A DNA stretch of 64,000 nt from Arthrobacter sp. 260 (GTDB taxonomy: Bacteria > Actinomycetota > Actinomycetes > Actinomycetales > Micrococcaceae). Shown piece after piece: positions 1 to 64,000 of the stretch (position 1 is the first letter of the stretch; every line of letters begins with the position of its first letter). The notes beneath the pieces were generated by a model. That model ran no database searches. It saw only the letters and a list, made by a program, of their open reading frames with translations, and was not told the origin of the DNA. The translations under genes and the position numbers were made by a program. The stretch covers positions 124,001-188,000 of the forward strand of contig NZ_JABFOE010000007.1 of assembly GCF_013116745.1 (NCBI RefSeq), given 5' to 3'.

Positions 1-1
1 A

Positions 2-244
2 GTGCCCACCGATGAGATTGTCCAGGACTACGCCAGGGGTGTCCGGGGGATTAACGAGTTCCATTCGACCCAGGAGACTCCTCGAGAGATACCCCTGTCC
101 GAAACCGAGCTGGCGGAGCGTGTTGACCTGTCGGTAGCGCATCTGCGGGAGCTGTTGGACGATTTCGACGCCGAGCGGTATCTGCTGGATGCGGGCCTCA
201 CCGCCGCGGAACTGGCAGGGTTACGGGCCCGGCTGACCGGCTAG
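2..244 (+). CDS. C-terminal end of a tyrosine-protein-phosphatase-like protein (5' truncated by window edge)
   Basis: The reading frame is open from the first base, and the GTG at position 2 is probably internal, so only about the last 80 residues of a longer protein are seen. The tail carries a D-Y-A-R-G segment followed by a region of acidic and leucine-rich helices (LRELLDDF, YLLDAGLTAAEL). This pattern resembles the C-terminus of bacterial Tyr/Ser phosphatases of the Y_phosphatase3 type, where a [VI]xxDY segment is followed by a helix ending in GLT..EL..LR. The catalytic loop would lie upstream of the window, so the family assignment is tentative. The gene is followed by an acetyltransferase on the same strand. 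Confidence 0.45.
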   Translation: MPTDEIVQDYARGVRGINEFHSTQETPREIPLSETELAERVDLSVAHLRELLDDFDAERYLLDAGLTAAELAGLRARLTG

Positions 245-298
245 CCTGTCCGTCAGAATCAGCCCGCGGCAGGACAACCCGCGTGGTTGAATGGGCCC

Positions 299-892
299 AT
301 GACCGCACTGCTACCCGTAACGCTCACCGGCCCATCCGTCACCCTGGAGCCGCTCTCGACTGAGCACCACGATGGACTGGTCGACGCTGTCCGGGACGGC
401 GAACTGTGGAATCTCTGGTACACCTCGGTGCCCACTCCTGATTCAATGGCTGAGGAGATCGACCGAAGGCTGGCGCTGCAGGCCCAGGGTGCCATGCTGC
501 CCTTCACCCTCCGCCGGAATGACACCGGCCAGGTTCTCGGCATGACCACCTACTGCAACATCGACGCCGACACACCGCGGGTTGAGATTGGCTACACCTG
601 GAACCGAGCCTCCGTCCAAGGCACTGGAACGAACCCCGAAAGCAAATTGCTGCTCCTGGCCCACGCCTTCGAAACAATCGGGTGCACCGCCGTCGAGTTC
701 CGCACCCACTGGATGAACCAGCAGTCGCGGGAGGCAATCGCCCGCCTGGGCGCCAAACAGGACGGGGTGTTGCGCGCCCACCGGTGGGGTCCCGACGGCA
801 GTCTGCGGGACACCGTCGTGTTCTCGATCATCGCCTCCGAGTGGCCTCAGGTGTTGGCGGGGCTCACCCATCGGCTGGCGAAAAACCGCTAG
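299..892 (+). CDS. GNAT family N-acetyltransferase (RimJ/RimL type)
   Basis: A 197-residue protein with the layout of RimJ/RimL-type acetyltransferases: an N-terminal 'LEPLSTEHHDGL' strand-helix, a 'GMTTYCNIDADTPRVEIGYTW' core that holds the VEIGY beta strand, then 'KLLLLAHAFE' and a late 'NQQSREAIARLGA' helix with the usual N.xS...I.kLGF-like signature. Such enzymes move acetyl from acetyl-CoA to an amino group of a protein, amino acid or small molecule in the cytosol; the substrate cannot be read here. The ATG at 299 was chosen over a TTG at 287 because the homologous region begins right after it. It is convergent with the thioesterase gene, 8 bp away. Confidence 0.8.
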   Translation: MTALLPVTLTGPSVTLEPLSTEHHDGLVDAVRDGELWNLWYTSVPTPDSMAEEIDRRLALQAQGAMLPFTLRRNDTGQVLGMTTYCNIDADTPRVEIGYTWNRASVQGTGTNPESKLLLLAHAFETIGCTAVEFRTHWMNQQSREAIARLGAKQDGVLRAHRWGPDGSLRDTVVFSIIASEWPQVLAGLTHRLAKNR

Positions 893-900
893 CTGATGAC

Positions 901-1299
901 CTAGCGGCGGTCGATGATCAGGTTGGTGATCCTCAGGCTGCAGAGGCGGGTGCCGTCGTCGTGGGTCAAAACCACCTCATGGGTGGTGAGGGTGCCGCCC
1001 AGATGGATTGGGGTGGCGGTGATGGTGACCATTCCTTCGCGGGCCGACTTGTGGTGGGTGGCCGACACATCCACGCCGACGGCCGTCTTCCCCAGAGTGC
1101 TCGCATGGATCACGGCCGCCCACGACCCCACGGCCTCACCGACCGCTAGCGACGCACCGCCGTGCAGCAAGCCGAATGACTGCCGGTTGCCTTCCACCGG
1201 CATGGTAGCCACCACCCTCTCCACCGACTGCTCGAGAATCTTCACGCCCATCTTCTCGTCGAGTTCGCCAAGCTGAATCTGCCAGACCTGATGGGTCAC
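901..1299 (-). CDS. Hotdog-fold acyl-CoA thioesterase, 4HBT Glu-type, in the phenylacetate cluster
   Basis: A 132-residue single hotdog domain, the usual length for the PaaI/MenI/EntH group. The HGG motif sits at residues 46-48 and a glutamate at 55 (ASLAVGEAVGS) is in the place of the catalytic acid, as in the Arthrobacter 4-hydroxybenzoyl-CoA thioesterase and MenI/YdiI types. The second thioesterase of this cluster (5496-6020) has aspartate there. Its promoter region is shared with the divergent paaZ gene and contains a PaaR-type palindrome, which ties it to phenylacetate breakdown, probably by hydrolysing dead-end aromatic CoA esters. A role as MenI (DHNA-CoA hydrolase) is an alternative because the genome makes menaquinone and the other men genes lie 30 kb away; context favours the first. 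Confidence 0.8.
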   Translation of the reverse strand: MTHQVWQIQLGELDEKMGVKILEQSVERVVATMPVEGNRQSFGLLHGGASLAVGEAVGSWAAVIHASTLGKTAVGVDVSATHHKSAREGMVTITATPIHLGGTLTTHEVVLTHDDGTRLCSLRITNLIIDRR

Positions 1300-1365
1300 G
1301 GAGGGCTCCTTAGGGAGGAAAGAAACGGGTGCGGAAAATGTCGGTTAATGTACGCTGGACATATT

Positions 1366-1383
1366 ACCGAACGTCCGTTCAGT
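1366..1383. promoter_or_regulatory. PaaR-type operator 1 (thioesterase / paaZ intergenic)
   Basis: The sequence ACCGAACGTCCGTTCAGT contains a perfect GAACG-N2-CGTTC inverted repeat with matching outer bases. It lies in the divergent promoter region between the thioesterase and paaZ, 58 bp before the paaZ start. It aligns to the sites at 6054-6071 and 9634-9651. The shape (18-bp palindrome, ACCGAACG half-site) fits TetR-family PaaR operators; binding is inferred. Confidence 0.75.
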
Positions 1384-1440
1384 TATCCTCCCTGAGGCGG
1401 CGGGCGCTCGAGACACCCAAAGGCGAAAGGCAAGTCGACG

Positions 1441-3525
1441 ATGACTTCAACAGCGGTACGCGTTCAGACTGTTCCCAGTTTTATCGAGGACGCCTGGTGG
1501 ACGCCCGACGCCGGCTCTCTGACGGACCGCAACAGTGCGGAGGTCAGGGATGCCAGCACCGGCGAAACCCTCGCGGTCGTCAGCACCGAGGGGCTCGACG
1601 TCGCCCAGGTGGTCGACTATGCGCGCACCACCGGTCAGCGGGAGCTGGGGGAGTTCACCATCCACCAGCGGGCGCTCATGCTCAAGGCCCTGGCGCAATT
1701 CCTCAATGACCAGCGCACGTCGCTGTATGAGCTGTCCGCCCGGACCGGCGCCACAAAGATCGACTCGATGGTGGACATCGACGGCGGGATCGGGGTGCTC
1801 TTCACCTTCGGGTCCAAGGGCCGCCGCGAGCTGCCGAACTCGAACGTGGTGGTGGACGGCCCACCGGAGATCCTTTCCAAGGATGGCAGCTTCCTCGGCG
1901 AGCACATCTACACCCGGATCCCCGGTGCGGCAGTTCAGATCAACGCCTTCAACTTCCCGGTGTGGGGCATGCTCGAGAAACTGGCGCCGGCGTTTCTGGC
2001 CGGCGTACCGACCATCGTCAAACCGGCGACCCCCACCGGGTACCTGACGGCCGCCGTCGTGAAGTTCATCATCGAATCCAACATCCTGCCGAAGGGGGCG
2101 CTCCAGCTGATCTCCGGGTCCGCTCGCGATCTGCTGGACTACCTGGACTACCGGGACATGGTGTCGTTCACCGGGTCGGCGTCGACCGCCAACAAGCTGA
2201 AGTCCCATGACAACGTGGTGCACGGCGGCGTCCGCTTCACCTCCGAAACGGACTCGCTCAATGCCGCGATCCTCGGTGAGGATGCCGTCCCCGGCACCCC
2301 CGAATTCGACGCCTTCATCAAGTCCCTGGTCACCGAGATCACCGTCAAGGCGGGGCAGAAGTGCACCAGCATCCGCCGCACCATCGTGCCCAAGGCGCTG
2401 GTGAACGACGTCGTCGCCGCGGCGAGGGAGCGCATCGAGCAGCGGGTCGTCCTCGGCGATCCGCGCGCCGAGGGTGTCACGATGGGTGCGCTCGCATCGC
2501 TGGACCAGCTCAGGGATGTCAGGAGCGCCGTCGAGACCATGATCGCCGCCGGCGGCGAACTGGCCTACGGCACCCTCGACGCTCCCCGCGTCACCCGTGC
2601 CGACGGCACGGTGGATACCGTCACGGACGGTGCGTTCATGTCCCCGGTCCTCCTGACCTGGGAAAATGCCGAGGCAATCGAGCTGCACACCGTTGAAGCA
2701 TTTGGTCCGGTGGCGTCGGTGATCGGGTACGACGACGCCGCCCACGCCGTTCGGCTTGCCGCCCTCGGCGCAGGATCACTGGTCGCGACGGTCTGCACCA
2801 ACGACCCCGCCGTCGCGCGCGAGCTGGTTCTCGGTATCGCAGCCCACCACGGGCGGGTGCTGATGCTCAACCGGGAAGATGCCCGCAGTTCCACCGGCCA
2901 CGGCTCGCCGGTCCCGCACCTGGTGCACGGTGGACCGGGACGCGCTGGCGGAGGCGAGGAACTCGGCGGTATCCGATCGGTCCTGCACCACATGCAGCGC
3001 ACCGCGATCCAGGGGTCCCCGAACATGCTCACCGCGGTAACCGGCGTCTGGCACACCGGTGCCAACCAGCGGTTCGATGACACGCACCCGTTCCGCAAGG
3101 ACCTGGCGGCCCTGCAGATTGGCGACGCCGTCCGCTCGGAGCTGCGACAGGTGACCCTTGAGGACATCACTGCGTTCGCGAACAGCACGGGGGACACCTT
3201 CTACGCGCACACCAACGAGGAAGCCGCTGCCGCCAACCCGTTCTTCCCAGGGATCGTGGCGCACGGGTACCTGCTGCTGTCCTGGGGTGCGGGATTGTTC
3301 GTTGACCCCGCTCCGGGGCCGGTGCTCGCCAACTACGGGCTGGAGAACCTGCGGTTCATCACCCCGGTGGCTGCTGGCGACTCGATCCGCGTCACCCTGA
3401 CCGCCAAGCGCATCACCCCGCGCGAGGACGAAGAATACGGTGAGGTCGCCTGGGACGCCGTGCTGCACAACCAGGACGACGAAATCGTCGCGACCTACGA
3501 CGTCCTGACGCTCGTCGAGAAGTAG
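1441..3525 (+). CDS. paaZ: Bifunctional oxepin-CoA hydrolase / 3-oxo-5,6-dehydrosuberyl-CoA semialdehyde dehydrogenase PaaZ
   Basis: At 694 residues it matches PaaZ length. Residues ~1-520 are an aldehyde dehydrogenase domain with the cysteine segment VKAGQKCTSIRR (about residue 305) and the upstream TSETDSLNAAIL segment that carries the general base glutamate. Residues ~530-690 are a MaoC-like (R)-hydratase domain with GDTFYAH and the NPFFPGIVAHGY stretch, which hold the Asp and His of oxepin ring hydrolysis. The hydratase opens the seven-membered oxepin-CoA ring, and the dehydrogenase domain oxidises the reactive aldehyde with NADP+. The gene is divergent from a thioesterase, and a PaaR-type operator sits 58 bp upstream. 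The ATG follows a GGCGAAAGG-containing leader. It converges with paaR. Confidence 0.95.
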   Translation: MTSTAVRVQTVPSFIEDAWWTPDAGSLTDRNSAEVRDASTGETLAVVSTEGLDVAQVVDYARTTGQRELGEFTIHQRALMLKALAQFLNDQRTSLYELSARTGATKIDSMVDIDGGIGVLFTFGSKGRRELPNSNVVVDGPPEILSKDGSFLGEHIYTRIPGAAVQINAFNFPVWGMLEKLAPAFLAGVPTIVKPATPTGYLTAAVVKFIIESNILPKGALQLISGSARDLLDYLDYRDMVSFTGSASTANKLKSHDNVVHGGVRFTSETDSLNAAILGEDAVPGTPEFDAFIKSLVTEITVKAGQKCTSIRRTIVPKALVNDVVAAARERIEQRVVLGDPRAEGVTMGALASLDQLRDVRSAVETMIAAGGELAYGTLDAPRVTRADGTVDTVTDGAFMSPVLLTWENAEAIELHTVEAFGPVASVIGYDDAAHAVRLAALGAGSLVATVCTNDPAVARELVLGIAAHHGRVLMLNREDARSSTGHGSPVPHLVHGGPGRAGGGEELGGIRSVLHHMQRTAIQGSPNMLTAVTGVWHTGANQRFDDTHPFRKDLAALQIGDAVRSELRQVTLEDITAFANSTGDTFYAHTNEEAAAANPFFPGIVAHGYLLLSWGAGLFVDPAPGPVLANYGLENLRFITPVAAGDSIRVTLTAKRITPREDEEYGEVAWDAVLHNQDDEIVATYDVLTLVEK

Positions 3526-3553
3526 CCGAGCCCGCGGATGGACTCGGGGTGTC

Positions 3554-4162
3554 CTAGGTGCTGTGGAGCCCGTCGAAGACCATCGTGATGACGTCGTCGG
3601 CCAGTTGGTCCGGTGTCACAGCGCCGCCGGGTTTGTACCATTCGACAATCGAGTTGATGGTGCCGAACAGCAGCCGGGTGGTGGTGCGTGGGTCGATGTC
3701 GGAGCGTAGGGACCCTTCCGTGCGCGCTGCGTCCACCAGCGCCGCCACCTGATGGTCGAAGGCGCGCCGTCGTTCCAGCGCGCCGCGCTCCACCTCGGTG
3801 TTTCCCCGGAGCCGCAGCAGCAGGGTCACGAACGGCAGCCGCTCGATCAGCACCGCGATGGTGCCGCGCAACACGAACTCCAGCCGGGCGTCAGCCTTGC
3901 CCGAGGTGGCCAGCGGGTCGGTCAGCACGGCTTCCAGGCCGCCCAGGGCATGGTCCAGCGCCAGGCGCAGCAGATCCCCTTTGGAGGGGACGTGGTGGTA
4001 GATGGCGGACTTGCTGATTCCCAGGTTCTCGGCGAGGACGCCCATTGACGTCGCCTCATAGCCGTGCCGGTTGAACACGTCGACGGCGATCGTCAGGACG
4101 GCCTGCTGGTCGTAGCCGGGCCGCCCGCGGCGGTTGGCCGTCTGCGGGGAAGCGGTCGGCAT
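3554..4162 (-). CDS. paaR: TetR family repressor of phenylacetate catabolism, PaaR-like
   Basis: A 202-residue TetR protein. The N-terminal helix-turn-helix runs from 'TIAVDVFNRHGYEATSMGVL' through 'AENLGISKSAIYHHVPSKGDLL', the standard TetR_N signature, and is followed by an all-helical ligand domain. It is the third gene of paaI-paaK-paaR: its ATG overlaps the paaK stop by one base (TGATG), so it is probably translationally coupled to the ligase that makes its effector, phenylacetyl-CoA. Related TetR-type PaaR proteins of actinobacteria and beta-proteobacteria repress paa genes until phenylacetyl-CoA binds. The matching palindromes before paaZ, paaI and paaA fit this, including autoregulation from the paaI promoter. 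Confidence 0.85.
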   Translation of the reverse strand: MPTASPQTANRRGRPGYDQQAVLTIAVDVFNRHGYEATSMGVLAENLGISKSAIYHHVPSKGDLLRLALDHALGGLEAVLTDPLATSGKADARLEFVLRGTIAVLIERLPFVTLLLRLRGNTEVERGALERRRAFDHQVAALVDAARTEGSLRSDIDPRTTTRLLFGTINSIVEWYKPGGAVTPDQLADDVITMVFDGLHST

Positions 4163-5499
4163 CAGTTGCCGCCCTTGGGTCGCAGATCGTAGATGCGGCG
4201 GAGCTTGCCGCTGGACCGGGCCAGTGAACCCGGCTCGGCGATGGTGACCGCGCAGCTGGATCCGATGTGGATCTTGATCTGCTCGCTGAGGTGGCTGGCC
4301 GCGGCTTCCGCGTCGTGCGCCGAGACGCCCTCGCGCGGTTCAATCTTGACGGTCATCGCGTCCATCCGTTGCCCTTCCGGACGGGTGATCTCCAGCTGGA
4401 AGTGAGGGCTGAGCGCCGGGATGCGGAGCGCAATCTCCTCGATCTGGGTGGGGAAGAGGTTGACCCCGCGGAGAATGATCATGTCGTCGCTGCGTCCGGT
4501 AATGCGTCCCATGCGTCGCATACCGGGCCGCGCAGTTCCGGGAAGCAGCCGCGTCAGGTCGTGGGTGCGGTACCTGATGATGGGCAGCGCCTCCTTGGTG
4601 AGGGAGGTGAACACCAGCTCTCCGTGCTCGCCGTCGTCGAGCACCTTGTCGGTGAACGGGTCGATGATCTCCGGCCGGAAGTGGTCTTCCCAGATGTGGG
4701 AGCCGTCCTTGCTTTCGACGCATTCGCCCGCCACGCCGGGGCCCATCACCTCGGACAGGCCATAGATATCGCAGGCATCGAACCCCATCCGGCTCTCCAG
4801 CTCGTGGCGCATCTCCTCGGTCCAGGGCTCAGCGCCGAGCACAGCGGTCTTCAGCGACGTGCTGGCGGGGTCGATACCCGCGGCAGCCATCGCGTCAAGG
4901 ATGGTCAGCAGGTAGGTGGGAGTCGCCAGGATGGCGTCGGGCTCGAAGTCGGTGATCAGCTGGACCTGCCGTTCGGTCTGCCCGCCCGAAATGGGGATCA
5001 CTGTACAGCCTAGCTTTTCGGCTCCGAAGTGGGCGCCAAGCCCCCCGGTGAAGAGCCCGTAGCCGTAGGCGTTGTGGACCTTGTCGCCCTTCTTGACGCC
5101 CGACGCGCGGAGCGACCGGGCCACCAGCGTGGCCCAGCGGTCAAGATCCCCGGTGGTGTAGCCGACGACCGTCGGGCGGCCGGTGGTCCCTGACGATGCG
5201 TGGATTCGGGCCACCTGGTCCTGCGGGACGGCGAACATCCCGAACGGGTAGGTGCGGCGCAGGTCTTCCTTGGTGGTGTACGGGAACACCGAAAGGTCGC
5301 CGAGCTCCTTGAGGTCGGTGGGGTGCACCCCTGCCGCGTCGAACTTCTCCCGGTACAGCTGGACGTTGTCATAGGCATACTGCACGGTGTGTTGGAGCCG
5401 GGTGAGCTGCAGTGCCTCGATCTGGTCCCGGGACATCAGCTCCTCGGCGTCGAGGGTTGCAGGATCAGCGGCGGTGGCCTTGAGTGCAGTACTGGTCAT
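4162..5499 (-). CDS. paaK: Phenylacetate-CoA ligase
   Basis: A 445-residue member of the AMP-forming ligase family at the usual PaaK length. The nucleotide loop SSGTTGRPT is at about residues 102-110, followed by 'GAEPWTEEMRHE', the 'YGLSEVMGPGVAGEC' motif that shapes the aryl-acid pocket, and the C-terminal hinge 'GRSDDMIILRGVNLFPTQIEE' typical of PaaK. It converts phenylacetate, ATP and CoA into phenylacetyl-CoA in the cytosol, the first committed step and the source of the PaaR inducer. Its start overlaps the paaI stop by four bases (ATGA), and its stop overlaps the paaR start, so the three genes form one tight operon. Confidence 0.95.
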   Translation of the reverse strand: MTSTALKATAADPATLDAEELMSRDQIEALQLTRLQHTVQYAYDNVQLYREKFDAAGVHPTDLKELGDLSVFPYTTKEDLRRTYPFGMFAVPQDQVARIHASSGTTGRPTVVGYTTGDLDRWATLVARSLRASGVKKGDKVHNAYGYGLFTGGLGAHFGAEKLGCTVIPISGGQTERQVQLITDFEPDAILATPTYLLTILDAMAAAGIDPASTSLKTAVLGAEPWTEEMRHELESRMGFDACDIYGLSEVMGPGVAGECVESKDGSHIWEDHFRPEIIDPFTDKVLDDGEHGELVFTSLTKEALPIIRYRTHDLTRLLPGTARPGMRRMGRITGRSDDMIILRGVNLFPTQIEEIALRIPALSPHFQLEITRPEGQRMDAMTVKIEPREGVSAHDAEAAASHLSEQIKIHIGSSCAVTIAEPGSLARSSGKLRRIYDLRPKGGN

Positions 5500-6020
5500 G
5501 GGAGGCTCTTTTCTGTGCTGGGGACACCACTACTGGGGACAACACGGCTAGGGACGGCTGTGCCGGGAACGGTGCTGTGGGCGTCGGCGGGCCGGTTCGG
5601 GTTCGGGATGGTGCGGGACCGCCCCCGGAATTCGGCAATCGCACGGGTACCCTCACTGTTCTCGGCGGTCACCGCAATGTCGTAAAGACCGCTCCGGCCA
5701 GCCGAGGCGCGGTGGGTGGCGGTGGCCGTCAGCAGGTCGCCTGGCCGGGCAGAAGCCAGGAAGGTGACGTCAGCGCCCGAGGCGACGGTGATCGTTTCGG
5801 TCTCACCGACCGGGTTACAGGCCAGGGCGAAGGCCGAGTCGGCGAACGCAAACACCATCCCGCCGTGGGCTATCCCGAACCCGTTCAGCATCTCGGGGCG
5901 CAGCGTCATGGTGATCACCGCGTAACCGTCGTCAAGGGCAACGACGTCGATCCCGAGCCAGCGCGAGGCATGGTCCTGTTCGAGGATAGGGTGCGTGGGT
6001 TGGACGCCGGTGTCCGCCAT
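5496..6020 (-). CDS. paaI: Hydroxyphenylacetyl-CoA thioesterase PaaI
   Basis: Hotdog-fold thioesterase with HGG at residues 52-54 and aspartate 61 in 'FAFADSAFALACN', the acid that distinguishes PaaI from the Glu-type paralogue at 901-1299. PaaI hydrolyses hydroxylated or otherwise blocked phenylacetyl-CoA products and so frees CoA. The conserved domain ends near residue 140, after 'AIAEFRGRSR'. The remaining ~34 residues are a low-complexity Pro/Ser/Val tail that looks like translated leader of paaK, whose start codon it overlaps (ATGA). It heads the paaI-paaK-paaR operon, with a PaaR-type operator 34 bp upstream of the start. Confidence 0.92.
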   Translation of the reverse strand: MADTGVQPTHPILEQDHASRWLGIDVVALDDGYAVITMTLRPEMLNGFGIAHGGMVFAFADSAFALACNPVGETETITVASGADVTFLASARPGDLLTATATHRASAGRSGLYDIAVTAENSEGTRAIAEFRGRSRTIPNPNRPADAHSTVPGTAVPSRVVPSSGVPSTEKSLP

Positions 6021-6053
6021 TGGAGCCTCACTACTGGGTGACCGTGATTAGTA

Positions 6054-6071
6054 ACCGAATGTTCATTAGGT
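6054..6071. promoter_or_regulatory. PaaR-type operator 2 (paaI-paaK-paaR promoter)
   Basis: ACCGAATGTTCATTAGGT matches operator 1 at 13 of 18 positions and is itself palindromic at 7 of 9 base pairs (outer ACC/GGT, inner AATG/CATT). It sits 34 bp before the paaI start, a position suited to blocking RNA polymerase, and implies autoregulation of paaR. Confidence 0.7.
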
Positions 6072-6155
6072 AATTGATTCAGGTAATACCGGCAGGCAGG
6101 CTGGTGTCAAGCGATGACGACAGGGGGCAGCACTATTACCGCACGAGACGGACCG

Positions 6156-6188
6156 CGGAGGAGGGTGCCCATGCGGCGCCCTCCTCCG
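6156..6188 (-). terminator. Strong stem-loop after ptrB
   Basis: A 14-bp stem with one G-U pair and a 5-nt loop (CGGAGGAGGGTGCC paired with GGCGCCCTCCTCCG) lies 12 bp after the oligopeptidase stop on the minus strand. No U tract follows, so this is a probable but non-canonical terminator separating ptrB from the paaI operon. Confidence 0.55.
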
Positions 6189-6200
6189 TGGGCGGCGGTG

Positions 6201-8381
6201 CTAGGCGGTGGTGTCGCCGGTCAGGGGCTTCTCGGCCCCGAGCGCGGAGGCCACAAAGGCGTAGTCCCAGGCGACGTCCTTCCACTTTTCGTACCGGCCG
6301 CTGGCGCCGCCGTGGCCGCCGTCCATCTCGGTTTTCAGGACGATCGGTTCGCTGCCGGTGGTGGTTTCACGCAACTTGGCCACCCACTTGGCGGGCTCCA
6401 CGTACAGCACCCGGGTGTCGTTGAAGCTCGTTACCGCGGCGATCCGGGGATAGGCCGTCGGCTGGATGTTCTCGTAGGGGGTGTACTCCTTCATGTACCG
6501 GTACACCTCGGGGTCGGTGATCGGGTTGCCCCATTCCTCCCATTCCAGGGCTGACAACGGCAGCTCCGGGTCGAGGATGGTGGTCAGCGCGTCAACGAAC
6601 GGCACCTGGGCCACGACCGCGCGGTACATTTCGGGGGCGAGGTTGGTGATGGCGCCCATCAGCAGGCCACCCGCCGACCCGCCCATGGCGGCGATCCTGC
6701 CCGGATCGACGAAGGGGGACGCCGCGACGTGGCGGGTGGCATCCACGAAGTCGGTGAACGTGTTCTTCTTGGTGAGCTTCTTCCCGCCCTCGTACCAGGT
6801 GCGGCCCATCTCGCCGCCACCCCTGATGTGCGCGACGACGAAGACCACGCCGCGGTCCAGGAGCGACAGCCGGGAGATGGAGAAACCCGGATCCATGCTG
6901 ATCTCGTAGCTGCCGTAGGCGTACACCAGGGCCGGATTGCTGCCGTTCGCTGGAAGGTCTGTTCGCCGCAGCACCGACAGCGGGATCAGGGTGCCGTCCG
7001 TCGCAGTGGCCCATTGCCGCTCGGCCGTGTAGTCCTCCGACCGGTACCCGCCGCGCACCTCGGTCTGCTTGCGGAGCAGCAGGCTGCCGGTGTCGAGCAC
7101 GTAGTCGTAAACGCGTGGGGGAGTGAAGAACGAGGTGTAGGAGAGCCGGATGATCGGCGAGTCGAACTCCGCGTCGGCCAGGTGGCAGGTGAACAGCTCC
7201 TCATCGAACGCTGGCTCCTCGGGGACAGGCTGGGTAGGGGTCCCGAGCCCTTCGAGCGGGAGGACCTGGACCCGTTCGATGGTGTCCTTGCGGACCGAGA
7301 CGACGAGGTGTGTGGAGGTGACGGCGACACCGCCCACGCGGACGGCGTCGTCGTGCTCCACCACTGTGCGCCACCGCTGCTTGGCGAGCGGTAAGCCGAA
7401 CTCGGATTCGGCGGCGAGGCTGACCATCGAATTCTTGGCGTTCCGGTTGTGGGTCAGGACGTAGTGGCGCTCGCCGTCGATCGTCACGGGGTCCGCCTCG
7501 TAAAGCACCTTCTCGCTGCGCGGGATCAGCGTCAGGAGGCCTGCCGAGGGGTTCGCCAGATCGAGGACTCGGTATTCGCTGTACTCGGAGCAGCCGATGC
7601 CGATGATCAGCTGTGAGCGGTCGGCGGACAGGTCGAAGCCGGTCCACATGGCGACATCGTCCTCCTGGTAAACCACGGTGTCCTGTTCAACCGGGGTGCC
7701 GAGGGTGTGGGACTTGATCTGGTAGGGGCGCCACGAGTCGTCGACCACCGTGTAGAACACCTGGGTGCCATCGGGCGAGAAGGCCAGGCCGTAGAAGATG
7801 TTGGGCACCACATCGGGGAGTAGCTCGCCGGTGCGCAGGTCCTTGATGCGCAGGGTGAACCGCTCGTCGCCGGCGTTATCCTCGCAGTAGGCCAACAGGT
7901 GCCCGTCCTCGGTGACGGCCAGGCCGCCCAGGGAGAAGAACGGCTTCCCCTCAGCCTCGGCGTTGCCGTCCAGCATGATCTGTTCGCCGTCGATCGGCTG
8001 GCCGGGGACGATTTCCGGTGGAGTCCAGTCCCGGTTCAGGTCCCCGGTGTCAGTGGCTGCCACCCGGCAGTTAATGGCATACTGCTTGCCCTCTTCGGTG
8101 CGGGCGTAATACCACCAGCCCCGCTTGCGGGAGGGAACCGACAGATCGGTTTCCTGGGTGCGGTTTTTGATCTCATTGAAGATGTCCTGCCGGAGTTGTT
8201 CCTGGCCAGCGGTCACGGCCTCCGTGTACTTGTTCTCGGCAGTGAGGTGGGCCACCACCTCGGGGCTCTCCTTTTCCCGCAGCCACTCGTACTCATCGAC
8301 AAACGTGTCCGAGTGGTGGGTGCGTTCCGTCGGGACCTTCTTGGCGACGGGCGGGGCGGGGAAATGCGTCTCTGCAGTCAT
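6201..8381 (-). CDS. ptrB: Oligopeptidase B (prolyl oligopeptidase family, S9A)
   Basis: About 726 residues, the expected length. An N-terminal seven-bladed propeller (residues ~80-440) is followed by the alpha/beta-hydrolase domain. Visible catalytic features are the nucleophile elbow GGSAGGLLMGA, the upstream 'HIRGGGEMGRTWYEGGK' loop typical of S9A, and the closing 'TEMDGGHGGASGRYEKW' segment with the catalytic histidine. The enzyme cuts peptides after basic residues in the cytosol. Two ATGs are possible: 8390 has its purine-rich AGG directly against the codon, while 8381 has AGGATGG at a normal distance, so 8381 is preferred. The gene stands alone between the paaI promoter and a palindromic repeat and has no obvious link to phenylacetate. 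Confidence 0.9.
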   Translation of the reverse strand: MTAETHFPAPPVAKKVPTERTHHSDTFVDEYEWLREKESPEVVAHLTAENKYTEAVTAGQEQLRQDIFNEIKNRTQETDLSVPSRKRGWWYYARTEEGKQYAINCRVAATDTGDLNRDWTPPEIVPGQPIDGEQIMLDGNAEAEGKPFFSLGGLAVTEDGHLLAYCEDNAGDERFTLRIKDLRTGELLPDVVPNIFYGLAFSPDGTQVFYTVVDDSWRPYQIKSHTLGTPVEQDTVVYQEDDVAMWTGFDLSADRSQLIIGIGCSEYSEYRVLDLANPSAGLLTLIPRSEKVLYEADPVTIDGERHYVLTHNRNAKNSMVSLAAESEFGLPLAKQRWRTVVEHDDAVRVGGVAVTSTHLVVSVRKDTIERVQVLPLEGLGTPTQPVPEEPAFDEELFTCHLADAEFDSPIIRLSYTSFFTPPRVYDYVLDTGSLLLRKQTEVRGGYRSEDYTAERQWATATDGTLIPLSVLRRTDLPANGSNPALVYAYGSYEISMDPGFSISRLSLLDRGVVFVVAHIRGGGEMGRTWYEGGKKLTKKNTFTDFVDATRHVAASPFVDPGRIAAMGGSAGGLLMGAITNLAPEMYRAVVAQVPFVDALTTILDPELPLSALEWEEWGNPITDPEVYRYMKEYTPYENIQPTAYPRIAAVTSFNDTRVLYVEPAKWVAKLRETTTGSEPIVLKTEMDGGHGGASGRYEKWKDVAWDYAFVASALGAEKPLTGDTTA

Positions 8382-8406
8382 GGAATCCATCCTGCCAGAG
8401 ACTCAG

Positions 8407-8510
8407 CCGTGCAGCTTTCCCCAGGTTCTGTGCCCCATGCCGTGTGGCGCCGTGCAACACGCGGGTGGATTCACGACGGCGGCGACAGTACCTGGGGAGA
8501 CTTGCACCCC
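8407..8510. repeat. Dispersed ~104-bp palindromic element, copy A
   Basis: The left arm GTGCAGCTTTCCCCAGGT (8409-8426) and the right arm (8490-8507, reverse complement GTGCAAGTCTCCCCAGGT) are inverted repeats 99 bp end to end. The interior contains GTGCAACACGC, shared in part with copy B. It lies between the ptrB start and the HAAS-gene stop. See copies at 9490, 44643 and 45699. No target duplication is visible. Confidence 0.8.
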
Positions 8511-8519
8511 CGGAGGCTC

Positions 8520-9110
8520 TCAGCTGATCCGGAGCGTGGGGCGGACCACGGGATCGGCACTTCGGGCAGCCCACCAGATGAAGCCGGCCACGGCCAGGCA
8601 TGCACCAACCAACATGGGGATCGCCGGCAGTCGAAGGAACACCACGTCGGGGGTCAGCCCAATTGCGGCTGCTACTGCGAGGGCAATACCCATCCCCAAC
8701 AGCCCGCTTTGCCAGATGGCCCATGAACGCACTATCGCATCCAGATTGACTGAGATGACCACGAGGGCGGCGCACACGACCAGGATCAGGGTGAGCAGGA
8801 CGGCCGTGACCTCGAAGTCTCTGCCAGTGACTACCGGAGTGATCGCGAACGGCAAGACGGTGAAGGCGGCAACGCCGACGGCCCTACCAACCCAGAGCAT
8901 CGCGCCTCCGTTCCGGCGACCCGGCAGGGCGAGGTTCTCGGCGTACTCGTCCGGCGGACCGAAGGCGTCGATAGGACTTTCGCCGGTGTCTTGAAGGTGA
9001 GCCTCGACCGTCGACACGGCGTCGCCAATCAGGTCACCGGGGACGTCCCGCAGCCGCAATTCCACAATGAAGTCCTCCAGCCACTTTCGCTGCTCGTTAC
9101 TGGTGATCAT
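8520..9110 (-). CDS. HAAS-domain membrane protein partner of PadR
   Basis: A 196-residue protein. Residues ~1-60 form a soluble helical segment ('WLEDFIVELRLRDVPGDLIGDAVSTVEAHLQDTGESPIDAFGPPDEYAENL') of the HAAS/DUF1700 type, in which an 'FG.P.eyA..L' motif is usual. Four hydrophobic segments follow (around residues 72-92, 100-120, 130-150 and 158-178). Its start lies 14 bp inside the end of padR, so the two are co-translated. HAAS proteins paired with PadR regulators are thought to signal envelope stress at the membrane; no enzyme motif is visible. The pair is bracketed by two copies of the dispersed palindrome. Confidence 0.75.
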   Translation of the reverse strand: MITSNEQRKWLEDFIVELRLRDVPGDLIGDAVSTVEAHLQDTGESPIDAFGPPDEYAENLALPGRRNGGAMLWVGRAVGVAAFTVLPFAITPVVTGRDFEVTAVLLTLILVVCAALVVISVNLDAIVRSWAIWQSGLLGMGIALAVAAAIGLTPDVVFLRLPAIPMLVGACLAVAGFIWWAARSADPVVRPTLRIS

Positions 9111-9444
9111 TTGGGGCTCCGTTCAGGTGGGTCAGGGTCTGGGTGGTGAAGGCTTGCCAGTCGGTGGTTTGTTGGGCCAGTTCGGCCCGGCCGGCATCGG
9201 TGAGTGAGAAGTACTTGCGGCCGGGGCCGCCGTCACCCGCCCGCCACTCGGTGGTGACGAGTTGGGCAGACTCGAATCGGGTCAGCAGCGGATACAGGGT
9301 CCCTCCCTTGATGGAGCCCAGTCCCGCTTCCTCCAGGGCTGCGGCAATCGCGTAGCCGTACGTGGGGCCGGACTCAAGGACCTTGAGCACACTCATCCCG
9401 AGGACGCCGCGCATCCACTCGCTGGGCCATTGTCTATCGCTCAT
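9097..9444 (-). CDS. PadR family transcriptional regulator
   Basis: A 115-residue winged-helix protein. 'VLGMSVLKVLESGPTYGYAIAAALEEAGL' followed by 'IKGGTLYPLLTRFESAQLV' and 'GRKYFSLTDAGRAEL' is the PadR signature, with the wing at about residues 65-80. PadR proteins dimerise through C-terminal helices and repress their own operon. A short inverted repeat TAGTT-N5-AACTA (9452-9466), 8 bp before the start, is a possible autoregulatory site. The gene overlaps the downstream HAAS membrane-protein gene. The effector is unknown; a role in paa control is unlikely because paaA carries its own PaaR-type site. Confidence 0.85.
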   Translation of the reverse strand: MSDRQWPSEWMRGVLGMSVLKVLESGPTYGYAIAAALEEAGLGSIKGGTLYPLLTRFESAQLVTTEWRAGDGGPGRKYFSLTDAGRAELAQQTTDWQAFTTQTLTHLNGAPNDHQ

Positions 9445-9489
9445 GACTACATAGTTGCACTAACTAGTCAGACTGTCTACCTAGCTATC

Positions 9490-9592
9490 CCGTGCAGCAT
9501 TCCCCACCTTCCCGTCGTGAAAGTGCGCGCGAGGCGCAACACGCCGCTGGTGTGGCCGTCGCCGCGTCAGTACCTGGGGGAACCTGCACGGC
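9490..9592. repeat. Dispersed ~104-bp palindromic element, copy B
   Basis: The left arm GTGCAGCATTCCCCACCT (from 9492) and the right arm ACCTGGGGGAACCTGCAC (9572-9589) are inverted, 98 bp end to end. The interior has GCGCAACACGC, resembling copy A. It sits between padR and the PaaR operator of paaA; this is a divergent region, so a pure terminator role does not fit. Confidence 0.8.
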
Positions 9593-9633
9593 AGGAGGGG
9601 CGATGGTTGACTGTCCGGCGGCCGTCCCGATAT

Positions 9634-9651
9634 CCTGAACGAACGGTCGGT
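9634..9651. promoter_or_regulatory. PaaR-type operator 3 (paaABCDE promoter)
   Basis: CCTGAACGAACGGTCGGT matches the consensus ACCGAACG-N2-CGTTCGGT at 13 of 16 fixed positions. It lies 56 bp before the paaA start, nearly the same distance as operator 1 before paaZ (58 bp). Confidence 0.7.
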
Positions 9652-9706
9652 AATTAACCTGCGGCCGACATCGCGTACTTCTGACGCTCACAGTGAGGTG
9701 ACCACC

Positions 9707-10708
9707 ATGGCAACAGCACCAGCAGTTGACCAGATGCCGGCCGAATCAGCCACCGAGACCGAAGAGGAGCGCGCCGGACGCGAACAGTTCGAGCGCCTCA
9801 TCAGCGAGGATTCACGGATCGAACCCCGCGACTGGATGCCCGAGGCCTACCGGAAGACCCTTGCCCGGCAGATTTCCCAGCACGCACACTCCGAGATCAT
9901 CGGCATGCAGCCCGAAGCCAACTGGATTTCCCGCGCACCGTCACTGAAGCGCAAGGCCATCCTCATGGCCAAGGTCCAGGACGAGGCTGGCCACGGCCTG
10001 TACCTCTACTCGGCTGCTGAAACCCTCGGTACCCCCCGGGACAAGATGACCGAAGACCTGATCGCCGGCAAAGCCCGCTATTCAAGCATCTTCAACTACC
10101 CCGCCGTCACTTGGGCGGACATGGGGGCCATCGGCTGGCTCGTCGACGGCGCCGCGATCGCCAACCAGGTGCCCCTCTGCCGGGCGTCCTACGGCCCCTA
10201 CGGCCGCGCCATGGTCCGGATCTGCAAGGAGGAATCCTTCCACCAGCGCCAGGGGTTCGAGATCCTGCTGGAACTCGCGAACGGCACTCCCGCCCAGAAA
10301 GAAATGGCCCAGGACGCCGTCAACCGCTGGTACGCCCCCTCGCTGATGATGTTCGGCCCGCCCGACGACGATTCGCCCAACTCCAAGCAGTCGATGGCCT
10401 GGAACATCAAGCGGTTCTCCAACGACGAGCTCCGCTCACGCTTCGTCGGCATGATGGTGGAGCAGGTCAAGGTCCTCGGCCTGACCCTGCCCGATGACCA
10501 GATCCGGTTCGACGAGGACACCCAGCAGTGGGAGCACGCCCCGCTCGACTGGAACGAGTTCAAGGAAGTCCTCGCCGGCAGGGGACCCTGCAACGCCCAG
10601 CGGATGGAACGCCGTCGTGAAGCCCACGAGGACGGCGCCTGGGTGCGCGAAGCAGCGGCAGCCTACGCCGACAAGCGGGCCACAGCAGCACAGCAGAAGG
10701 CGGCCTAG
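9707..10708 (+). CDS. paaA: 1,2-phenylacetyl-CoA epoxidase, catalytic subunit PaaA
   Basis: A 333-residue ferritin-like di-iron oxygenase. The iron-binding E-x2-H pairs are visible as '[12 protein letters not shown]' and '[12 protein letters not shown]', with '[16 protein letters not shown]' in between as expected for PaaA. Together with PaaB, PaaC and PaaE it inserts one oxygen atom into the ring of phenylacetyl-CoA to give the 1,2-epoxide. The ATG at 9707 is preferred over the GTG at 9698 because a GAGGTG ribosome site lies 6 bp before it. It opens the paaABCDE operon (10709 follows with no gap) under a PaaR-type operator. Confidence 0.96.
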
Positions 10709-11056
10709 ATGACCGGCGGTTCAACCACAGGCGACGACGGTTCGGCGGCACCAGCCCCGGCAGCTCCCGAGAAGCGCCAGCCCTGGCCGCTGTGGGAGGT
10801 CTTCGTTAGGTCTTCCCGCGGTCTCTCGCACGTCCACGCTGGGTCCCTGCACGCGCCCGACGCCGAGATGGCCGTCCGGAACGCCCGGGACCTGTATACC
10901 CGGCGCAACGAGGGCGTGAGCCTGTGGGTGGTGCCAGCGTCGTCGATCATCACCAGCGACCCCGACGCCAAGGGGCAGTTCTTCGAGTCCCCGCAGGGCA
11001 AGGACTACCGGCATGCGACCTACTACACCAAGAGCGACGGGGTGAAGCACCTGTGA
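10709..11056 (+). CDS. paaB: 1,2-phenylacetyl-CoA epoxidase subunit PaaB
   Basis: A 115-residue protein with the PaaB core 'WEVFVRSSRGLSHVHAGSLHAPDAEMAVRNARDLYTRRNEGVSLWVV'. The first ~28 residues are a Pro/Ala-rich lead not usual in shorter homologues. PaaB has no cofactor and bridges PaaA-PaaC pairs in the multicomponent oxygenase. It starts directly after the paaA stop (TAGATG), and its stop overlaps the GTG start of paaC (GTGA). Confidence 0.93.
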   Translation: MTGGSTTGDDGSAAPAPAAPEKRQPWPLWEVFVRSSRGLSHVHAGSLHAPDAEMAVRNARDLYTRRNEGVSLWVVPASSIITSDPDAKGQFFESPQGKDYRHATYYTKSDGVKHL

Positions 11057-11877
11057 GCGAATCCAACGCCAGCGCCACCCGGATTACCCCCGGCAACGCT
11101 CTGCGCCCTGAAGACATCGCCGCCGCGGACCTGCGGCCGAGCGCCGACGTCGCCGAGTATGCGTTGCGCCTCGGCGACGACTCGCTGATCCTCTCCCAGC
11201 GGCTCGGCTGGTGGATCTCGCGGGCACCGGAGCTGGAAGAGGACGTGGCCCTGGGCAACATCGCCCTGGACCTGATCGGCCACGCACGGTCTTTCCTCAG
11301 CTACGCCGGCCACGGCCTGGACAAGACCGAGGATGATCTGGCCTACTTCCGGCGCGAACCGGAGTTCCGCTGCGCTCACCTGTTTGTGCAGCCCAACGGC
11401 GATTTTGCCCGCACCATCGCTCGCCAGTTGGTGGTCTCGCACTACCAGTTCGAGCTCTACTCACGGCTGATGCACTCGACCGACGCCACCCTCGCGGCCA
11501 TCGCAGCGAAGGCCGTCAAGGAAGTCGACTACCACCGCGACCACAGCAGCCAGTGGGTGCTGCGCCTGGCCCTGGGCACCGACGAATCCCGCCGCCGCAT
11601 GATCGCCGGACTGAAACTGACCTGGCCCTACGTGGAGGAACTCTTTGTCGACGACCAGCTCATCGATACCCTCGGTGAGGCTGCGGTCCGCCCGAGCACC
11701 CTCCGGGCTCCGTTCGATTCCCTGATCAGCGCATTGTTCGCCGAGGCCGACCTGGATATCCCCGCGGTGCCAGGAGCGGTCGGTGGCGGACGTGCCGGCA
11801 AGCACAGCGAACACCTCGGCTACCTGCTCGCCGAAATGCAGGTGCTCGCCCGCGAGCATCCCGGCGCCACCTGGTAA
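11053..11877 (+). CDS. paaC: 1,2-phenylacetyl-CoA epoxidase subunit PaaC
   Basis: A 274-residue ferritin-fold partner of PaaA. 'DDSLILSQRLGWWISRAPELEEDVALGNIALDLIGHARSFL' and 'LFVQPNGDFARTIARQLVVSHYQFELY' are typical PaaC segments, and 'KEVDYHRDHSSQWVLRLALGTDES' follows. In the complex it forms the stable AC heterodimer and lacks the productive di-iron site. The GTG at 11053, which overlaps the paaB stop by four bases, was chosen because the conserved region begins at residue ~25 and upstream codons lie in paaB. Confidence 0.94.
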   Translation: MSESNASATRITPGNALRPEDIAAADLRPSADVAEYALRLGDDSLILSQRLGWWISRAPELEEDVALGNIALDLIGHARSFLSYAGHGLDKTEDDLAYFRREPEFRCAHLFVQPNGDFARTIARQLVVSHYQFELYSRLMHSTDATLAAIAAKAVKEVDYHRDHSSQWVLRLALGTDESRRRMIAGLKLTWPYVEELFVDDQLIDTLGEAAVRPSTLRAPFDSLISALFAEADLDIPAVPGAVGGGRAGKHSEHLGYLLAEMQVLAREHPGATW

Positions 11878-11891
11878 CGGCGGGTGCAGGC

Positions 11892-12431
11892 ATGAGCATC
11901 GACGCGTCTTCAGTGGACACCAGTACCAACACCGCGCACCGGCTTGTTGACGCCGAGTCCGCCCGGATCTGGGATATCGCCGCCACCGTGGTGGACCCCG
12001 AGATCCCGGTCCTCACCATCGAGGATCTGGGCATCCTGCGCCAGGCAACGCTCGACGGCGACGGCGCCGTCACGGTGACCATCACGCCCACCTACTCGGG
12101 CTGCCCCGCCATGGACGCGATCCGGGATGACGTCACGAGCGCCCTCGCCGGACACGGCTACAGTGATGTCCGGGTGCGGCTCACGCTCGCTCCGGCCTGG
12201 ACCACCGACTGGATGACCAGCGCCGGCAAAGCCAAATTGGACGAGTACGGCATTGCCCCGCCCGCCGGCCTCGCTGCGGCGGGACCCATCCGGGTGGGAC
12301 TCAGCGTGAAGTGCCCGCAGTGTTCCTCCCTCAATACCCGCGAACTCACCCGCTTCGGTTCCACCTCCTGCAAGGCGCTCTATGTGTGCCAGGACTGCAA
12401 GGAACCCTTCGACTACTTCAAGGTGCTCTAG
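11892..12431 (+). CDS. paaD: PaaD, maturation factor of the phenylacetyl-CoA epoxidase
   Basis: A 179-residue protein with an N-terminal DUF59/MIP18-type domain ('VVDPEIPVLTIEDLGILRQ', 'PTYSGCPAMDAI') of the iron-sulfur assembly family. The C-terminal zinc ribbon has CPQC (about residues 143-146) and CQDC (about 170-173) pairs and ends in the PaaD-typical 'CKEPFDYFKVL'. Its partners are expected to be the oxygenase centres or the PaaE cluster. It lies 14 bp after paaC and directly abuts paaE (TAGATG). Confidence 0.93.
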   Translation: MSIDASSVDTSTNTAHRLVDAESARIWDIAATVVDPEIPVLTIEDLGILRQATLDGDGAVTVTITPTYSGCPAMDAIRDDVTSALAGHGYSDVRVRLTLAPAWTTDWMTSAGKAKLDEYGIAPPAGLAAAGPIRVGLSVKCPQCSSLNTRELTRFGSTSCKALYVCQDCKEPFDYFKVL

Positions 12432-13604
12432 ATGGCAGTCAAGCTTGCCCCGTCCACCCAGCGACGCACAGCCTTCAACGAGCTCATCGTCGCCGAGGTC
12501 CGGCGGCTCACCGGCGACGCCGTCGAGGTCACCTTCGCCGTCCCCGACCACCTGGCTGGCAAGTACAACTACCTGCCGGGCCAGTACGTCGCGTTGCGCA
12601 CCACCCTTGACGTCGACGGCTCACCCGTCGAGGTGCGCCGCAGCTATTCGATCTGCGCCGAGCCTGTTCCGGGGGAGATCCGGGTGGCGATCAAGAAGGA
12701 TCTTGGCGGCGTGTTCTCCAGCTGGGCGAACGAATCGCTGAAAGCAGGCGACCGGCTCGACGTCATGAGCCCGATGGGCCAGTTCATCTCCAAGCATGAA
12801 ATGAACGAGCTCAACCGGCCTGAGCACCTTCAGCAGAACCTCACCGTCGCGGGGGAGTCCACCTTCGTCGCGGTGGCCGCGGGTTCCGGCATCACGCCGG
12901 TAATCGCTATTGCCCGGACGGTGCTGGCCGCCAACGATTTTGTGCGCTTTGACCTGATCTATGCGAATAAGGCAGCGATGGATGTGATGTTCCTCGAAGA
13001 GCTCGCTGATCTCAAGGACCGTTACCCCGCCCGGTTTGCCCTGCACCATGTGCTGTCCCGAGAACAACGGATTTCCCCGTTGCTCAGTGGCCGGATCGAC
13101 GCTGACAAACTGGAAAAGCTGCTCGGCACCGTTATCCGGACCGACGACGTCGACGAGTGGTTCCTCTGCGGACCCTTCGAACTCGTGCAGCTGTGCCGCG
13201 ACACCCTGGCGGAGCGCGGTGTGGCGCCGGAGAAGATCCGGTTCGAGCTTTTCTCGACCGGCGAGCCCACCCGGCCGGAAGGGCAGATCGGCCGTCCGGT
13301 CCGCGCTGACGACGGCGGCGAGAATTACACCATCTCCTTCAACCTCGACGGGCTGCAGGGCAAGGTTGCCAGCCCCACCCATGCCCGGGAGTCAATTCTC
13401 AACGCGGCACTGCGCGTACGCCCCGATGTACCGTTCGCCTGCGCCGGCGGTGTCTGTGGCACCTGCCGCGCGAAACTGGTCTCCGGCACCGTGGAGATGG
13501 AAGAGAACTACGCGCTGGAGCCGGACGAGATCGAGAAGGGCTACGTGCTCACCTGCCAGTCCCGTCCCACCAGCGACACCGTCTCGGTGGACTACGACGC
13601 CTGA
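12432..13604 (+). CDS. paaE: 1,2-phenylacetyl-CoA epoxidase reductase subunit PaaE
   Basis: A 390-residue electron donor. Residues ~20-120 form the FAD domain with the flavin motif 'RRSYSICAEP', ~130-250 the NADP-binding domain ('AAGSGITPVIAIAR', 'WFLCGPFELVQ'), and ~300-390 a plant-type [2Fe-2S] ferredoxin domain with cysteines in 'CAGGVCGTC' and 'LTCQSRP'. It passes electrons from NADPH to the PaaA di-iron centre. It is the last gene of paaABCDE. After it comes 108 bp of AT-richer sequence before the DUF4397 gene, which appears to be a separate unit. Confidence 0.95.
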   Translation: MAVKLAPSTQRRTAFNELIVAEVRRLTGDAVEVTFAVPDHLAGKYNYLPGQYVALRTTLDVDGSPVEVRRSYSICAEPVPGEIRVAIKKDLGGVFSSWANESLKAGDRLDVMSPMGQFISKHEMNELNRPEHLQQNLTVAGESTFVAVAAGSGITPVIAIARTVLAANDFVRFDLIYANKAAMDVMFLEELADLKDRYPARFALHHVLSREQRISPLLSGRIDADKLEKLLGTVIRTDDVDEWFLCGPFELVQLCRDTLAERGVAPEKIRFELFSTGEPTRPEGQIGRPVRADDGGENYTISFNLDGLQGKVASPTHARESILNAALRVRPDVPFACAGGVCGTCRAKLVSGTVEMEENYALEPDEIEKGYVLTCQSRPTSDTVSVDYDA

Positions 13605-13712
13605 CCTTTTTCACAGAAATATTCATGCTCCTGCATCCAAAGTGCCGCCACCGACGGTAGTACCGGTGTAAGCATCAGTTGGAGGCCCCCTGGGCCCGAG
13701 TGAGGAGCAAAA

Positions 13713-14534
13713 ATGCGAAAGAGCCTTTACGCAGTAGGAGCAGTAGCAGTTCTCGGCGCTGCTTCAGTCGCAGCACCGGCAGTAGCCACCGAAACCGGTG
13801 ACACGGCCTCATTGTCAGTCCTTCACGCTGTCCCCGACCTGACGGTCGACGTCTACGTCAACGGTGACCTGACCCTCGACGATTTCACCCCCGGCGAGCT
13901 GGCTGGTCCCCTTGAACTTCCAGCCGGCGACTACGAGTTGGCGGTGACGGCCTCCGACGCCGCTGACGCCAGCGAACCAGTCATCGGCCCTGTGGCTGTG
14001 ACGTTGGCAGCGGGCGGCAACTACACGGCCACCGCCAACCTCGACGCTGAAGGCGCCCCCACAGCAAACTTCTATACGAACGATGTCTCTGCTGTGGAGG
14101 CTGGCCAGTCCCGGCTGACCGTCCGCCACACCGCGGCTGCCCCAGCGGTCGACGTCCTCGCCGGCGATGCGGTGGTGGTGGAGAACCTCAGCAATCCTGA
14201 CGAGGCGACCCTGACCACCGACCCTGGCACCATCTCGGCCTCCGTGGCGGCCACCGGGACCACCGACCCTGTGATCGGCCCGGCTGACCTGACCCTCGGC
14301 GAAGGCACCGCAACCATCGTCTACGCCTGGGGAAGCCTCGAAGACGGCAACCTTGCCCTCGCCACCCAGGTGATCGAGGGACTCCACTCCGACCCTGCAG
14401 CGGTCCCCGGCGCACAGGCCGGCCCAGCGCAGGACAACACCGCAGCGATCCTCGGAGCAGGCGCCCTCGGCCTCGTGCTCCTCTCGGGAGCAGCTGTCGC
14501 CGCCCGGGTGCGTACCGCCCGCGCCGGCAAATAA
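13713..14534 (+). CDS. DUF4397-domain secreted surface protein with C-terminal membrane anchor
   Basis: A 273-residue protein. A Sec signal (residues 1-26, ending 'APAVA-TE') is followed by two DUF4397-type beta domains: 'LSVLHAVPDLTVDVYVNGDLT...LPAGDYELAVTASD' and 'LTVRHTAAAPAVDVLAGDAVV'. The tail has a hydrophobic segment and a basic end. No LPXTG is present; the anchor reads '...ILGAGALGLVLLSGAAVAARVRTARAGK', and its LVLLSGAAV matches the surface protein at 53690-54670, which also precedes a class F sortase. It is probably exported and held at the membrane or attached by the neighbouring sortase. The ATG is preceded by GAGGAG at normal spacing. A GCATCC at 13633 with GGTAGT 17 bp later is a weak ECF-like promoter candidate. 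Confidence 0.8.
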   Translation: MRKSLYAVGAVAVLGAASVAAPAVATETGDTASLSVLHAVPDLTVDVYVNGDLTLDDFTPGELAGPLELPAGDYELAVTASDAADASEPVIGPVAVTLAAGGNYTATANLDAEGAPTANFYTNDVSAVEAGQSRLTVRHTAAAPAVDVLAGDAVVVENLSNPDEATLTTDPGTISASVAATGTTDPVIGPADLTLGEGTATIVYAWGSLEDGNLALATQVIEGLHSDPAAVPGAQAGPAQDNTAAILGAGALGLVLLSGAAVAARVRTARAGK

Positions 14535-14540
14535 ACCAGT

Positions 14541-14583
14541 GTGGGCAGGGTGGGGGCCCCCTCTCGCTCCTTACCCTGCCCAC
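14541..14583 (+). terminator. Stem-loop between the DUF4397 gene and the sortase gene
   Basis: A perfect 11-bp stem GTGGGCAGGGT / ACCCTGCCCAC encloses an inner GGGGGCCCCC palindrome. It begins 6 bp after the DUF4397 stop. With no U tract it may stabilise the upstream message or attenuate read-through, giving more surface protein than sortase. Confidence 0.6.
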
Positions 14584-14616
14584 CTGTCTACCCACCCCCG
14601 ACGAAAGACCCACTCC

Positions 14617-15333
14617 TTGCCGCATAAGTCCCTCCGTCTGACCGCAGTGGCCCTGGCTGCCTCACTTGGTTTGTTAGCTGGTGGGTGCGCAACCTCCGCA
14701 AGCCAGGCGGAGCCGGCGACGATCGTCGAACGATCAACGCCGCTGGCGACCATCGAGGCGCCGGACCTGCCGGAGAGCGGCACCACCGCCCAGGAAGCGA
14801 CCGGACCCGACGCACCGGCTGAGGAACCAGCCGACGACGGCGCGCCGAGCGTCCCCGTCCGTCCGGCCACTGGAGCGCTGGCAGAAGCCACGCCCCGTCC
14901 CGTCTCGCTCGACATTGCCGGCACCGACATCTCCGTCGATGTGATCGACGTGGGCATCGCGAGCGACAACGAAATGGAAATCCCCGACAGCTTCTACGAG
15001 GCGGGGTGGTACCGGTACGGCCCCGCGCCGGGCGCCTCCGCGGGCAACGCAGTCCTCGCCGCGCACATCGACATTGGGACCGAGGTCATGCCCTTCACCC
15101 AGCTGAAGGACGTCCCACTCGGCACCATCATCACTGTCGGACGCGAGAACGCGGAGCCGGTGCAGTACCGGGTCACCGACGTCAGGCATGTTCCGAAGGC
15201 AACCCTCGACACCTCCCAGATCTTCCAGCGCGATGGCGAACACCGGCTGATGATTCTCACCTGCGGAGGGGACTGGCTAGTAGACAAGGATGATTATGAG
15301 GATAATGTTGTGCTGACGGCCTCCCCGCTCTGA
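14617..15333 (+). CDS. Class F sortase, lipoprotein-like
   Basis: About 238 residues. The N-terminus has a basic start, a hydrophobic stretch and a lipobox LLAGGC with Cys ~24. A Pro/Ala-rich linker leads to a sortase domain: 'GNAVLAAHIDIG' holds the catalytic His and 'LMILTCGGDW' the Cys, ending in 'YEDNVVLTA', where many class F enzymes have YRDNVV. It should join a sorting signal to an amine acceptor outside the membrane; the likely substrate is the DUF4397 protein next to it. The TTG at 14617 was chosen because the longer GTG start (14539) would place the 14541-14583 hairpin inside the coding sequence and spoil the signal peptide. Confidence 0.78.
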   Translation: MPHKSLRLTAVALAASLGLLAGGCATSASQAEPATIVERSTPLATIEAPDLPESGTTAQEATGPDAPAEEPADDGAPSVPVRPATGALAEATPRPVSLDIAGTDISVDVIDVGIASDNEMEIPDSFYEAGWYRYGPAPGASAGNAVLAAHIDIGTEVMPFTQLKDVPLGTIITVGRENAEPVQYRVTDVRHVPKATLDTSQIFQRDGEHRLMILTCGGDWLVDKDDYEDNVVLTASPL

Positions 15334-15420
15334 ACGGTCCATGCACGCAGCGACCGGTCAGCAGCGCGGATGCCATTTCAGGGGGCACCAGGGACGCGGC
15401 CGCGCCGTAAGGAGAGTAGT

Positions 15421-15990
15421 TTGACACCTCCAGGCCATGACTGGACACGGCAGCGCGACGCCGAATTCTCGGCCGGCGACGAACACGCTCTGGCGCTCGC
15501 CTATCAATGCTTCGCCCCGCTGATCTTCACCGTGGCCCTCCGTTCACTGGGAGACCGGGCGGCGGCCTCCGATGTCACCCAGGAAGTGTTTGTCAGAGCG
15601 TGGCGGTTTCGCTCCGGCTACAACCCCGATACGGGAAGCCTGCCCGCGTGGTTGCTCGGCATCAGCCGCAACGTCGTCTCCGACGCACAGGGAGCCCGGC
15701 AGAAAAGCGAGAAAATCGTGCAACGGGCCCACACCGTAGGAGATCATCGGGAGCGCGAACACGGTGCGGACGAGATCGAGAGCGTGGCCAACCGGGTAGT
15801 GCTGGATTCCGAGCTGAAGTTATTGGGTGAGCCCCAACAATCAATCCTTCGGCTCGCCTTCTACGAAGACTTAACACATCAACAAATATCTTCACGGCTG
15901 GATCTGCCCCTCGGAACCGTCAAAAGCCACATTCGCCGAAGCCTCACCCAACTACGCAGCCGATTGGAGACCTGGAATGCAGCACCTTGA
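15421..15990 (+). CDS. ECF-type RNA polymerase sigma factor (SigK-like)
   Basis: About 189 residues. Region 2 reads 'DVTQEVFVRAWRFRSGYNPDTGSLPAWLLGISRNVVSD' and region 4 'LTHQQISSRLDLPLGTVKSHIRRSLTQLR', the two domains of group-4 sigma factors; the 'tGSlpaWLLgIsRN' wording is typical of the SigK/SigL group. The TTG at 15421 is preceded by AAGGAGAG at good spacing. The end overlaps the anti-sigma gene by 14 bp, so both are made together. Its targets probably include the nearby DUF4397/sortase genes, but the promoter motif could not be fixed by eye. Confidence 0.85.
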   Translation: MTPPGHDWTRQRDAEFSAGDEHALALAYQCFAPLIFTVALRSLGDRAAASDVTQEVFVRAWRFRSGYNPDTGSLPAWLLGISRNVVSDAQGARQKSEKIVQRAHTVGDHREREHGADEIESVANRVVLDSELKLLGEPQQSILRLAFYEDLTHQQISSRLDLPLGTVKSHIRRSLTQLRSRLETWNAAP

Positions 15991-16765
15991 CCCGGGAACC
16001 ATCAGCATGGCTGCCCTCGACGAACCCCTTGACGCAGATTCGCAGGGTCACCTGGATCACTGTGACACTTGCGCCGGCGAGGTACGGGAACTGAACAGCG
16101 TGGTCCTCGCGGCCCGTGGGGATTTCGCCGGCGCCCCGCTGGAATCCCCGGACCCGCAGGTGTGGGCGGGAATCCACCAGGAACTGGGCTTGCAGTCCGC
16201 CCTGCTCCCGGACCCGCTCAGCAGAACCCCGCAGGCCGCCGCGCCAGTACCGGGTCACCAGCCCGCCGAGACCGCGGAGTCGGCAGCGACGGTGGTGGCA
16301 TTTGAGCCACGGCACGGACGGCGGACTTTCACCTCCCGCTTCCTCGTCGCCGCGGTGACGGCCGGAGTCCTCACCGGTGCTGCCGCGGTCTGGGCAGCGC
16401 AACAGTTCGGCGCGGATTCCGCACCTGCCGTGGTGGCACAGAGTGAACTGGATCCGCTGGAAGGCTTCACCGCGCAGGGCAGTGCCACCGTCTACGCCGA
16501 CGACGACGGTGCCCGCACCCTTGAGATCACTGTGACCGACAACCAGGTTGCCGGCTACCAGGAGGTATGGCTGATCGCGCCGGACCTGCAGGAGATGTAC
16601 AGCCTCGGGGTGGTCGGGGCAGGCACCAGTTCCTTCACCATCCCGGACAGCGTTGACCTGGCCGCGTTCCCCATCGTGGACGTCTCGGACGAACCGCTGG
16701 ACGGCGATCCGGTGCACTCAGGGGTCAGCGTGCTCCGCGGGACGCTGTCCGCCTCGGACAGCTAA
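15977..16765 (+). CDS. Zinc anti-sigma factor of the RskA type
   Basis: A 262-residue protein. The cytosolic N-terminus carries the zinc anti-sigma motif H-x3-C-x2-C ('HLDHCDTC', about residues 29-36). After a Pro/Ala-rich linker, one membrane helix at ~110-130 ('FLVAAVTAGVLTGAAAVWA') is followed by an extracytoplasmic domain resembling RskA_C ('GYQEVWLIAPDLQEMYSLGVV...VDLAAFPIVDVSDEPLDGDPVHSG..VLRGTL'). It holds the upstream sigma factor inactive at the membrane until cleaved. The two genes overlap by 14 bp. Confidence 0.87.
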   Translation: MQHLDPGTISMAALDEPLDADSQGHLDHCDTCAGEVRELNSVVLAARGDFAGAPLESPDPQVWAGIHQELGLQSALLPDPLSRTPQAAAPVPGHQPAETAESAATVVAFEPRHGRRTFTSRFLVAAVTAGVLTGAAAVWAAQQFGADSAPAVVAQSELDPLEGFTAQGSATVYADDDGARTLEITVTDNQVAGYQEVWLIAPDLQEMYSLGVVGAGTSSFTIPDSVDLAAFPIVDVSDEPLDGDPVHSGVSVLRGTLSASDS

Positions 16766-16839
16766 ACCCAGGGCCCCGGCGGGGTTCGGGTGGGCGGTCA
16801 CCGCTAGGCTGGAATCCACCCGAGAGGAAGGCGCTGACC

Positions 16840-17619
16840 ATGATTGACCTGACCTATGAGAACAATGTCGCCGAGATTGTGCTCAATGCCCCGGCAAAAC
16901 TGAACTCGCTGGACGAAGCGGGAATTGCCGAACTGTCGCGGGCCTACGACGAGGCGGCGGCTGCGGCTGTCGCCGGTTCTGTCCGGGCGCTGGTCCTGCG
17001 TGGGGAGGGCCGCGCGTTCTGCGCTGGTCGTGACATCTCGGGGGTGGAACCTGCCACCGACGACGCCGTCGCCTACCTGGACGGGCTCGTCACACCCCTG
17101 CTGCGGAAAATGGCCGAGTTCCCGGCGCCCACGTTCGCTGCGGCCCACGGGGCATGCCTCGGCGTCGGGCTTGGACTGCTGGTCGCCACGGATGTGGTCT
17201 ATGTGGCCGACACCGCGAAGCTGGGCTCTCCCTTCGCCAACCTCGGAGCTACCCTCGATTCCGGCGGGCACTGGCTCTTCACCGAGCGGCTTGGCGCCCA
17301 CCGTACCCTTGACCTGATCTACACAGCCGAGCTGATGACCGGAGCCGACGCCGTCGCGGCTGGCCTGTTCAGCCGGGTGATGCCGGCGGAGGAGCTCCTG
17401 CCGCGGACCCGGGAGACGGCTCAGAGGGTGGCCTCGGGCGCCACCGGGGCGTTCCGCGCGTCGAAGGCCCTGGTGGCGGGCATCCGCGACCGTCGCCTCG
17501 GCCTGTGGGATTCGATCAGCGAGGAGAATACCGCCCAGGGCATCCTGTGCAGCAGCGAGGATTATGCCGAGGGCTTCACGGCCTTCCAGGAAAAGCGCAA
17601 ACCGGTTTTTAGAGGCTGA
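16840..17619 (+). CDS. paaG: 1,2-epoxyphenylacetyl-CoA isomerase-like enoyl-CoA hydratase/isomerase (PaaG-like)
   Basis: A 259-residue crotonase-fold protein. The oxyanion holes lie in 'GRAFCAGRDIS' and 'AAHGACLGVGLGLLVATDV', and an aspartate in 'ATLDSGGHWL' corresponds to the PaaG active acid ('VPDSGGTWL' in the enteric enzyme). The C-terminus 'SEDYAEGFTAFQEKRKPVFRG' also follows the PaaG pattern. PaaG isomerises the ring epoxide to oxepin-CoA, the step between PaaABCE and PaaZ. It is the only such gene in the window, 3.2 kb after paaE, and no PaaR-type palindrome is seen before it, so its regulation may differ. A generic enoyl-CoA hydratase is the alternative. Its end overlaps the converging GGDEF-EAL gene by 11 bp. 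Confidence 0.7.
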   Translation: MIDLTYENNVAEIVLNAPAKLNSLDEAGIAELSRAYDEAAAAAVAGSVRALVLRGEGRAFCAGRDISGVEPATDDAVAYLDGLVTPLLRKMAEFPAPTFAAAHGACLGVGLGLLVATDVVYVADTAKLGSPFANLGATLDSGGHWLFTERLGAHRTLDLIYTAELMTGADAVAAGLFSRVMPAEELLPRTRETAQRVASGATGAFRASKALVAGIRDRRLGLWDSISEENTAQGILCSSEDYAEGFTAFQEKRKPVFRG

Positions 17620-20146
17620 CGGCGGTGGCCAGCGGCTCCCCGCTGTCCAACGGCGGGGAGCTGGCACTGGCGGACCCGTGTTCGCTCGGGCGGCCCAGCA
17701 GGTACCCCTGCCCGTAATCGCAGCCGAGCCCATGGAGCGACTGCGCCTGGCTGCTGGTCTCGATCCCTTCGGCTACCACCCGCAGCTTCAGGGCGTGGGC
17801 CAGTCCGATCACGGCGTTGACGACGGCGAAGCTCTCCCGCCGTCGCGCATTGTCATCGAGGCCCGCGGTGAACGAACCATCGATCTTGATCGTGTCCACC
17901 GGGAACTGGGCCAGGTATGACAGTGACGAGTAGCCGGTGCCGAAGTCGTCAATGGCCAGATGAACCCCCATGGACCGCAGCAGAGCCAGCGTAGTCCTCG
18001 CCCGGTCAAGGTTGACCATCAGAACGCTCTCGGTGATTTCGAGGCCCAGCACCGACCCCGGCAACTCGTGGTCGGCGAGGGCTCGCCCCACGCTGGCAGC
18101 AAAGTCGGGGCTCCGCAGTTCGAACGCTGACACGTTAACCCACATCACGGGGGCTGCGATGCCGGCCGCGCGACGCCTGACCACCTCGCGCAGCGCCTCC
18201 TGCATCACCCAGGCACCCAGGTCGATAATCAGCCCGGTGTCCTCGGCCAGATCGATGAATTCACCAGGCATCAGCAGGCCGCGCGTGGGGTGTTGCCACC
18301 GGACCAGGGCTTCGAGCCCGACCACCTGCCTGTCGGCGAGGCTCATCTCGGGCTGGTAGTGCAGTCGCAGCTGACCATCCCGGATGCCCCGCAGCAGGTC
18401 GCTTTCCAGCTGGGCGCGGGTCCTGACCTGGACGCCGATTGCCTTGTCGTAGATTGATGAGCGGTTTCTGCCCTGCTCCTTCGCCGCATACATGGCGTCG
18501 TCCGCGTCCCGCAGCAGTGCGGACGAGGAGGTGTGCTCGGGATCTGACAATGCGATGCCGATGGAGGCGGTGACAAACACTTCAATATCGCCAACGAGAA
18601 TCGGTGCATCAAGCGCTGCCAGGATCCTCGAGGCAGCGGCGGAGGCCTGCTCGCCCGTTGCCTCCTGGCAAAGAATCACGAACTCGTCCCCGCTGAGGCG
18701 CGCGACGGTATCCGAGGGGCGCACGGCTGACTGCAGACGGCGGGCCACCTCGGTGAGCACGCTGTCGCCAGCCTGGTGTCCGTGGGTGTCGTTGATTGCC
18801 TTGAAACGGTCGAGGTCGCAGAACAGCACAGCCACTGAAGGTCCTCCTCCGCCCACTGCGCTCAGCGTCTGGTTGAGGCGGTCCACCAGCAGCGCGCGGT
18901 TGGGTAACCCGGTAAGGGTGTCGTGCAGCACCTGGTGCTGCAGCATCGCTTCGAAGGCCTTGCGGTCGGTGATGTCCTCGATGTGGTCGATCAGCATGGC
19001 CGGGCCACCGCTGGCATCCTGCACGGCCGAGGACGAGTGCAGGATCCCCACCACCGCACCGTCGGCGTGGAGGAACCGGGTTTCGTGCCGGCGTCGCCCG
19101 GTGACTCCCCGCAGGAGGGACTGACGCTGACGCTCCGCCGGTTCCCGGTCGTCGGGGTGGGTCAGATCCTGAACCGACATGCTCAACAGTGTTTGCTCGT
19201 CCCGGCCCAACAGCTCGGTCAGCGCACGGTTGACCTGGATGAACTCCCCGGTAGGCAGGGTGACCGCCATCCCGATGGGGGCGTCGTCGAACGCGCTGCG
19301 GAAGCGCTGGTTCGACTGTTCCAGCTCCAGCTCCGTTTCCTTAAGGTCGCTGATGTCACTGCAGGCGAGGACCAGTGCACTGTCGGGGTCATTCCCCGAA
19401 GCGTCGAGGTCCGCGACGCTGACCTCAAACCAGCGCCAGCGACCATCCCCGTGGCGGAGCCTGAGTTCGGCGATCGCGCTGCGGCCCAGCCGCAGCCCTG
19501 CGGGTGCGGTCAGGAAGCCATGGGCGTCCTTCCGGTCCTGGGGGTGGACCAGGGTCAGGAAGTCCTCCCCGACGTGGGTGTGACCGGCCGCGCCCAGGAG
19601 TTGTTCGGAGGACGGGCTGAGGGAAGCGATCCGCTTCCCGTCATCGAGGATGATGAGGAGATCGGAGGTGTTTGCCAGCATCGTCTGCACCGCGAGTTCG
19701 CGATGCTTGCGGTGGGTAATGTCGCGTTGGATAGCTACCCAGTGCGTGAACCAGCCGCGGGCGTTTGCCACCGGGGTGATGTTGATCTGAACCCAGAATT
19801 CCTGCCCGTCCTTGTGGATGTTCAGGAGTTCCACCTCAACCGGTTCCCAGGCCTTCAACGCGGCGCGGAGCCGGTCCAGTTCGGCACGGTCGGTCTTCGG
19901 GGACTGCAGGATCCGGGGAGTCTTGCCGACAATCTCATGGGCCTCGTACCCGGTCATCCGGGTGAAGGCGGGGTTGACGTAGAGTACCTCCGGTCCGCCG
20001 GAGAGCAGGTCAACCGGTTCCGCCCTGGTTACCAGCACCACGTCGTTGGCATTGACGACAATGGATTCGAAGAGTGCCGCCGCCTTTGCATCTGGGATGA
20101 CTGCGACTTTGCGTTCGTCTGAGCCCGGCGCACCGTGATCAATCAT
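17609..20146 (-). CDS. PAS-PAS-PAS-GGDEF-EAL cyclic-di-GMP signalling protein
   Basis: An 845-residue soluble protein. Three PAS domains occupy about residues 20-400. The first has a LOV-like stretch, 'NPAFTRMTGY...VGKTPRILQSPKTD', but lacks the flavin-binding cysteine. Next come a GGDEF domain (about 410-570) with the signature SGDEF in 'ARLSGDEFVIL' and an EAL domain (about 585-830) with 'GLEALVRWQHP', 'DDFGTGYSSLSYL' and 'VAEGIET'. Both catalytic signatures look intact, so it may both make and break cyclic-di-GMP, with PAS inputs deciding. No membrane segment is seen. The 355-bp leader holds a MarR-like palindrome and a large stem-loop. Confidence 0.92.
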   Translation of the reverse strand: MIDHGAPGSDERKVAVIPDAKAAALFESIVVNANDVVLVTRAEPVDLLSGGPEVLYVNPAFTRMTGYEAHEIVGKTPRILQSPKTDRAELDRLRAALKAWEPVEVELLNIHKDGQEFWVQINITPVANARGWFTHWVAIQRDITHRKHRELAVQTMLANTSDLLIILDDGKRIASLSPSSEQLLGAAGHTHVGEDFLTLVHPQDRKDAHGFLTAPAGLRLGRSAIAELRLRHGDGRWRWFEVSVADLDASGNDPDSALVLACSDISDLKETELELEQSNQRFRSAFDDAPIGMAVTLPTGEFIQVNRALTELLGRDEQTLLSMSVQDLTHPDDREPAERQRQSLLRGVTGRRRHETRFLHADGAVVGILHSSSAVQDASGGPAMLIDHIEDITDRKAFEAMLQHQVLHDTLTGLPNRALLVDRLNQTLSAVGGGGPSVAVLFCDLDRFKAINDTHGHQAGDSVLTEVARRLQSAVRPSDTVARLSGDEFVILCQEATGEQASAAASRILAALDAPILVGDIEVFVTASIGIALSDPEHTSSSALLRDADDAMYAAKEQGRNRSSIYDKAIGVQVRTRAQLESDLLRGIRDGQLRLHYQPEMSLADRQVVGLEALVRWQHPTRGLLMPGEFIDLAEDTGLIIDLGAWVMQEALREVVRRRAAGIAAPVMWVNVSAFELRSPDFAASVGRALADHELPGSVLGLEITESVLMVNLDRARTTLALLRSMGVHLAIDDFGTGYSSLSYLAQFPVDTIKIDGSFTAGLDDNARRRESFAVVNAVIGLAHALKLRVVAEGIETSSQAQSLHGLGCDYGQGYLLGRPSEHGSASASSPPLDSGEPLATAVSL

Positions 20147-20335
20147 GGGGGTCCCTTCGATGCCAGGCCGATCGCGGCGCTGAGATCTGATTCCTGCGGC
20201 CGGTGAGAGATATTAAACCATAGGCGGCAGGCGCTGGACGCCCCGGCGACCCCAGTCCTCGCTGGGCGTCTTAAGGATTCAAATGTTTATAACTTTTGGA
20301 GAACATTCGCGGTGAAAGCCTACTTTCAAAGTATT

Positions 20336-20347
20336 TTGCCTAGGCAA
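20336..20347. promoter_or_regulatory. 12-bp perfect palindrome TTGCCTAGGCAA, MarR-like site
   Basis: A perfect palindrome in an AT-rich stretch about 190 bp upstream of the GGDEF-EAL start. The TTGC-x4-GCAA form is common for MarR-family operators. No MarR gene is in the window, so this is only a motif-level suggestion. Confidence 0.35.
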
Positions 20348-20360
20348 TGACTTTTACTTG

Positions 20361-20458
20361 TGGTGTGGCCAAGGGGCGGTTCCGCAGCGTCTCATGGGGG
20401 AGGGTGACATTCAGAACGGGATGTCACCACCAGTCAGGATCGCTCCTTGGCCACGCCA
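20361..20458. repeat. Large nested stem-loop (98 bp), possible structured RNA or mobile-element remnant
   Basis: An outer stem of 18 bp, TGGTGTGGCCAAGGGGCG (20361-20378) with the complementary 20441-20458 including two G-U pairs, can extend to ~23 bp. Inside it lies a separate perfect 8-bp stem GGTGACAT / ATGTCACC (20403-20410 / 20421-20428). It lies 44 bp past the Lrp-type gene stop. It is long for a terminator. Confidence 0.55.
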
Positions 20459-20501
20459 GATCCTTTGTGGTCCCACATAGCAGTCGCAAAAGTCCCGCAG
20501 G

Positions 20502-20945
20502 TCACCGAGTGTCAATGTCCTCGAAAACCAGGAAAGTCTGTGTATCCATCACCCCGGGCATGGACTGGAGCTGATCAAAAATGACGCGTCGGAGGCCCAC
20601 ATTGTCCTCGGCTCGTACCAGCAGGATGACGTCGAAGTCTCCGCCGACCAAGGCGATGTGGTGGATCTCGGGGATCAGCCGTAGTTGCTCGCGCAACTCC
20701 CGCCACGCATGCTGCTGCACCTTGAGAGTGACGTAGGCGGAGGACCGAAGACCGGCTTTGATGGGGTCAATGAGAGCCGTGAATTTGGTCAGGACCCCGG
20801 ATTCGGTGAGGCGGGCGATGCGGGAGTAGGCATGGGCCCGTGAAATGTGGACATTCTCGGCAACGGCGGTCACTGACAACCGGCCATCCCTGGTGAGCTC
20901 CGCAAGGATGCGCCGATCTACTTCGTCCAAGGGTTGGTCCACCAT
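20502..20945 (-). CDS. Lrp/AsnC family regulator, probably of the adjacent 2-oxoacid dehydrogenase operon
   Basis: A 147-residue protein at Lrp length. The helix-turn-helix is at about residues 8-55 ('DEVDRRILAELTRDGRLSVTAVAENVHISRAHAYSRIARLTESGVL'), followed by the RAM ligand domain with 'AYVTLKVQQHAWRELREQL', 'ALVGGDFDVILLVRAED' and 'MPGVMDTQTFLVFE'. It is transcribed away from the branched-chain 2-oxoacid dehydrogenase genes across a 215-bp AT-rich region. This is the arrangement of BkdR-type activators, which respond to branched-chain amino acids. Target and ligand are inferred from position only. Confidence 0.85.
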   Translation of the reverse strand: MVDQPLDEVDRRILAELTRDGRLSVTAVAENVHISRAHAYSRIARLTESGVLTKFTALIDPIKAGLRSSAYVTLKVQQHAWRELREQLRLIPEIHHIALVGGDFDVILLVRAEDNVGLRRVIFDQLQSMPGVMDTQTFLVFEDIDTR

Positions 20946-21160
20946 TTGTCTACACCTTCCTGCGTAATGCAGCTCACACTAGCAATTCGTCCACAACAGT
21001 ATGGCGTTCGCAGATGAAAGTCCAGAACTTTAGCCATTGGTAGATACGAATAGTTACCCCAGACCATAATTGGACTACACAGTATCCAGCGCACAGCATC
21101 CCCTGGGTGCCCCGGATCAGCAGAGCAACCGCCCTACCGGGCGGGATGACGGAGGCGGAC

Positions 21161-22324
21161 ATGACCATCTCGACCGGCACCAACAGGGCACCCGGCACCG
21201 CAAGGACATCGGACCAGCAGGAATCCGCCGAAGCAGCCATGCTCCCCTCGGCGACGCCCGTCCAACTCGTGGACCCCAACGGAGTTCACACTCCCAACGA
21301 GTCCTACCCGCTGCCGGACGGCGAGAGCCTCCTCGCCGCGTATCACAAGCTAGTGGTCGGTCGACGAATCAACGATCAGGCAAACGCCCTGGTCCGGCAG
21401 GGCCGGATGGCCGTCTATCCCTCCTCCCATGGACAGGAAGCCTGCCAGGTAGCTGCCGCCGTCGTCCTCGATCACCAGGACTGGCTGTTCCCTACCTACC
21501 GCGACACCGTCGCTGTGATCACCCGTGGAGTCGACCCGATGGAGGTGCTCACCCTCCTGCGCGGCGACTGGCATTCCGGCTATGACCCCCTGGAACACAA
21601 GGTAGCCACCCAGGCCACTCCGCTGGCCACGCAACTGCTCCATGCTGTGGGGGTGGCCCACGCGGCGAAACTCAGGGGCGAAGACACAGTGGTACTGGCC
21701 CTCTGCGGCGACGGAGCCACCAGCGAGGGGGACTTCCACGAGGCACTGAATTTCGCTGCAGTCTTCCACGTCCCGGTGGTCTTCCTCATCCAGAACAACG
21801 AGTACGCCATATCGGTGCCGCTGAAGTCGCAGACCGTTGCGCCGTCCCTCGCGCACAAGGCGATCGGGTACGGCATGCCGGGTGAGCGGGTGGACGGGAA
21901 CGATCTCGCCGCCCTCCTCTCAGTGCTCGGGAAGGCAGTGACCCGGGCCCGCGCCGGTGGCGGACCGACGCTGGTCGAAGCTCACACGTACCGGATGCAG
22001 GCCCACACCAACGCCGACGACCCGTCGCGCTACCGCTCCCAGGACGATGTGGAGAAGTGGATCCCCAAAGACCCGCTCAGCCGCATGCGCACCTATCTGC
22101 GGGACCTGGCAGTGCTTGACGACGACGGTGAGACCCGCATTGCTGCGGCGGCAGAGGAGATGGCCGCGACGCTCCGGGACGGGCTGAATACCGACCCGGT
22201 GGTCAACCCCGAGGACCTGTTCAACTATGTGTTCACCGAAAAGACCAGCCAGCTGCGCGAACAGGCGGACCTCCTGCGCGGGGAACTCAGCCGCGAACAG
22301 TCCTCCGAGGAAGTGACACCATGA
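21161..22324 (+). CDS. bkdA: Branched-chain 2-oxoacid dehydrogenase E1 alpha subunit
   Basis: About 387 residues. The thiamine-diphosphate motif runs 'CGDGATSEGDFHEALNFAAVFHVPVVFLIQNN' (GDG...NN). 'GRMAVYPSSHGQEACQVAAA' and 'PTYRDTVAVITRGVDPMEVL' are characteristic of the 2-oxoisovalerate/pyruvate E1alpha group, and 'EAHTYRMQAHTNADDPSRYR' is the phosphorylation-loop region. The ATG at 21161 has GGAGG at 21151-21155; ATGs further upstream lack a ribosome site. With E1beta and E2 it decarboxylates branched-chain 2-oxoacids to acyl-CoA. A pyruvate-type substrate cannot be excluded, but the Lrp neighbour favours branched-chain. Its stop overlaps the E1beta start (ATGA). Confidence 0.88.
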   Translation: MTISTGTNRAPGTARTSDQQESAEAAMLPSATPVQLVDPNGVHTPNESYPLPDGESLLAAYHKLVVGRRINDQANALVRQGRMAVYPSSHGQEACQVAAAVVLDHQDWLFPTYRDTVAVITRGVDPMEVLTLLRGDWHSGYDPLEHKVATQATPLATQLLHAVGVAHAAKLRGEDTVVLALCGDGATSEGDFHEALNFAAVFHVPVVFLIQNNEYAISVPLKSQTVAPSLAHKAIGYGMPGERVDGNDLAALLSVLGKAVTRARAGGGPTLVEAHTYRMQAHTNADDPSRYRSQDDVEKWIPKDPLSRMRTYLRDLAVLDDDGETRIAAAAEEMAATLRDGLNTDPVVNPEDLFNYVFTEKTSQLREQADLLRGELSREQSSEEVTP

Positions 22325-23436
22325 CCGATACAACCGAACGGGTGATCGACCCGGGGACGGAGCTGCCGGACGGGCCGCCAGCCGGAGTGCTGAACGGGCC
22401 GGAGCGGGCTGCCGAGGCTCGCACCGTTGGGCCGGTCACCTTCGCCAAGGCCCTCAACGCAGCACTCGCCGACGCGATGGAAGCCGACAGCTCAGTTGTC
22501 ATGTTCGGCGAGGACGTCGGAGCGCTGGGTGGCGTGTTCAGGATTACCGATGGTCTCACTGCCCGGTTTGGCACCGGCCGCTGTTTCGATACGCCGCTCG
22601 CTGAGGCGGGGATCATGGGAATGGCCGTCGGGATGGCGATGAACGGAATTCGGCCGGTCGTCGAGATGCAGTTCGACGCTTTCGCCTACCCGGCTTTTGA
22701 GCAGGTGGTCAGTCATGTCGCCAAGATGCCGAACCGCACCAAGGGCAAGGTCAAACTGCCGATTGTCATCCGCATCCCCTACGCCGGGGGCATCGGCGGT
22801 GTCGAGCACCACTGTGACTCCTCCGAGTCCTACTACGCCCACACCCCGGGCCTTACCGTCCTCGCCCCGGCAACGGTCAGGGACGCCTATACGATGTTGC
22901 GCGAAGCAATCAGCTACCCGGATCCGGTGGTTTTCCTGGAGCCGAAGAAGCTCTACTGGTCCAAGGAAGTGCTGGACCTGGCGGAACTGAAGGAGACCTT
23001 CGAAGCCAGCACCGCGGCGCCGAGCATCGGCCGGGCCGTGGTGGCCCGCGCCGGCACTGATGCGACCCTGGTCGCGTACGGGCCATCGGTGCCCACCGCG
23101 ATGGCCGCCGCTGCCGCAGCGGCTGAGGAGGGTCGTTCGCTCGAGGTCATCGACGTACGGTCAATCGTCCCGTTCGACGACGAAACGGTCTGCGCGAGCG
23201 TACGTAAGACGGGGCGGGCTGTGGTGATCGCCGAAGCGCCCGGGTTCGCGTCCGTCGCGGCCGAGATCGTGGCCCGCATCCAGGAGCGCTGCTTCCATTC
23301 GCTGGCAGCCCCCGTGCGCCGGGTCACCGGGTTCGACGTGCCGTATCCGTCTCCGAAGCTGGAACACTTCTTCCTGCCCAGCGTTGACCGTATCCTTGAC
23401 ACCGTCGATGAACTGCAGTGGGAGGATCAGGCGTGA
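22321..23436 (+). CDS. bkdB: Branched-chain 2-oxoacid dehydrogenase E1 beta subunit
   Basis: A 371-residue transketolase-like beta subunit. Typical segments are 'FGEDVGALGGVFRITDGL', 'CFDTPLAEAGIMGMAVGMAMNGIRPVVEMQF', 'YAGGIGGVEHHCDSSESYYAHTPGLTVLAPATVRDAYTMLREAI', and the C-terminal 'VTGFDVPYPSPKLEHFFLPSVDRIL'. Residues ~1-35 are an extra Pro/Gly-rich lead. It forms the E1 heterotetramer with the preceding gene product. Both ends overlap neighbours by four bases (ATGA with bkdA, GTGA with bkdC), indicating one tightly coupled operon. Confidence 0.9.
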   Translation: MTDTTERVIDPGTELPDGPPAGVLNGPERAAEARTVGPVTFAKALNAALADAMEADSSVVMFGEDVGALGGVFRITDGLTARFGTGRCFDTPLAEAGIMGMAVGMAMNGIRPVVEMQFDAFAYPAFEQVVSHVAKMPNRTKGKVKLPIVIRIPYAGGIGGVEHHCDSSESYYAHTPGLTVLAPATVRDAYTMLREAISYPDPVVFLEPKKLYWSKEVLDLAELKETFEASTAAPSIGRAVVARAGTDATLVAYGPSVPTAMAAAAAAAEEGRSLEVIDVRSIVPFDDETVCASVRKTGRAVVIAEAPGFASVAAEIVARIQERCFHSLAAPVRRVTGFDVPYPSPKLEHFFLPSVDRILDTVDELQWEDQA

Positions 23437-24926
23437 GCGCTACTACCGCCAGTGCAGCCGCGCCGGGCACGCAGCTGAAGGTCTTCAACCTCCCCGACCT
23501 CGGTGAGGGCCTGACCGAGGCGGAACTGGTGAACTGGCTGGTCGCCGAGGGCGACGTCGTCGTCGTGGACCAGGCCATCGCCGAGGTGGAAACCGCCAAG
23601 TCAGTCGTCGAGGTGCCCTCTCCGTTCGCGGGAGTGGTCGAGAAGCTCCACGGCCGCGCTGGCGAAACCATCGACGTCGGGAGACCGCTCATCTCCGTCC
23701 GCCCCGCGGGTCAGTCCGGTGTCACGGTGCCGACGGCGGCCGAAGAGACCTACCGGGAAGAAGAGCGTGCCGGGATCACCCCGCCCCAGAACCGCGAACC
23801 CGTGGCTGCACCGGCACCCGATGAGGGTTCGGGAAATGTTCTGATCGGCTACGGCACCCCCGGAGGGCTCGCCTTCGGGAGACGGCGACGTCCCAAGCAC
23901 CAGAGTGCGGCACGCCCCGCAGGTTCGGAGCCCACGGCCGTCGCAGCCAGCGCCGCAGCTGACGAGGCACCCGCTCGCCAGGCGCCCCTTTTCATTTCCC
24001 CGCTGGTGCGGAAACTCGCGCGGGACGCGGGGCTCCGGGCGTCCGACCTCACCGGCTCGGGCCCTGACGGCATGGTGCTGCGCCGGGACGTGGAGCAACA
24101 CCTCAGCCGATCTGCGGCTCAGCCGACGTCCGACGGCGGAGCCAACACGGCTCTTCCCGTACCCGACACCGCACCTGCCGGCCCTGCTGCCGAAGCCGTT
24201 ACGGACCGTAAATCCGGTCTGGGAATCAGCACCCGCACGCCCGTGAAGGGAGTGCGCAAGACGGTTGCCGACAACATGGCGCGCAGCCGCCGCGAGATTC
24301 CCGAAGCAACGGTGTGGGTGGACGTCGACGCCACGGCACTGATGGACCTGCGCGCCTCCCTGAAACGCACCAACCCTGACAGCACTCCAGGCCTGCTCGC
24401 CTTCGTGGCGCGGTTCGTGACGGCAGGGCTGGCGAAATACCCGGAGCTGAACACCCGAATTGTCACCGACGAGACAGGAGGCCAGGAGATCCTCGGGTTT
24501 GACGGGGTGAATCTCGGGATCGCAGCCCAAACGCCCCGCGGACTGATGGTGCCCTGTGTGCAGCGCGCCGACACCCTCAGCGCCCGCGGGCTTGACGCCG
24601 AAATCCGGCGGCTCACCGCCGTCGTCCGGGAAGGAAAGGCAACCCCCGCCGAACTGACCTCTGGCACCTTCACCCTGAACAATTACGGCGTGTTTGGTGT
24701 GGATGGCAGTGCCGCGATCATCAACCATCCGGAGGCCGCGATCCTTGGCATCGGGCGGATCATCGACCGCCCGTGGGTAGTCGGCGGCGAGCTGGCCGTC
24801 CGGAAGATCACCGAACTCACCCTGACCTTCGACCACCGGGTGTGCGACGGCGGGGTAGCCGGTGGCTTCCTGAGGTACGTAGCGGACGCGATTGAGAATC
24901 CAGGCACAGTGCTTGCGGACCTCTGA
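23433..24926 (+). CDS. bkdC: Dihydrolipoamide acyltransferase E2 of the 2-oxoacid dehydrogenase
   Basis: About 497 residues with the full E2 layout. A lipoyl domain (about residues 8-85) carries the lipoyl lysine in 'VETAKSVVEVPSPF'. A Pro/Ala/Arg-rich linker, a peripheral-subunit-binding domain (about 185-225, 'FISPLVRKLARDAGLRASDLTGSGPDGMVLRRDVEQ') and a second linker follow. The catalytic domain (about 265-497) has the HxxxDG-type site in 'FDHRVCDGGVAGGF'. It moves the acyl group from lipoyl to CoA. The GTG start overlaps the bkdB stop. No dihydrolipoamide dehydrogenase follows, so E3 must come from elsewhere. Confidence 0.92.
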   Translation: MSATTASAAAPGTQLKVFNLPDLGEGLTEAELVNWLVAEGDVVVVDQAIAEVETAKSVVEVPSPFAGVVEKLHGRAGETIDVGRPLISVRPAGQSGVTVPTAAEETYREEERAGITPPQNREPVAAPAPDEGSGNVLIGYGTPGGLAFGRRRRPKHQSAARPAGSEPTAVAASAAADEAPARQAPLFISPLVRKLARDAGLRASDLTGSGPDGMVLRRDVEQHLSRSAAQPTSDGGANTALPVPDTAPAGPAAEAVTDRKSGLGISTRTPVKGVRKTVADNMARSRREIPEATVWVDVDATALMDLRASLKRTNPDSTPGLLAFVARFVTAGLAKYPELNTRIVTDETGGQEILGFDGVNLGIAAQTPRGLMVPCVQRADTLSARGLDAEIRRLTAVVREGKATPAELTSGTFTLNNYGVFGVDGSAAIINHPEAAILGIGRIIDRPWVVGGELAVRKITELTLTFDHRVCDGGVAGGFLRYVADAIENPGTVLADL

Positions 24927-24966
24927 AGCGCGCGGCCGGGCGGCAACCACGCCGCTGATCGGTCCG

Positions 24967-25776
24967 GTGGCTGCCCCTGACTACCACGTGATGACCTTCA
25001 ACATCCGCCGGTCGATGCCGCATCTGCGCCCCGGGCACCGTGACTCCTGGGCAGTCCGCGCGCCGTTGGTGACCCGCCTGCTCCAGGACGAGCGGCCCAC
25101 CCTGCTCGGTGTGCAGGAAGCGCTCCCCGTCCAGTTGGATGCAGTGCAGTCAGGGCTCGGGTCCACCTACACGGGGATCGGTCGCGGGAGGAACGCCGAC
25201 GGGCAGGGCGAGCAGTGCCCACTGTTCTATGACCGGAGCAGGCTTTCCCTGCTCGACTGGGAGCAGCTGGCGCTCTCCAACACTCCGACCGTTCCCGGTT
25301 CCACCTCGTGGGGCAACCGGATTCCCCGGATCGCTGTCCGTGCCGTGTTCAGCGACCTCCGCTCCGGACAGGAGTTCACAGTCATCAACACGCACCTCGA
25401 CCACCTGTCGAAGCGTTCCCGCCTCTATTCCGCCGACACCCTGCGTCATCTGGTGCAGGACACGAAACTGCCGGGGATCGTGATGGGTGATTTCAACGTC
25501 GATGCCCCCTCCGGAGCCTATGACGTTCTCACCGAGGGAGGTCGGCTGGCGGACACCTGGCGAGCGGCGAACCGCCAGCTCACCGAGCAGTGGGGCACCT
25601 TCCCCCACTATGGGAAACCGCAACGGGGTACCAAACGCATCGACTGGATCCTTGCAACCGAAGACTTCAGCGTGCAGCGAGCGGGAATCAACGTCACCCG
25701 GTACGGTGGTGCGTGGCCGTCCGATCACGCCCCGGTGCAGGCAGTCCTGACACCCGGTGGCCGCCCCGGCTCGTAA
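24967..25776 (+). CDS. Endonuclease/exonuclease/phosphatase family hydrolase
   Basis: About 269 residues with the ordered EEP motifs: 'YHVMTFNIRRSM' (metal-binding Asn), 'LGVQEAL' (Glu), 'VINTHLDHLS' (His), 'GIVMGDFNVDAPSG' (Asp and Asn), 'RIDWILAT' and 'SDHAPVQAVL' (catalytic Asp-His). Family members cleave phosphodiesters in DNA, RNA, sphingomyelin or inositol phosphates. With no signal peptide, a cytosolic phosphodiesterase or phosphatase is likely, and the substrate is unknown. The start is uncertain: GTG 24967 is the last good site before the first motif, and an earlier TTG (24892 or 24913) would overlap bkdC. Confidence 0.8.
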   Translation: MAAPDYHVMTFNIRRSMPHLRPGHRDSWAVRAPLVTRLLQDERPTLLGVQEALPVQLDAVQSGLGSTYTGIGRGRNADGQGEQCPLFYDRSRLSLLDWEQLALSNTPTVPGSTSWGNRIPRIAVRAVFSDLRSGQEFTVINTHLDHLSKRSRLYSADTLRHLVQDTKLPGIVMGDFNVDAPSGAYDVLTEGGRLADTWRAANRQLTEQWGTFPHYGKPQRGTKRIDWILATEDFSVQRAGINVTRYGGAWPSDHAPVQAVLTPGGRPGS

Positions 25777-25822
25777 ATGCCCGCACGACGCAGTGCGCAG
25801 CGACAGTAGTTGAGAGGAATCC

Positions 25823-26686
25823 ATGTCCGATATGCATGAAGTTGACCCTGACTCCCGATGGCGGAGCGTGGGCCCCCAGACGTGGATCCTCCGCGATGCC
25901 GGCTACGGCATGAACCCGGGGCTGGTGATCGGTACGGAACGTGCCCTGGTGATCGATACCGGCGCGGGACCCGGCCAGGCAGCCCGCATCCTCGACGCGG
26001 TCCGCGAGCTGACGGATCTCCCGGTAACCGCGGTGAACACCCACTCGCACTTCGACCACGTGTTCGGCAACGCCTATCTTGCGGCCCACGGCGTCGAGGA
26101 TATCTGGGCAACCGTGCGGTGCGCCGAGGACCTCGCCCAGACGGGCGAGCAACAGCGGGGGCTTGCCGCCGAGCTTGAACCTGACATGGCCGACGACACC
26201 GGCCCGCACACAGCGATTCATCCGGCTAACCGGCTGGTGGAAGGCAGCCCTGTGGACCTGGACCTGGGTGGAATCTCCGTCACCCTGTTCCACCTGGGTC
26301 GCGGCCACACTGACAACGATCTCCTGGTGGGAGCGGGCAATGTGCTGTTCACCGGTGACCTGGTCGAAGAGGGGGCAGACCCGGGATTCGAAGACTCCTA
26401 CCCGGCGGACTGGATCCGCACGCTAGGGAAAATCGCGGCGCTGGAGGACCTCTACGATGTGTTTGTTCCGGGCCACGGCGACCCGGTAGGGGTTGAGTTC
26501 GTCACGGCCCAGCTGTACAAGATGAGAACCGCCGTCCGGGTCACCAAGGTAGCGATGGACGAGGCGTCCGTGGACATGACGAAGGCCATCCCCATCCTTC
26601 CCTACGGTCCCGAACAGTCCCGGGCCCTGCTGATCCGGCTGCGCACCCTCGCGCACTGGAAGTGGCACCAGAGCGCCACCCCCTGA
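25823..26686 (+). CDS. Metallo-beta-lactamase-fold hydrolase
   Basis: A 287-residue MBL protein. The zinc motif HSHFDH sits in 'VNTHSHFDHVFGN' (about residues 73-78), a later 'HLGRGHTDNDLLV' gives the second-site His, 'LFTGDLVEEGADP' the bridging Asp and 'VPGHGDPV' the last His. This is a complete di-metal set of the glyoxalase-II-like or quorum-quenching-like group. The C-terminal ~70 residues are helical. Substrate unknown. AGAGGAAT before the ATG gives a good ribosome site. It appears to be a single gene, separated from its neighbours by about 46 and 147 bp. Confidence 0.85.
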   Translation: MSDMHEVDPDSRWRSVGPQTWILRDAGYGMNPGLVIGTERALVIDTGAGPGQAARILDAVRELTDLPVTAVNTHSHFDHVFGNAYLAAHGVEDIWATVRCAEDLAQTGEQQRGLAAELEPDMADDTGPHTAIHPANRLVEGSPVDLDLGGISVTLFHLGRGHTDNDLLVGAGNVLFTGDLVEEGADPGFEDSYPADWIRTLGKIAALEDLYDVFVPGHGDPVGVEFVTAQLYKMRTAVRVTKVAMDEASVDMTKAIPILPYGPEQSRALLIRLRTLAHWKWHQSATP

Positions 26687-26777
26687 TCCTGGCTGGCCCT
26701 GGTCCAGTCAAAGGCAGGAGGAGGACAATCCGCTGGCCTATCTGTGACGAAGTTCATATGACACTATGATTTCAACG

Positions 26778-26813
26778 CCTGCCGCCCACCGGATCCATCC
26801 GGGGGTCGGCAGG
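26778..26813 (+). promoter_or_regulatory. 5' leader hairpin before the cupredoxin gene
   Basis: CCTGCCG (26778-26784) pairs with CGGCAGG (26807-26813), and an inner CCGGAT/ATCCGG can also pair. It lies 21 bp before the cupredoxin start, just ahead of its GGAGGG site, so it could end upstream transcription or shape translation; no U tract is present. Confidence 0.4.
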
Positions 26814-26833
26814 AATCGTCCGGAGGGTACATC

Positions 26834-27280
26834 ATGAAAATCAACCATCCCGTCGCAGGCATCCTGTTGGCCGTCGCCCTGGTCGGCGTCGCCGGGTGTG
26901 GGGCGTCCGACACCACGGGCACTCCAGCCGCCGAGCCCGAGACGGCCACCAGCGCTCCGGCGACTTCCAGTCCAGCCACCGCGCCAGCCGAGACCACCGA
27001 GTCAGCTGAAACCCCGGCCGAGGCGGCTGAAGAGGTGGTCATCACCATTACTGACTTTGAGTACGAAGTTTCAGGGCCGGTGGCTCCAGGCGCCGAAGTG
27101 ACAGTCATCAACAATGATTCTGTTGGCCACACTGTCACCTCGGATGAGGAAGGCCTGTTCGATTCAGTCTTCGGCCCCAACGAGACTGTCACCTTCACAG
27201 CACCCGAGGACGCGGGAGAGTACGCCTTCCACTGCACGCCACACCCAGGCATGATCAGCACACTGGTCGTCGAAGGGTGA
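26834..27280 (+). CDS. Plastocyanin-like cupredoxin lipoprotein
   Basis: A 148-residue protein. The signal ends in a lipobox with Cys22 (VGVAGCG). A ~35-residue Ala/Thr/Pro/Glu linker leads to a single cupredoxin domain. Type-1 copper ligands are visible: His99 ('VGHTVTS'), Cys134, His137 and Met140 ('FHCTPHPGM'). It should be a membrane-attached one-electron carrier outside the cell. The GTG start of the next gene overlaps its stop (GTGA), so the two are co-translated. The partner oxidase or reductase is not evident in the window. Confidence 0.9.
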   Translation: MKINHPVAGILLAVALVGVAGCGASDTTGTPAAEPETATSAPATSSPATAPAETTESAETPAEAAEEVVITITDFEYEVSGPVAPGAEVTVINNDSVGHTVTSDEEGLFDSVFGPNETVTFTAPEDAGEYAFHCTPHPGMISTLVVEG

Positions 27281-27708
27281 GCAACCGCGTACTCGCGCGC
27301 AACCGCCCGGTCCTGGTCGGTCTCCGTGTGGCCATCGCCATCGGACTGGCAATCGATGCCTTCGTCCATGTGCAGCTCGCCGCCAATTATCAGATCGCGT
27401 ATCCAGGGGGCATGGGCGGCGGCACACTGTTCCGGCTGCAGGCAGCAGCGGCGGTGCTGGCTGCCTTCTACGTCCTGCTCAGAGGAAGCCGGTTGTCCTA
27501 CCTCATTGCCGCGGTAGTGGCTTTATCGGCCTTCGCAGCCGTGGTGGTGTCGACCTACGTCCAACTGCCCGCCATTGGGCCCATCCCCGCGATGTACGAG
27601 CCGATCTGGTTCTTCGAGAAGGCACTCAGCGCGGTAGCTGAGGGGGCGGCAGGAGTCCTCGCCGTCGTCGGGATGATTCTTGTGGGGCGGCGCACACACG
27701 AGGGCTGA
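27277..27708 (+). CDS. Small integral membrane protein co-translated with the cupredoxin
   Basis: A 143-residue hydrophobic protein with four predicted membrane helices: about residues 12-31 ('VGLRVAIAIGLAIDAFVHV'), 50-67, 74-93 and 112-136. A conserved-looking 'DAFVHVQLAANYQ' follows helix 1, with a His that could face the outside. I do not recognise a named family. Its GTG start overlaps the cupredoxin stop by four bases, which suggests it anchors, matures or exchanges electrons or copper with that protein; this is inference from layout only. Confidence 0.7.
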   Translation: MSNRVLARNRPVLVGLRVAIAIGLAIDAFVHVQLAANYQIAYPGGMGGGTLFRLQAAAAVLAAFYVLLRGSRLSYLIAAVVALSAFAAVVVSTYVQLPAIGPIPAMYEPIWFFEKALSAVAEGAAGVLAVVGMILVGRRTHEG

Positions 27709-27749
27709 TCGATAACGGGGCGAACGGCGCCGGTGACTACAGTAGGACC

Positions 27750-28979
27750 GTGCCGGCCGAATCGTTCAACCTCAAGTCGATCGCCGTCGGCGCGTACGGC
27801 CCCTCCCTCCTGTATGGTGTGGCGACCGGTGCCATCCTGCCAGTCATCGCGCTGTCGGCGCGCAGCCTGGGAGCCGACATTGCCACTGCGGCCCTGGTGA
27901 TCACGCTGACCGGCATCGGCTCGCTGGTCACCAACGTGCCGGCGACACTGATTGCCACCCGGTTCGGCGAACGACGCGCGCTGGTGGGGGCGTCACTCTG
28001 GTGCTCTGCCGCAATGGTGCTGGGGTTGCTGGCCCCCAACCTTGCCGTCTTCACGGCAGCTATTTTCATGGTCGGCATGGCGGGCGCAGTGTTCGGCCTG
28101 GCGCGTCAGAGCTACCTCACGGAAGTAGTCCCCATCCACTTCCGGGCCCGCGCACTCTCCACCCTGGGCGGAGTGACCCGGATCGGGGTGTTCCTTGGTC
28201 CTTTTGCGGCAGCCCTGGCGATGAGCTCCGCTGGTCTCGCTGGCGCCTACTGGGTAGGCGCCGGGGCGGCCCTCCTGGCTGCGGTGCTGAGCAGCCGGGT
28301 TCCGGAACTGGCTGCGCCCGGTCGGCTGGCCATGACCGGGCCCACAGGGATTGAAGGCGTGATGGGCCAAGCACCTGCGGCGCCGACGGTCCGGTCAATC
28401 CTGCGTTCCCATCGGCGGGTGTTCGCGACTGTGGGCATCGGCGTGCTGCTGATTGCCGCGATCCGGGCCACCCGGCAGGCGGTGCTTCCGCTCTGGGCCC
28501 AGGACATCGGACTCGACGTCACCACCACTGCCCTGATCTACGGGTTGTCAGGGGCCATCGACATGTTGATCTTCTACCCCGCCGGGAAACTGATGGACGT
28601 CAAAGGACGCCGCTGGGTCGCCGTGCCCTGCATGGTGATCATGGGGATCGCCCTGATCCTGCTGCCCTTCACAGCCGACGCCGTCGGACTGTTGCTGGTG
28701 GCCCTGCTGATCGGGTTCGGCAACGGAATCGGGTCCGGCATCGTCATGACGCTCGGAGCCGACTTCTCCCCGAACCCCGGCCGTCCACAATTCCTGGGGA
28801 TCTGGCGGCTACTCAGCGACATCGGCACCATGACCGGTCCCGGAATTCTCGCGGGGGTCACGGCCATCGCCACGCTCTCGGCGGGTATCTGGGCTACCGG
28901 AGGTCTCGGTGTGCTCGCGGCTTTAGTCCTCTGGTTCTGGATTCCGCCGCACCGGCCGACGGCGATCGCAAGGAACTAG
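27750..28979 (+). CDS. Major facilitator superfamily transporter
   Basis: A 409-residue protein with about 12 membrane helices in two groups of six, split by a loop near residues 195-215 ('GPTGIEGVMGQAPAAPTVRSILRSHRR'). The loop between helices 2 and 3 reads 'ATRFGERRALV', and 'GKLMDVKGRRWVAVP' in the second half is the matching MFS motif A. Drug or metabolite efflux is the common role; the substrate is not readable. The GTG start is 42 bp after the membrane-protein gene. Confidence 0.85.
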   Translation: MPAESFNLKSIAVGAYGPSLLYGVATGAILPVIALSARSLGADIATAALVITLTGIGSLVTNVPATLIATRFGERRALVGASLWCSAAMVLGLLAPNLAVFTAAIFMVGMAGAVFGLARQSYLTEVVPIHFRARALSTLGGVTRIGVFLGPFAAALAMSSAGLAGAYWVGAGAALLAAVLSSRVPELAAPGRLAMTGPTGIEGVMGQAPAAPTVRSILRSHRRVFATVGIGVLLIAAIRATRQAVLPLWAQDIGLDVTTTALIYGLSGAIDMLIFYPAGKLMDVKGRRWVAVPCMVIMGIALILLPFTADAVGLLLVALLIGFGNGIGSGIVMTLGADFSPNPGRPQFLGIWRLLSDIGTMTGPGILAGVTAIATLSAGIWATGGLGVLAALVLWFWIPPHRPTAIARN

Positions 28980-29006
28980 CTGTGGAACCAACCAGAAGGC
29001 GCTGGC

Positions 29007-29936
29007 TCAGGCTTCCCGGCGCCGCGCCTGGTGGCCGAACAGGCATCCGGCAGCGGCGCTGAGCGTGAACCCGACCCCCACAATCATTGACAGCCCCGAC
29101 CAGAAGAAGAGAGGGATTCGTGCTGTCCCCGGGACCGGGGCGGGACCAATCATCTGCACGTACAGGTAGAGAATCACCCCGAGAGCGAGGCCCGCGACCC
29201 CTGCCGCCCAGCAGAATGTCAGCCACAGCTTCGACGCCGCCCAGTGCTCACCGAACCCATCCCACACGTTCCAGGCATTGCCGAACCGCATGGTGAGCAG
29301 CCCTCCGAGGAGTGTCCACGCACCGACCACCAGGAAAGCGGCCACCGCGTCCGCCGGGCGATGCCAGAGGTTCAGGAAAGTCGCTGCGCCTGCTGCCACC
29401 GCGTAGGTGCCCCCAACTGCGGCCGCCAACGGCCGCCAGCGCGGTGTGACCACGAGGAAGATGGCGGCTGCAGCCGATGCGGCGAGGGTGGTGTGCCCGG
29501 ACGGCAACGAGTTGAAATCAAGGGTTGGCACGCCACGATCCGGGCGGTCCAGCAGGAAATTCTTCAGGAGCTGGGTGGTCAGATTGGCTCCAACGATGGT
29601 GCCCAGCGCGATCACTGCCGCCGGCCACCGGTGTCGGCGCAGGGTGACAAAGAGGATCACGCCAGCTGCAATCAGCACCGACAGGGCAGGCAGACTGTCC
29701 AGGAACTGCAGGAACGGTTGCTGCGAGTCGGGTGCGGCGAACCCCGCCTCCCGCCAGGCGGACTCGTCGGCGAACTGCCCGGTGCTGGTCCGCACAAACG
29801 CCCAATAGGTCCAGCCCAACGCAACGGCGCACAACAACGAACCCAGCAGAAACAGGGCTGGGTTCCGCGCGGCCCGTGGTTGCCGCGTGGAGGAGTTAGT
29901 TGATTGCCGGGAGCTCACACTGCAAGACTTCCACAT
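29007..29936 (-). CDS. PAP2-superfamily membrane phosphatase
   Basis: About 309 residues with six or more membrane segments. The three phosphatase motifs are 'KNFLLDRPDRG' (Kx6RP), 'SLPSGHTTLAAS' (PSGH) and 'NLWHRPADAVAA', where His with a following Asp completes the site although the usual SR is replaced by LW. Such enzymes remove phosphate from phosphatidate, undecaprenyl diphosphate or related lipids on the outer leaflet. The last ~100 residues form extra helices. ATG 29936 was chosen because longer frames would run into the divergent lipoprotein gene. The absent SR of motif 3 lowers certainty about activity. Confidence 0.82.
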   Translation of the reverse strand: MWKSCSVSSRQSTNSSTRQPRAARNPALFLLGSLLCAVALGWTYWAFVRTSTGQFADESAWREAGFAAPDSQQPFLQFLDSLPALSVLIAAGVILFVTLRRHRWPAAVIALGTIVGANLTTQLLKNFLLDRPDRGVPTLDFNSLPSGHTTLAASAAAAIFLVVTPRWRPLAAAVGGTYAVAAGAATFLNLWHRPADAVAAFLVVGAWTLLGGLLTMRFGNAWNVWDGFGEHWAASKLWLTFCWAAGVAGLALGVILYLYVQMIGPAPVPGTARIPLFFWSGLSMIVGVGFTLSAAAGCLFGHQARRREA

Positions 29937-30011
29937 GCGCGCCGCACTTCTGCAATCCAATTGTGATCTTGCGGGGATCCAGTTGTGGAACGGAGCCGGG
30001 ACAATGAGTCC

Positions 30012-30734
30012 ATGACACGGCATCGTGCGCTCCGGCCGACGTCGCTGGCGAGGTCGGCTTTGCCGGTTGCTACGGCGGCTGTGATCGCCGTGGCTCTCGT
30101 CGGGTGCGGGGCGGTGGGAGTGCCGGGTTCGACCAGTCCTGATTCACCGGTAGCCAACTCCCCGGGCTCGTCCCCGTCGCCGTCTTCTTCGCCGTCGTCA
30201 GATGTGCCCTCGGCGGGTGACGCGTGGGGTATCGCGGCCCCGGGTGAGGTTCTCGCGCAGGGCACCGTGCTCCAGCAGGGGGAGGCGCCGCCGCAGTTGT
30301 GTCTCGGCGCTGTGGCCGAGTCCTATCCGCCCCAGTGTTCCGGATCGGAGCTCCTCGGCTGGGATTGGCTCGCGGTGGAGCAGTCCGAAACCGCTTCTGG
30401 GGTGACCTGGGGGTCCTACGCGGTGCAGGGAACGTGGGACGGAACCGCTTTTACCCGCACCGGCGACCCGATCCCGCTATCGCTCTACGACCCCCTCGCC
30501 GACATTGATCCCCGGATGGATCCGGCCAACCCCGGGATCGGGGAGCAGGCGGAACTGGAGCGACTGCAGGTGGAACTGTTCGAAGCCGACGAGAGGATGC
30601 TCACATCGTCAGTATTCAACGGCTACCTGTTTGTCACTGTGGTGTACGACGACGGAACTCTCCAGGAACGGTACGACCGCCAGTACGGCCCGGACCTGAT
30701 AGCGGTGCAGTCTGCCCTGCGGCCTGTCTCGTGA
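30012..30734 (+). CDS. Putative lipoprotein of unknown function
   Basis: About 240 residues. The signal peptide ends in lipobox VALVGCG (Cys ~34), followed by a Ser/Pro-rich low-complexity linker ('[23 protein letters not shown]'). The folded part has two Cys ('LCLGAVAESYPPQCSG') that could form a disulfide, then 'YAVQGTWDGTAFTRTGDPIPLSLYDP', a wording common in actinobacterial secreted proteins of unknown role. ATG 30012 was chosen over 29985 because it gives a proper signal peptide. It lies 41 bp before menC, but no link to menaquinone is evident. Confidence 0.7.
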   Translation: MTRHRALRPTSLARSALPVATAAVIAVALVGCGAVGVPGSTSPDSPVANSPGSSPSPSSSPSSDVPSAGDAWGIAAPGEVLAQGTVLQQGEAPPQLCLGAVAESYPPQCSGSELLGWDWLAVEQSETASGVTWGSYAVQGTWDGTAFTRTGDPIPLSLYDPLADIDPRMDPANPGIGEQAELERLQVELFEADERMLTSSVFNGYLFVTVVYDDGTLQERYDRQYGPDLIAVQSALRPVS

Positions 30735-30775
30735 CCCCATCCGGCGGTTACCGGTCCGTCGCGTAACCTGAACGC

Positions 30776-31774
30776 GTGAGCACACTCGTCCCAGCCGCCG
30801 ACCTCCGCTCCTCCGCCCGGGTGGTGTCAATCCCCATGCGGGTGAAGTTCCGCGGGGTCAGCCACCGCGAGGCCCTGCTGGTGCGGGGTCCTGCCGGCTG
30901 GGGGGAGTTCTGCCCCTTCCCCGAATACGACGACGCCGAATCGGCAGCCTGGCTCCGAGGCGCCATCGAAGCCGGTTGGGAGGGCTTCCCGGAACCGGTG
31001 CGGCAACGGGTGGCGGTCAACGCCACAGTCCCCGCCGTCCCGGCAGCGGAAGTGGAATCGGTGCTGGACCGCTTCGGCCCGGTCACCGCCGTCAAGGTCA
31101 AGGTCGCGGAGAAGGGCCAGAGCCTTAACGACGATCTGTCCCGGGTGGCCGAGGTGCGCAGACTGCTCCCCACCGCGGGGTTGCGGGTCGACGCGAACGG
31201 CGGCTGGACCGTCCCGGCTGCGATCACCGCGCTCACAGCCCTCGCCGGGCACTCCCTCGAATACGCTGAGCAGCCGGTGATGGACATCAGCGGCTTGCGG
31301 GAGGTCAGGCTTGAACTACGCCGTCGCGGAGCCCCGGTCTTGATTGCTGCAGACGAATCGGTCCGCAAGGAATCCGACCCGTTGCGCGTCGCCAGGGAGG
31401 ATGCCGCCGATCTGCTGGTGATTAAGGCAGCGCCCCTGGGCGGAGTGCGGCGGGTGCTCGACATCGTGGCGCAGGCCGGGCTTCCCGCCGTCGTGAGCTC
31501 AGCGCTGGATACCTCGGTGGGGATCAGCGCCGGCGTAGCCCTCGCTGCGGCCCTCCCGGAGTTGCCCTATGCCTGCGGACTCGGCACCGTGACCCTGATG
31601 CACGGGGATGTCACCGCGACGTCGCTGGTGCCCGACCGCGGATGGCTGCCCGTGGGGCAGGTGGACGTGTCCGAGGAGTTGCTGGACCGGTATGCCGCCG
31701 ATCCGCAGCGGACGGCCTGGTGGCTGGACCGGCTGGACCGGGTAGCCTCGCTTCTCAGCCAGAACCCCGGTTGA
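30776..31774 (+). CDS. menC: o-Succinylbenzoate synthase
   Basis: A 332-residue enolase-superfamily enzyme, the length of actinobacterial MenC. The catalytic and metal residues are ordered: Lys in 'AVKVKVAEKGQ', Asp in 'RVDANGGW', Glu in 'YAEQPV', Asp/Glu in 'IAADESV', and the base Lys in 'LLVIKAAPLGGVRRVL'. It dehydrates SHCHC to o-succinylbenzoate in menaquinone synthesis. The GTG start at 30776 is supported by the conserved 'VSIPMRVKFRGVSHREALLV' opening. menD lies 2.3 kb downstream on the same strand, separated by the phoX-like gene. Confidence 0.92.
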   Translation: MSTLVPAADLRSSARVVSIPMRVKFRGVSHREALLVRGPAGWGEFCPFPEYDDAESAAWLRGAIEAGWEGFPEPVRQRVAVNATVPAVPAAEVESVLDRFGPVTAVKVKVAEKGQSLNDDLSRVAEVRRLLPTAGLRVDANGGWTVPAAITALTALAGHSLEYAEQPVMDISGLREVRLELRRRGAPVLIAADESVRKESDPLRVAREDAADLLVIKAAPLGGVRRVLDIVAQAGLPAVVSSALDTSVGISAGVALAAALPELPYACGLGTVTLMHGDVTATSLVPDRGWLPVGQVDVSEELLDRYAADPQRTAWWLDRLDRVASLLSQNPG

Positions 31775-31883
31775 ACCGACGTTCGAAGAAATTCATCTGC
31801 TGGCCATCTGGACGGTCCGTGGAGTTTGCCTGGCCGGGTCAGGGTAGGAGCGGCTCTCTCCCTCCGCTGCTGGAAGGCACCCC

Positions 31884-34049
31884 ATGACTGACACGAAGAA
31901 GCGTTTCCTGCCCATGCTGGGCCACACCAACGGGAAGCGCAGCCCGGTGACCTGCGCGCTGAAGTGCGACAACGCCTGCGCCTCGGCTGTCTGCAACACC
32001 ACCGACAACAGTTACTTCCGGGACATTGCCTCGTCCGAATTCTCACGCCGGAACGTCCTCGGGGTGGGAGCAGTCGGGGCGTTGGCCCTGATCGTCGGCG
32101 GCCAGGCGTCCACCCCGCTGCAGGCGCCCGGCCAACCCTTGGCCCCCGCCGTCGCCGTCCAGCGGCGCGGTCTCCGCAGCAACCTCAAGTTCACGCCGAT
32201 CCGCCCCGTCGACGCACTGGTGGACGACTTCACCGTGCCCAAAGGATTCACCTGGCGGCCGATCATCCGCTGGGGCGACCCCCTGTTCCGCAGCTCCCCG
32301 GCGTTCGACGTCTTCAACCAGTCCGAAGCCGCTCAGGAGCTCCAGTTCGGGTACAACTGCGACTACACCGAGATCCTTGACCTGCCCGGCAGCAAGGGCA
32401 AGCGGGCCGTCATGTTCGTGAACCACGAGTACACCAACGAGCCGATCATGGTCCCGCCCAGCCTGCCCGCCGCCGAGGTGCGCGGGATCGGCCGCGCAGC
32501 GCACGGGCTGACGGTCGTCGAACTGGAACGCCACAATGCGTCCAAGCCCTGGAAGTACGTCCAGGGGGCACCGTTGAACCGTCGCTTCCTGCTGGATACC
32601 CCCTACGAGCTGACCGGTCCCGCGGCCGGATCCGAACTGGTCAAAACCATCGACGATCCCGCCGGCCGCACCATCCTCGGCACTTTGGGCAACTGCGCGG
32701 GCGGCACCACCCCGTGGGGGACCATCCTGTCGGGGGAGGAGAACTTCAACGGCTATTTCGTGAGCCCCGGTACCAGCGCATCGGACCGGCGCTACGGCCT
32801 CACCGCGGCGCCGACCGCCCGCGGCTGGGAAATTGACGAACCGCGGCTGGATACCCGCAACGCCGGCTACGCGAACGAGACCAACCGTTTCGGCTACATC
32901 GTTGAGGTGGACCCGTTCGACAGGACCTCGACGCCGAAGAAGCACTCAATGCTGGGCCGCTTCAAGCACGAGGGCGCGAACGTCTCGGTGGCCGCCGACG
33001 GACGGGTGGTCGCTTACTCCGGCGACGACGAGCGTTTCGACTACCTGTACAAGTTTGTGTCCAAGAACCGGATGGAAACCGCCGGGACGCCAGCCGCCCG
33101 GCGGAAAAACATGACGCTGCTTTCTGAGGGGTCTCTGTATGTTGCCCGGTTCCAGGGCAACTCGACACCCGAGATTGATGGCTCGGGCGCAGTGCCCACT
33201 GACGGGGCGTTCGACGGCGTCGGCGAGTGGCTGCCGTTGATCGTCAACAACAAGTCAGCGGTGCCCGGGATGAGTGCCGCGGAGGTGGCCGTGTATACCC
33301 GGCTCGCGGCGGACAAGGTGGGTCCCACCAAGATGGACCGTGCCGAGGATGTGGAGCCGAACCCGTTGACCGGCAAGGTGTATGTGGCGTGCACCAACAA
33401 CACCAACCGCGGGGTCGGAGCCAATGCAGTTGCTGACGAAGCGAATCCCCGCACCGGGAACCGCACCGGTCACGTCATCGAGATTACCGAGCGCGGTGGA
33501 GACCAGACGGCAACCCGTTTCACCTGGAACCTGCTCCTGGTCTGCGGCGACCCAGCCAACGACCCCACCGTGTACTTCAGCGGCTTCCCGGCGAACAAGG
33601 TGTCGCCCATCTCGTGCCCAGATAACCTGGCATTCGACTCGGTGGGGAACCTGTGGATCTCCACTGACGGGCAACCCGGCACCATCGGGTACTGCGACGG
33701 GCTGTTCCAGGTCACGCTCGACGGTGAGGACCGCGGCAGGGTGGAACAGTTCCTCGCTGTCCCGCGGGACAGCGAAACCTGCGGGCCGATCATCAGGGAC
33801 AAGGACAAGCACGTGTTCGTCGCCGTCCAGCATCCAGGGGAAAACGGCGTCTGGGGAAACCAGACCTCCCTCTTCCCGGACTATGTCGCCGCGGGCAGCG
33901 ACCCCCGCCGAGGGGATGCCGCAATACCCCGGCCGTCAGTGGTGCAGGTCCTTCCCGGCAACGACAAGCCGCGGGGCCGGGGACGTGGACAGGGTAGGCC
34001 TCGCCGGGACGACCACCGCGGCGGACGGGACGCGAAGGGCCGCTCCTAG
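31884..34049 (+). CDS. PhoX-type phosphatase (DUF839), Tat-exported
   Basis: A 721-residue protein. After a 50-residue lead containing four cysteines (24, 28, 32, 37) comes a twin-arginine signal, SRRNVLG (Arg 55-56), then a hydrophobic stretch. The body is the DUF839/PhoX propeller: 'GYNCDYTEILDLPGSKGKRAVMFVNHEYTNE', 'GNCAGGTTPWGTILSGEENFNGYF', 'YSGDDERFDYLYKFVS', 'RAEDVEPNPLTGKVYVACTNN', 'CPDNLAFDSVGNLWISTDGQ'. PhoX enzymes are Ca/Fe-dependent periplasmic or secreted alkaline phosphatases. The last ~25 residues are an unusual basic Arg/Gly tail. It is probably induced by phosphate shortage, but no Pho box was identified by eye. A ribosome site GGAAGG precedes the ATG. Confidence 0.87.
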   Translation: MTDTKKRFLPMLGHTNGKRSPVTCALKCDNACASAVCNTTDNSYFRDIASSEFSRRNVLGVGAVGALALIVGGQASTPLQAPGQPLAPAVAVQRRGLRSNLKFTPIRPVDALVDDFTVPKGFTWRPIIRWGDPLFRSSPAFDVFNQSEAAQELQFGYNCDYTEILDLPGSKGKRAVMFVNHEYTNEPIMVPPSLPAAEVRGIGRAAHGLTVVELERHNASKPWKYVQGAPLNRRFLLDTPYELTGPAAGSELVKTIDDPAGRTILGTLGNCAGGTTPWGTILSGEENFNGYFVSPGTSASDRRYGLTAAPTARGWEIDEPRLDTRNAGYANETNRFGYIVEVDPFDRTSTPKKHSMLGRFKHEGANVSVAADGRVVAYSGDDERFDYLYKFVSKNRMETAGTPAARRKNMTLLSEGSLYVARFQGNSTPEIDGSGAVPTDGAFDGVGEWLPLIVNNKSAVPGMSAAEVAVYTRLAADKVGPTKMDRAEDVEPNPLTGKVYVACTNNTNRGVGANAVADEANPRTGNRTGHVIEITERGGDQTATRFTWNLLLVCGDPANDPTVYFSGFPANKVSPISCPDNLAFDSVGNLWISTDGQPGTIGYCDGLFQVTLDGEDRGRVEQFLAVPRDSETCGPIIRDKDKHVFVAVQHPGENGVWGNQTSLFPDYVAAGSDPRRGDAAIPRPSVVQVLPGNDKPRGRGRGQGRPRRDDHRGGRDAKGRS

Positions 34050-34126
34050 CAACCCCTCGCCAGTAGCTCCAGGCCATCCCGATTCAGGTGGCTCTGGGGC
34101 TGATGGGGTTGTGTGAGGATGGAGGC

Positions 34127-35839
34127 GTGAACCAGCAGCTGAATTCCATCGACGCCGCCCGGCTGGCGGTTGCCTCGCTGACCGCCGCCGGCGTGCGCCA
34201 CGTCGTCGTCGCGCCCGGATCACGGAGCGCGCCGATGGCCTACGCGCTCGCCGAGGCAGAAGCGGCTGGTGCGCTCCGGCTGCACGTGAGGATTGATGAA
34301 CGGGTGGGAGGGTTCACCGCTCTCGGCCTCGCCCTGGGATCGCAGGCGCCGGTAGCGGTCCTGACGACGTCGGGCACCGCCGTGGGGGAGCTGTTGCCAG
34401 CCGTGATGGAGGCCAATCACGCCGCCGTGCCGCTGGTGGTGCTGTCTGCGGACAGGCCCAGCGAGCTCAGGGGGAGCGGCGCCAACCAGACCACCAACCA
34501 GATCGGTCTCTACGGCGTCCATGTCAGGTGCGCTCTCGACGTTCCAGCCGGTACTGATCCTTCGCCGTTTGTGGCGCGGGCCCTCGCCGAGGCTCAGGGC
34601 GCGTCTGGGCCGAGGGGTCCGGTCCAGCTGAATCTCGCCTTCCGCGACCCGCTGGTCCCCGACGCCACTGCGGCCCCTGTTGTTGCCCCCGCCCCGGCCG
34701 CCGCTTCCATTTCCGGCGGCGCATTGCCCGACGGCGGCGCACTGCCTGACGGGGGCGAGGTGGCGTTAGCCGAACGCGTCCTCTCGCGCAGGACCCAAAT
34801 GACCCCGGCACCGCCGGCCCGCACCGTGGTGGTTGCCGGCCACGGTGCCGGCGAGCTGGCTGCCGTCGTCGCGCAGCACCTGCGCCTACCGCTCCTGGCC
34901 GAGCCCTCCTCAAACGCCCGCTTCGGACCGAACGCCGTCGCCCAGTACCGGCTGCTCCTTGAGCATCTGGGAGCCGACATCGAACGGGTGGTCGTCTTCG
35001 GGCGCCCCACGCTCTCCCGGCCGGTCGCGGCACTGCTGGCCCGTACCGACATCGCCCAGGCCCTTTACCTTCCCGGACCGGTGGCCTGGTTCGAAGAAGG
35101 ACGGCGCCGCGAAGAGATCATCACCACCCTTGCCGACCTGCTGCAGTTCGCCGGGACGGGCGAACCCGGCTGGTTGGAACGCTGGCTGGCCGCTGGAACA
35201 CACGCCGACGCCGCTGTCCGTTCACTGATTGCGGAGCGCAGCGCACTGAACGGCCTCCATGTGGCCGATGCTGTCTGGGAACACACCGACGGCAACCTGG
35301 TTCTGGGATCCTCCAACCCGATCCGGGACGCCGACTTGATTGCTTCCCCGGGCTGGCACCCGCTCGAGGTGTACGCCAACCGAGGCCTCGCCGGCATCGA
35401 CGGGACCCTGTCAACCGCCACCGGAGTGGCGCTCGCCACCGGTATCCCGACCCGGCTGCTCGTGGGAGACCTGACGTTTTTGCACGACGCCGGGGGGTTG
35501 CTGCTCGGACCGGGCGAGGAGGAGGCCGACCTGCAGATCGTGGTGCTCAACGACGCGGGCGGAGGAATATTTGGGCTCCTCGAACACGGCGCGGAGGAGA
35601 ACCTTGAACGTCATAGCGGGGTGGTCGAACGGCTCTTCGGAACCCCTCACACAGCCGATCTCGGCGCGCTGGCCCACGGCTATGGTGTTCGGCATACCCT
35701 CGTTGACTCGGTTGCTGCCCTGGAAGCGGCACTGGAACCAGCCATCGAGGGCCGCTCCATCATCGAGGTCCGGGCGGACCGCGCCAATCTCCGTGCGCTT
35801 CACGGATCGATCAAGGCGAGCGTTTCCCGGGTCGTCTAA
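34127..35839 (+). CDS. menD: 2-Succinyl-5-enolpyruvyl-6-hydroxy-3-cyclohexene-1-carboxylate synthase
   Basis: About 570 residues, thiamine-diphosphate family. Visible MenD marks are the opening 'RLAVASLTAAGVRHVVVAPGSRSAPMAYAL', 'RIDERVGGFTALGLALGSQAPVAVLTTSGTAVGELLPAVMEA', 'SADRPSELRGSGANQTTNQIGLYG', and the ThDP motif 'VLNDAGGGIFGLL'. It joins isochorismate and 2-oxoglutarate with loss of CO2. The GTG at 34127 was chosen because the conserved region starts about 12 residues later; the upstream 34088 alternative adds a non-conserved stretch. A short 'GGALPDGGALPDGG' repeat around residue 205 lies in the linker between domains and is probably harmless. Confidence 0.93.
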   Translation: MNQQLNSIDAARLAVASLTAAGVRHVVVAPGSRSAPMAYALAEAEAAGALRLHVRIDERVGGFTALGLALGSQAPVAVLTTSGTAVGELLPAVMEANHAAVPLVVLSADRPSELRGSGANQTTNQIGLYGVHVRCALDVPAGTDPSPFVARALAEAQGASGPRGPVQLNLAFRDPLVPDATAAPVVAPAPAAASISGGALPDGGALPDGGEVALAERVLSRRTQMTPAPPARTVVVAGHGAGELAAVVAQHLRLPLLAEPSSNARFGPNAVAQYRLLLEHLGADIERVVVFGRPTLSRPVAALLARTDIAQALYLPGPVAWFEEGRRREEIITTLADLLQFAGTGEPGWLERWLAAGTHADAAVRSLIAERSALNGLHVADAVWEHTDGNLVLGSSNPIRDADLIASPGWHPLEVYANRGLAGIDGTLSTATGVALATGIPTRLLVGDLTFLHDAGGLLLGPGEEEADLQIVVLNDAGGGIFGLLEHGAEENLERHSGVVERLFGTPHTADLGALAHGYGVRHTLVDSVAALEAALEPAIEGRSIIEVRADRANLRALHGSIKASVSRVV

Positions 35840-35882
35840 CCGGACGGCGTCGCCTGCCAGAGGAGAGGGCGCCGGATCAGAC

Positions 35883-37295
35883 CTACCGGAACTGCTGGTA
35901 GTTCTGCCATCCAGTGCCGACGGTGAAGGAGCCACCCCACCCGCGGGGGGTTATCGGGTAGTGCTTGACGGCTCCCGAGCTGGTGCGGGCGGTCAGCCCG
36001 TAGGAGCCCGGTCCCTGGAATCCCGAGACGGCGCGGGCGCTTTCGATATGCTGCCAGCCAGAGCCAATCGTCCTTCGGCTCTCGGAAATGAACCTGGCCT
36101 TCCCATCCGACCGGTAGAGCACGAGTTCGCCGGTGGTGCGGGTTCCGAGGACGTCCTGGTTGCCGTCACGGTCGTAGTCGGCGAGTGTGATCCGCAGGTT
36201 CTGCCAACCTGATCCGATTTGCCCTCGTGCCTGTGAAGACAGGGCCCCGCCGGTGTTGTTGGCGTAATGCCAGAGCCGCCCAGCACTGTCCTTGGCGACA
36301 ACTGAGGGGTATGTGCTTCCGCGCCACCAGGTACCCACGGTGATCTCGTGGTTCGCCCACCCGGTCCCGATCCGGATCGGCGCCTGGAACCCGCCCCCGC
36401 GGAGTCCGCGGTAGAGGGTCAGCCGACCGTCCTGCCACTGGGCGAGGATGTCCTGGACTCCGTCTGCGTTCCAGTCGGTGGCGAATCCGGCCTTCAGGCC
36501 CACCCAGCCGCTACCGACCAGGGATCGTTTGGCAAGCCCCCCGGACCAGTTCGCCGGATAGTTCCACAGCTTCCCTGATGAATCGACTGTGGTGAGATCC
36601 GTGGGGCTCTTGATCGAGGGATTGGAGCCGTTGAAACAGTGCTCAAGGGTTGGAAAGCCACGGGTTTTCATCTCGGTGGCCAAGGGTCGTCCTACATACC
36701 GCAGGTGCCAGGGTTCATAGGTGTACCCGGTGGTGGACTGGTAACCGTCTGGATAGCGGATGATGAACCCGTATTTGTACGCATTGGCCGCGACCCACCG
36801 GCCGCCCGGAGTGTCGCCGAAGCAGGAACCCAACCCACACGACCCGTTGGCGTTCCCGACGTCGACGGCGAGTCCCGTCTGGTGCTCACTGTGCCCGGGT
36901 CGCGCTGAAAGGGTGTCAGCGACCGCCTGGCCATAGATCGACACGTAGTAGTTGTAGAGGGCCGCCTGCTCATCGTAGGAGCGGTATGCGCTCACCACGC
37001 TCAGGGGGGCTCCAGCGTTGCGTGCGCCGGCGAAGAGGTTCGAAAGATTCGCCGAAACGGCACTGCGCATCACATAGTTCGTTCCCGGAAAGTAGACCAG
37101 ATCCGGGGCGATGTAGTTCAGCGGATTCAGGGGCCGGGACTTGGTCACAAGCACGTGATAGCTGTTGGGATCACCCACCGGAAGGGCAGCGGTCGCGGGC
37201 TGGGCCGTGAGCATCCCGCCCATGAGGGCACAGCAGAGGGCGACGACGCTGATCAATCGGGCGCGAAGCCGTGCGGGCCGGGTGGGTGAGGGCAT
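35883..37295 (-). CDS. Secreted VanY-type D-alanyl-D-alanine carboxypeptidase with FG-GAP/VCBS repeat tail
   Basis: A 470-residue protein. A Sec signal ends near residue 37 ('QPATAA'). The peptidase domain (about 40-215) has the zinc signature SxHxxGxAxD in 'GHSEHQTGLAVDVG' and 'YEPWHLRYVG' with the catalytic Glu and third zinc His. The remaining half (about 230-470) is a series of propeller-like repeats with calcium-type DxDxDG loops ('TDWNADGVQDILAQW', 'ADYDRDGNQDVLGTR') and recurring 'GSGWxxx', as in FG-GAP/VCBS proteins. The peptidase trims peptidoglycan stems, and the tail probably binds wall polymers or protein. The gene stands alone between menD and the ABC operon. Confidence 0.88.
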   Translation of the reverse strand: MPSPTRPARLRARLISVVALCCALMGGMLTAQPATAALPVGDPNSYHVLVTKSRPLNPLNYIAPDLVYFPGTNYVMRSAVSANLSNLFAGARNAGAPLSVVSAYRSYDEQAALYNYYVSIYGQAVADTLSARPGHSEHQTGLAVDVGNANGSCGLGSCFGDTPGGRWVAANAYKYGFIIRYPDGYQSTTGYTYEPWHLRYVGRPLATEMKTRGFPTLEHCFNGSNPSIKSPTDLTTVDSSGKLWNYPANWSGGLAKRSLVGSGWVGLKAGFATDWNADGVQDILAQWQDGRLTLYRGLRGGGFQAPIRIGTGWANHEITVGTWWRGSTYPSVVAKDSAGRLWHYANNTGGALSSQARGQIGSGWQNLRITLADYDRDGNQDVLGTRTTGELVLYRSDGKARFISESRRTIGSGWQHIESARAVSGFQGPGSYGLTARTSSGAVKHYPITPRGWGGSFTVGTGWQNYQQFR

Positions 37296-37380
37296 GAGGA
37301 TTCCCGCTGTAGGTGGGTCAGATGGACTTATCGTCCCACGCGTTCGGGTCCGCCGCTAGGGGCCCGGCACGCGGGCCGGG

Positions 37381-38145
37381 CTACAGGACCTTGGAGAGGA
37401 ACTCGCGGGTGCGTTCATGCTGCGGGTTGCCAAGGACGTCTTCCGGCTTGCCCTGTTCAACGACTACGCCGCCGTCCATAAACACCACCCGGTCCCCAAC
37501 CTCCCGGGCAAACCCCATTTCGTGGGTGACCACCATCATGGTCATGCCGTCCTTGGCGAGTTGCTTCATCACGTCCAGGACGTCACCGACCAGCTCGGGG
37601 TCCAGGGCACTGGTGGGCTCGTCGAACAGCATCATGTCGGGATCCATCGACAGCGCGCGGGCGATGGCCACGCGTTGCTGCTGGCCACCGGAGAGCTGGG
37701 CCGGGAACGCTGTCGCCTTGTCCTTCAGCCCCACTTTGGCGAGGTTGCGGGCAGCGACTTCGCCTGCCTCGGACTTGCTCCGCTTCTTCGCCCGAATCTG
37801 CGCCAGGGTGAGGTTGCGGGTCACGTTCAGGTGCGGGAAGAGGTTGAACTGCTGGAACACCATGCCGATGCGGGTGCGTACCTTGTCCAGGTCCGTCTCG
37901 TCGTCGGTGATGTCGACGCCCTCCACCATAATGGTGCCGCTGGTGGGCTCCTCCAGCCGGTTCACGCAGCGGAGGAGGGTGGATTTGCCGGAGCCCGAAG
38001 GCCCGATGACGCAGACCACCTCACCCTGGTCCACATGGAAATCAATCCCCTTCAGGACCTCGTTGTCACCGAAACTCTTGTGCAGGTTGCGGACCTCAAT
38101 GGCCGGCACGCCTTTGCGGAGCGCTGGTTCGGTCACCTCGCTCAC
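37381..38145 (-). CDS. Polar amino acid ABC transporter, ATP-binding protein
   Basis: A 254-residue ATPase. Walker A '[13 protein letters not shown]', the Q-loop '[12 protein letters not shown]', the signature '[15 protein letters not shown]' and Walker B '[19 protein letters not shown]' followed by the H-loop 'VVTHEMGFA' are all intact. The '[10 protein letters not shown]' and '[11 protein letters not shown]' wording is typical of GlnQ/ArtP-type importers. The start overlaps the permease stop by four bases. Together with the next two genes it forms a three-gene binding-protein importer, energised by ATP in the cytosol. Confidence 0.93.
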
Positions 38146-38939
38146 CGCCCTCTCTTGTTGTGTCGTTCGAGCTTGGCCACCAGTTGGGTGAGCGGCAAGG
38201 TAATGATCAGGTAAAGCAGGGCGGCGAGCACCAGCGGGGTTGCGTTGGCGGAAGAGGACACCATGTCGCGGGCGAAGGTGGTCAGCTCGCGGTCGCCCAG
38301 TGCCATGCCGGCGATGAACAGCAAGGAAGTGTCCTTGATGAGAATGACCAGTTCATTGGTCAGCGGTGGGGTGATGATCCTGAACGCCTGTGGGAGGACC
38401 ACGGAGATCATGGTCCAGGAGGGGTGCATCCCGAGGGACCGTGCAGCCTCCACCTGGCCCGGTGGGACTGCCTCGATTCCGGCGCGGATGGTCTCGGCGA
38501 TGTAGGCGGAGGAGACGATGATCAGGGCAATCAGGCCAGCGCCTGCGCTGCCGCCCGGGGGCCGCCACCCGAAGGCGATGGGTACCGCGAAGGCAAACCC
38601 AAAGATCACCAACAGTGCCGGCAGGCCACGGAACAGCTCAATGTAGGCGGTGGCAGCCCAGCGGTAGGGCAACACTGGGGAAAGCTTCATCAGTGCCAGG
38701 ATCAGCCCGAGCAGAAGTCCGCCGACGAAAGCAATTGCCGTATACAGGACGGTGTTCTTCGCAGCGACCGTGAGGATCTCGGGGAACGCCTCAATAGCGA
38801 CATCCACATCGAAGAAGTTGCTTCGGATTGCCCCCCAGTCAGCGAGCGCGACGACGACGGCGACGGCGAGGATGAAGAGTGCATACAGTGCGCCGCGGGT
38901 GAGGCGTCTGCGGGTTGAGCGTTTCACTTTGGGAGCCAA
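38142..38939 (-). CDS. Polar amino acid ABC transporter, permease
   Basis: A 265-residue membrane protein with an N-terminal basic lead and about five membrane segments. The EAA loop that contacts the ATPase is visible as '[41 protein letters not shown]', typical of the HisM/GlnP family, and '[13 protein letters not shown]' is the family mark before it. One permease gene implies a homodimer in the membrane. Its gene begins 24 bp past the stem-loop that separates it from the binding-protein gene. Confidence 0.92.
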
Positions 38940-38962
38940 TCTCTCTCAGAAGACTTACGAAA

Positions 38963-39011
38963 CGGAACCCGCCACGGCTGCGCTGGAGAAGTGCTGCCGT
39001 GGCGGGTTCCG
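38963..39011 (-). terminator. Perfect 16-bp stem-loop between binding-protein and permease genes
   Basis: CGGAACCCGCCACGGC (38963-38978) pairs perfectly with GCCGTGGCGGGTTCCG (38996-39011) across a 17-nt loop. On the minus strand it follows the binding-protein stop by 11 bp and has no U tract. Such stems usually protect the binding-protein message and let only part of transcription continue into permease and ATPase. Confidence 0.7.
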
Positions 39012-39022
39012 GACCAGGGTTT

Positions 39023-39817
39023 CTACTCCGAGAAGTAGGTGTTGTAAATCTCGTCGTATTCGCCGTTGTCCCGCAGTTCGGCGAGCTGCTCGTTGACGGC
39101 GGCCAGCAGCTCCTCGCTGCCTTCCTTGGTGGTCGCGAAGCCGTACTGCTCATCGGTCTCGAACTCGGCGGCGATCGTGTAGGTGCCGTCCTCAGTGTGG
39201 GCGAGGTTCACCGGGAGGTCCTGAAGAATCGCCGCAACATTTCCTGCCTGCAGTGCTGAGTACAGCTCGGCGTCGCTCGGGAAGGCCACCACCTCGGTGT
39301 CAGCGGGGACGTTCTCGCGGGTGTAGGTCTCACCGGTGGTTCCAGCCTGCACACCGACGGACTCGCCAGCCAGATCGTCGATCGAGGCAACCTCGGAATC
39401 GACAGGTACCAGCAGTGACTGCAGTGAGTCGTAGTAGGGCTCGGTGAACGCAAGATTCTCCGCGCGTTCCTCGGTGATCGTGATAGCGCTCGCTCCGATG
39501 TCGCACTGACCGGCGGACAGCACTGCACCACTGGCGAGGCCGTCGAAGCCAACGTCGACTACCTCAAGCTCGAGGTCCATGCCGGTGGCGATAGCGCGCA
39601 TCAGGTCCATGTCGAAGCCCACGTACTCGCCGTCTTCTTCATATTCGAAGGGTGCGTACGGGATGTCCGAGCACACGGTGAGGGAGCCTTCGGCGACCAG
39701 GCCGAGGCCTGACTCGTCGGCAGCTGGCTCATCGGAGCCGCCACAGGCGCTGAGGGCCAGCGCGCCGATCGCGGCAATGGCTAGGGTTTTGGGAACTGCT
39801 GAGCGCTTGGCAAACAT
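39023..39817 (-). CDS. Amino acid ABC transporter, solute-binding lipoprotein
   Basis: A 264-residue protein with signal and lipobox ALSACGG (Cys ~25), then a bacterial extracellular solute-binding domain family 3 fold. 'LTVCSDIPYAPFEYEEDGEYVGFDMDLMRAIA' is the classical opening, with 'CDIGASAITITEERAENLAFTEPYYDSLQSLLV' in the middle. It captures a polar amino acid (glutamine, glutamate or arginine type) outside the membrane and hands it to the permease. It is the first gene of the operon. Confidence 0.92.
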   Translation of the reverse strand: MFAKRSAVPKTLAIAAIGALALSACGGSDEPAADESGLGLVAEGSLTVCSDIPYAPFEYEEDGEYVGFDMDLMRAIATGMDLELEVVDVGFDGLASGAVLSAGQCDIGASAITITEERAENLAFTEPYYDSLQSLLVPVDSEVASIDDLAGESVGVQAGTTGETYTRENVPADTEVVAFPSDAELYSALQAGNVAAILQDLPVNLAHTEDGTYTIAAEFETDEQYGFATTKEGSEELLAAVNEQLAELRDNGEYDEIYNTYFSE

Positions 39818-39962
39818 ACAACTACCTCTTTTGTGGACGGGAAAAACTTCGTTTCACAGTGTAGTCGCATCGAGATGTGCATCACAGGCTACAACTATTG
39901 CGTATAGGTAACCATGAGGTTTCGCTCACCTACCTGAAACTCCGACGAGGAAGTAGTTGATG

Positions 39963-41303
39963 CTAGCGGCGAATGCCCAGCGCCTCGATCATGGGCCGGA
40001 ATTTGCTCCAGGATTCCGCCAGCTCTGCGGCAGCATTGGAGGCCGCGACGATCCCGCACCCCGCATACATCCGCACCCGGGTGGGGCTCTCGATCACAGC
40101 TCCACGGAGCGCGATGCCCCACTCCCCATTGCCGCGGGCGTCCATCCAGCCGACGGGTCCGGCGTAGGGCCCACGCTCAAGGTGTTCCAATTCGCGGATC
40201 AACGCACCCGCCACCGTAGTGGGGGTGCCGCAAACGGCGGCGGTGGGGTGCAGTGCACCGACCAGGGCCAACGACGTCGGCACGCTCCCATCGGCCCCAG
40301 GTTCCAGCTCAGCTGTGACATCGGAAGCCAGGTGCCAGACGTTCGGGAGTTCCAGCACGAAGGGCTCACTGTGCGAGGTCATCGAGCTGGTGAACGGTTC
40401 CAGTTGCTGGGTCAGCGAGTCGATTGCAATCTGGTGCTCATGGAGTTGTTTAGTTGAACCGGCCAGGACCCGCTGTGCGTAGTCCGGGTCATCCGCCGGC
40501 GCGTTGTTGCGGTCAAGTGTGCCTGCCAGTACCCGGGCACGCGCCGTCGAGTTCTCCACCTTGATCAGCATTTCCGGGGTCGAACCGATCAGTCCGTCCA
40601 CCGAATAGGTCCAGCAGTCGGAATACCTCACGGCCAACTCACGCAGCACCTGGGCCGTGGCCACCGGGGACCCGAGTTCTGCCACGACATCGCGGGCGAG
40701 TACCAGCTTGCTCAGTTCGCCGGACCTGATGTGCTCGATACCCTGCTCGACCGCGGTCATCCACTGCTCCTCGGAGAGGATCCCTGACGTGAGCCGGTCC
40801 GCAGCGTCGGGAATCCGTTCAAGGGCGGTTTCGTCCAGATACTCGGCCAGCGCTGCCTCGGCTGCCGCCCCGCTCAGCTCCGCGTCGGCGTCGTCGGTGA
40901 TGTAGGTGAGCCAGCTGTGGCCGTCACGGCAGCCAACCACAATCCGCGGCACGATCAGCCGGGACGGATGCCCCGAGGTCTTCGAGAAGGCGAATGAGCC
41001 GAAGGCCACCAGTCCGGAACCGGGGACGCTGAGCGGATTTACGACGTCGGCTGCGGCGAGTTCGGTGCGCCACCACTCCTGGGCCTCGGCAAACCGGCCC
41101 GGTCCCGTCGCGGTAAACCGGGCGGTCTCGCCGAACGCGACCAGCCCGTCGCCGCGGCGGACCCAGGTATGAACGTCGTTCCGCACCACGTAGTCCAGGA
41201 GTCCGGTGCTGTCGTCGAGCTGTCCCCGCTCGATGGTGATGCTGCGGAGGCCGTGCGCTGGTGTCAGCGGCGGCGCGACCGCGATGGGGGACGGGGTGCT
41301 CAT
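39963..41303 (-). CDS. menF: Isochorismate synthase
   Basis: About 446 residues, the length of MenF/EntC. The chorismate-binding domain occupies the C-terminal ~260 residues with 'SGELSKLVLARDVVAEL', 'STPEMLIKVEN', 'VLAGTLDRNN', 'HEHQIAIDSLTQQLEPF', 'ELPNVWHLASDVTAEL', 'VGALHPTAAVCGTP' and 'YAGPVGWMDARGNGEWGIALRGAVI', the ordered motifs of isochorismate synthases. It makes isochorismate for MenD. ATG 41303 was chosen because sequence further upstream lies in the promoter of the divergent menG. The menF-menG intergenic region is about 118 bp. Confidence 0.92.
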   Translation of the reverse strand: MSTPSPIAVAPPLTPAHGLRSITIERGQLDDSTGLLDYVVRNDVHTWVRRGDGLVAFGETARFTATGPGRFAEAQEWWRTELAAADVVNPLSVPGSGLVAFGSFAFSKTSGHPSRLIVPRIVVGCRDGHSWLTYITDDADAELSGAAAEAALAEYLDETALERIPDAADRLTSGILSEEQWMTAVEQGIEHIRSGELSKLVLARDVVAELGSPVATAQVLRELAVRYSDCWTYSVDGLIGSTPEMLIKVENSTARARVLAGTLDRNNAPADDPDYAQRVLAGSTKQLHEHQIAIDSLTQQLEPFTSSMTSHSEPFVLELPNVWHLASDVTAELEPGADGSVPTSLALVGALHPTAAVCGTPTTVAGALIRELEHLERGPYAGPVGWMDARGNGEWGIALRGAVIESPTRVRMYAGCGIVAASNAAAELAESWSKFRPMIEALGIRR

Positions 41304-41421
41304 GATTTCCAAGCCTACTCTTGCCCGGGAGCGGGTCCGTCTGGTCAGGGTAGGCGACGATGGCAGCCGGTCGTATGGACGATTGATTAGGGACCTGTCA
41401 ATTGTTTGAGACAATGAAGGG

Positions 41422-42180
41422 GTGAACCGTGCATCACTGGAAAAGCGTCCCGAAGAAGTAGCAGCCATGTTTGACGACGTGGCGCCCAAATACGACGTCG
41501 TCAACGACGTCCTGTCCCTCGGGCAGACCCACCGCTGGCGCCGCATTGTGGTGGAGGCAGTGGGTGCTGTGAAGGGCCAGCGGGTCCTCGACCTTGCGGC
41601 GGGCACCGGCACCTCCAGCGAGCCGTACGCTGACAATGGTGTGTATGTGGTGGCGTGTGATTTCTCTCTCGGCATGCTGCGGGTGGGGAAACGCCGCCGC
41701 CCGGACATCGACTTCATCGCCGGGGACGCCACCGACCTCCCGTTCGCCGATGACTCCTTCGACGCAACGACCATCTCTTTCGGGTTGCGCAATGTGCACC
41801 GCCCGCAGCTGGCGCTCGCCGAGATGCTCCGCGTCACCAAGCCCGGCGGCAAACTGGTCATCGCTGAGTTCTCCCAGCCGACTGTCCCGCTGTGGCGCAC
41901 CATGTACACCGAATACCTGATGCGCGCCCTCCCCGCCATCGCCACGAAGGTCAGTTCGAACCCCACCGCCTACGTATACCTCGCCGAGTCCATCAGGGCC
42001 TGGCCCGACCAGGATGCGCTCGCCGGGTGGCTCACGGATGCCGGCTGGGAGAACGTGGCCTACCGGAACCTGAACGGCGGGATTGTGGCAGTTCACCGGG
42101 CCACCAAGCCACTGGACTCTTCAGCCACAGCACCCGCCCAGGCGCGCATCCGCCGCCGCAGCGCACGGCCAGCCAACTAA
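41422..42180 (+). CDS. menG: Demethylmenaquinone methyltransferase
   Basis: A 252-residue UbiE/MenG methyltransferase. '[31 protein letters not shown]' is the family opening. The SAM-binding motif '[12 protein letters not shown]' comes next, then '[36 protein letters not shown]', a UbiE signature. It performs the last C-methylation of menaquinone. The GTG start has GAAGGGG ahead of it. The gene is followed immediately, with no gap, by the GTG of menJ (TAAGTG). A small ATTGT-N5-ACAAT inverted repeat lies at 41401-41415, right before the start. The C-terminal ~22 residues are a basic tail. Confidence 0.95.
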
Positions 42181-43497
42181 GTGTCGGTCCTGATAGTCGG
42201 GGCTGGCCCCGCCGGGTCGACCGCTGCCTACTACCTGGCCCGTGCCGGGGTGGACGTCACAGTCGTCGAAAAGTCAGTTTTCCCCCGGGAAAAGGTTTGT
42301 GGCGACGGGTTCACCCCCCGCGCGGTGCGTGAAATCCAGCTGCTCGGACTACCGCACGAGGAAACGGCAGGTTGGCGCCGCAACGTGGGGCTCCGGCTCC
42401 GGGCCGGCGGGCGAACGGTCGAGGTGCCCTGGCCAGAACTCACCGACTTTCCCGACTACGGACTGGTCCGCACCCGGCTCGGTTTCGATGAGGAACTGGC
42501 TGAGCACGCCCGCGCCGCCGGAGCGGTCATCCTGGAGGGCCATTCAGTCACTTCAGCCATCCGGGACGACGCCGGACGGGTGACAGGCGTCGTCGTCAAT
42601 ATCCTTGATGCGGCCGGTCGGAAAACAGGGGAGACCCGGAAGTTCCACGCCGACACCGTCCTCGCCGCCGACGGTAACTCGACCCGCACCGCCGTCAGTC
42701 TTGGACTGGCGAAGCGTGATGACCGCCCGCTCGGTGTCGCGGTGCGCACCTACTTCACGTCCCCTCGCCACGAGGACCCGTGGATGGAAGGGTGGCTTGA
42801 GCTGCCCGACGCCACCGGCCGCCCGCTGCCTGGCTACGGCTGGGTGTTCGGTGTGGGGGATGGGACCTCCAACGTGGGCCTCGGAATCCTGAACTCGTCG
42901 GCCGAGTTCGGGAAGATCGACTACAAGCAGGTCCTGAAGGACTGGACTGCCGGGATGCCCCCGGAATGGGGCTTTGTCCCCGAGCAGCAGGTAGGGGAGA
43001 TCCGTGGGGCCGCTCTGCCGATGGGCTTCAACCGGACTCCTCACTACAGCCCCGGAATGTTGCTGCTGGGCGACGCCGGGGGAATGGTGTCCCCGTTCAA
43101 CGGTGAAGGCATTTCCTATGCGATGGAGTCGGCCCGCTACGCCGCCGAGTTCATCATCAATGCCGAGCAGGTCCGCTCACCCCTCGGCCGGGACCAGGTA
43201 CTGGCCGGTTATGCGCCCCACCTCCGGGGTTTGTGGGGCAGCCACTTCACCCTCGGCACCATTTTCGCGCAGCTTATTGGTAAGCCAGCCATCCTGCGGT
43301 TGGCCCTCCGGACCGGAATGCCCATTCCGGTGCTGATGCGCTTCGTTGTGCGCATGCTCGCGAACCTGACTGACACCGGCGGCAAGGGTTTCGAGGACCG
43401 CGTCATTCACTTGCTGGAGCAGCTGGTGCCTGCCGTCAGCAACCAATCCCATTCACGCACGCGGACGCATGCCAGCTCCGCGCGCTCTACTAGTTAG
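42181..43497 (+). CDS. menJ: Geranylgeranyl-reductase family flavoprotein, probable menaquinone reductase MenJ
   Basis: A 438-residue FAD protein. 'VLIVGAGPAGSTAAYYLARAGVDVTVVEK' is the dinucleotide-binding fold, 'FPREKVCGDGFTPRAV' is the family-specific PxxKxCGxG motif, and 'LLLGDAGGMVSPFNGEGISYAMES' is the second flavin motif. In actinobacteria this family saturates one isoprene unit of menaquinone (MenJ); a role on geranylgeranyl lipids is the alternative. Its place directly between menG and the polyprenyl synthase strongly supports MenJ. Confidence 0.88.
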   Translation: MSVLIVGAGPAGSTAAYYLARAGVDVTVVEKSVFPREKVCGDGFTPRAVREIQLLGLPHEETAGWRRNVGLRLRAGGRTVEVPWPELTDFPDYGLVRTRLGFDEELAEHARAAGAVILEGHSVTSAIRDDAGRVTGVVVNILDAAGRKTGETRKFHADTVLAADGNSTRTAVSLGLAKRDDRPLGVAVRTYFTSPRHEDPWMEGWLELPDATGRPLPGYGWVFGVGDGTSNVGLGILNSSAEFGKIDYKQVLKDWTAGMPPEWGFVPEQQVGEIRGAALPMGFNRTPHYSPGMLLLGDAGGMVSPFNGEGISYAMESARYAAEFIINAEQVRSPLGRDQVLAGYAPHLRGLWGSHFTLGTIFAQLIGKPAILRLALRTGMPIPVLMRFVVRMLANLTDTGGKGFEDRVIHLLEQLVPAVSNQSHSRTRTHASSARSTS

Positions 43498-43506
43498 TCT
43501 TAGACA

Positions 43507-44610
43507 GTGACTGAATCTGCGAACCCCGGCTGGACCAGCGCTGGTCACCCGCGCTCCGACAGCGCCGAGCTCGATACTGCCACCGGGGCCATCGCCACCG
43601 GCCTGCGGCTCCCGCCCGGTTTCGCCCTGATCGCCGACGATCCCGACCTGGGTCCGGCAGTCTCCACCTGTCTCGCGAAGGTGGAAAAGCAGCTGCGTGA
43701 AGCGATCGCCAGCTCCGACCCGCTGGCAGACGCCACCAGCCGTCACCTGGTCGAAGCCGGTGGCAAACGGATCCGGCCGCTGCTGACCATCCTCGCTTCC
43801 CACCTCGGCGATTCCAGCCGCCCCGAGGTGGTCCAGGCCGCCGTCGTCGTCGAACTGACCCACCTGGCCACGCTCTATCACGACGACGTCATGGACTCTG
43901 CCCCCTACCGCCGCGGCGCCCCGACGGCGCACGAGGTGTGGGGGAACTCGGTCGCCATCCTGACCGGTGACCTGATCTTCGCCCGCGCCTCAATCCTGGT
44001 ATCGGAGCTGGGTGGCCAGGCGCTCGGGATCCAGGCGCGTACCTTTGAGCGGCTCTGCCTGGGCCAGCTGCATGAGACGGTGGGCCCTCGCGAGGATGAA
44101 GACCCCGTGGAGCACTACCTCTCGGTAATTGCCGACAAGACCGGTTCCTTGGTGGCCGCGTCAGGCCAGCTGGGTGCCCTGTTTGGTGAGGCGCCGCAGT
44201 CGGCGATCGACGTCATGCTCGCCTATGGTGAGCGGGTCGGCGTGGCTTTCCAGCTGGCCGACGACGTCATCGACGTCACGGGCGTCAAGGTCACCTCGGG
44301 CAAGTCGCCCGGCACCGACCTGCGCGAAGGCGTGCCGACCCTGCCTGTCCTGCTGATCCGGCAGGCCGCGTCCCGTGGGGATGCCTCTGCCGTGGCCGTG
44401 CTGGACCTGGTGGATGGGGACCTCACCTCGGACGAGGCGCTTGCCACTGCCGTCGCCGCAGTCAGCGGCCACCCGGCCACCCAGGAAGCCTGGGCGGTAG
44501 CTCACCAGTGGGCCGACGACGCCGTCGCTGCCCTCGAGCCACTGCCCGAAAGCATCGTCAAGCAGGCACTGACCGCGTTTGCGCAGGCAGTGGTCACCCG
44601 GGACGTCTAG
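43507..44610 (+). CDS. Polyprenyl diphosphate synthase for the menaquinone side chain
   Basis: A 367-residue trans-prenyltransferase. The first aspartate-rich motif is DDVMD in 'LYHDDVMDSAPYRRG' and the second DDVID in 'LADDVIDVTG'. 'VEAGGKRIRPLLTILAS' is the substrate-binding opening and 'GKSPGTDLREGVPTLPVLL' follows the second motif. It elongates isoprenyl diphosphates to a long-chain product (C35-C45), probably the menaquinone tail, in view of the adjacent men genes. The N-terminal ~45 residues are not conserved. The GTG start lies 9 bp after menJ. The downstream region begins with palindrome copy C. Confidence 0.92.
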   Translation: MTESANPGWTSAGHPRSDSAELDTATGAIATGLRLPPGFALIADDPDLGPAVSTCLAKVEKQLREAIASSDPLADATSRHLVEAGGKRIRPLLTILASHLGDSSRPEVVQAAVVVELTHLATLYHDDVMDSAPYRRGAPTAHEVWGNSVAILTGDLIFARASILVSELGGQALGIQARTFERLCLGQLHETVGPREDEDPVEHYLSVIADKTGSLVAASGQLGALFGEAPQSAIDVMLAYGERVGVAFQLADDVIDVTGVKVTSGKSPGTDLREGVPTLPVLLIRQAASRGDASAVAVLDLVDGDLTSDEALATAVAAVSGHPATQEAWAVAHQWADDAVAALEPLPESIVKQALTAFAQAVVTRDV

Positions 44611-44642
44611 TCCTTTCCTGTTCCCGCGCCAGATCCCTGCCG

Positions 44643-44746
44643 GCGTGCACGTTTCCCCACGTTCTTTGTCCAGCAGGGCCACGTCGACGGCGTGTCTCCC
44701 GCCGCCACGGGGTCTGCTGCCCGGTAGGTGGGGAAACCTGCACGGC
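44643..44746. repeat. Dispersed ~104-bp palindromic element, copy C
   Basis: The left arm GTGCACGTTTCCCCACGT (44645-44662) and the right arm with GGGGAAACCTGCAC (44730-44743) are inverted, 99 bp end to end. The interior holds CAGCAG and CTGCTG arms and the palindrome CGTCGACG, so the element can fold further. It lies between the polyprenyl synthase and the DUF559 gene. Confidence 0.82.
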
Positions 44747-44870
44747 TCCCGATGCGGCGGGCTTTGTCTTCACCTCCCCAGCCGTCCTCCGTCGACGCTT
44801 CTTGGTGAAGCTGCCCACATAAGGGCAGTCGGGCGACCGCAGACCGGAGGGAATCGGGTGCACTGTCCGG

Positions 44871-45695
44871 ATGGATACCATCGCCACCCTCAGGGGTCTG
44901 GGGTCGGTCGCCCGCTGCAGCGAGGTGCTAAGACGAGGTCCGACCCGCCGCCAGATTGACCGCCATGTGGCACGCGGTGAGATTCGCCGACTCCGCCCGG
45001 GGGTAATAGCCCTGCCCGACGCGCGCCCCGACTATGTGGCGGCCGTCCTCAACAACGGTCGGCTGACCTGTGTTTCCGCTGCGGGGGCCTACGACCTGTG
45101 GACGATTTCTCCAGCGACCACCCTGCACCTGAGTTGCCGACATGGACATGGCGGCGGATACACGAACCACCGGGTGCAAACCGTCCCACCCCATCCACGG
45201 GTGCCGCTGGTGGGAGTGGTGGACGTGCTGATCCACGCATTGAGATGCCTTCCACCGCTGGAAGCCGCCGTCATGGTCGAGTGCGCACTCCGTCGTGGCG
45301 ACACGGTCCGGAGCTTCCTGCTGGATCAGCTACCGGGGGACCGGAACGGCACTGCCCGGGCGGTAGTGGACCTCGTGACCTGTACGGCCGAGTCTCCCCT
45401 GGAGGTGGTGGCACGGATCCTGTTCATGAATGCGGGATTCCACGTCGAAACCCAGGTACCGCTGACCGGCGTCGGAAGGGTTGACTTCCTGCTGGAGGGC
45501 TTCCTGGTGGTTGAAGTGGACGGGGCCGCCTACCACTCCGACCGCCGCGCCTTGAGGCGAGACCTCCGGCGAAACAACGCGGTCATGGTGGGTGGGTATC
45601 TCGTCCTCCGGTACAGCTACGAGGACATCATGTTCCACCCCGACGAGGTGCTGTGGGAGATCCGTCAGGTCTTTTCAGGCCGCGTGATCCGCTGA
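44871..45695 (+). CDS. DUF559 (Vsr-like nuclease fold) protein with N-terminal helix-turn-helix region
   Basis: A 274-residue protein. The N-terminus (about 1-55) has 'GLGSVARCSEVLRRGPTRRQIDRHVARGEIRRLRPGVIALP', like the antitoxin-type winged helix of AbiEi-like and DUF559 proteins. The C-terminal ~100 residues carry the DUF559 restriction-fold core: 'ESPLEVVARILFMNAGF', 'VGRVDFLLEGFLVVEVDGAAYHSDRRALRRDLRRNNAVMVGGYLVLRYSYEDIM', with an E..DF..E.DG pattern like the metal site of Vsr-type nucleases. Function unknown; a DNA nuclease or a regulator is possible. It is bracketed by two copies of the 99-bp palindrome (C upstream, D downstream). An upstream hairpin CTGCCC-N6-GGGCAG (44811-44828) precedes it. 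Confidence 0.72.
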   Translation: MDTIATLRGLGSVARCSEVLRRGPTRRQIDRHVARGEIRRLRPGVIALPDARPDYVAAVLNNGRLTCVSAAGAYDLWTISPATTLHLSCRHGHGGGYTNHRVQTVPPHPRVPLVGVVDVLIHALRCLPPLEAAVMVECALRRGDTVRSFLLDQLPGDRNGTARAVVDLVTCTAESPLEVVARILFMNAGFHVETQVPLTGVGRVDFLLEGFLVVEVDGAAYHSDRRALRRDLRRNNAVMVGGYLVLRYSYEDIMFHPDEVLWEIRQVFSGRVIR

Positions 45696-45698
45696 CCC

Positions 45699-45803
45699 GC
45701 GTGCAGGTTTCCCCAGGTACTGGCCCGGATCCGGGCCGCAGACCGGTGTGTCGGCCGCGGACACGCAGATGATGCTTCACAACCTGGGGAAACCTGCACA
45801 GGC
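45699..45803. repeat. Dispersed ~104-bp palindromic element, copy D
   Basis: The left arm GTGCAGGTTTCCCCAGGT (45701-45718) and the right arm ACCTGGGGAAACCTGCAC (45782-45799) are exact inverted repeats over 18 bp, 99 bp end to end; this copy is closest to the family consensus. The interior holds the 16-bp palindrome GGCCCGGATCCGGGCC and a GTGTC/GACAC pair. It lies between converging DUF559 and HIT genes. Confidence 0.85.
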
Positions 45804-45842
45804 ACAAGCCACCACGGGAAGGGCAAACGACCCAGCCGAGTA

Positions 45843-46313
45843 CTACAGGACGGAGCGGAGCTCGTCGGCCTTCCGTGCCCGGACCGCGGGGTCCACGATG
45901 GGGCGCTTCGGCGTGAAGTAGAAGCCGTCGTCGTGCCACCGGGGGAGGACATGCTGGTGATAGTGCCAGACGTGCTGGCTGCCGGCAGGTTCGTTGTGCT
46001 GCCGGGTGGAGATGCCATCCGGCGCCCAGGCGCGTTTGATGGCGACGGCCATGTCGCGGGTGACAGTCATGATGCGGGCGGCGACGTCGTCGGGCAATTC
46101 ATACAGCAACTCGAAGTGGGCGCGAGGAGTCACCAGCACGTGGCCGGGGTGCGGTTCGAATCCGTGGGAGGCAATAAAGGCCAGCACCAGGTCGTCCGAG
46201 TAGATCAGATCGCCGGGTCGGCACAGGTTCCTTGGCGCACTGAAATCTCCGGCAGCAAAGTCGCAGAACGGGCACTGGTAACCGTCAGGCGCGTGCCGCA
46301 CCCATTCGGTCAC
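45843..46313 (-). CDS. HIT family nucleotide hydrolase/transferase
   Basis: A 156-residue HIT protein. The signature histidine triad is in 'HVWHYHQHVLPRW' (HxHxH), preceded by 'LVLAFIASHGFEPHPGHVLVTPRAHFELLYELPDD', and there is a Cys pair 'CPFC' near the N-terminus (about 16-19) as in zinc-binding members. Such proteins hydrolyse dinucleoside polyphosphates or AMP-amines. The GTG at 46313 overlaps the upstream gene's stop by four bases (GTGA), so it is translated with the SMI1/KNR4-like protein. Upstream codons in this frame lie inside that gene and give a non-HIT sequence. Confidence 0.87.
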   Translation of the reverse strand: MTEWVRHAPDGYQCPFCDFAAGDFSAPRNLCRPGDLIYSDDLVLAFIASHGFEPHPGHVLVTPRAHFELLYELPDDVAARIMTVTRDMAVAIKRAWAPDGISTRQHNEPAGSQHVWHYHQHVLPRWHDDGFYFTPKRPIVDPAVRARKADELRSVL

Positions 46314-46738
46314 TGCTCGTCCGTGTCTTCCTCGAACACCCACTCGAACATGTCCAGGACATACTCGCTGAAGGTGCCCTCTTCGCTCTTCCACGTTCCC
46401 CGGGCATTATTGCGACGCCAGATGATAGGGTCCGGGACGTTCAACTGGTCCACGCGGATTCCCCAGGTGTACTTCTCCTCTTCATCCTCGAGGAAAAGGA
46501 GGTGACCGTCTTCGATGGTCAGCTCGTCGGGATCCCAGAAGAAGTGGTACGCCTCCATGATGTCCTCGACGGCGCCGACCGCGAGGTAGAAGTCGCGCAG
46601 CGCGAGCGGGAGGTCAAAATCCTGGTCCTCCATGAGGTCCTGGAGTTCCTCTTTCGACAGGCCATCTTTCGCCGACCACTGGTCATCGAAGTACGCCGGA
46701 ACAAGCGCACGGAATTTGTCCAGGAATAGCTCAGTCAC
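46310..46738 (-). CDS. SMI1/KNR4 (SUKH)-family-like acidic protein
   Basis: About 142 residues, very acidic. The pattern 'FDLPLALRDFYLAVGAVEDI' (LP..L..FY...G), 'DELTIEDGHLLFLEDEEEKYTWGIRVDQL' and 'DPIIWRRNNARGTW' matches the SUKH superfamily, whose members include immunity proteins to secreted toxins as well as housekeeping forms. No toxin gene is next to it. GTG 46738, with GGAG six bases upstream, is preferred over ATG 46771, which would add an odd 'MYPPPPPLEFQ' lead. It is co-translated with the HIT protein (four-base overlap). A role outside toxin immunity is therefore possible. Confidence 0.68.
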   Translation of the reverse strand: MTELFLDKFRALVPAYFDDQWSAKDGLSKEELQDLMEDQDFDLPLALRDFYLAVGAVEDIMEAYHFFWDPDELTIEDGHLLFLEDEEEKYTWGIRVDQLNVPDPIIWRRNNARGTWKSEEGTFSEYVLDMFEWVFEEDTDEQ

Positions 46739-46798
46739 TTGGAACTCCAGGGGTGGGGGTGGGGGATACATCCATCCTAGCCCCCGCTGCGGGGTCGG

Positions 46799-47440
46799 TT
46801 AAGCAGTGCCTGAACGCTTCCAGCCGAGCACCGCGAGGGGCGCCCGCCAGCTGAAGCGCCACGCGAGAACCCGCAGCGCGAAGACCAGTGTCGCGACGAC
46901 GGCTCCGGTCACCACGTTGAACCACCCAGTGCCCACCAGCAGGGTAGTCAGTCCGGCGCCCAGCATCGCGGGGAGGGCATAGATGTCCCGCGGATCGAAC
47001 AGCTGGGGTATCTCGTTCGCGACGACGTCGCGCAGTAATCCGCCGCCCACGGCCGTGGTCACCCCAAGCAGGATCCCCGCTACCGGGTGCAGTCCGAACT
47101 CGAGCGCCTTGACCGTGCCGGTAATACAGAACAATCCCAGGCCTGCGGCGTCGAAGACCACCAACAGGTTGCTGACCCGCTCCACTCCGGAGAACAGGAA
47201 ATACACCAGCAGGGTGGCGAGTACCGGCGGAATCAGGTAGGCGGGATTCGAGAACGCCGCCGGAACCGTGTCGATGATGAGGTCCCGTGCCACACCGCCG
47301 CCCAGCCCGGCGAGCGAGGCGAGGAGCAGGGAACCCACCAGATCGAAGCCCTTGCGTGCAGCCAGCAGGGAGCCGGAGACGGCGAAGAAGAAGACTCCCA
47401 GCAGGTCGATCAGCAGGGCTACGTCCGCCGCGTCGATCAT
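46799..47440 (-). CDS. TRIC-type cation channel (UPF0126)
   Basis: A 213-residue membrane protein with seven predicted helices in two pseudo-repeated halves. The repeats are visible as 'VFFFAVSGSLLAARKGFDLVGSLLLASLAGLGGGVARDLIID' and 'FDAAGLGLFCITGTVKALEFGLHPVAGILLGVTTAVGGGLLRDVVANE', each with the GLGGGxxRD / AVGGGLLRD motif of the prokaryotic trimeric intracellular cation channels. It conducts monovalent cations; the physiological role in bacteria is not settled. It is separated from the SMI1/KNR4-like gene by 60 bp. Confidence 0.9.
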   Translation of the reverse strand: MIDAADVALLIDLLGVFFFAVSGSLLAARKGFDLVGSLLLASLAGLGGGVARDLIIDTVPAAFSNPAYLIPPVLATLLVYFLFSGVERVSNLLVVFDAAGLGLFCITGTVKALEFGLHPVAGILLGVTTAVGGGLLRDVVANEIPQLFDPRDIYALPAMLGAGLTTLLVGTGWFNVVTGAVVATLVFALRVLAWRFSWRAPLAVLGWKRSGTA

Positions 47441-47541
47441 GGGTTCCTCGCTGTCCGGGTTGCACGTGGTTGGTCTGCGCCAGATGCATTACCGGCCTCC
47501 ACGAGTTTACCCAGAGCCAGCCACCGCGGGCTGCCGGGGTG

Positions 47542-48174
47542 TTAGCGGATCCGCCGGGCGAGACCGGGATAGTCCACCACGACGCCGTCGTCGTCCACGG
47601 TGAGTTCGGCAGTAAAGCCGCCGTTACCCGAGCTGTACAACACCATGGCGGGACTATCCTCACGCGCTGAACGCACATGGCTGTACACCTGACGGCTGGG
47701 GATCACGCGCAGGCTCGGCACCTCCACCCAGGCCATGGTCAACTCGGTTTCATCGACCGGAGCGGCGTCCCCCGACAGAAGGTCCAGCCGCAGGATCGGC
47801 ATGGTGTTGGTGACCGGGCACAGGCCCAGGTCACAGTCCAACGCGCCAGCCAGGGCGTCAGGGTCAGTGATTCCGGGTTCCGGAAGGGCTGAATCTCCAG
47901 AACTGTGCGCCATGCAGGACCACTCACCGGCCTCGCTGCGGTCCAGCTCGAGGTGGCGGCTCCACCCCCGCCCGTGGACCGTCGCGGTGAGCCGCTGGGT
48001 GACCCAGCCCGAGGTCGTCGCGAGCGCCCAGCTGATCGCGTAGTCAGCGGTCCGGGAAGTTCCGTGCGCGGTGAGGCGGTCGGTCTCGAGGTTGATCGTT
48101 GCCGTGTCGATCCTGGTGGGATCGTCCTCGCCCTGCCAGCTGTGCTGGAGGCTGGTGTGTGCCGGGTTTACCAT
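47542..48174 (-). CDS. Putative glycolipid-binding protein (DUF1089 type)
   Basis: A 210-residue protein resembling the putative glycolipid-binding family: 'TADYAISWALATTSGWVTQRLTATVHGRGWSRHLELDRSEAGEWSC', 'DCDLGLCPVTNTMPILRLDLLSG' and a closing 'VLYSSGNGGFTAELTVDDDGVVVDYPGLARRI' are its hallmark pieces. There is no signal peptide. The biochemical role of the family is not known to me, and the name rests on its structure. It is divergent from the esterase gene, 54 bp apart. Confidence 0.75.
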   Translation of the reverse strand: MVNPAHTSLQHSWQGEDDPTRIDTATINLETDRLTAHGTSRTADYAISWALATTSGWVTQRLTATVHGRGWSRHLELDRSEAGEWSCMAHSSGDSALPEPGITDPDALAGALDCDLGLCPVTNTMPILRLDLLSGDAAPVDETELTMAWVEVPSLRVIPSRQVYSHVRSAREDSPAMVLYSSGNGGFTAELTVDDDGVVVDYPGLARRIR

Positions 48175-48228
48175 CCTCTCACCTTAGGCAGCGGCGCCCG
48201 CCACCGCTAGGCCTCTAGAGTTAAGCCC

Positions 48229-49197
48229 ATGATCCCGACCAACCGGACCGCTCCCAATCGTCCGAGCGTGCCCATGCGACTTGTCAGTGCCGCGTTGCGT
48301 CTGACGCCCACCAAGGCGCACTACAACTCGGTCGGCTGGATGCGGGGACACTACCTGCAGCGCACCTATCCCAGCCCCGCGCCGCTGACCCGCGCGCTGC
48401 GCCGGCAGTGCAGCATCGAGGATTACCTCGTTGATGGTGTCCGGACACTGACGCTGCGGCCGCGGTCCGGTGGCTCGGGCCGGCACATCATCTACACCCA
48501 CGGCGGCACCTACATCAACGAACTGGCCATAGTGCACTGGTGGATCATCGCTGCTTTGATCAGATCCACCGGTGCCACGGTGACGGTTCCGCTGTACCGG
48601 TTGGCACCCGAGCACACGGTCACCGAGGCCTACCGCTATCTCACCGCCGTCTACGAGCGGGTGCTCAGCACCACCGCCGCCGACGACGTCGTCCTGGCGG
48701 GCGACTCGGCGGGTGCAGGCTTGGCGGTGGGGCAGGCGTTGCATTTCGCCGCCGCGGATCTGCCGCGTCCCGGCCGGCTGGTGCTGTTCTCACCGTGGCT
48801 GGACATCACCGGCACCAACCCGGATATTCCACAGTACGATCGGGTTGACCCGATGCTGGGCGTGCCCGGCGCCGTCGAGGCCGGCAGATGGTGGGCAGGG
48901 GATGCCGACCCGCGGCACCCCTCACTCAGCCCAGTCTTCGCTTCACCGACTGCGTTGGCTGGCCTGCCGCCGACCTCCATTTATCAGGGCACCCGGGACA
49001 TCTGCATGGCGGATGCTCTCGCCTTTGAACGGGGGATGCGCGACGCCGGCGGCGACGTGACGCTCCATCGGTTTGCCGGGGCGTTCCACGTGTTTGTCGG
49101 GATGCCGTGGCTCCCCGAATCGCGGGCGGTGTTCGCTGATATCGCCGAGACTTTGCCGACAGAAGAATCAGTGGCGAAAGAGAAGCCTCAACTGTAG
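48229..49197 (+). CDS. Alpha/beta-hydrolase, HSL-type esterase
   Basis: A 322-residue enzyme. The oxyanion segment 'YTHGGTYINELAIVHWW' (HGG, with T replacing the third G), the nucleophile elbow 'LAGDSAGAGLAVGQAL' (GDSAG), the acid Asp in 'TRDICMADALAFERG' and the His in 'GAFHVFVGMPWLPE' place it in the hormone-sensitive-lipase family. Esterase or carboxylesterase activity on short acyl esters is likely. It may be secreted through no obvious route, as there is no clear signal peptide. Confidence 0.85.
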   Translation: MIPTNRTAPNRPSVPMRLVSAALRLTPTKAHYNSVGWMRGHYLQRTYPSPAPLTRALRRQCSIEDYLVDGVRTLTLRPRSGGSGRHIIYTHGGTYINELAIVHWWIIAALIRSTGATVTVPLYRLAPEHTVTEAYRYLTAVYERVLSTTAADDVVLAGDSAGAGLAVGQALHFAAADLPRPGRLVLFSPWLDITGTNPDIPQYDRVDPMLGVPGAVEAGRWWAGDADPRHPSLSPVFASPTALAGLPPTSIYQGTRDICMADALAFERGMRDAGGDVTLHRFAGAFHVFVGMPWLPESRAVFADIAETLPTEESVAKEKPQL

Positions 49198-49461
49198 ACG
49201 CAATTGCTCGGGAGGATTATGCTTGGTGTACTGCCCCAGACCCTGGCACCGTGTTGAGTATGGGCATTCCGCGGAAGCAATTGGTCGGGGCATTTTCTAT
49301 TCTCCCTGACTTGGTGTTCTTGCCAGGCGGCGCGTTCCTGCTTAGCCGTTTATGGCTCAACATTTGGTGGCAGCAGTGCGAATCCTCAGCATCGTCGGTC
49401 ATGGGGAGGTATATGAGATATGAGTTCTGAGACAGTCGAACGACTCTTAGAGGGAGACCAT

Positions 49462-49494
49462 ATGGCAGCTAAACCGCGGTTAGTAGTCGATTAG
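49462..49494 (+). CDS. Candidate 10-codon leader peptide (MAAKPRLVVD)
   Basis: GAGGGAGA lies a few bases before an ATG that reads MAAKPRLVVD and stop. A large hairpin follows 37 bp later. The ribosome site is good, but a ten-codon frame can arise by chance and nothing of known function follows on this strand. It may be a truncated gene start or a leader peptide. Confidence 0.25.
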   Translation: MAAKPRLVVD

Positions 49495-49530
49495 GTACAT
49501 CGGCACTGACGGCAACATGACAACTTGCGT

Positions 49531-49576
49531 TGTCAGCCGGTTCGGTAATTCCCCCCAGCCACCGAACCGGCTGGCA
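49531..49576. terminator. 13-bp perfect stem-loop, extendable to 16 bp
   Basis: CAGCCGGTTCGGT pairs with ACCGAACCGGCTG around a 14-nt loop. It is a plausible end for transcripts from the esterase side, but no U tract follows and the esterase stop is 330 bp away. Confidence 0.5.
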
Positions 49577-49610
49577 GCGCTCCTCTATTTAAGGCGCGGT
49601 TACTTCATTT

Positions 49611-49638
49611 AGGGCGCGGTTACTTGAAACCGCGCCCT
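49611..49638 (-). terminator. 11-bp stem-loop after the first GAF-ANTAR gene
   Basis: AGGGCGCGGTT pairs with AACCGCGCCCT over a 6-nt loop, 27 bp past the gene stop on the minus strand. The GGCGCGGTTACTT unit also occurs 20 bp earlier (49593-49605), which could give an alternative fold. Confidence 0.55.
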
Positions 49639-49664
49639 GGCGTATTAGCGCCGGGCGCAGGATC

Positions 49665-50378
49665 TCAGAGCGTCAGGGAACGGTCAACGATCCTGGCGGC
49701 GGTGTCGTGCAGGGTGAGGTGGTTGCTCCGGGCGTGATTGCGGATCCGGGTGAACGATTCATGCATGTTGACGTTGCTCAGCTGGGCCACAACACCCTTG
49801 GCCTGTTCGATGAGGATGCGGCTGGTCAGCGCCCGCTGCAACTGGTCATTGATCATTTCGGCCTCGCGGATCGCCCGCTCCTGCAGGATGCTGATGGTCG
49901 CCACGTCGGCCAGCGCCTGGCCAATGGCCGCGTCCTCGGCACTGAGCGCCCCAGAGATGCTCCCAAACAGGTTGAGCGCACCGATGGTCCTGCCCCTGAC
50001 CCTGAGGGGAATGGCGTGCACCGAGCGAAATCCTTGGGACAGGGCGGCATCCTTGAACTCTGGCCAGCGGTCTCCGAGCTCCCTGATGTCGTTGACAGTG
50101 ACCACCGTGCCCGTCAGGAAACATTCGACACAGGGGCCCGCACCGGCCTCCCGCTGCAGCACCTCCACGAGTTGGCTTTCCTCGCTGGTGGAGGCCAACA
50201 CCTGTAGCTCGCCGTACTGATCCACCAGGAGCAGGCCAGCCGCTGAAGCGTCAAGGATGCCGATCGATTCCTCGACGAGGGCGTGCAGGAGGTCAAGGAC
50301 GTCATAGTCGTCAACCAAAGTGTCGGCGATCTTTACAAAAGCGGCGCTGACGCGTTCCGCCCGGGTCGTGGTCACCAT
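49665..50378 (-). CDS. GAF and ANTAR domain RNA-binding regulator (first of a pair)
   Basis: A 237-residue protein. The GAF domain (about residues 15-165) reads 'ALVEESIGILDASAAGLLLVDQYGELQVLASTSEES...GAGPCVECFLTG...FRSVHAIPLRVRGRTIGALNLFG'. The C-terminal ANTAR domain (about 175-237) reads 'QLQRALTSRILIEQAKGVVAQLSNVNMHESFTRIRNHARSNHLTLHDTAARIVD', the three-helix fold that binds paired hairpins and prevents termination. Ligand and RNA targets are unknown. It sits 9 bp after the second GAF-ANTAR gene. Confidence 0.88.
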   Translation of the reverse strand: MVTTTRAERVSAAFVKIADTLVDDYDVLDLLHALVEESIGILDASAAGLLLVDQYGELQVLASTSEESQLVEVLQREAGAGPCVECFLTGTVVTVNDIRELGDRWPEFKDAALSQGFRSVHAIPLRVRGRTIGALNLFGSISGALSAEDAAIGQALADVATISILQERAIREAEMINDQLQRALTSRILIEQAKGVVAQLSNVNMHESFTRIRNHARSNHLTLHDTAARIVDRSLTL

Positions 50379-50387
50379 AAGTAAAGT

Positions 50388-51077
50388 TTACTCCGCTCTC
50401 TGTGGATTGGGCTTAAAGTCCAGCCGACGTTCAATCACGTCGGCTGCGACGTCTTTCAGCGGCCGGCTTTCGGAGAAGGCATATCCCCGCAGCAGCAGCA
50501 GGGCATCGGTGGCGCTGACGTTGGCTTGGGCAAGGACCATGCCGGTGGCCTGATGGATCTCACGCCGCGACAGGGACGAGCCCTCGGTCCCGCCGAACGA
50601 GCCGTCGTGATCGGGCTCCTGGGCCAGGATCCGCCGGAGGAGGGTCCAGGAGGTTGTCTCCGTGAGGTTCGATGCCACCGCCTGGCTGGCGCCGCTCAGT
50701 GCGCCGGGTCGGTTTCGATATAGCTCGACCACTCCGATATCAATGGCGCCAAGAACCAGAGGGAAAACAAACATCGCCCTGACCTCGGTGGCCCGAACAG
50801 CGTTCCCGAAGACAGGCCACCGGGTGTGCCAACCGTCTGCGGTGTCCGGGACCAGAACCGGCAGTCGGCTCGCAAGGGCATCCCACCGGGGACCTTCGCC
50901 CAGTTCGAACTGGAGTTCGTCGAGTTTGCCTGCCACCGCGTCGCTGCAACAGATGGTTTCCTGCTGGGACCCGCTGCTGAGAGAGATGGCGGCGCCGGTC
51001 ACGGGGAGCTTGACCAGATAGGGGGCACAGAGGTTTACGGGGTCACTCTGCGACGTATTAGCTGACCGCTCAACCAT
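50388..51077 (-). CDS. GAF and ANTAR domain RNA-binding regulator (second of a pair)
   Basis: About 229 residues: a GAF domain ('VKLPVTGAAISLSSGSQQETICCSDAVAGKLDELQFELGEGPRWDAL', 'MFVFPLVLGAIDIGVVELYRNRPGALS') and a C-terminal ANTAR domain ('SLSRREIHQATGMVLAQANVSATDALLLLRGYAFSESRPLKDVAADVI'). It differs from its neighbour by an E-L-G-E-G-P-R-W motif in the GAF pocket, so the pair may sense different ligands. ATG 51077 was chosen over an ATG at 51101 that adds eight non-conserved residues. It is transcribed first, followed by the first-listed ANTAR gene with a 9-bp gap. Confidence 0.85.
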   Translation of the reverse strand: MVERSANTSQSDPVNLCAPYLVKLPVTGAAISLSSGSQQETICCSDAVAGKLDELQFELGEGPRWDALASRLPVLVPDTADGWHTRWPVFGNAVRATEVRAMFVFPLVLGAIDIGVVELYRNRPGALSGASQAVASNLTETTSWTLLRRILAQEPDHDGSFGGTEGSSLSRREIHQATGMVLAQANVSATDALLLLRGYAFSESRPLKDVAADVIERRLDFKPNPQRAE

Positions 51078-51323
51078 GTTTCCCTGACATTCCTGCCGCA
51101 TCCGTCAGATGACGGAGCGATCCATTAGCCGAGCGGCAATCCCTAGGGCGGGCTGCCTATTACCTCAGGATAGTCGATACGTGTCCGGACCTTCGGAGAA
51201 CTGATTTCCCGAGGCCAGCGCCCGCGCGCGGATTCATAGACGTGCCAGCAAGGAGGAACTATCCTTTAACTGTTGTCCCAGAACCCGGCGGCGTGAAGCG
51301 AAGTCGCTACGAAGGGTCACTCA

Positions 51324-52442
51324 ATGAGTGGGATAACAGCACAGCAAACCATCAGCGCAGAGCGCGCGTCTGTCACGGGACGCGCCACGACGGCCGTTCC
51401 CCGAATTCGCGAGAATGCGCTCGTCAACTCCTACGCCTCACTGCTGAGGAGGGTGCGCAGCGAAGGGTTACTTGAACGGCGCAGGGGCTACTATCTAAGC
51501 CACCTTGTCGGCACCCTGACGCTCTTCAGTGGAGTGTGGGTGGGGTTCTTCACCCTCGGGGACTCGTGGTTTCAGTTGCTGACGGCCGCGGTCCTCGGAC
51601 TGATGCTGACGCACTTTGCCTTCTGGGCCCATGAGGCGGCGCACTGCCAAATCTTCAGTACCCGCCGGGCCAACGAATGGGCCGCCAGAACCGTCGCGGG
51701 TCTCCTGGTCGGCATGAGCTATGGCTACTGGGTCAACAAGCACAGCCGCCATCACGACCACCCCAACACCGTTTCGGTTGACCCTGACATCGCAAAGGGC
51801 GCGCTGGTTTTTCACGAGGAGGCGGTGGGGGAGCGGAGCCGCGTCGCTGCGTTCGTGTTGCAGCGGCAGGGCTATCTGTTGTTTCCCCTCCTGCTCTTCC
51901 TGGGATACACCCTGTACTTCGACTCACTGAAGTACCTCCTCAGTCGAACCCGGGTGTCGCATCGGTGGCTTGAGCTGTCAGGCGTCCTGCTCCGCCTCGG
52001 GCTGTACGCAGCGGTGGTCTTCGTCTTCCTTCCACCGGGGCTGGGCGCCGCCTTCATCGGTGTACAGATGGCCGTGTTTGGCCTGTACCTGGGTAGTTCC
52101 TTCGCACCGAACCACAAGGGGATGCCCATCATCCCCGCAGGGCAACGGGTTGATTTCCTCAGCCGGCAGGTCCTGACCTCCCGCAACATCAGCGGTGGAC
52201 GGCTCCTTGCCCTGTTGATGGGTGGACTGAACTACCAGGTGGAGCATCACCTGTTTCCCGACATGGCCCGCCCCCAGCTTCGCCGAGCGCAGATGATCGT
52301 CCAGGCGCACTGCCTTGAGCACGGAGTTCCCTACACCGAGACCTCACTGCTGCGGTCCTATGGCATCGTCATCAGGTATCTGAACCAGGTGGGGCTGGCC
52401 GCCGAACGCTTCAATTGCCCCGTGACGGATCGGTACCGGTAG
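51324..52442 (+). CDS. Fatty acid desaturase, membrane-bound (acyl-CoA/acyl-lipid type)
   Basis: A 372-residue protein with three histidine boxes: 'HEAAH' (HxxxH), 'HSRHHDHP' (HxxHH) and 'QVEHHLFPDM' (HxxHH with the Q). About four membrane helices separate them, with 'AHEAAHCQIF' and 'NKHSRHHDHPNT' near the ends. The di-iron enzyme inserts a double bond in membrane lipid acyl chains with oxygen and reduced ferredoxin. The ATG at 51324 has GAAGGG at about eight bases. The upstream 246 bp hold no gene. The divergent GAF-ANTAR pair lies next to it, but the two share no clear motif. Confidence 0.9.
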   Translation: MSGITAQQTISAERASVTGRATTAVPRIRENALVNSYASLLRRVRSEGLLERRRGYYLSHLVGTLTLFSGVWVGFFTLGDSWFQLLTAAVLGLMLTHFAFWAHEAAHCQIFSTRRANEWAARTVAGLLVGMSYGYWVNKHSRHHDHPNTVSVDPDIAKGALVFHEEAVGERSRVAAFVLQRQGYLLFPLLLFLGYTLYFDSLKYLLSRTRVSHRWLELSGVLLRLGLYAAVVFVFLPPGLGAAFIGVQMAVFGLYLGSSFAPNHKGMPIIPAGQRVDFLSRQVLTSRNISGGRLLALLMGGLNYQVEHHLFPDMARPQLRRAQMIVQAHCLEHGVPYTETSLLRSYGIVIRYLNQVGLAAERFNCPVTDRYR

Positions 52443-52464
52443 ACAAGCGCCGTACCATAGCTGG

Positions 52465-52833
52465 ATGGCAACAGACGAAGGGTTTGGGCGGTACCGTCCG
52501 TTGCTCCTGGAGGAACTGCAGCGTGCACGGGCCAGTTCCGCAGCGCTCGCGGCGGACAGCCGCTCGGTGAGCGCTGCCCGGGACAATTCGAATGTGGACG
52601 ATGAACACGACCCTGAGGGAACGACCATCGCCTCTGAGCTGTCCCAGATGTCGGTGCTCTCGCGGGCCGCGGCTACCCGTGCTGCCGAGATCCAGGCGGC
52701 ATTGGAGCGCCTCGACCACGGCAGCTACGGTCGGTGCGTGTTCTGTGGGGACCCGATTGCCGTGGGCCGGCTCGACGCCCGCCCGTGGACCGCGTTTTGC
52801 ATCGCTCACGCGTCGTCGAGTGCCCGCGGGTAA
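52465..52833 (+). CDS. TraR/DksA family zinc-finger-like protein
   Basis: A 122-residue protein. The N-terminal half is an acidic coiled coil with 'EGTTIASELSQMSVLSRAAATRAAEIQAALERLDHGSYGRC', and the C-terminus is a zinc finger with C91, C94, C112 and His115 ('CVFCGDPI...FCIAH'). The fourth ligand of DksA is normally Cys; here it is His, which still allows zinc binding. The family binds the secondary channel of RNA polymerase and modulates initiation. It starts 22 bp after the desaturase stop, probably in the same transcript. It converges with a small minus-strand frame. Confidence 0.8.
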   Translation: MATDEGFGRYRPLLLEELQRARASSAALAADSRSVSAARDNSNVDDEHDPEGTTIASELSQMSVLSRAAATRAAEIQAALERLDHGSYGRCVFCGDPIAVGRLDARPWTAFCIAHASSSARG

Positions 52834-52837
52834 TCGG

Positions 52838-52963
52838 TCACACCAGAAGATCGGCCAGTTCGACGGGAATCGGGTCCAGAGCAGAGTGCGCTCCGATTGC
52901 TGCAGCGTACCCGGGGGGAGCGCCAACCCACGTGAGGTAGCGGGCGCAGGGTTTCAGCTTCAC
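52838..52963 (-). CDS. Candidate 41-residue protein of unknown function
   Basis: The frame runs from a GTG preceded by GAGGGG at 5 bases, with an in-frame TGA immediately before it, to a TGA 5 bp past the DksA-like gene. It reads as a folded-looking peptide: 'MKLKPCARYLTWVGAPPGYAA...HSALDPIPVELADLLV'. A Pro/Gly turn and an amphipathic end are visible. I do not recognise it; it could be a real small protein or the remnant C-terminus of a lost gene. Confidence 0.35.
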   Translation of the reverse strand: MKLKPCARYLTWVGAPPGYAAAIGAHSALDPIPVELADLLV

Positions 52964-53042
52964 CGGGGCCCCTCACAGCGTCTGATCTGGTGGTCCTCCG
53001 GCCCGCGACGATGCCCACATCAAGGGGTGGTCAAGGGCTGGA

Positions 53043-53687
53043 TCATTCAGCGGGAGTCGCGGTGATCACCACGTTCTTGCCCCAGATGTCCTCCGTGTAG
53101 CAGCTGATCACCACCAGGCGGTTGGGTACGATGTCCCAGATCTCGCTGTCCTTGAGGGTGTCCTTGTCGAGAGTGGTGATCGAATCGATGACGTAATCCA
53201 GGACACCGGTCTCGGTGGTCAGCTGGATGGAGTCACCCACCTCCGTGTCCGTACTGAGCCGGTTGAAGGGGGCGTCCTTGCCCTCCCAGCTGTGTCCGGT
53301 GAGGTAGGTGGTGTCCTCGGATCCGCTGCCGGGGGACCCGAATGAGGTCAACCAGTAGGCGTCCTCGGTCAGGGGCGGAACGATCGACTGGGTGGCGAAC
53401 TCCTCGGCCGAGGGCGTGAGCGGAAGGATCGACTGGTCGATCCCGGCAGCTTCCACGGTCAACCACCCCGGCGGGGATGCCGCGGGCTCCGCGGCAGGAA
53501 CGGGAGGAGCGACAGTTGCTTCGGGGGCAGCAGGCTGGGCGGGAACGTACGCGACCGCCACTGCTTGCCGCTCGAATGTAACTGGTGGGGGTGATGCTGC
53601 ACCAGCCACCGAGGACGCGGTAACGATCAGTGCGGCCGACAGCGCCAGGCCCGTCCAGCGGGCAGCGCGACACCGTCGGCCGGTCAC
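53043..53687 (-). CDS. Class F sortase (second locus)
   Basis: A 214-residue protein. A signal or signal-anchor (residues ~10-32, 'TGLALSAALIVTASSVAGAAS') is followed by a Pro/Ala-rich linker and the sortase domain, 'TTYLTGHSWEGKDAPFNRL' with the catalytic His and 'NRLVVISCYTEDIWGKNVVITA' with the Cys. The position where many class F enzymes have Arg or Asn is Lys-Asn here, so the third catalytic residue needs checking. No lipobox is seen, in contrast to the sortase at 14617. It begins 2 bp after the stop of the surface-protein gene, clearly its partner. Confidence 0.8.
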   Translation of the reverse strand: MTGRRCRAARWTGLALSAALIVTASSVAGAASPPPVTFERQAVAVAYVPAQPAAPEATVAPPVPAAEPAASPPGWLTVEAAGIDQSILPLTPSAEEFATQSIVPPLTEDAYWLTSFGSPGSGSEDTTYLTGHSWEGKDAPFNRLSTDTEVGDSIQLTTETGVLDYVIDSITTLDKDTLKDSEIWDIVPNRLVVISCYTEDIWGKNVVITATPAE

Positions 53688-53689
53688 TG

Positions 53690-54670
53690 TTAGGCCTTCG
53701 CGGATCGACGCAGCCAGACGGCGGCACCCGACAGGAGCATCAAGGCGCCTCCGGCCAGTCCGCCGATCGCCAGGGCCCCACCGTCGGTCTCCGAGGTTTC
53801 AGCTGCTGCGGTCTGGACGTTCAGACCCCGCCCGGCCGCTGGTGCAACGGCTCCGGGAGCGGCCGGGGTGCTGGGAACGATGGCGACGACGGGCACTTCA
53901 ATTTGCTGTCCCGTGCCGGCCCCGGTTGCAGCGCAGGCGGCGATCGCGGCGTTGACCAGTACCTGGACCTCTTCCACGCTGGTACCCGGTCCGCCCAGTG
54001 CGGAGAGTACTCCCTCGATTACCTCGACGGTGGCGAAGTAGTTGGTCTCGGCGGCAATCACCGCTTCGGAGTACAGTGCGTTGTCGAGCGCGGTCTGCGC
54101 GTCCATCAGGGCTGCATCAGCAGCTTCGAAAGCTGCAGGAGCGGCGTCGCGTTCTGCCTGCCGTGCGGAGAGCACTGCGGTTGCGTCGGCCTGGGCGATC
54201 AGCGCCGCCGCGAGTTCCGCTTCGGCTGCCAGGCGTGCTTCGTCGTCGCCCTCTGCCACTGCGGCGAGCGCCAGTTCCGCAGCGACCACCCGATCATCCG
54301 CGAGGATCTTGATGGTCTGGGCGGCATCCAGCGCCACCTGGGTGGCTTCGACTGCCACGATGGCTGATTCGTAGGCCTGGATAGCCAGATCATAGGCCGC
54401 GTATTCCTCGGCGGCTGCTGCGTCAGCGGCCATCCATGCCTCGTCAAGGGCAAGGGAAGCCGCCTCCAGCGCGGTAAGTGCGGCCTTCAACTCGTAGGCC
54501 AGGGCGATATCCACCGAGGCGGAGTCGAGGGCGCCGGCCAGGGCGACCTGCGCGGTGACGCACGACTCGGAGTTCGGCGCCGCAGTGGCGGGAGTTGCAG
54601 TAATGAATGCGGAGCCGGCAACAAGCGCGGCGCAGGAGCTAAAAGTCAGCAAACGATTACGGTGTGTCAT
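53690..54670 (-). CDS. Alanine-rich coiled-coil surface protein, substrate candidate of the adjacent sortase
   Basis: A 326-residue protein. A Sec signal (residues 1-31, ending 'ATPATAA') is followed by a very Ala-rich helical region (about 45-225) with heptad-like 'AAEYAAYDLAIQAYESAIVAVEATQVALDAAQTI', suggesting a rod-like coiled coil. A Pro/Ala linker comes next, then 'ETSETDGGALAIGGLAGGALMLLSGAAVWLRRSAKA' as C-terminal anchor with a basic tail. No LPXTG is present; the LMLLSGAAV segment matches the DUF4397 protein tail at 13713-14534. It is probably exposed on the surface and processed by the downstream sortase. Its 5' leader holds the hairpin CTCAAG-N5-CTTGAG and GCATCCG/CGGATGC. Confidence 0.75.
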   Translation of the reverse strand: MTHRNRLLTFSSCAALVAGSAFITATPATAAPNSESCVTAQVALAGALDSASVDIALAYELKAALTALEAASLALDEAWMAADAAAAEEYAAYDLAIQAYESAIVAVEATQVALDAAQTIKILADDRVVAAELALAAVAEGDDEARLAAEAELAAALIAQADATAVLSARQAERDAAPAAFEAADAALMDAQTALDNALYSEAVIAAETNYFATVEVIEGVLSALGGPGTSVEEVQVLVNAAIAACAATGAGTGQQIEVPVVAIVPSTPAAPGAVAPAAGRGLNVQTAAAETSETDGGALAIGGLAGGALMLLSGAAVWLRRSAKA

Positions 54671-54815
54671 GAGAGTTCGTCTTTCCCCCGAAATGGGCCC
54701 TCAAGTCCCCCTTGAGCGGCATCCGCCGGATGCGCGTCGCTGGGTGCGGTTTGCTGTACGGCTGAAGTAATTTGACCACGCGGATTTACGAAATACCAGC
54801 AATTCTTTTAACATT

Positions 54816-54833
54816 TTCGAATCATCTTCGAAT
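54816..54833. promoter_or_regulatory. 11-bp-spaced direct repeat TTCGAAT
   Basis: TTCGAAT occurs twice (54816-54822 and 54827-54833) with 11 bp from start to start, one helical turn, in an AT-rich stretch about 146 bp upstream of the surface-protein start and just past the PucR gene stop. This layout is used by many response regulators and is proposed as a binding site for one. Confidence 0.3.
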
Positions 54834-54855
54834 TAGTCTCAATTTCCTCAGATAG

Positions 54856-56271
54856 CTACCTCAATCCCCTGACATTCAGGGCGAGGTACAGGTGAACGCG
54901 GTCCGCGGTGACCGCCGGGTTGTACCCGCTGAGGTCCTGGATTTGCTGCAATCGATACCGCACCGTATTCCGGTGGAGCTGGAGGGCTTCGGCTACGGCA
55001 GCGACTGATCCATTCAGGGCGAGGTACCGGTCCAGGGTCACCATCAGCTCGGAGTGGTGGCGCTGATCGAATGCCACCACCGGGTCCAGGGCCTCCGCGG
55101 CCAGGTCGGCCAGGGGCACGTCCTCGCTGGCCATCAGGAGTGAGGTCAGGGACAGCCGGTCGGGGGTATTGACCGGTTGGCCCCTGGTTAGCGATTCGCG
55201 GGCCTCAAAGTAGCTCCAGCGGAAACCACTCGCCTGGGCGTAGGCTCCACCGAAACCGACCTTCGCCGTCAGCCCGGCCCCATGCAGATAGACGCCCATC
55301 ACCTGACTCACGGCGGAGCCGTCGCCGTCGGGAATAGCGATCACCAAACGCTCATCCACCAGTGCCGCCACCCCCGATTCGAATCCCGCAGGGGTTGGCA
55401 GCGTGCGCAGTGCGCGTCGCTGACCGGAGGCAACCTCCACGATCACCACCACCTGGCGCAAACCGGTGTCGATTCCAGCACCGCCGAGGCGCGCGACGGC
55501 GTCGGGGCCCGCCAGCGTTCCCCGCACCACGTCCTGGAAGAGTTGTCCCATCACTGCGCGCTCGCTCGCCCGCCGTCGGGCCTGGTTGCTGAGCTCGACG
55601 CTGATCAGGTTCTGCGCGTAGGCCACGATGGCGTTGGGTGTGTAGGGCTCGGCGATGGCGAGGGTGCACCGGTCTTTCAGTCCCGTCGCCACCGGCAGGC
55701 GGTGCCAGTGCCCCGACGGCGGACCGGCCGGTCCCGTCCCGAATAGGCGAGTCCCGTACTGGGACAGCACGACGTCGGTCCCCAGCATCGCACCCAGCTC
55801 ACGGAGCAACTGGTGAAGGCCTCCCTCGCCGAGCAGGGCGGACGCCAGGACCTGGTGGCCCTTCAATAGGTTTTCGAGCCGGGAGTAGTGGTCGGCGGAG
55901 AGCGAATCAGCAACGATTTTCCCGATGGCGATGAAGGGCGTCTCGTAGGGGACCCGGAAGACGGGGAGGCCCAGGGTGTTGGCTTCGTCGATCAGGGCCG
56001 CTGGAACCTGCTTGTGCCCCAACCCGGTGCCAAACCCGATGCCGAGTGCTCCCGACTCGTGGACCCGGCGCACAAAGGCCCGCTGCGCCGTCGTCGTCTT
56101 TTGCCGCAACCCGGTGGTCAGCACGATCTCCCCACCGCTGAGAAAGGGGAGCGGGTCTTCCAGTTCGGTCACCGCAACCCACTGGATCGGAAGGTCGACG
56201 GGGGCGGTTGTCCCGACCGGGTGGAGATCGAGGCCAGCGGCGGTGAGCAGGGCGGGGAGCGTGATGGCCAT
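54856..56271 (-). CDS. PucR family transcriptional regulator
   Basis: A 471-residue protein. The N-terminal PucR purine-catabolism-type sensor (about 1-130) has 'WVAVTELEDPLPFLSGGEIVLTTGL' and 'RVHESGALGIGFGTG'. A GGDEF-like middle domain follows, and the C-terminus holds the CdaR helix-turn-helix 'LDRYLALNGSVAAVAEALQLHRNTVRYRLQQIQDLSGYNP'. PucR proteins often control nitrogen-compound catabolism. It is divergent from the aminobutyraldehyde dehydrogenase gene and shares a 170-bp promoter region. A TCACTGTG-N9-CACAGTGA repeat 20 bp before its own start is a possible autoregulatory site. The effector is unknown; a polyamine or GABA pathway metabolite is likely. Confidence 0.88.
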   Translation of the reverse strand: MAITLPALLTAAGLDLHPVGTTAPVDLPIQWVAVTELEDPLPFLSGGEIVLTTGLRQKTTTAQRAFVRRVHESGALGIGFGTGLGHKQVPAALIDEANTLGLPVFRVPYETPFIAIGKIVADSLSADHYSRLENLLKGHQVLASALLGEGGLHQLLRELGAMLGTDVVLSQYGTRLFGTGPAGPPSGHWHRLPVATGLKDRCTLAIAEPYTPNAIVAYAQNLISVELSNQARRRASERAVMGQLFQDVVRGTLAGPDAVARLGGAGIDTGLRQVVVIVEVASGQRRALRTLPTPAGFESGVAALVDERLVIAIPDGDGSAVSQVMGVYLHGAGLTAKVGFGGAYAQASGFRWSYFEARESLTRGQPVNTPDRLSLTSLLMASEDVPLADLAAEALDPVVAFDQRHHSELMVTLDRYLALNGSVAAVAEALQLHRNTVRYRLQQIQDLSGYNPAVTADRVHLYLALNVRGLR

Positions 56272-56291
56272 GGCTCAACTATAGAGCGGGG

Positions 56292-56316
56292 TCACTGTGC
56301 GGTTGCATCACAGTGA
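56292..56316. promoter_or_regulatory. 8-bp inverted repeat, candidate PucR operator
   Basis: TCACTGTG (56292-56299) and CACAGTGA (56309-56316) are perfect inverted repeats 9 bp apart. They lie 20 bp before the PucR start and 125 bp before the dehydrogenase start, a position suited to autoregulation and activation. The second arm overlaps the first GCATCAC of a direct repeat (56305 and 56333). Confidence 0.4.
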
Positions 56317-56441
56317 GCAAGAGTTGTTGTGCGCATCACCCTAGGCCGCTGATCGCGTGAAGGCGTAGGGTCGGCAGTGGATTTACGCTGCGACGGGCCC
56401 GTTGTGACCCGTCAGCCCATCAGAGAAAAGGGATGAATACC

Positions 56442-57872
56442 GTGGTAACCACCCTCCAGAACTTCATCAACGGCGAGTTTGTGACGCCGGCCGGCACCGA
56501 ACTGCTGGACATTGTTAATCCGACCAACGGCGAGGTCGTGGCGAAGGCGCCCGTTTCGCTGCAGTCGGACGTTGACGCCGCCATGACAGCGGCGGCGCAA
56601 GCCTTCACCACTTTCAAGCACGTCACCCCGAGTCAGCGGCAGCTCATGCTGTTGAAGCTTGCTGACGCGCTGGAGGCCGCGAGCGATGAACTCGTGGAGG
56701 CGCAGCACCGCAATACCGGGCAGGTCCGTGACCTGATCGCCGCCGAGGAAGTGGCGGTTGGTGCCGACCAGCTGCGCTTCTTCGCTGGTGCCGCGCGCCT
56801 GATGGAGGGGAAATCCGCTGGCGAATACGTCGAGGGGCACACCTCCTACATTCGCCGCGAGCCGATCGGCGTCGTCGCCCAGGTGGCACCCTGGAACTAC
56901 CCGCTCCTGATGGCGATCTGGAAGATTGGTCCCGCGCTCGCCGCAGGTAACACTGTGGTCCTCAAGCCCAGCGACACGACCCCCGAGTCAACACTCGTGC
57001 TGGCGAAGCTGACCCAGGGCATCCTGCCCGCCGGTGTGCTGAACGTGATCCTGGGGACCGGGGAGACTGGCGCTGCGATGGTGGACCACCCGGTTCCCGG
57101 CCTGGTGTCGATCACCGGATCGGTCCGCGCGGGCATCGCCGTCGCCACCGGTGCCGCCAAGACTCTCAAACGTGCCCACCTTGAGCTGGGAGGCAAGGCA
57201 CCCGCCGTCGTCTTCGCCGACGCCGACATCAAGAAGACCGCGGCGGCGATCGCTGAGTTCTCCTTCTTCAACGCCGGCCAGGACTGCACCGCGATCACCC
57301 GTGTCCTGGTCCAGGATTCAGTACACGATGACCTGGTAGCCGCCATGGTGGCGCACACCGAGACGCTCAAGACGGGGAACGCCGACGATTCCAAGAACTA
57401 CTTCGGCCCGCTGAACAACATCAACCACTTCAACGCGGTCAACGCGGTGATGGATGCCCTGCCGGAACACTGCAAGGTCGAGATCGGCGGCAAGCGCTCC
57501 GGCGACAAGGGCTACTTCTACGAGGCCACCATCATCACCGGTGCCCGCCAGGACGACGACATTGTGCAGAAGGAAACCTTCGGCCCGGTCATCACCGTGC
57601 AGAAGTTCACCACCGAGGACGAGGCAGTGGAACTGGCGAACGACGTCGAGTACGCCCTCGCCTCCAGCATCTGGACCACCGATCACGGAACGGCCATGCG
57701 CGTCTCCCGCGACCTCGATTTCGGGGCCGTCTGGATCAACACCCATATTCTTCTCACCGCCGAGATGCCTCACGGAGGCTTCAAGAGCTCCGGTTACGGC
57801 AAGGATCTCTCAATGTACGGCGTTGAGGACTACACCCGGATCAAGCACGTGATGAGCGCGCTGGATGTCTAG
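56442..57872 (+). CDS. Gamma-aminobutyraldehyde dehydrogenase (ALDH family)
   Basis: About 476 residues. The ALDH marks are 'VAPWNYPLLMAIWKIGPALAAGNTVVLKPSDTTPES', the general base 'LELGGKAPAVVF' with Glu, the catalytic Cys in 'FFNAGQDCTAITRVLV' and the closing 'GFKSSGYGKDLSMYGVEDYTRIKHV', typical of the aminobutyraldehyde/betaine-aldehyde branch. It oxidises 4-aminobutanal, the product of putrescine oxidase, to GABA. GTG 56442 was preferred to ATG 56433 because its AAGGG site is nine bases away, whereas for the ATG it is directly adjacent. It precedes gabT by 15 bp, so the two act in sequence. The divergent PucR gene probably regulates both. Confidence 0.85.
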   Translation: MVTTLQNFINGEFVTPAGTELLDIVNPTNGEVVAKAPVSLQSDVDAAMTAAAQAFTTFKHVTPSQRQLMLLKLADALEAASDELVEAQHRNTGQVRDLIAAEEVAVGADQLRFFAGAARLMEGKSAGEYVEGHTSYIRREPIGVVAQVAPWNYPLLMAIWKIGPALAAGNTVVLKPSDTTPESTLVLAKLTQGILPAGVLNVILGTGETGAAMVDHPVPGLVSITGSVRAGIAVATGAAKTLKRAHLELGGKAPAVVFADADIKKTAAAIAEFSFFNAGQDCTAITRVLVQDSVHDDLVAAMVAHTETLKTGNADDSKNYFGPLNNINHFNAVNAVMDALPEHCKVEIGGKRSGDKGYFYEATIITGARQDDDIVQKETFGPVITVQKFTTEDEAVELANDVEYALASSIWTTDHGTAMRVSRDLDFGAVWINTHILLTAEMPHGGFKSSGYGKDLSMYGVEDYTRIKHVMSALDV

Positions 57873-57887
57873 AAAGGCAGTTTCCCT

Positions 57888-59264
57888 ATGACCACCCAAG
57901 CAACGCAGCCGCAGTTCCGGCTCGAGCAAAAACGCAAGATCATCGCAGACTTCCCCGGACCGAAGTCCACTGAGCTCGCCGCCCGGCGTGCGGCGGTCGT
58001 CGCCAAGGGTGTTGCCTCAGGTGTTCCGGTGTATGTTGCCGACGCCGACGGCGGCATCGTGCACGACGTCGACGGTAACTCCTTCATCGACCTCGGTTCG
58101 GGCATCGCGGTGACCAGTGTCGGGGCATCGGATCCCGCCGTCGTCGGCGCCGTCAAGGAACAGGTGGAGCACTTCACCCACACCTGCTTCATGGTCACCC
58201 CCTACGAGGGCTACATCGCCGTCGCCGAGAAGCTGGCCGAACTGACCCCGGGCGACTTCGAGAAGCGCACTGTGCTGTTCAACTCGGGTGCCGAGGCTGT
58301 CGAGAACGCGATCAAGGTGGCGCGTCTGGCCACCGGCCGCACTGCCGTCGCCGCTTTCGATCACGCCTACCATGGCCGCACCAACCTGACGATGGCACTG
58401 ACCGCCAAGTCCCTGCCCTACAAGGGTGGACCTGCCGGCGACTTCGGCCCGTTCGCCTCTGAGGTGTACCGGCTGCCGATGAGCTACCCGTTCCGCGAGG
58501 AGAACCCCTCGATCACCGGTGTCGAGGCAGCCCAGCGCGCCATCACGATGATGGAAAAGCAGATCGGTGCCAGCTCACTGGCTGCCATCATCATCGAACC
58601 CATCCAGGGCGAAGGCGGCTTTATCGTTCCCGCCGAAGGTTTCCTGCCCACCCTGGCCGCCTGGGCCAAGGAAAACGGTGTGGTCTTCATCGCCGACGAG
58701 GTGCAGTCCGGCTTCTGCCGCACCGGTGCCTGGTTCGCCGTCGACCATGAGTCAGTGGTGCCCGACATCATCACCATGGCGAAGGGCATCGCTGGCGGCA
58801 TGCCGCTGTCGGCCATCACCGGCCGGGCAGACCTGCTCGACGCCGTCCATCCCGGTGGCCTCGGCGGCACGTTCGGTGGCAACCCGGTGGCCTGTGCTGC
58901 AGCTCTGGCCGCTATCGAGACGATGCAGGAGCAGGACCTCATCTCGCGCGCCCAGGCGATTGAGGAGCTTGCCACCTCGCGGTTCCGTGCGTTGCAGGAG
59001 GACCTCGGTGAAGAGTCAATCATCGGTGAAATCCGTGGTCGCGGTGCGATGCTGGCTCTTGAGTTCGTGAAGCCGGGAACCAAGACCCCTAACCCTGAAG
59101 CCACCAAGGCCATTGCCGCGGCGTGCCTGCAGGAGGGCGTCATCATCCTGACCTGCGGTACCTACGGCAACGTGGTTCGGCTGCTGCCCCCACTGGTGAT
59201 CGGTGATGAGCTGCTGAACGACGGCCTGGACGTCCTCGAGGCAGCCATCCGCGCCGCGAAGTAG
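57888..59264 (+). CDS. gabT: 4-Aminobutyrate aminotransferase
   Basis: A 458-residue class III PLP aminotransferase. The PLP lysine is in 'DIITMAKGIAGGMPLSA' and the cofactor Asp in 'VVFIADEVQSGFCRTG'. 'HDVDGNSFIDLGSGIAVTSVGASDPAVVGA', 'FNSGAEAVENAIKVARLATG' and 'FDHAYHGRTNLTMALTAK' are family marks of GABA transaminases. It converts GABA and 2-oxoglutarate to succinate semialdehyde and glutamate. It lies 15 bp downstream of the aldehyde dehydrogenase; succinate-semialdehyde dehydrogenase is not in the window. GAAAGG precedes the ATG. A convergent hairpin closes the unit at 59303-59339. Confidence 0.93.
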   Translation: MTTQATQPQFRLEQKRKIIADFPGPKSTELAARRAAVVAKGVASGVPVYVADADGGIVHDVDGNSFIDLGSGIAVTSVGASDPAVVGAVKEQVEHFTHTCFMVTPYEGYIAVAEKLAELTPGDFEKRTVLFNSGAEAVENAIKVARLATGRTAVAAFDHAYHGRTNLTMALTAKSLPYKGGPAGDFGPFASEVYRLPMSYPFREENPSITGVEAAQRAITMMEKQIGASSLAAIIIEPIQGEGGFIVPAEGFLPTLAAWAKENGVVFIADEVQSGFCRTGAWFAVDHESVVPDIITMAKGIAGGMPLSAITGRADLLDAVHPGGLGGTFGGNPVACAAALAAIETMQEQDLISRAQAIEELATSRFRALQEDLGEESIIGEIRGRGAMLALEFVKPGTKTPNPEATKAIAAACLQEGVIILTCGTYGNVVRLLPPLVIGDELLNDGLDVLEAAIRAAK

Positions 59265-59302
59265 CGCAACCCCGCATCCCCCACCCCTCCGCCGAGTGGT
59301 CG

Positions 59303-59339
59303 GGTCTGGTGAGTCGGCCGACGCCGAACCCACCAGACC
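59303..59339. terminator. Bidirectional stem-loop between gabT and the XRE gene
   Basis: GGTCTGGTG pairs with CACCAGACC (9 bp) around a short loop that can also pair (GTCGGC/GCCGAAC). It lies 39 bp after gabT and touches the stop of the converging XRE gene, as expected for a shared terminator. Confidence 0.6.
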
Positions 59340-59584
59340 TAACGCTTCGGTGGAGGGGTTTTGCGTATCTCCAGCAGGTCCCCGACCTGACATTCCAGCA
59401 CTTCGCAGATGGCCTGAAGGGTGGAGAACCTGATGGCCCGGGCCCTGTCGTTCTTGAGGACTGAAAGATTCACAATACTCATATCGACACGGCGACCCAG
59501 CTCCGTGAGCGTCATGTTCCGGTCAGCGAGGAGCTCGTCCAGCCGGCAATGGATGTCAGTGGCCTCCGAGTCTGCGGGGGCCAT
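59339..59584 (-). CDS. XRE-family helix-turn-helix protein (YozG-like)
   Basis: An 81-residue protein with one HTH (about residues 10-65): 'IHCRLDELLADRNMTLTELGRRVDMSIVNLSVLKNDRARAIRFSTLQAICEVLECQVGDLLEI'. This is the short Cro/C1-type regulator typically partnered with a DUF2975 membrane protein. It begins at the stop of the DUF2975 gene (TAATG overlap), so it is made with it. It probably represses its own operon through the long palindrome 12 bp before the DUF2975 start. Confidence 0.85.
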   Translation of the reverse strand: MAPADSEATDIHCRLDELLADRNMTLTELGRRVDMSIVNLSVLKNDRARAIRFSTLQAICEVLECQVGDLLEIRKTPPPKR

Positions 59585-60225
59585 TAGATCAGCCCGTCGG
59601 TGTCGCGCTGCAGCCGGGAGCCGATATGGAAGGCCCCGGCGAATAGGGCGCAGAAGACTCCAGTGATCAGGGAAATCGAGTCAGTCGGACCGAAATAGTA
59701 GCCGGTACTGAAGGGTGCCTCCGCCAGGTCGATGCCGAGGTCAGCCACGATCACTGTGTGCGCGTAGGAGAAAACTGCCGGCAGAATGAGCGAGCCAACA
59801 GTGAAGAACAGTGCGAGGACGCCTAGACCTGCCGTCATTAACCGTCCGAAAGGACGTCCACGCTGCACCCGCCGGGTGAGGTGAAGGAAGAACACCAACG
59901 ACGCTGCAACGAAAAGGAATCCGACCGTCATGGTGGCCGCATAGGGCGCTATCGCTGCACCACCGACTCCTTCAACGCTCAGGGAGATGGTGTCGAAGTA
60001 CGCCATTGAGACCTGTGGCCCCAGCCCGGCGACTGAACCCTCAGGGGTGACCGCTGGCAGATACAGTTCGGTTTTACCCTGCGAGGCCATTACCAGGAAA
60101 ACAGTGAGCACGGCGAGGACGATCACTGTGAGAAGGCCAGTGATTACCTGGACGGTCACCAGCCCTACTCGTTCGACAGTCTTCAACGGTGTCCGTGTGC
60201 GGGGTGGGGACGGTGTCATGGTCAT
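59584..60225 (-). CDS. DUF2975 membrane protein
   Basis: A 213-residue protein with four membrane helices: about residues 20-45 ('VGLVTVQVITGLLTVIVLAVLTVFLV'), 96-115 ('MTVGFLFVAASLVFFLHL'), 133-155 and 180-205. The pattern and the coupled small XRE gene match DUF2975/YozG pairs. Function unknown. The leader holds an 18-bp-arm palindrome ending just before the ribosome-binding site. Start ATG 60225 lies 12 bp after the right end of that palindrome (60237). Confidence 0.8.
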   Translation of the reverse strand: MTMTPSPPRTRTPLKTVERVGLVTVQVITGLLTVIVLAVLTVFLVMASQGKTELYLPAVTPEGSVAGLGPQVSMAYFDTISLSVEGVGGAAIAPYAATMTVGFLFVAASLVFFLHLTRRVQRGRPFGRLMTAGLGVLALFFTVGSLILPAVFSYAHTVIVADLGIDLAEAPFSTGYYFGPTDSISLITGVFCALFAGAFHIGSRLQRDTDGLI

Positions 60226-60236
60226 GGGTTCCTCCA

Positions 60237-60281
60237 GGTAACTTAACGTTTATCAATACTAACGATAAACGTTAAGTTACC
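60237..60281. promoter_or_regulatory. 45-bp perfect palindrome before the DUF2975-XRE operon
   Basis: The arms GGTAACTTAACGTTTATC (60237-60254) and GATAAACGTTAAGTTACC (60264-60281) are perfect inverted repeats with a 9-bp spacer. Each arm also contains a near-palindromic TTAACGTTTA. It sits immediately upstream of the first gene of the pair and is proposed as the XRE operator. The DNA-binding assignment is inference. Confidence 0.6.
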
Positions 60282-60321
60282 GATTGTCGATAACCTCTCG
60301 GAAACTGGTGCTGCGTTGGCT

Positions 60322-60984
60322 TCAGGTGGCCAGTTGAGCCTTCAGTCCGATGATGAGCGCTTCGAGTCCGATCGTGAACGCTGCATCGGCGGAGTCGGCC
60401 TGCGAGCTGCCGCGCACCCGTACGGCAGCAGTGAATAAGGGATAGTCGGGTCCCAGGCTGCCGGACTCGAAGATATCTTCCGGTGCGGCGACGTCGAACG
60501 CTGACCCGAAGATGAAGGACTCCAGAGCCACGATGGCAGGAATGATGCGGTCCTCCGGCCAGCCAGCCCTGAGGAATCCCTGGGTGACCGCCTCATACAT
60601 TGCAAGGGTTTCGGGAGCACCGGTGACGGGAAGGACGGCGATCACCGAAATGAGTGGCGCATGGGCGGCGAATACGCCGCGGTAGGACCAGGCCCACGAC
60701 CGGACCGCCTCATCCCAGGGTGCCTCAGCAAAATCGCTGAAATCCACCTGTGCCATCACCTGGTCTTCGACCCAGCGCAGCACTTCCTGCTTGGACTCGG
60801 CGTGGTTGTACAAAGCCGAGGGCGCAACACGCAACCGGTGTGCCAAAGCGGCCATGGTCAATCCCTCGTACCCCTGGCTGGCAATCAAGCCCAACGCGGC
60901 ATCGGTGATCAGATCACGGGACAGTACCCCCCGTGGCGGCCTTCCTGCGCGGCGGCGGCTCACCGGAGACCCCACTGTTCCCAT
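60322..60984 (-). CDS. TetR family regulator adjacent to putrescine oxidase
   Basis: A 220-residue protein. The helix-turn-helix reads 'LSRDLITDAALGLIASQGYEGLTMAALAHRLRVAPSALYNHAESKQEVLRWVEDQVMAQ', preceded by a basic Arg-rich lead (RRRAGRPPRG). The ligand domain is helical and longer than minimal TetR. ATG 60984 has GAAGGGGCAGGC ahead of it; an ATG at 61035 would add 17 non-conserved residues. It is divergent from the putrescine oxidase gene, and the palindrome AAATGAA-N5-TTCATTT lies between them. It probably represses puo until a polyamine or pathway aldehyde binds. Confidence 0.85.
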   Translation of the reverse strand: MGTVGSPVSRRRAGRPPRGVLSRDLITDAALGLIASQGYEGLTMAALAHRLRVAPSALYNHAESKQEVLRWVEDQVMAQVDFSDFAEAPWDEAVRSWAWSYRGVFAAHAPLISVIAVLPVTGAPETLAMYEAVTQGFLRAGWPEDRIIPAIVALESFIFGSAFDVAAPEDIFESGSLGPDYPLFTAAVRVRGSSQADSADAAFTIGLEALIIGLKAQLAT

Positions 60985-61086
60985 GCCTGCCCCTTCGCCA
61001 TCCCGTTGCTGGGGGTCAATTCTACTGCGCCCCATCACTGATCGGCCCTTTCCAAAATCGACGGGTATCGCTACAGTATCTGTAAT

Positions 61087-61105
61087 AAATGAATGCCGTT
61101 CATTT
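61087..61105. promoter_or_regulatory. 19-bp palindrome between TetR and putrescine oxidase genes
   Basis: AAATGAATGCCGTTCATTT forms perfect 7-bp arms (AAATGAA / TTCATTT) with a 5-bp spacer. It lies 35 bp before the puo start and 102 bp before the TetR start. The length and position fit a TetR operator acting on both promoters. Confidence 0.6.
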
Positions 61106-61140
61106 TGTGGCCTGGGCCATACCGTCCGTGAGGGGTAATT

Positions 61141-62541
61141 GTGGAGCAGTTGGAACGCGACGTCGTCGTCATAGGGGCGGGGCCCTCGGGTCTCACTGCC
61201 GCCTGGGAGCTGAGCAGGGCGGGATTGAGCGTCGCCGTCCTGGAAGCGCGGAACCGGGTGGGGGGACGCACCTGGACCGACACGGTTGATGGTGCGGTGC
61301 TGGAGATCGGCGGCCAGTGGGTCTCCCCGGACCAGACCGCGCTGAAGGATTTGCTGGCAGAGCTCGGGCTGGAAACCTATGAAAGGTACCGCGACGGGGA
61401 CTCGGTCTACATCGGCGCTGACGGCACCAGCACCCGCTACACCGGCGACATGTTCCCCGTCTCGCCTGCCACCGAGGCGGAGATGAACCGCCTCATCGAG
61501 TTGCTGGACCGGCTGGCGGCCGAGGCCGGCCCCGAGACGCCGTGGACCCATCCCGAGGCCAGGGCGCTGGACACAATCTCTTTCCACCACTGGCTCCGCG
61601 AGCAGTCCAATGACGAGGAAGCCTGCAACAACATCGGCCTCTTCATCGCCGGGGGGATGCTCACCAAACCCGCTCACGCGTTCTCTGCACTGCAGGCCGT
61701 GCTCATGGCCGCGTCGGCCGGCTCCTTCTCCAACCTGGTGGACGAGAACTTCATCCTCGACAAACGCGTCGTCGGTGGCATGCAGCAGGTGTCGGAACGT
61801 CTCGCTGAACGTTTGGGTGACGACGTCGTCCTGTCCAGTCCGGTGCGCACCCTGCGCTGGCACAGTGGATCGAACGACGACGACGGTAGCACCGACGGAA
61901 GCCACGTCACCGCCGTCTCGGACGCCGTCACCGTCAGGGCGCGCTACGCGATCATGGCCGTCCCACCGAACCTGTACTCACGGGTCTCCTACGAGCCACC
62001 CCTCCCACGACGGCAGCACCAGATGCACCAGCACCAGTCCCTGGGCCTGGTCATCAAGGTCCACGCGGTCTACACGACGCCGTTCTGGCGCGCCGACGGC
62101 CTCTCCGGCACCGGGTTCAGCGCCTCCTCGATCGTGCAGGAGGTGTACGACAACACCAACCACCAGGACTCCCGCGGCACCCTGGTGGGATTTGTCTCGG
62201 ATGAAAAGGCCGACGCCATGTTCCGGCTGGACCCGGCCGAACGGCAGCGGACCATCCTCGAATCAATCGCAGGTTTTCTCGGACCGCAGGCGCTGACCCC
62301 CGAGGTCTACTACGAGTCGGACTGGGGTTCCGAGGAATGGACCCGCGGAGCGTACGCCACCAGCTACGACCTCGGTGGCCTCCACCGCTATGGACCCGAC
62401 CAGCTCACCCCGGTGGGCCCCATCCACTGGTCCTGTTCGGATCTCGCGGCTGAGGGCTACCAACACGTGGAGGGAGCGATCAGAATGGGTCAAGCGACCG
62501 CCCGCAACATCCTGAGCCTTACCTCAGCCGAAGGAGCATGA
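61141..62541 (+). CDS. puo: Putrescine oxidase (flavin amine oxidase)
   Basis: A 466-residue flavoprotein. 'VVVIGAGPSGLTAAWELSRAGLSVAVLEARNRVGGRTWTD' is the FAD fold and 'VLEIGGQWVSPDQTAL' the next flavin contact. 'TSYDLGGLHRYG' and 'AAEGYQHVEGAIRMGQATARNIL' give the C-terminal FAD-binding part. The length and this wording fit actinobacterial putrescine oxidases, which convert putrescine, oxygen and water to 4-aminobutanal, ammonia and hydrogen peroxide. The GTG start at 61141 follows GAGGGG at four bases. The stop overlaps the start of the universal stress gene (ATGA), and the permease follows, so uptake, oxidation and stress response are joined in one operon. Confidence 0.88.
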   Translation: MEQLERDVVVIGAGPSGLTAAWELSRAGLSVAVLEARNRVGGRTWTDTVDGAVLEIGGQWVSPDQTALKDLLAELGLETYERYRDGDSVYIGADGTSTRYTGDMFPVSPATEAEMNRLIELLDRLAAEAGPETPWTHPEARALDTISFHHWLREQSNDEEACNNIGLFIAGGMLTKPAHAFSALQAVLMAASAGSFSNLVDENFILDKRVVGGMQQVSERLAERLGDDVVLSSPVRTLRWHSGSNDDDGSTDGSHVTAVSDAVTVRARYAIMAVPPNLYSRVSYEPPLPRRQHQMHQHQSLGLVIKVHAVYTTPFWRADGLSGTGFSASSIVQEVYDNTNHQDSRGTLVGFVSDEKADAMFRLDPAERQRTILESIAGFLGPQALTPEVYYESDWGSEEWTRGAYATSYDLGGLHRYGPDQLTPVGPIHWSCSDLAAEGYQHVEGAIRMGQATARNILSLTSAEGA

Positions 62542-63506
62542 AGCGCATGGACTACATCGTCGGGTACACGGCTGACGAACGCGGCCGCGATGCCGTGAGC
62601 CTTGCCGTCGCCCTCGCCCGCCGCCAGGACGCGAAGCTGCAGCTCGTCATGGTGATGCCCGAGCACTCACCCTTCAACGCCGTCTACCCGCCCGAGCGCG
62701 GGTTCGAGAGCATCCTGTCCGCCCAGCTGCAGGAGTGGCTGGCCGAGGGGCTGGCCATGATTCCCGACGACGTCACGGCCCGCGCGCATGTCATCAGCGC
62801 CGATTCGCAGGCGGGTGGCCTGATCGACGCCGCAGTGGACTCGGGTGCCTCGCTGATCATCATTGGGGCGAGTTCACGCGGGCTGCGGAAACGGTTCAAC
62901 GTGGGCAGCGTCGCGGGGACCCTGCTGCACGCATCCCCGGTCCCGGTGGCCCTTGCGCCGCAGGGCTACCGGCGGCTCGACCCGATCACCCGGCTCACCT
63001 GCGCCGTCGGGACCAGGGCCGGTGCGGACGAGGTCATCGCCGTCGCCGTCGACTCCGCGGCCCGGCGGAAGCTGCCCCTGAGGCTGGTTTCGCTGGTAGC
63101 ACTGGACCCGTCGTCGGGCGCTGACGGAGCCGACGCCGCGGCGGTGGAGGCAGCCCACGACCACGCCAACACCCGGTTGGCCGAGGCGGCCGCCTCGCTC
63201 GCAGCGGGAGGCCAGGTCAGCGTCGAAGTGGTGCGCGGGTCGACCGTCGAGGAAGCCATCGGCGCGCTCGCATGGGACGAAGGCGAGATCCTGCTGGTCG
63301 GATCGAGCCGGTTGGCTCAGCACAGCCGACTATTCCTCGGCGTGACTGCCAACAAGATCCTGCGGGCACTGACCGTGCCAATGGTTGTGGTGCCACGCAG
63401 CTACCGATCCGACGATATCCAGTCGCGCCAACCGGAGCGATCTGTCACGAAGCGCTCCGATGCCGGTGAGGGCAGGGACGTCCAACCTACCGAGGTGTCG
63501 CAGTGA
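62538..63506 (+). CDS. Universal stress protein, two UspA domains
   Basis: A 322-residue protein with two UspA folds: residues ~1-145, with 'VGYTADERGRDAVSLAVALARRQDAKLQLVMVM' and 'LIIIGASSRGLRKRFNVGSVAGTLLHASPVPVALAP' (an ATP-type G-x2-G-x9-G-S loop), and ~150-290, with 'ILLVGSSRLAQHSRLFLGVTANKILRALTVPMVVVPRSY'. The remaining 30 residues are polar. Usp proteins of this kind bind ATP or other nucleotides. Four-base overlaps with puo upstream and the permease downstream show tight coupling; it may act as a regulator of the permease or protect against peroxide made by the oxidase. That role is inference. Confidence 0.87.
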   Translation: MKRMDYIVGYTADERGRDAVSLAVALARRQDAKLQLVMVMPEHSPFNAVYPPERGFESILSAQLQEWLAEGLAMIPDDVTARAHVISADSQAGGLIDAAVDSGASLIIIGASSRGLRKRFNVGSVAGTLLHASPVPVALAPQGYRRLDPITRLTCAVGTRAGADEVIAVAVDSAARRKLPLRLVSLVALDPSSGADGADAAAVEAAHDHANTRLAEAAASLAAGGQVSVEVVRGSTVEEAIGALAWDEGEILLVGSSRLAQHSRLFLGVTANKILRALTVPMVVVPRSYRSDDIQSRQPERSVTKRSDAGEGRDVQPTEVSQ

Positions 63507-64000
63507 GCACTACACAGGATTCGCCCACCGGACTGAGCAAGAAGGGCCTGAGTTCCGGGTCGGTCGGGCTGCTGGGCGCCGTCGTCATCGGCGTCTCCTG
63601 CATCGCCCCCGCCTACACCCTGACCGCGGCGCTCGGCCCCACCGTTGCAGAGGTAGGAGTGCAGCTTCCAGCGATCTTCCTCGTCGGGTTCATCCCGATG
63701 CTGCTCGTGGCCCTGGGCTACCGGGAGCTGAACAATGCGATGCCCGACGCCGGCACCTCCTTCACCTGGGCAACGCGAGCGTTCGGCCCGTGGGTCGGCT
63801 GGATGGGTGGCTGGGGGCTGATCGCTGCGACGGTGATTGTGCTGTCCAACCTGGCCGCCGTCGCCGTCGACTTCTTCTACCTCATGCTCGCCCAGCTGAC
63901 CGGGAACGAGTCGCTGGCCGACCTCACCCTTAACCTGCCGCTGAACATTGCCACCACGCTCGTCTTCGTGGCCCTGGCCTGCTGGGTGTCCTACCGCGGG
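63503..64000 (+). CDS. APC superfamily amino acid/polyamine permease (3' truncated by window edge)
   Basis: The first 166 residues are present and run off the window end. GTG 63503 overlaps the stop of the universal stress gene (GTGA). Membrane helices are visible at about 20-40 ('SVGLLGAVVIGVSCIAPAYTL'), 51-70, 94-115 and 140-160, with the APC-type 'GLSSGSVGLLGAVVIGVSCIAPAYTLTAALGP' and 'NNAMPDAGTSFTWATRAFGPWVGWMGGWGLI' segments. Its position behind puo makes it the likely putrescine (or GABA) uptake system. The substrate is inferred from context. Confidence 0.85.
   Translation, partial: MSTTQDSPTGLSKKGLSSGSVGLLGAVVIGVSCIAPAYTLTAALGPTVAEVGVQLPAIFLVGFIPMLLVALGYRELNNAMPDAGTSFTWATRAFGPWVGWMGGWGLIAATVIVLSNLAAVAVDFFYLMLAQLTGNESLADLTLNLPLNIATTLVFVALACWVSYRG

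What the first reader, a model, noticed from the sequence alone, without database searches (positions are those of the whole stretch)
8407..45803. Four copies of a ~99-bp imperfect palindrome with shared 18-bp ends, in two pairs that bracket genes
Copies at 8407-8510, 9490-9592, 44643-44746 and 45699-45803 share terminal inverted repeats (consensus GTGCAGGTTTCCCCAGGT). Each is 98 or 99 bp from end to end, while the interiors differ (copies A and B share GCAACACGC; copy D has a GGCCCGGATCCGGGCC palindrome). Constant length with variable interior suggests selection on a structure or on spacing. Two copies bracket the padR/HAAS pair and two bracket the DUF559 gene. Contexts are tandem, divergent and convergent, so termination alone does not explain them. 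No transposase or target duplication is seen.
Basis: seen in the sequence. Interest (0 to 1): 0.75.

Follow-up and report, generated by a model that had tools for sequence, protein, structure and literature searches.

The report
Nuclease gene with its own palindromes
The four repeats belong to a family of roughly 99-base palindromes that flank a gene for a probable DNA-cutting enzyme and are also scattered over the chromosome, with sequences matched to each species' own enzyme, which suggests an undescribed kind of gene-plus-repeat system in soil bacteria.

Summary
Observation confirmed: four 98-99 bp palindromes, 13 in the genome. The key is the bracketed gene at 44871-45695: an AbiEi-like DNA-binding region fused to a Vsr/homing-endonuclease-like DUF559 nuclease. 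In Arthrobacter, 19 of 22 such genes carry core-bearing elements on both sides. Arms differ completely between clades, yet match dispersed copies of the same genome (52 of 63) and track protein similarity (r = 0.83). Matched palindrome pairs flank 60 of 78 named DUF559 genes (0 of 72 far-flank controls, 17 of 159 swapped pairs) and 21 of 40 in a second set (1 of 40 controls). Arms and core evolve more slowly than spacers, without compensatory change; copies favour gene 3' ends. The layout works like a REP/RAYT REPtron, but protein and element fail its defining features. Most likely the protein binds the arms and its nuclease drives copying or conversion of elements; binding, cutting and movement are inferred, and no clean insertion was found. 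No description was found in the open library searched.

The parts
8409..8507 (-). Element A, 99 bp. Arms 8486-8507 and 8409-8430, inner repeat about 8440-8464; lies between S9 peptidase and HAAS genes
   Evidence: orthologue in G009
9492..9589 (-). Element B, 98 bp. Arms 9568-9589 and 9492-9513, inner repeat about 9522-9546 with a degenerate second half; between padR and paaA, divergent
   Evidence: absent in G009
44645..44743 (+). Element C, 99 bp, upstream of the DUF559 gene. Arms 44645-44666 and 44722-44743, inner repeat about 44688-44712
44871..45695 (+). DUF559 gene, 274 aa: AbiEi-like N-terminal region plus Vsr/I-Bth0305I-like nuclease region; the proposed cognate partner
   Evidence: Pfam; model and fold search; homologues
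45701..45799 (+). Element D, 99 bp, downstream of the DUF559 gene, same direction as C and the gene. Arms 45701-45722 and 45778-45799, inner repeat about 45744-45768
8520..9444 (-). HAAS (8520-9110) and padR (9097-9444) genes lying between A and B; probably incidental passengers

Best explanation
The palindromes are the cognate DNA elements of the DUF559 protein family. The module is [element>] nuclease gene> [element>] plus dispersed solo elements, like a RAYT/REP REPtron in layout. Shown: the gene-element association, matching of arms to gene clade and genome, fixed geometry, slower evolution of arms and core, preference for gene 3' ends, and a predicted AbiEi-plus-Vsr-like fold. Inferred: the AbiEi-like region binds each 22-bp arm and pairs the ends of an element; the nuclease nicks or cuts in or near the element; repair of that break copies elements, and at times the whole unit, or converts diverged copies back to the cognate arm type. 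Solos are left when the gene decays.
For: 19 of 22 clade genes examined in the first 24 Arthrobacter genomes have core-bearing elements on both flanks. 36 of 40 flank elements point in the gene's direction. Matched-arm palindromes flank 60 of 78 named DUF559 loci versus 0 of 72 far flanks and 17 of 159 swapped pairs, 2 of 59 other genes, and 21 of 40 further loci versus 1 of 40 far flanks. Dispersed copies match the own genome's arm type in 52 of 63 (permuted mean 12.4, maximum 25). Arm similarity follows protein identity, r = 0.834, 0 of 5000 permutations, 16 genes. Three of the paralogues of one genome (G192) each have another arm type. Selection on arms and core. Fold: AbiEi 6y8q and I-Bth0305I 3r3p; AbiEi binds two 23-bp inverted repeats (PMC7319586, passages). 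One junction shows empty, solo, full and decayed states in different species.
Against: No binding, cutting or movement was observed. No clean insertion edge or target duplication was found. Eight of nine tested elements are shared with G009, so movement is not recent. Three of 22 clade genes lack core-bearing flanks, 18 of 78 named loci and 19 of 40 in the second set fall below the threshold, and three remote plasmid relatives show no matched pair. G089 has a 59% identical gene but no core by pattern. G005 has elements without the gene. In G006 only 2 of 6 dispersed elements match the own type, in G021 2 of 4. The Mantel test does not remove shared species history.
Confidence: 0.62

Rival explanations
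1. The palindromes are operators. The AbiEi-like protein is a repressor of its own gene and of a regulon marked by solo elements; the nuclease region is incidental.
For: AbiEi is an autorepressor that binds inverted repeats in its promoter (PMC7319586, passages); one element lies upstream of the gene in the 19 genes.
Against: A second element lies downstream of the gene. Of 46 elements only 2 are between divergent genes, 21 between convergent ones. Residues typical of a nuclease are invariant in 17 sequences (not mapped to an active site).
Confidence: 0.17
2. The module serves defence or self-marking: the nuclease attacks DNA under some condition, and the elements mark or protect the host chromosome or tune the enzyme.
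For: Weak matches to AbiEi and to a large defence nuclease in PADLOC; AbiE is a phage-defence system (PMC3985639, listing seen).
Against: No toxin or methylase gene next to it among the neighbours scanned; only about 13 elements in 3.9 Mb, few for a self mark.
Confidence: 0.1
3. They are MITEs or scars of an ordinary insertion sequence and have no present role.
For: Terminal inverted repeats, dispersed copies, no own coding capacity.
Against: Interiors are not homogeneous; arms and core are conserved against spacers in orthologous copies; the association is with a nuclease of another fold.
Confidence: 0.05
4. They act as transcribed RNA hairpins or terminators.
For: Preference for gene 3' ends; stable predicted folds of single copies.
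Against: No Rfam match at the gathering score. No terminator-like site inside the four copies (that scan only allows loops of 3-8). Little covariation and almost no compensatory change between orthologues.
Confidence: 0.04

Closest known systems
REPtrons: REP palindromes with RAYT/TnpAREP transposases
   Same: A gene flanked by palindromes, dispersed intergenic copies, and protein and element types that co-evolved (PMC8266576 abstract; PMC3733652 passages).
   Different: The partner here is an AbiEi-plus-Vsr-like protein, not a HUH transposase. Elements are about 99 bp with two 22-bp arms and an inner core, not 20-40 bp with a GTAG tag. Copies per genome are near a dozen in G000.
CGTC-tagged REPs (no dedicated transposase known)
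   Same: Dispersed palindromes without a known transposase (PMC3733652 passages).
   Different: Short stems of 8-9 bp, reported mostly from alphaproteobacteria; no partner gene known. Whether DUF559-type genes accompany them was not tested.
Vsr-like/EDxHD homing endonuclease I-Bth0305I
   Same: Predicted fold of the nuclease region (3r3p, TM by target 0.77).
   Different: The gene lies intergenic between two complete elements, not inside an intron or a split target.
AbiEi antitoxin (type IV AbiE system) and Rv2827c
   Same: Predicted fold of the DNA-binding part (6y8q, 1zel); binds 23-bp inverted repeats (PMC7319586 passages).
   Different: Fused to a nuclease; no AbiEii toxin gene among the neighbours scanned; elements on both sides and dispersed.

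Membership tests
REPtron (REP + RAYT) | Partner is a Y1 HUH (tyrosine) transposase | tested here: not met
   Pfam gives DUF559, MTES_1575 and AbiEi models only, apart from one weak SAMD1_SHD match; best folds AbiEi, I-Bth0305I, Vsr. Whether a RAYT exists elsewhere in the genome was not searched.
REPtron (REP + RAYT) | Short (20-40 bp) palindrome with an unpaired GTAG or CGTC tag | tested here: not met
   98-99 bp, no such tag at the ends in the own genome; definition from PMC3733652.
REPtron (REP + RAYT) | Gene flanked by the palindromes, with cognate dispersed copies | tested here: met
MITE / insertion sequence remnant | Target-site duplication at insertions | tested here: inconclusive
   None visible in the 13 flanks printed; the one absent copy is not clean.
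MITE / insertion sequence remnant | Copies alike through the interior | tested here: not met
   Spacers vary freely between copies while arms and core hold.
Vsr/EDxHD homing endonuclease | Vsr-like catalytic fold | tested here: met
   Predicted model matches 3r3p, 3hrl, 1cw0; by prediction only.
Vsr/EDxHD homing endonuclease | Gene inserted in, and so splitting, its recognition site | tested here: not met
   A whole element stands on each side of the gene.
Vsr/EDxHD homing endonuclease | Cuts its site and is copied into it | not testable with these tools
   Needs biochemistry or crosses.
Type IV AbiE toxin-antitoxin | AbiEi-like domain | tested here: met
   Pfam AbiEi_4 in 10 and AbiEi_3_N in 7 of 17 members, the window protein itself below the curated cut-off; fold match 6y8q.
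Type IV AbiE toxin-antitoxin | Adjacent AbiEii (DUF1814) toxin gene | tested here: not met
   Window neighbours are polyprenyl synthetase, HIT and one unassigned protein.
Integron attC site | Ends fitting RYYYAAC / GTTRRRY (recalled) | tested here: not met
   Ends are GTGCAGG / CCTGCAC.

The most novel reading that the evidence does not exclude
A widespread class of gene-plus-palindrome system in Micrococcales in which an AbiEi-Vsr-like nuclease, not a transposase, spreads or maintains its own long palindromic elements. Protein and element arms co-diversify so closely that paralogues within one genome own private element types. Such nucleases might also be the missing partners of other palindrome families that lack a transposase.
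Probability: 0.6. Interest if true: 0.92.

Novelty: categorically new. Interest (0 to 1): 0.86.

Why it matters
These DUF559/AbiEi-domain proteins recur in the genomes searched and have no role assigned in the papers I saw. This gives them a testable DNA partner, written beside each gene, and a natural set of dozens of protein-site pairs from which a recognition code could be worked out. It bears on an open question: a survey (PMC3733652, passages read) found that CGTC-tagged REPs lack a dedicated transposase, and here a palindrome family has a nuclease of another fold as its partner. One junction also holds a 10.4-kb catabolic gene cluster beside elements, so the elements may influence where genes are gained.

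Tried and rejected
RNA element: no Rfam match in the window at the gathering score; pair counts on 12 copies only slightly exceed shuffles.

Plasmid or phage carriage: no close homologue. At a looser limit four plasmid records hold remote relatives; I scanned three of the four and saw no matched pair.

Empty sites: B is absent in G009, but the replaced bases differ. The site of one G009 element (L299) holds a different palindrome in G000. The G000 C128 element lies at a break of synteny in G009, G005 and G317. G005 lacks the element-gene-element unit that G317 has, with untidy edges. The junctions of G007, G012 and G013, with gaps of about 1.8-2.3 kb and no clade gene, were fetched but not studied.

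Integron-like cassettes: kept only as an observation. padR/HAAS as a functional part: not supported.

Literature: 14 papers of the open library hold the word DUF559 (listing seen); by title and start of abstract none is about palindromes. I looked at passages of PMC12907096 and PMC12306157, PMC7319586, PMC3733652 and PMC3710099, and the abstract and outline of PMC8266576. Other searches, listings only.

Limits of my tests. The 10.15 threshold was set from the first far-flank control (maximum 10.1), so that control lies below it by construction; one search is the independent set. Far flanks are mostly coding; the other-gene control (2 of 59) is the fairer one. The swapped control mixes related species. 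Model R1 was built from own-genome copies, so dispersed copies in G000, G009, G002, G004 and G017 were found with some arm bias; most of those of G003, G006, G008, G016 and G021 came from the arm-free core. One search called 63 elements in 49 of 52 loci (none in L301, L309, L083), and I grouped genomes into eight arm types by hand. Its 19 genes leave out G020 and two paralogues in which one search found no core. In one search, L184 (60% identical, partial) counts as a clade gene without elements. Contexts rest on a crude GC-by-codon-position gene call and count shared G000/G009 sites twice. Batch 2 was picked from a genus rich in cores.
Full report
OBSERVATION. The four copies are real and lie at 8409-8507, 9492-9589, 44645-44743 and 45701-45799. 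The genome (G000, 3.9 Mb in 193 contigs; the window is C172:124001-188000) holds 13 copies of 98-99 bp.

ANATOMY. Turned to one orientation, 12 copies line up almost without gaps. The order is: a 22-bp left arm (GTGCAGGTTTCCCCAGGTTCTG), a variable spacer of about 21 bp, an inner inverted repeat (CGGCGTGTYG N5 CRACACGCCG), a variable spacer of about 10 bp, and the right arm. The inner repeat is off-centre, about 45 bp from one end and 33 bp from the other, so each element has a direction. Changes in the arms are seldom paired.

THE PARTNER GENE. One search showed pairs of elements about 1.04 kb apart in several Arthrobacter genomes. Where I looked, the gene between them is a homologue of the window's DUF559 gene. 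In the first 24 Arthrobacter genomes one search lists 22 genes of this clade (49% identity or more); 19 have core-bearing elements on both sides. The exceptions are G020, which has a palindrome on one side, and two paralogues (G022:C18, G017:C24). Of 40 flank elements, 36 point in the gene's direction. In the named genomes, of 21 scanned loci with 50% identity or more, 15 have the core on both flanks, 2 on one and 4 on none; of 29 scanned loci below 50%, none has this core. These two sets share genomes.

ARMS DIFFER, CORE AND GEOMETRY STAY. Arms are unlike between clades: GTGCAGGTTTCCCCAGG in G000/G009, GGCCGGATTCCCCAGG in G002/G017, GCGGCTTCGTGCACGGC in G006/G008/G011, CGTCGTTCC in G018/G023. 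The inner core and the distances stay nearly constant. The core pattern with at most one mismatch occurs 129 times in the 24 Arthrobacter genomes against 12 for the reversed control, and 11 against 10 in 14 genomes of other families. Four genomes without a clade gene have 0, 0, 1 and 0 (G005, G007, G012, G013), though the model still finds 2 elements in G005. G019 and G287 have 6 and 8 cores and a decayed gene between elements at the junction described below. In the family survey some genomes of other genera also have several cores (G041 5, G192 8, G242 13), while G089, with a 59% identical gene, has none.

ARMS FOLLOW THE GENE. Of 63 dispersed elements, 52 resemble best the gene-flanking arms of their own genome's type; label shuffles gave a mean of 12.4 and a maximum of 25 in 2000. 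The misses include 4 of 6 in G006 and 2 of 4 in G021. Arm similarity tracks protein identity across 16 genes (Mantel r = 0.834, 0 of 5000 permutations); this does not remove shared species history. But genes at the same chromosomal junction (G000, G018, G006) have unlike arms, G021 has two genes with two arm types, and three paralogues of G192 each have another arm type (L369-L371). So the arm type is tied to the gene rather than to the place.

NOT ONLY ARTHROBACTER. I scanned the flanks of all 80 named DUF559 loci for any palindrome of 70-112 bp and scored whether upstream and downstream arms match. Of 78 loci with full flanks 60 pass, against 0 of 72 far-flank controls and 17 of 159 swapped pairs; below 47% identity 44 of 55 pass. 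Flanks of other genes in these loci give 2 of 59. A second set of 40 unnamed loci from other genera of the family gives 21 of 40 (8 of 20 and 13 of 20), against 1 of 40 far-flank controls. Genera with passing loci include Demequina, Microbacterium, Psychromicrobium, Zhihengliuella, Salinibacterium and Herbiconiux. Three remote plasmid relatives in Actinomyces and Tsukamurella show no matched pair.

THE PROTEIN. Pfam finds DUF559 and MTES_1575 in 17 of 17 aligned members, AbiEi_4 in 10 and AbiEi_3_N in 7; in the window protein MTES_1575 and AbiEi_4 are below their curated cut-offs. A model (pLDDT 87, pTM 0.82) matches AbiEi of S. agalactiae (6y8q, E 2e-4), the I-Bth0305I catalytic domain (3r3p, E 3e-4), the putative endonuclease 3hrl (E 2e-3) and Vsr (1cw0, E 0.02). 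AbiEi binds two 23-bp inverted repeats (PMC7319586, passages), close to the 22-bp arms here. E178, D205, E215, D217, H222 and D231 are invariant in 17 sequences; I did not map the active site. No close homologue was found on plasmids or phages.

SELECTION AND PLACEMENT. Eight of nine non-window elements of G000 have an orthologous element among ten G009 element loci. In ten orthologous pairs, arms are 369/430 and core 210/250 identical, against 211/307 for spacers and 593/800 for immediate flanks (Fisher p 6e-9, arms plus core against spacers). Arm changes are 43 one-sided and 2 two-sided (all). Duplex recognition is therefore favoured over a folded strand. Of 46 elements, 21 lie between convergent genes, 19 between tandem genes, 2 between divergent genes and 4 inside an ORF call, which speaks against a regulon of operators.

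STATES OF ONE JUNCTION. Between the polyprenyl synthetase and HIT genes, Arthrobacter species show a short gap (for example G021, G010, G016, G001), a solo element (G023, G002, G319, G321; degenerate in G020), a full element-gene-element unit (for example G000, G009, G006, G008, G011), or a decayed gene between elements (G287, G019). G317 has in addition a 10.4-kb gene cluster between two elements (TRAP transporter, dehydratase-like, aldehyde dehydrogenase, FAA hydrolases, GntR regulator; catabolic by inference), and G005 has the same cluster without the nuclease gene. No insertion with sharp edges was found, so the direction and mechanism of change are inferred.

HOW IT MOST LIKELY WORKS. Shown: a cognate gene-element module with arms matched to the protein and a constrained geometry. 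Inferred: the AbiEi-like part binds the two arms and brings the ends together; the nuclease cuts in or near the element; repair copies or converts elements, and sometimes the unit, keeping a matched population. The layout is that of a REPtron, but two defining features (HUH enzyme, short tagged REP) were tested and not met, so I do not file it as one. I put about 0.9 on the cognate relation and 0.62 on the full explanation.

NOVELTY. In the open library 14 papers hold the word DUF559 (listing seen) and none appears to concern palindromes; paired searches found nothing relevant. Subscription papers and preprints are mostly not covered, so a description elsewhere is possible.

Noticed in passing
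G000:C183 about 171080-171247 (in L334): A different palindrome family (arms GTTTTGGTGAGCAACC / GGTTGCTCACCAAAAC) stands in the gap where G009 has one of the elements described here. It may belong to another gene.
   Followed up: partly
L281 (G317) 946-11425; L282 (G005) about 912-11440: A shared 10.4-kb gene cluster with a TRAP transporter (DctPQM), aldehyde dehydrogenase and a GntR regulator lies at the polyprenyl-HIT junction, between two elements in G317.
   Followed up: partly
L331 (G006) 2423-3019; L109 (G018) 2430-2766: Tandem arrays of the element, 5 copies about 124 bp apart in G006 and 3 copies about 119 bp apart in G018; several G006 copies have a left arm of one type and a right arm of another.
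   Followed up: no
L078 (G000:C128 element): The element lies where synteny with G009, G005 and G317 breaks; the ORF on one side (looks like a solute-binding protein, recalled) has no strong match in them.
   Followed up: partly
L196-L200, L212, L213 (Demequina, Herbiconiux): The GCGTGTCG half of the inner core also occurs inside palindromes with quite other arms in these genera, but I did not see it in the Microbacterium ones printed.
   Followed up: no
window 60237-60281: A perfect 18-base A+T-rich inverted repeat with a 9-base loop in a G+C-rich window; perhaps an operator.
   Followed up: no
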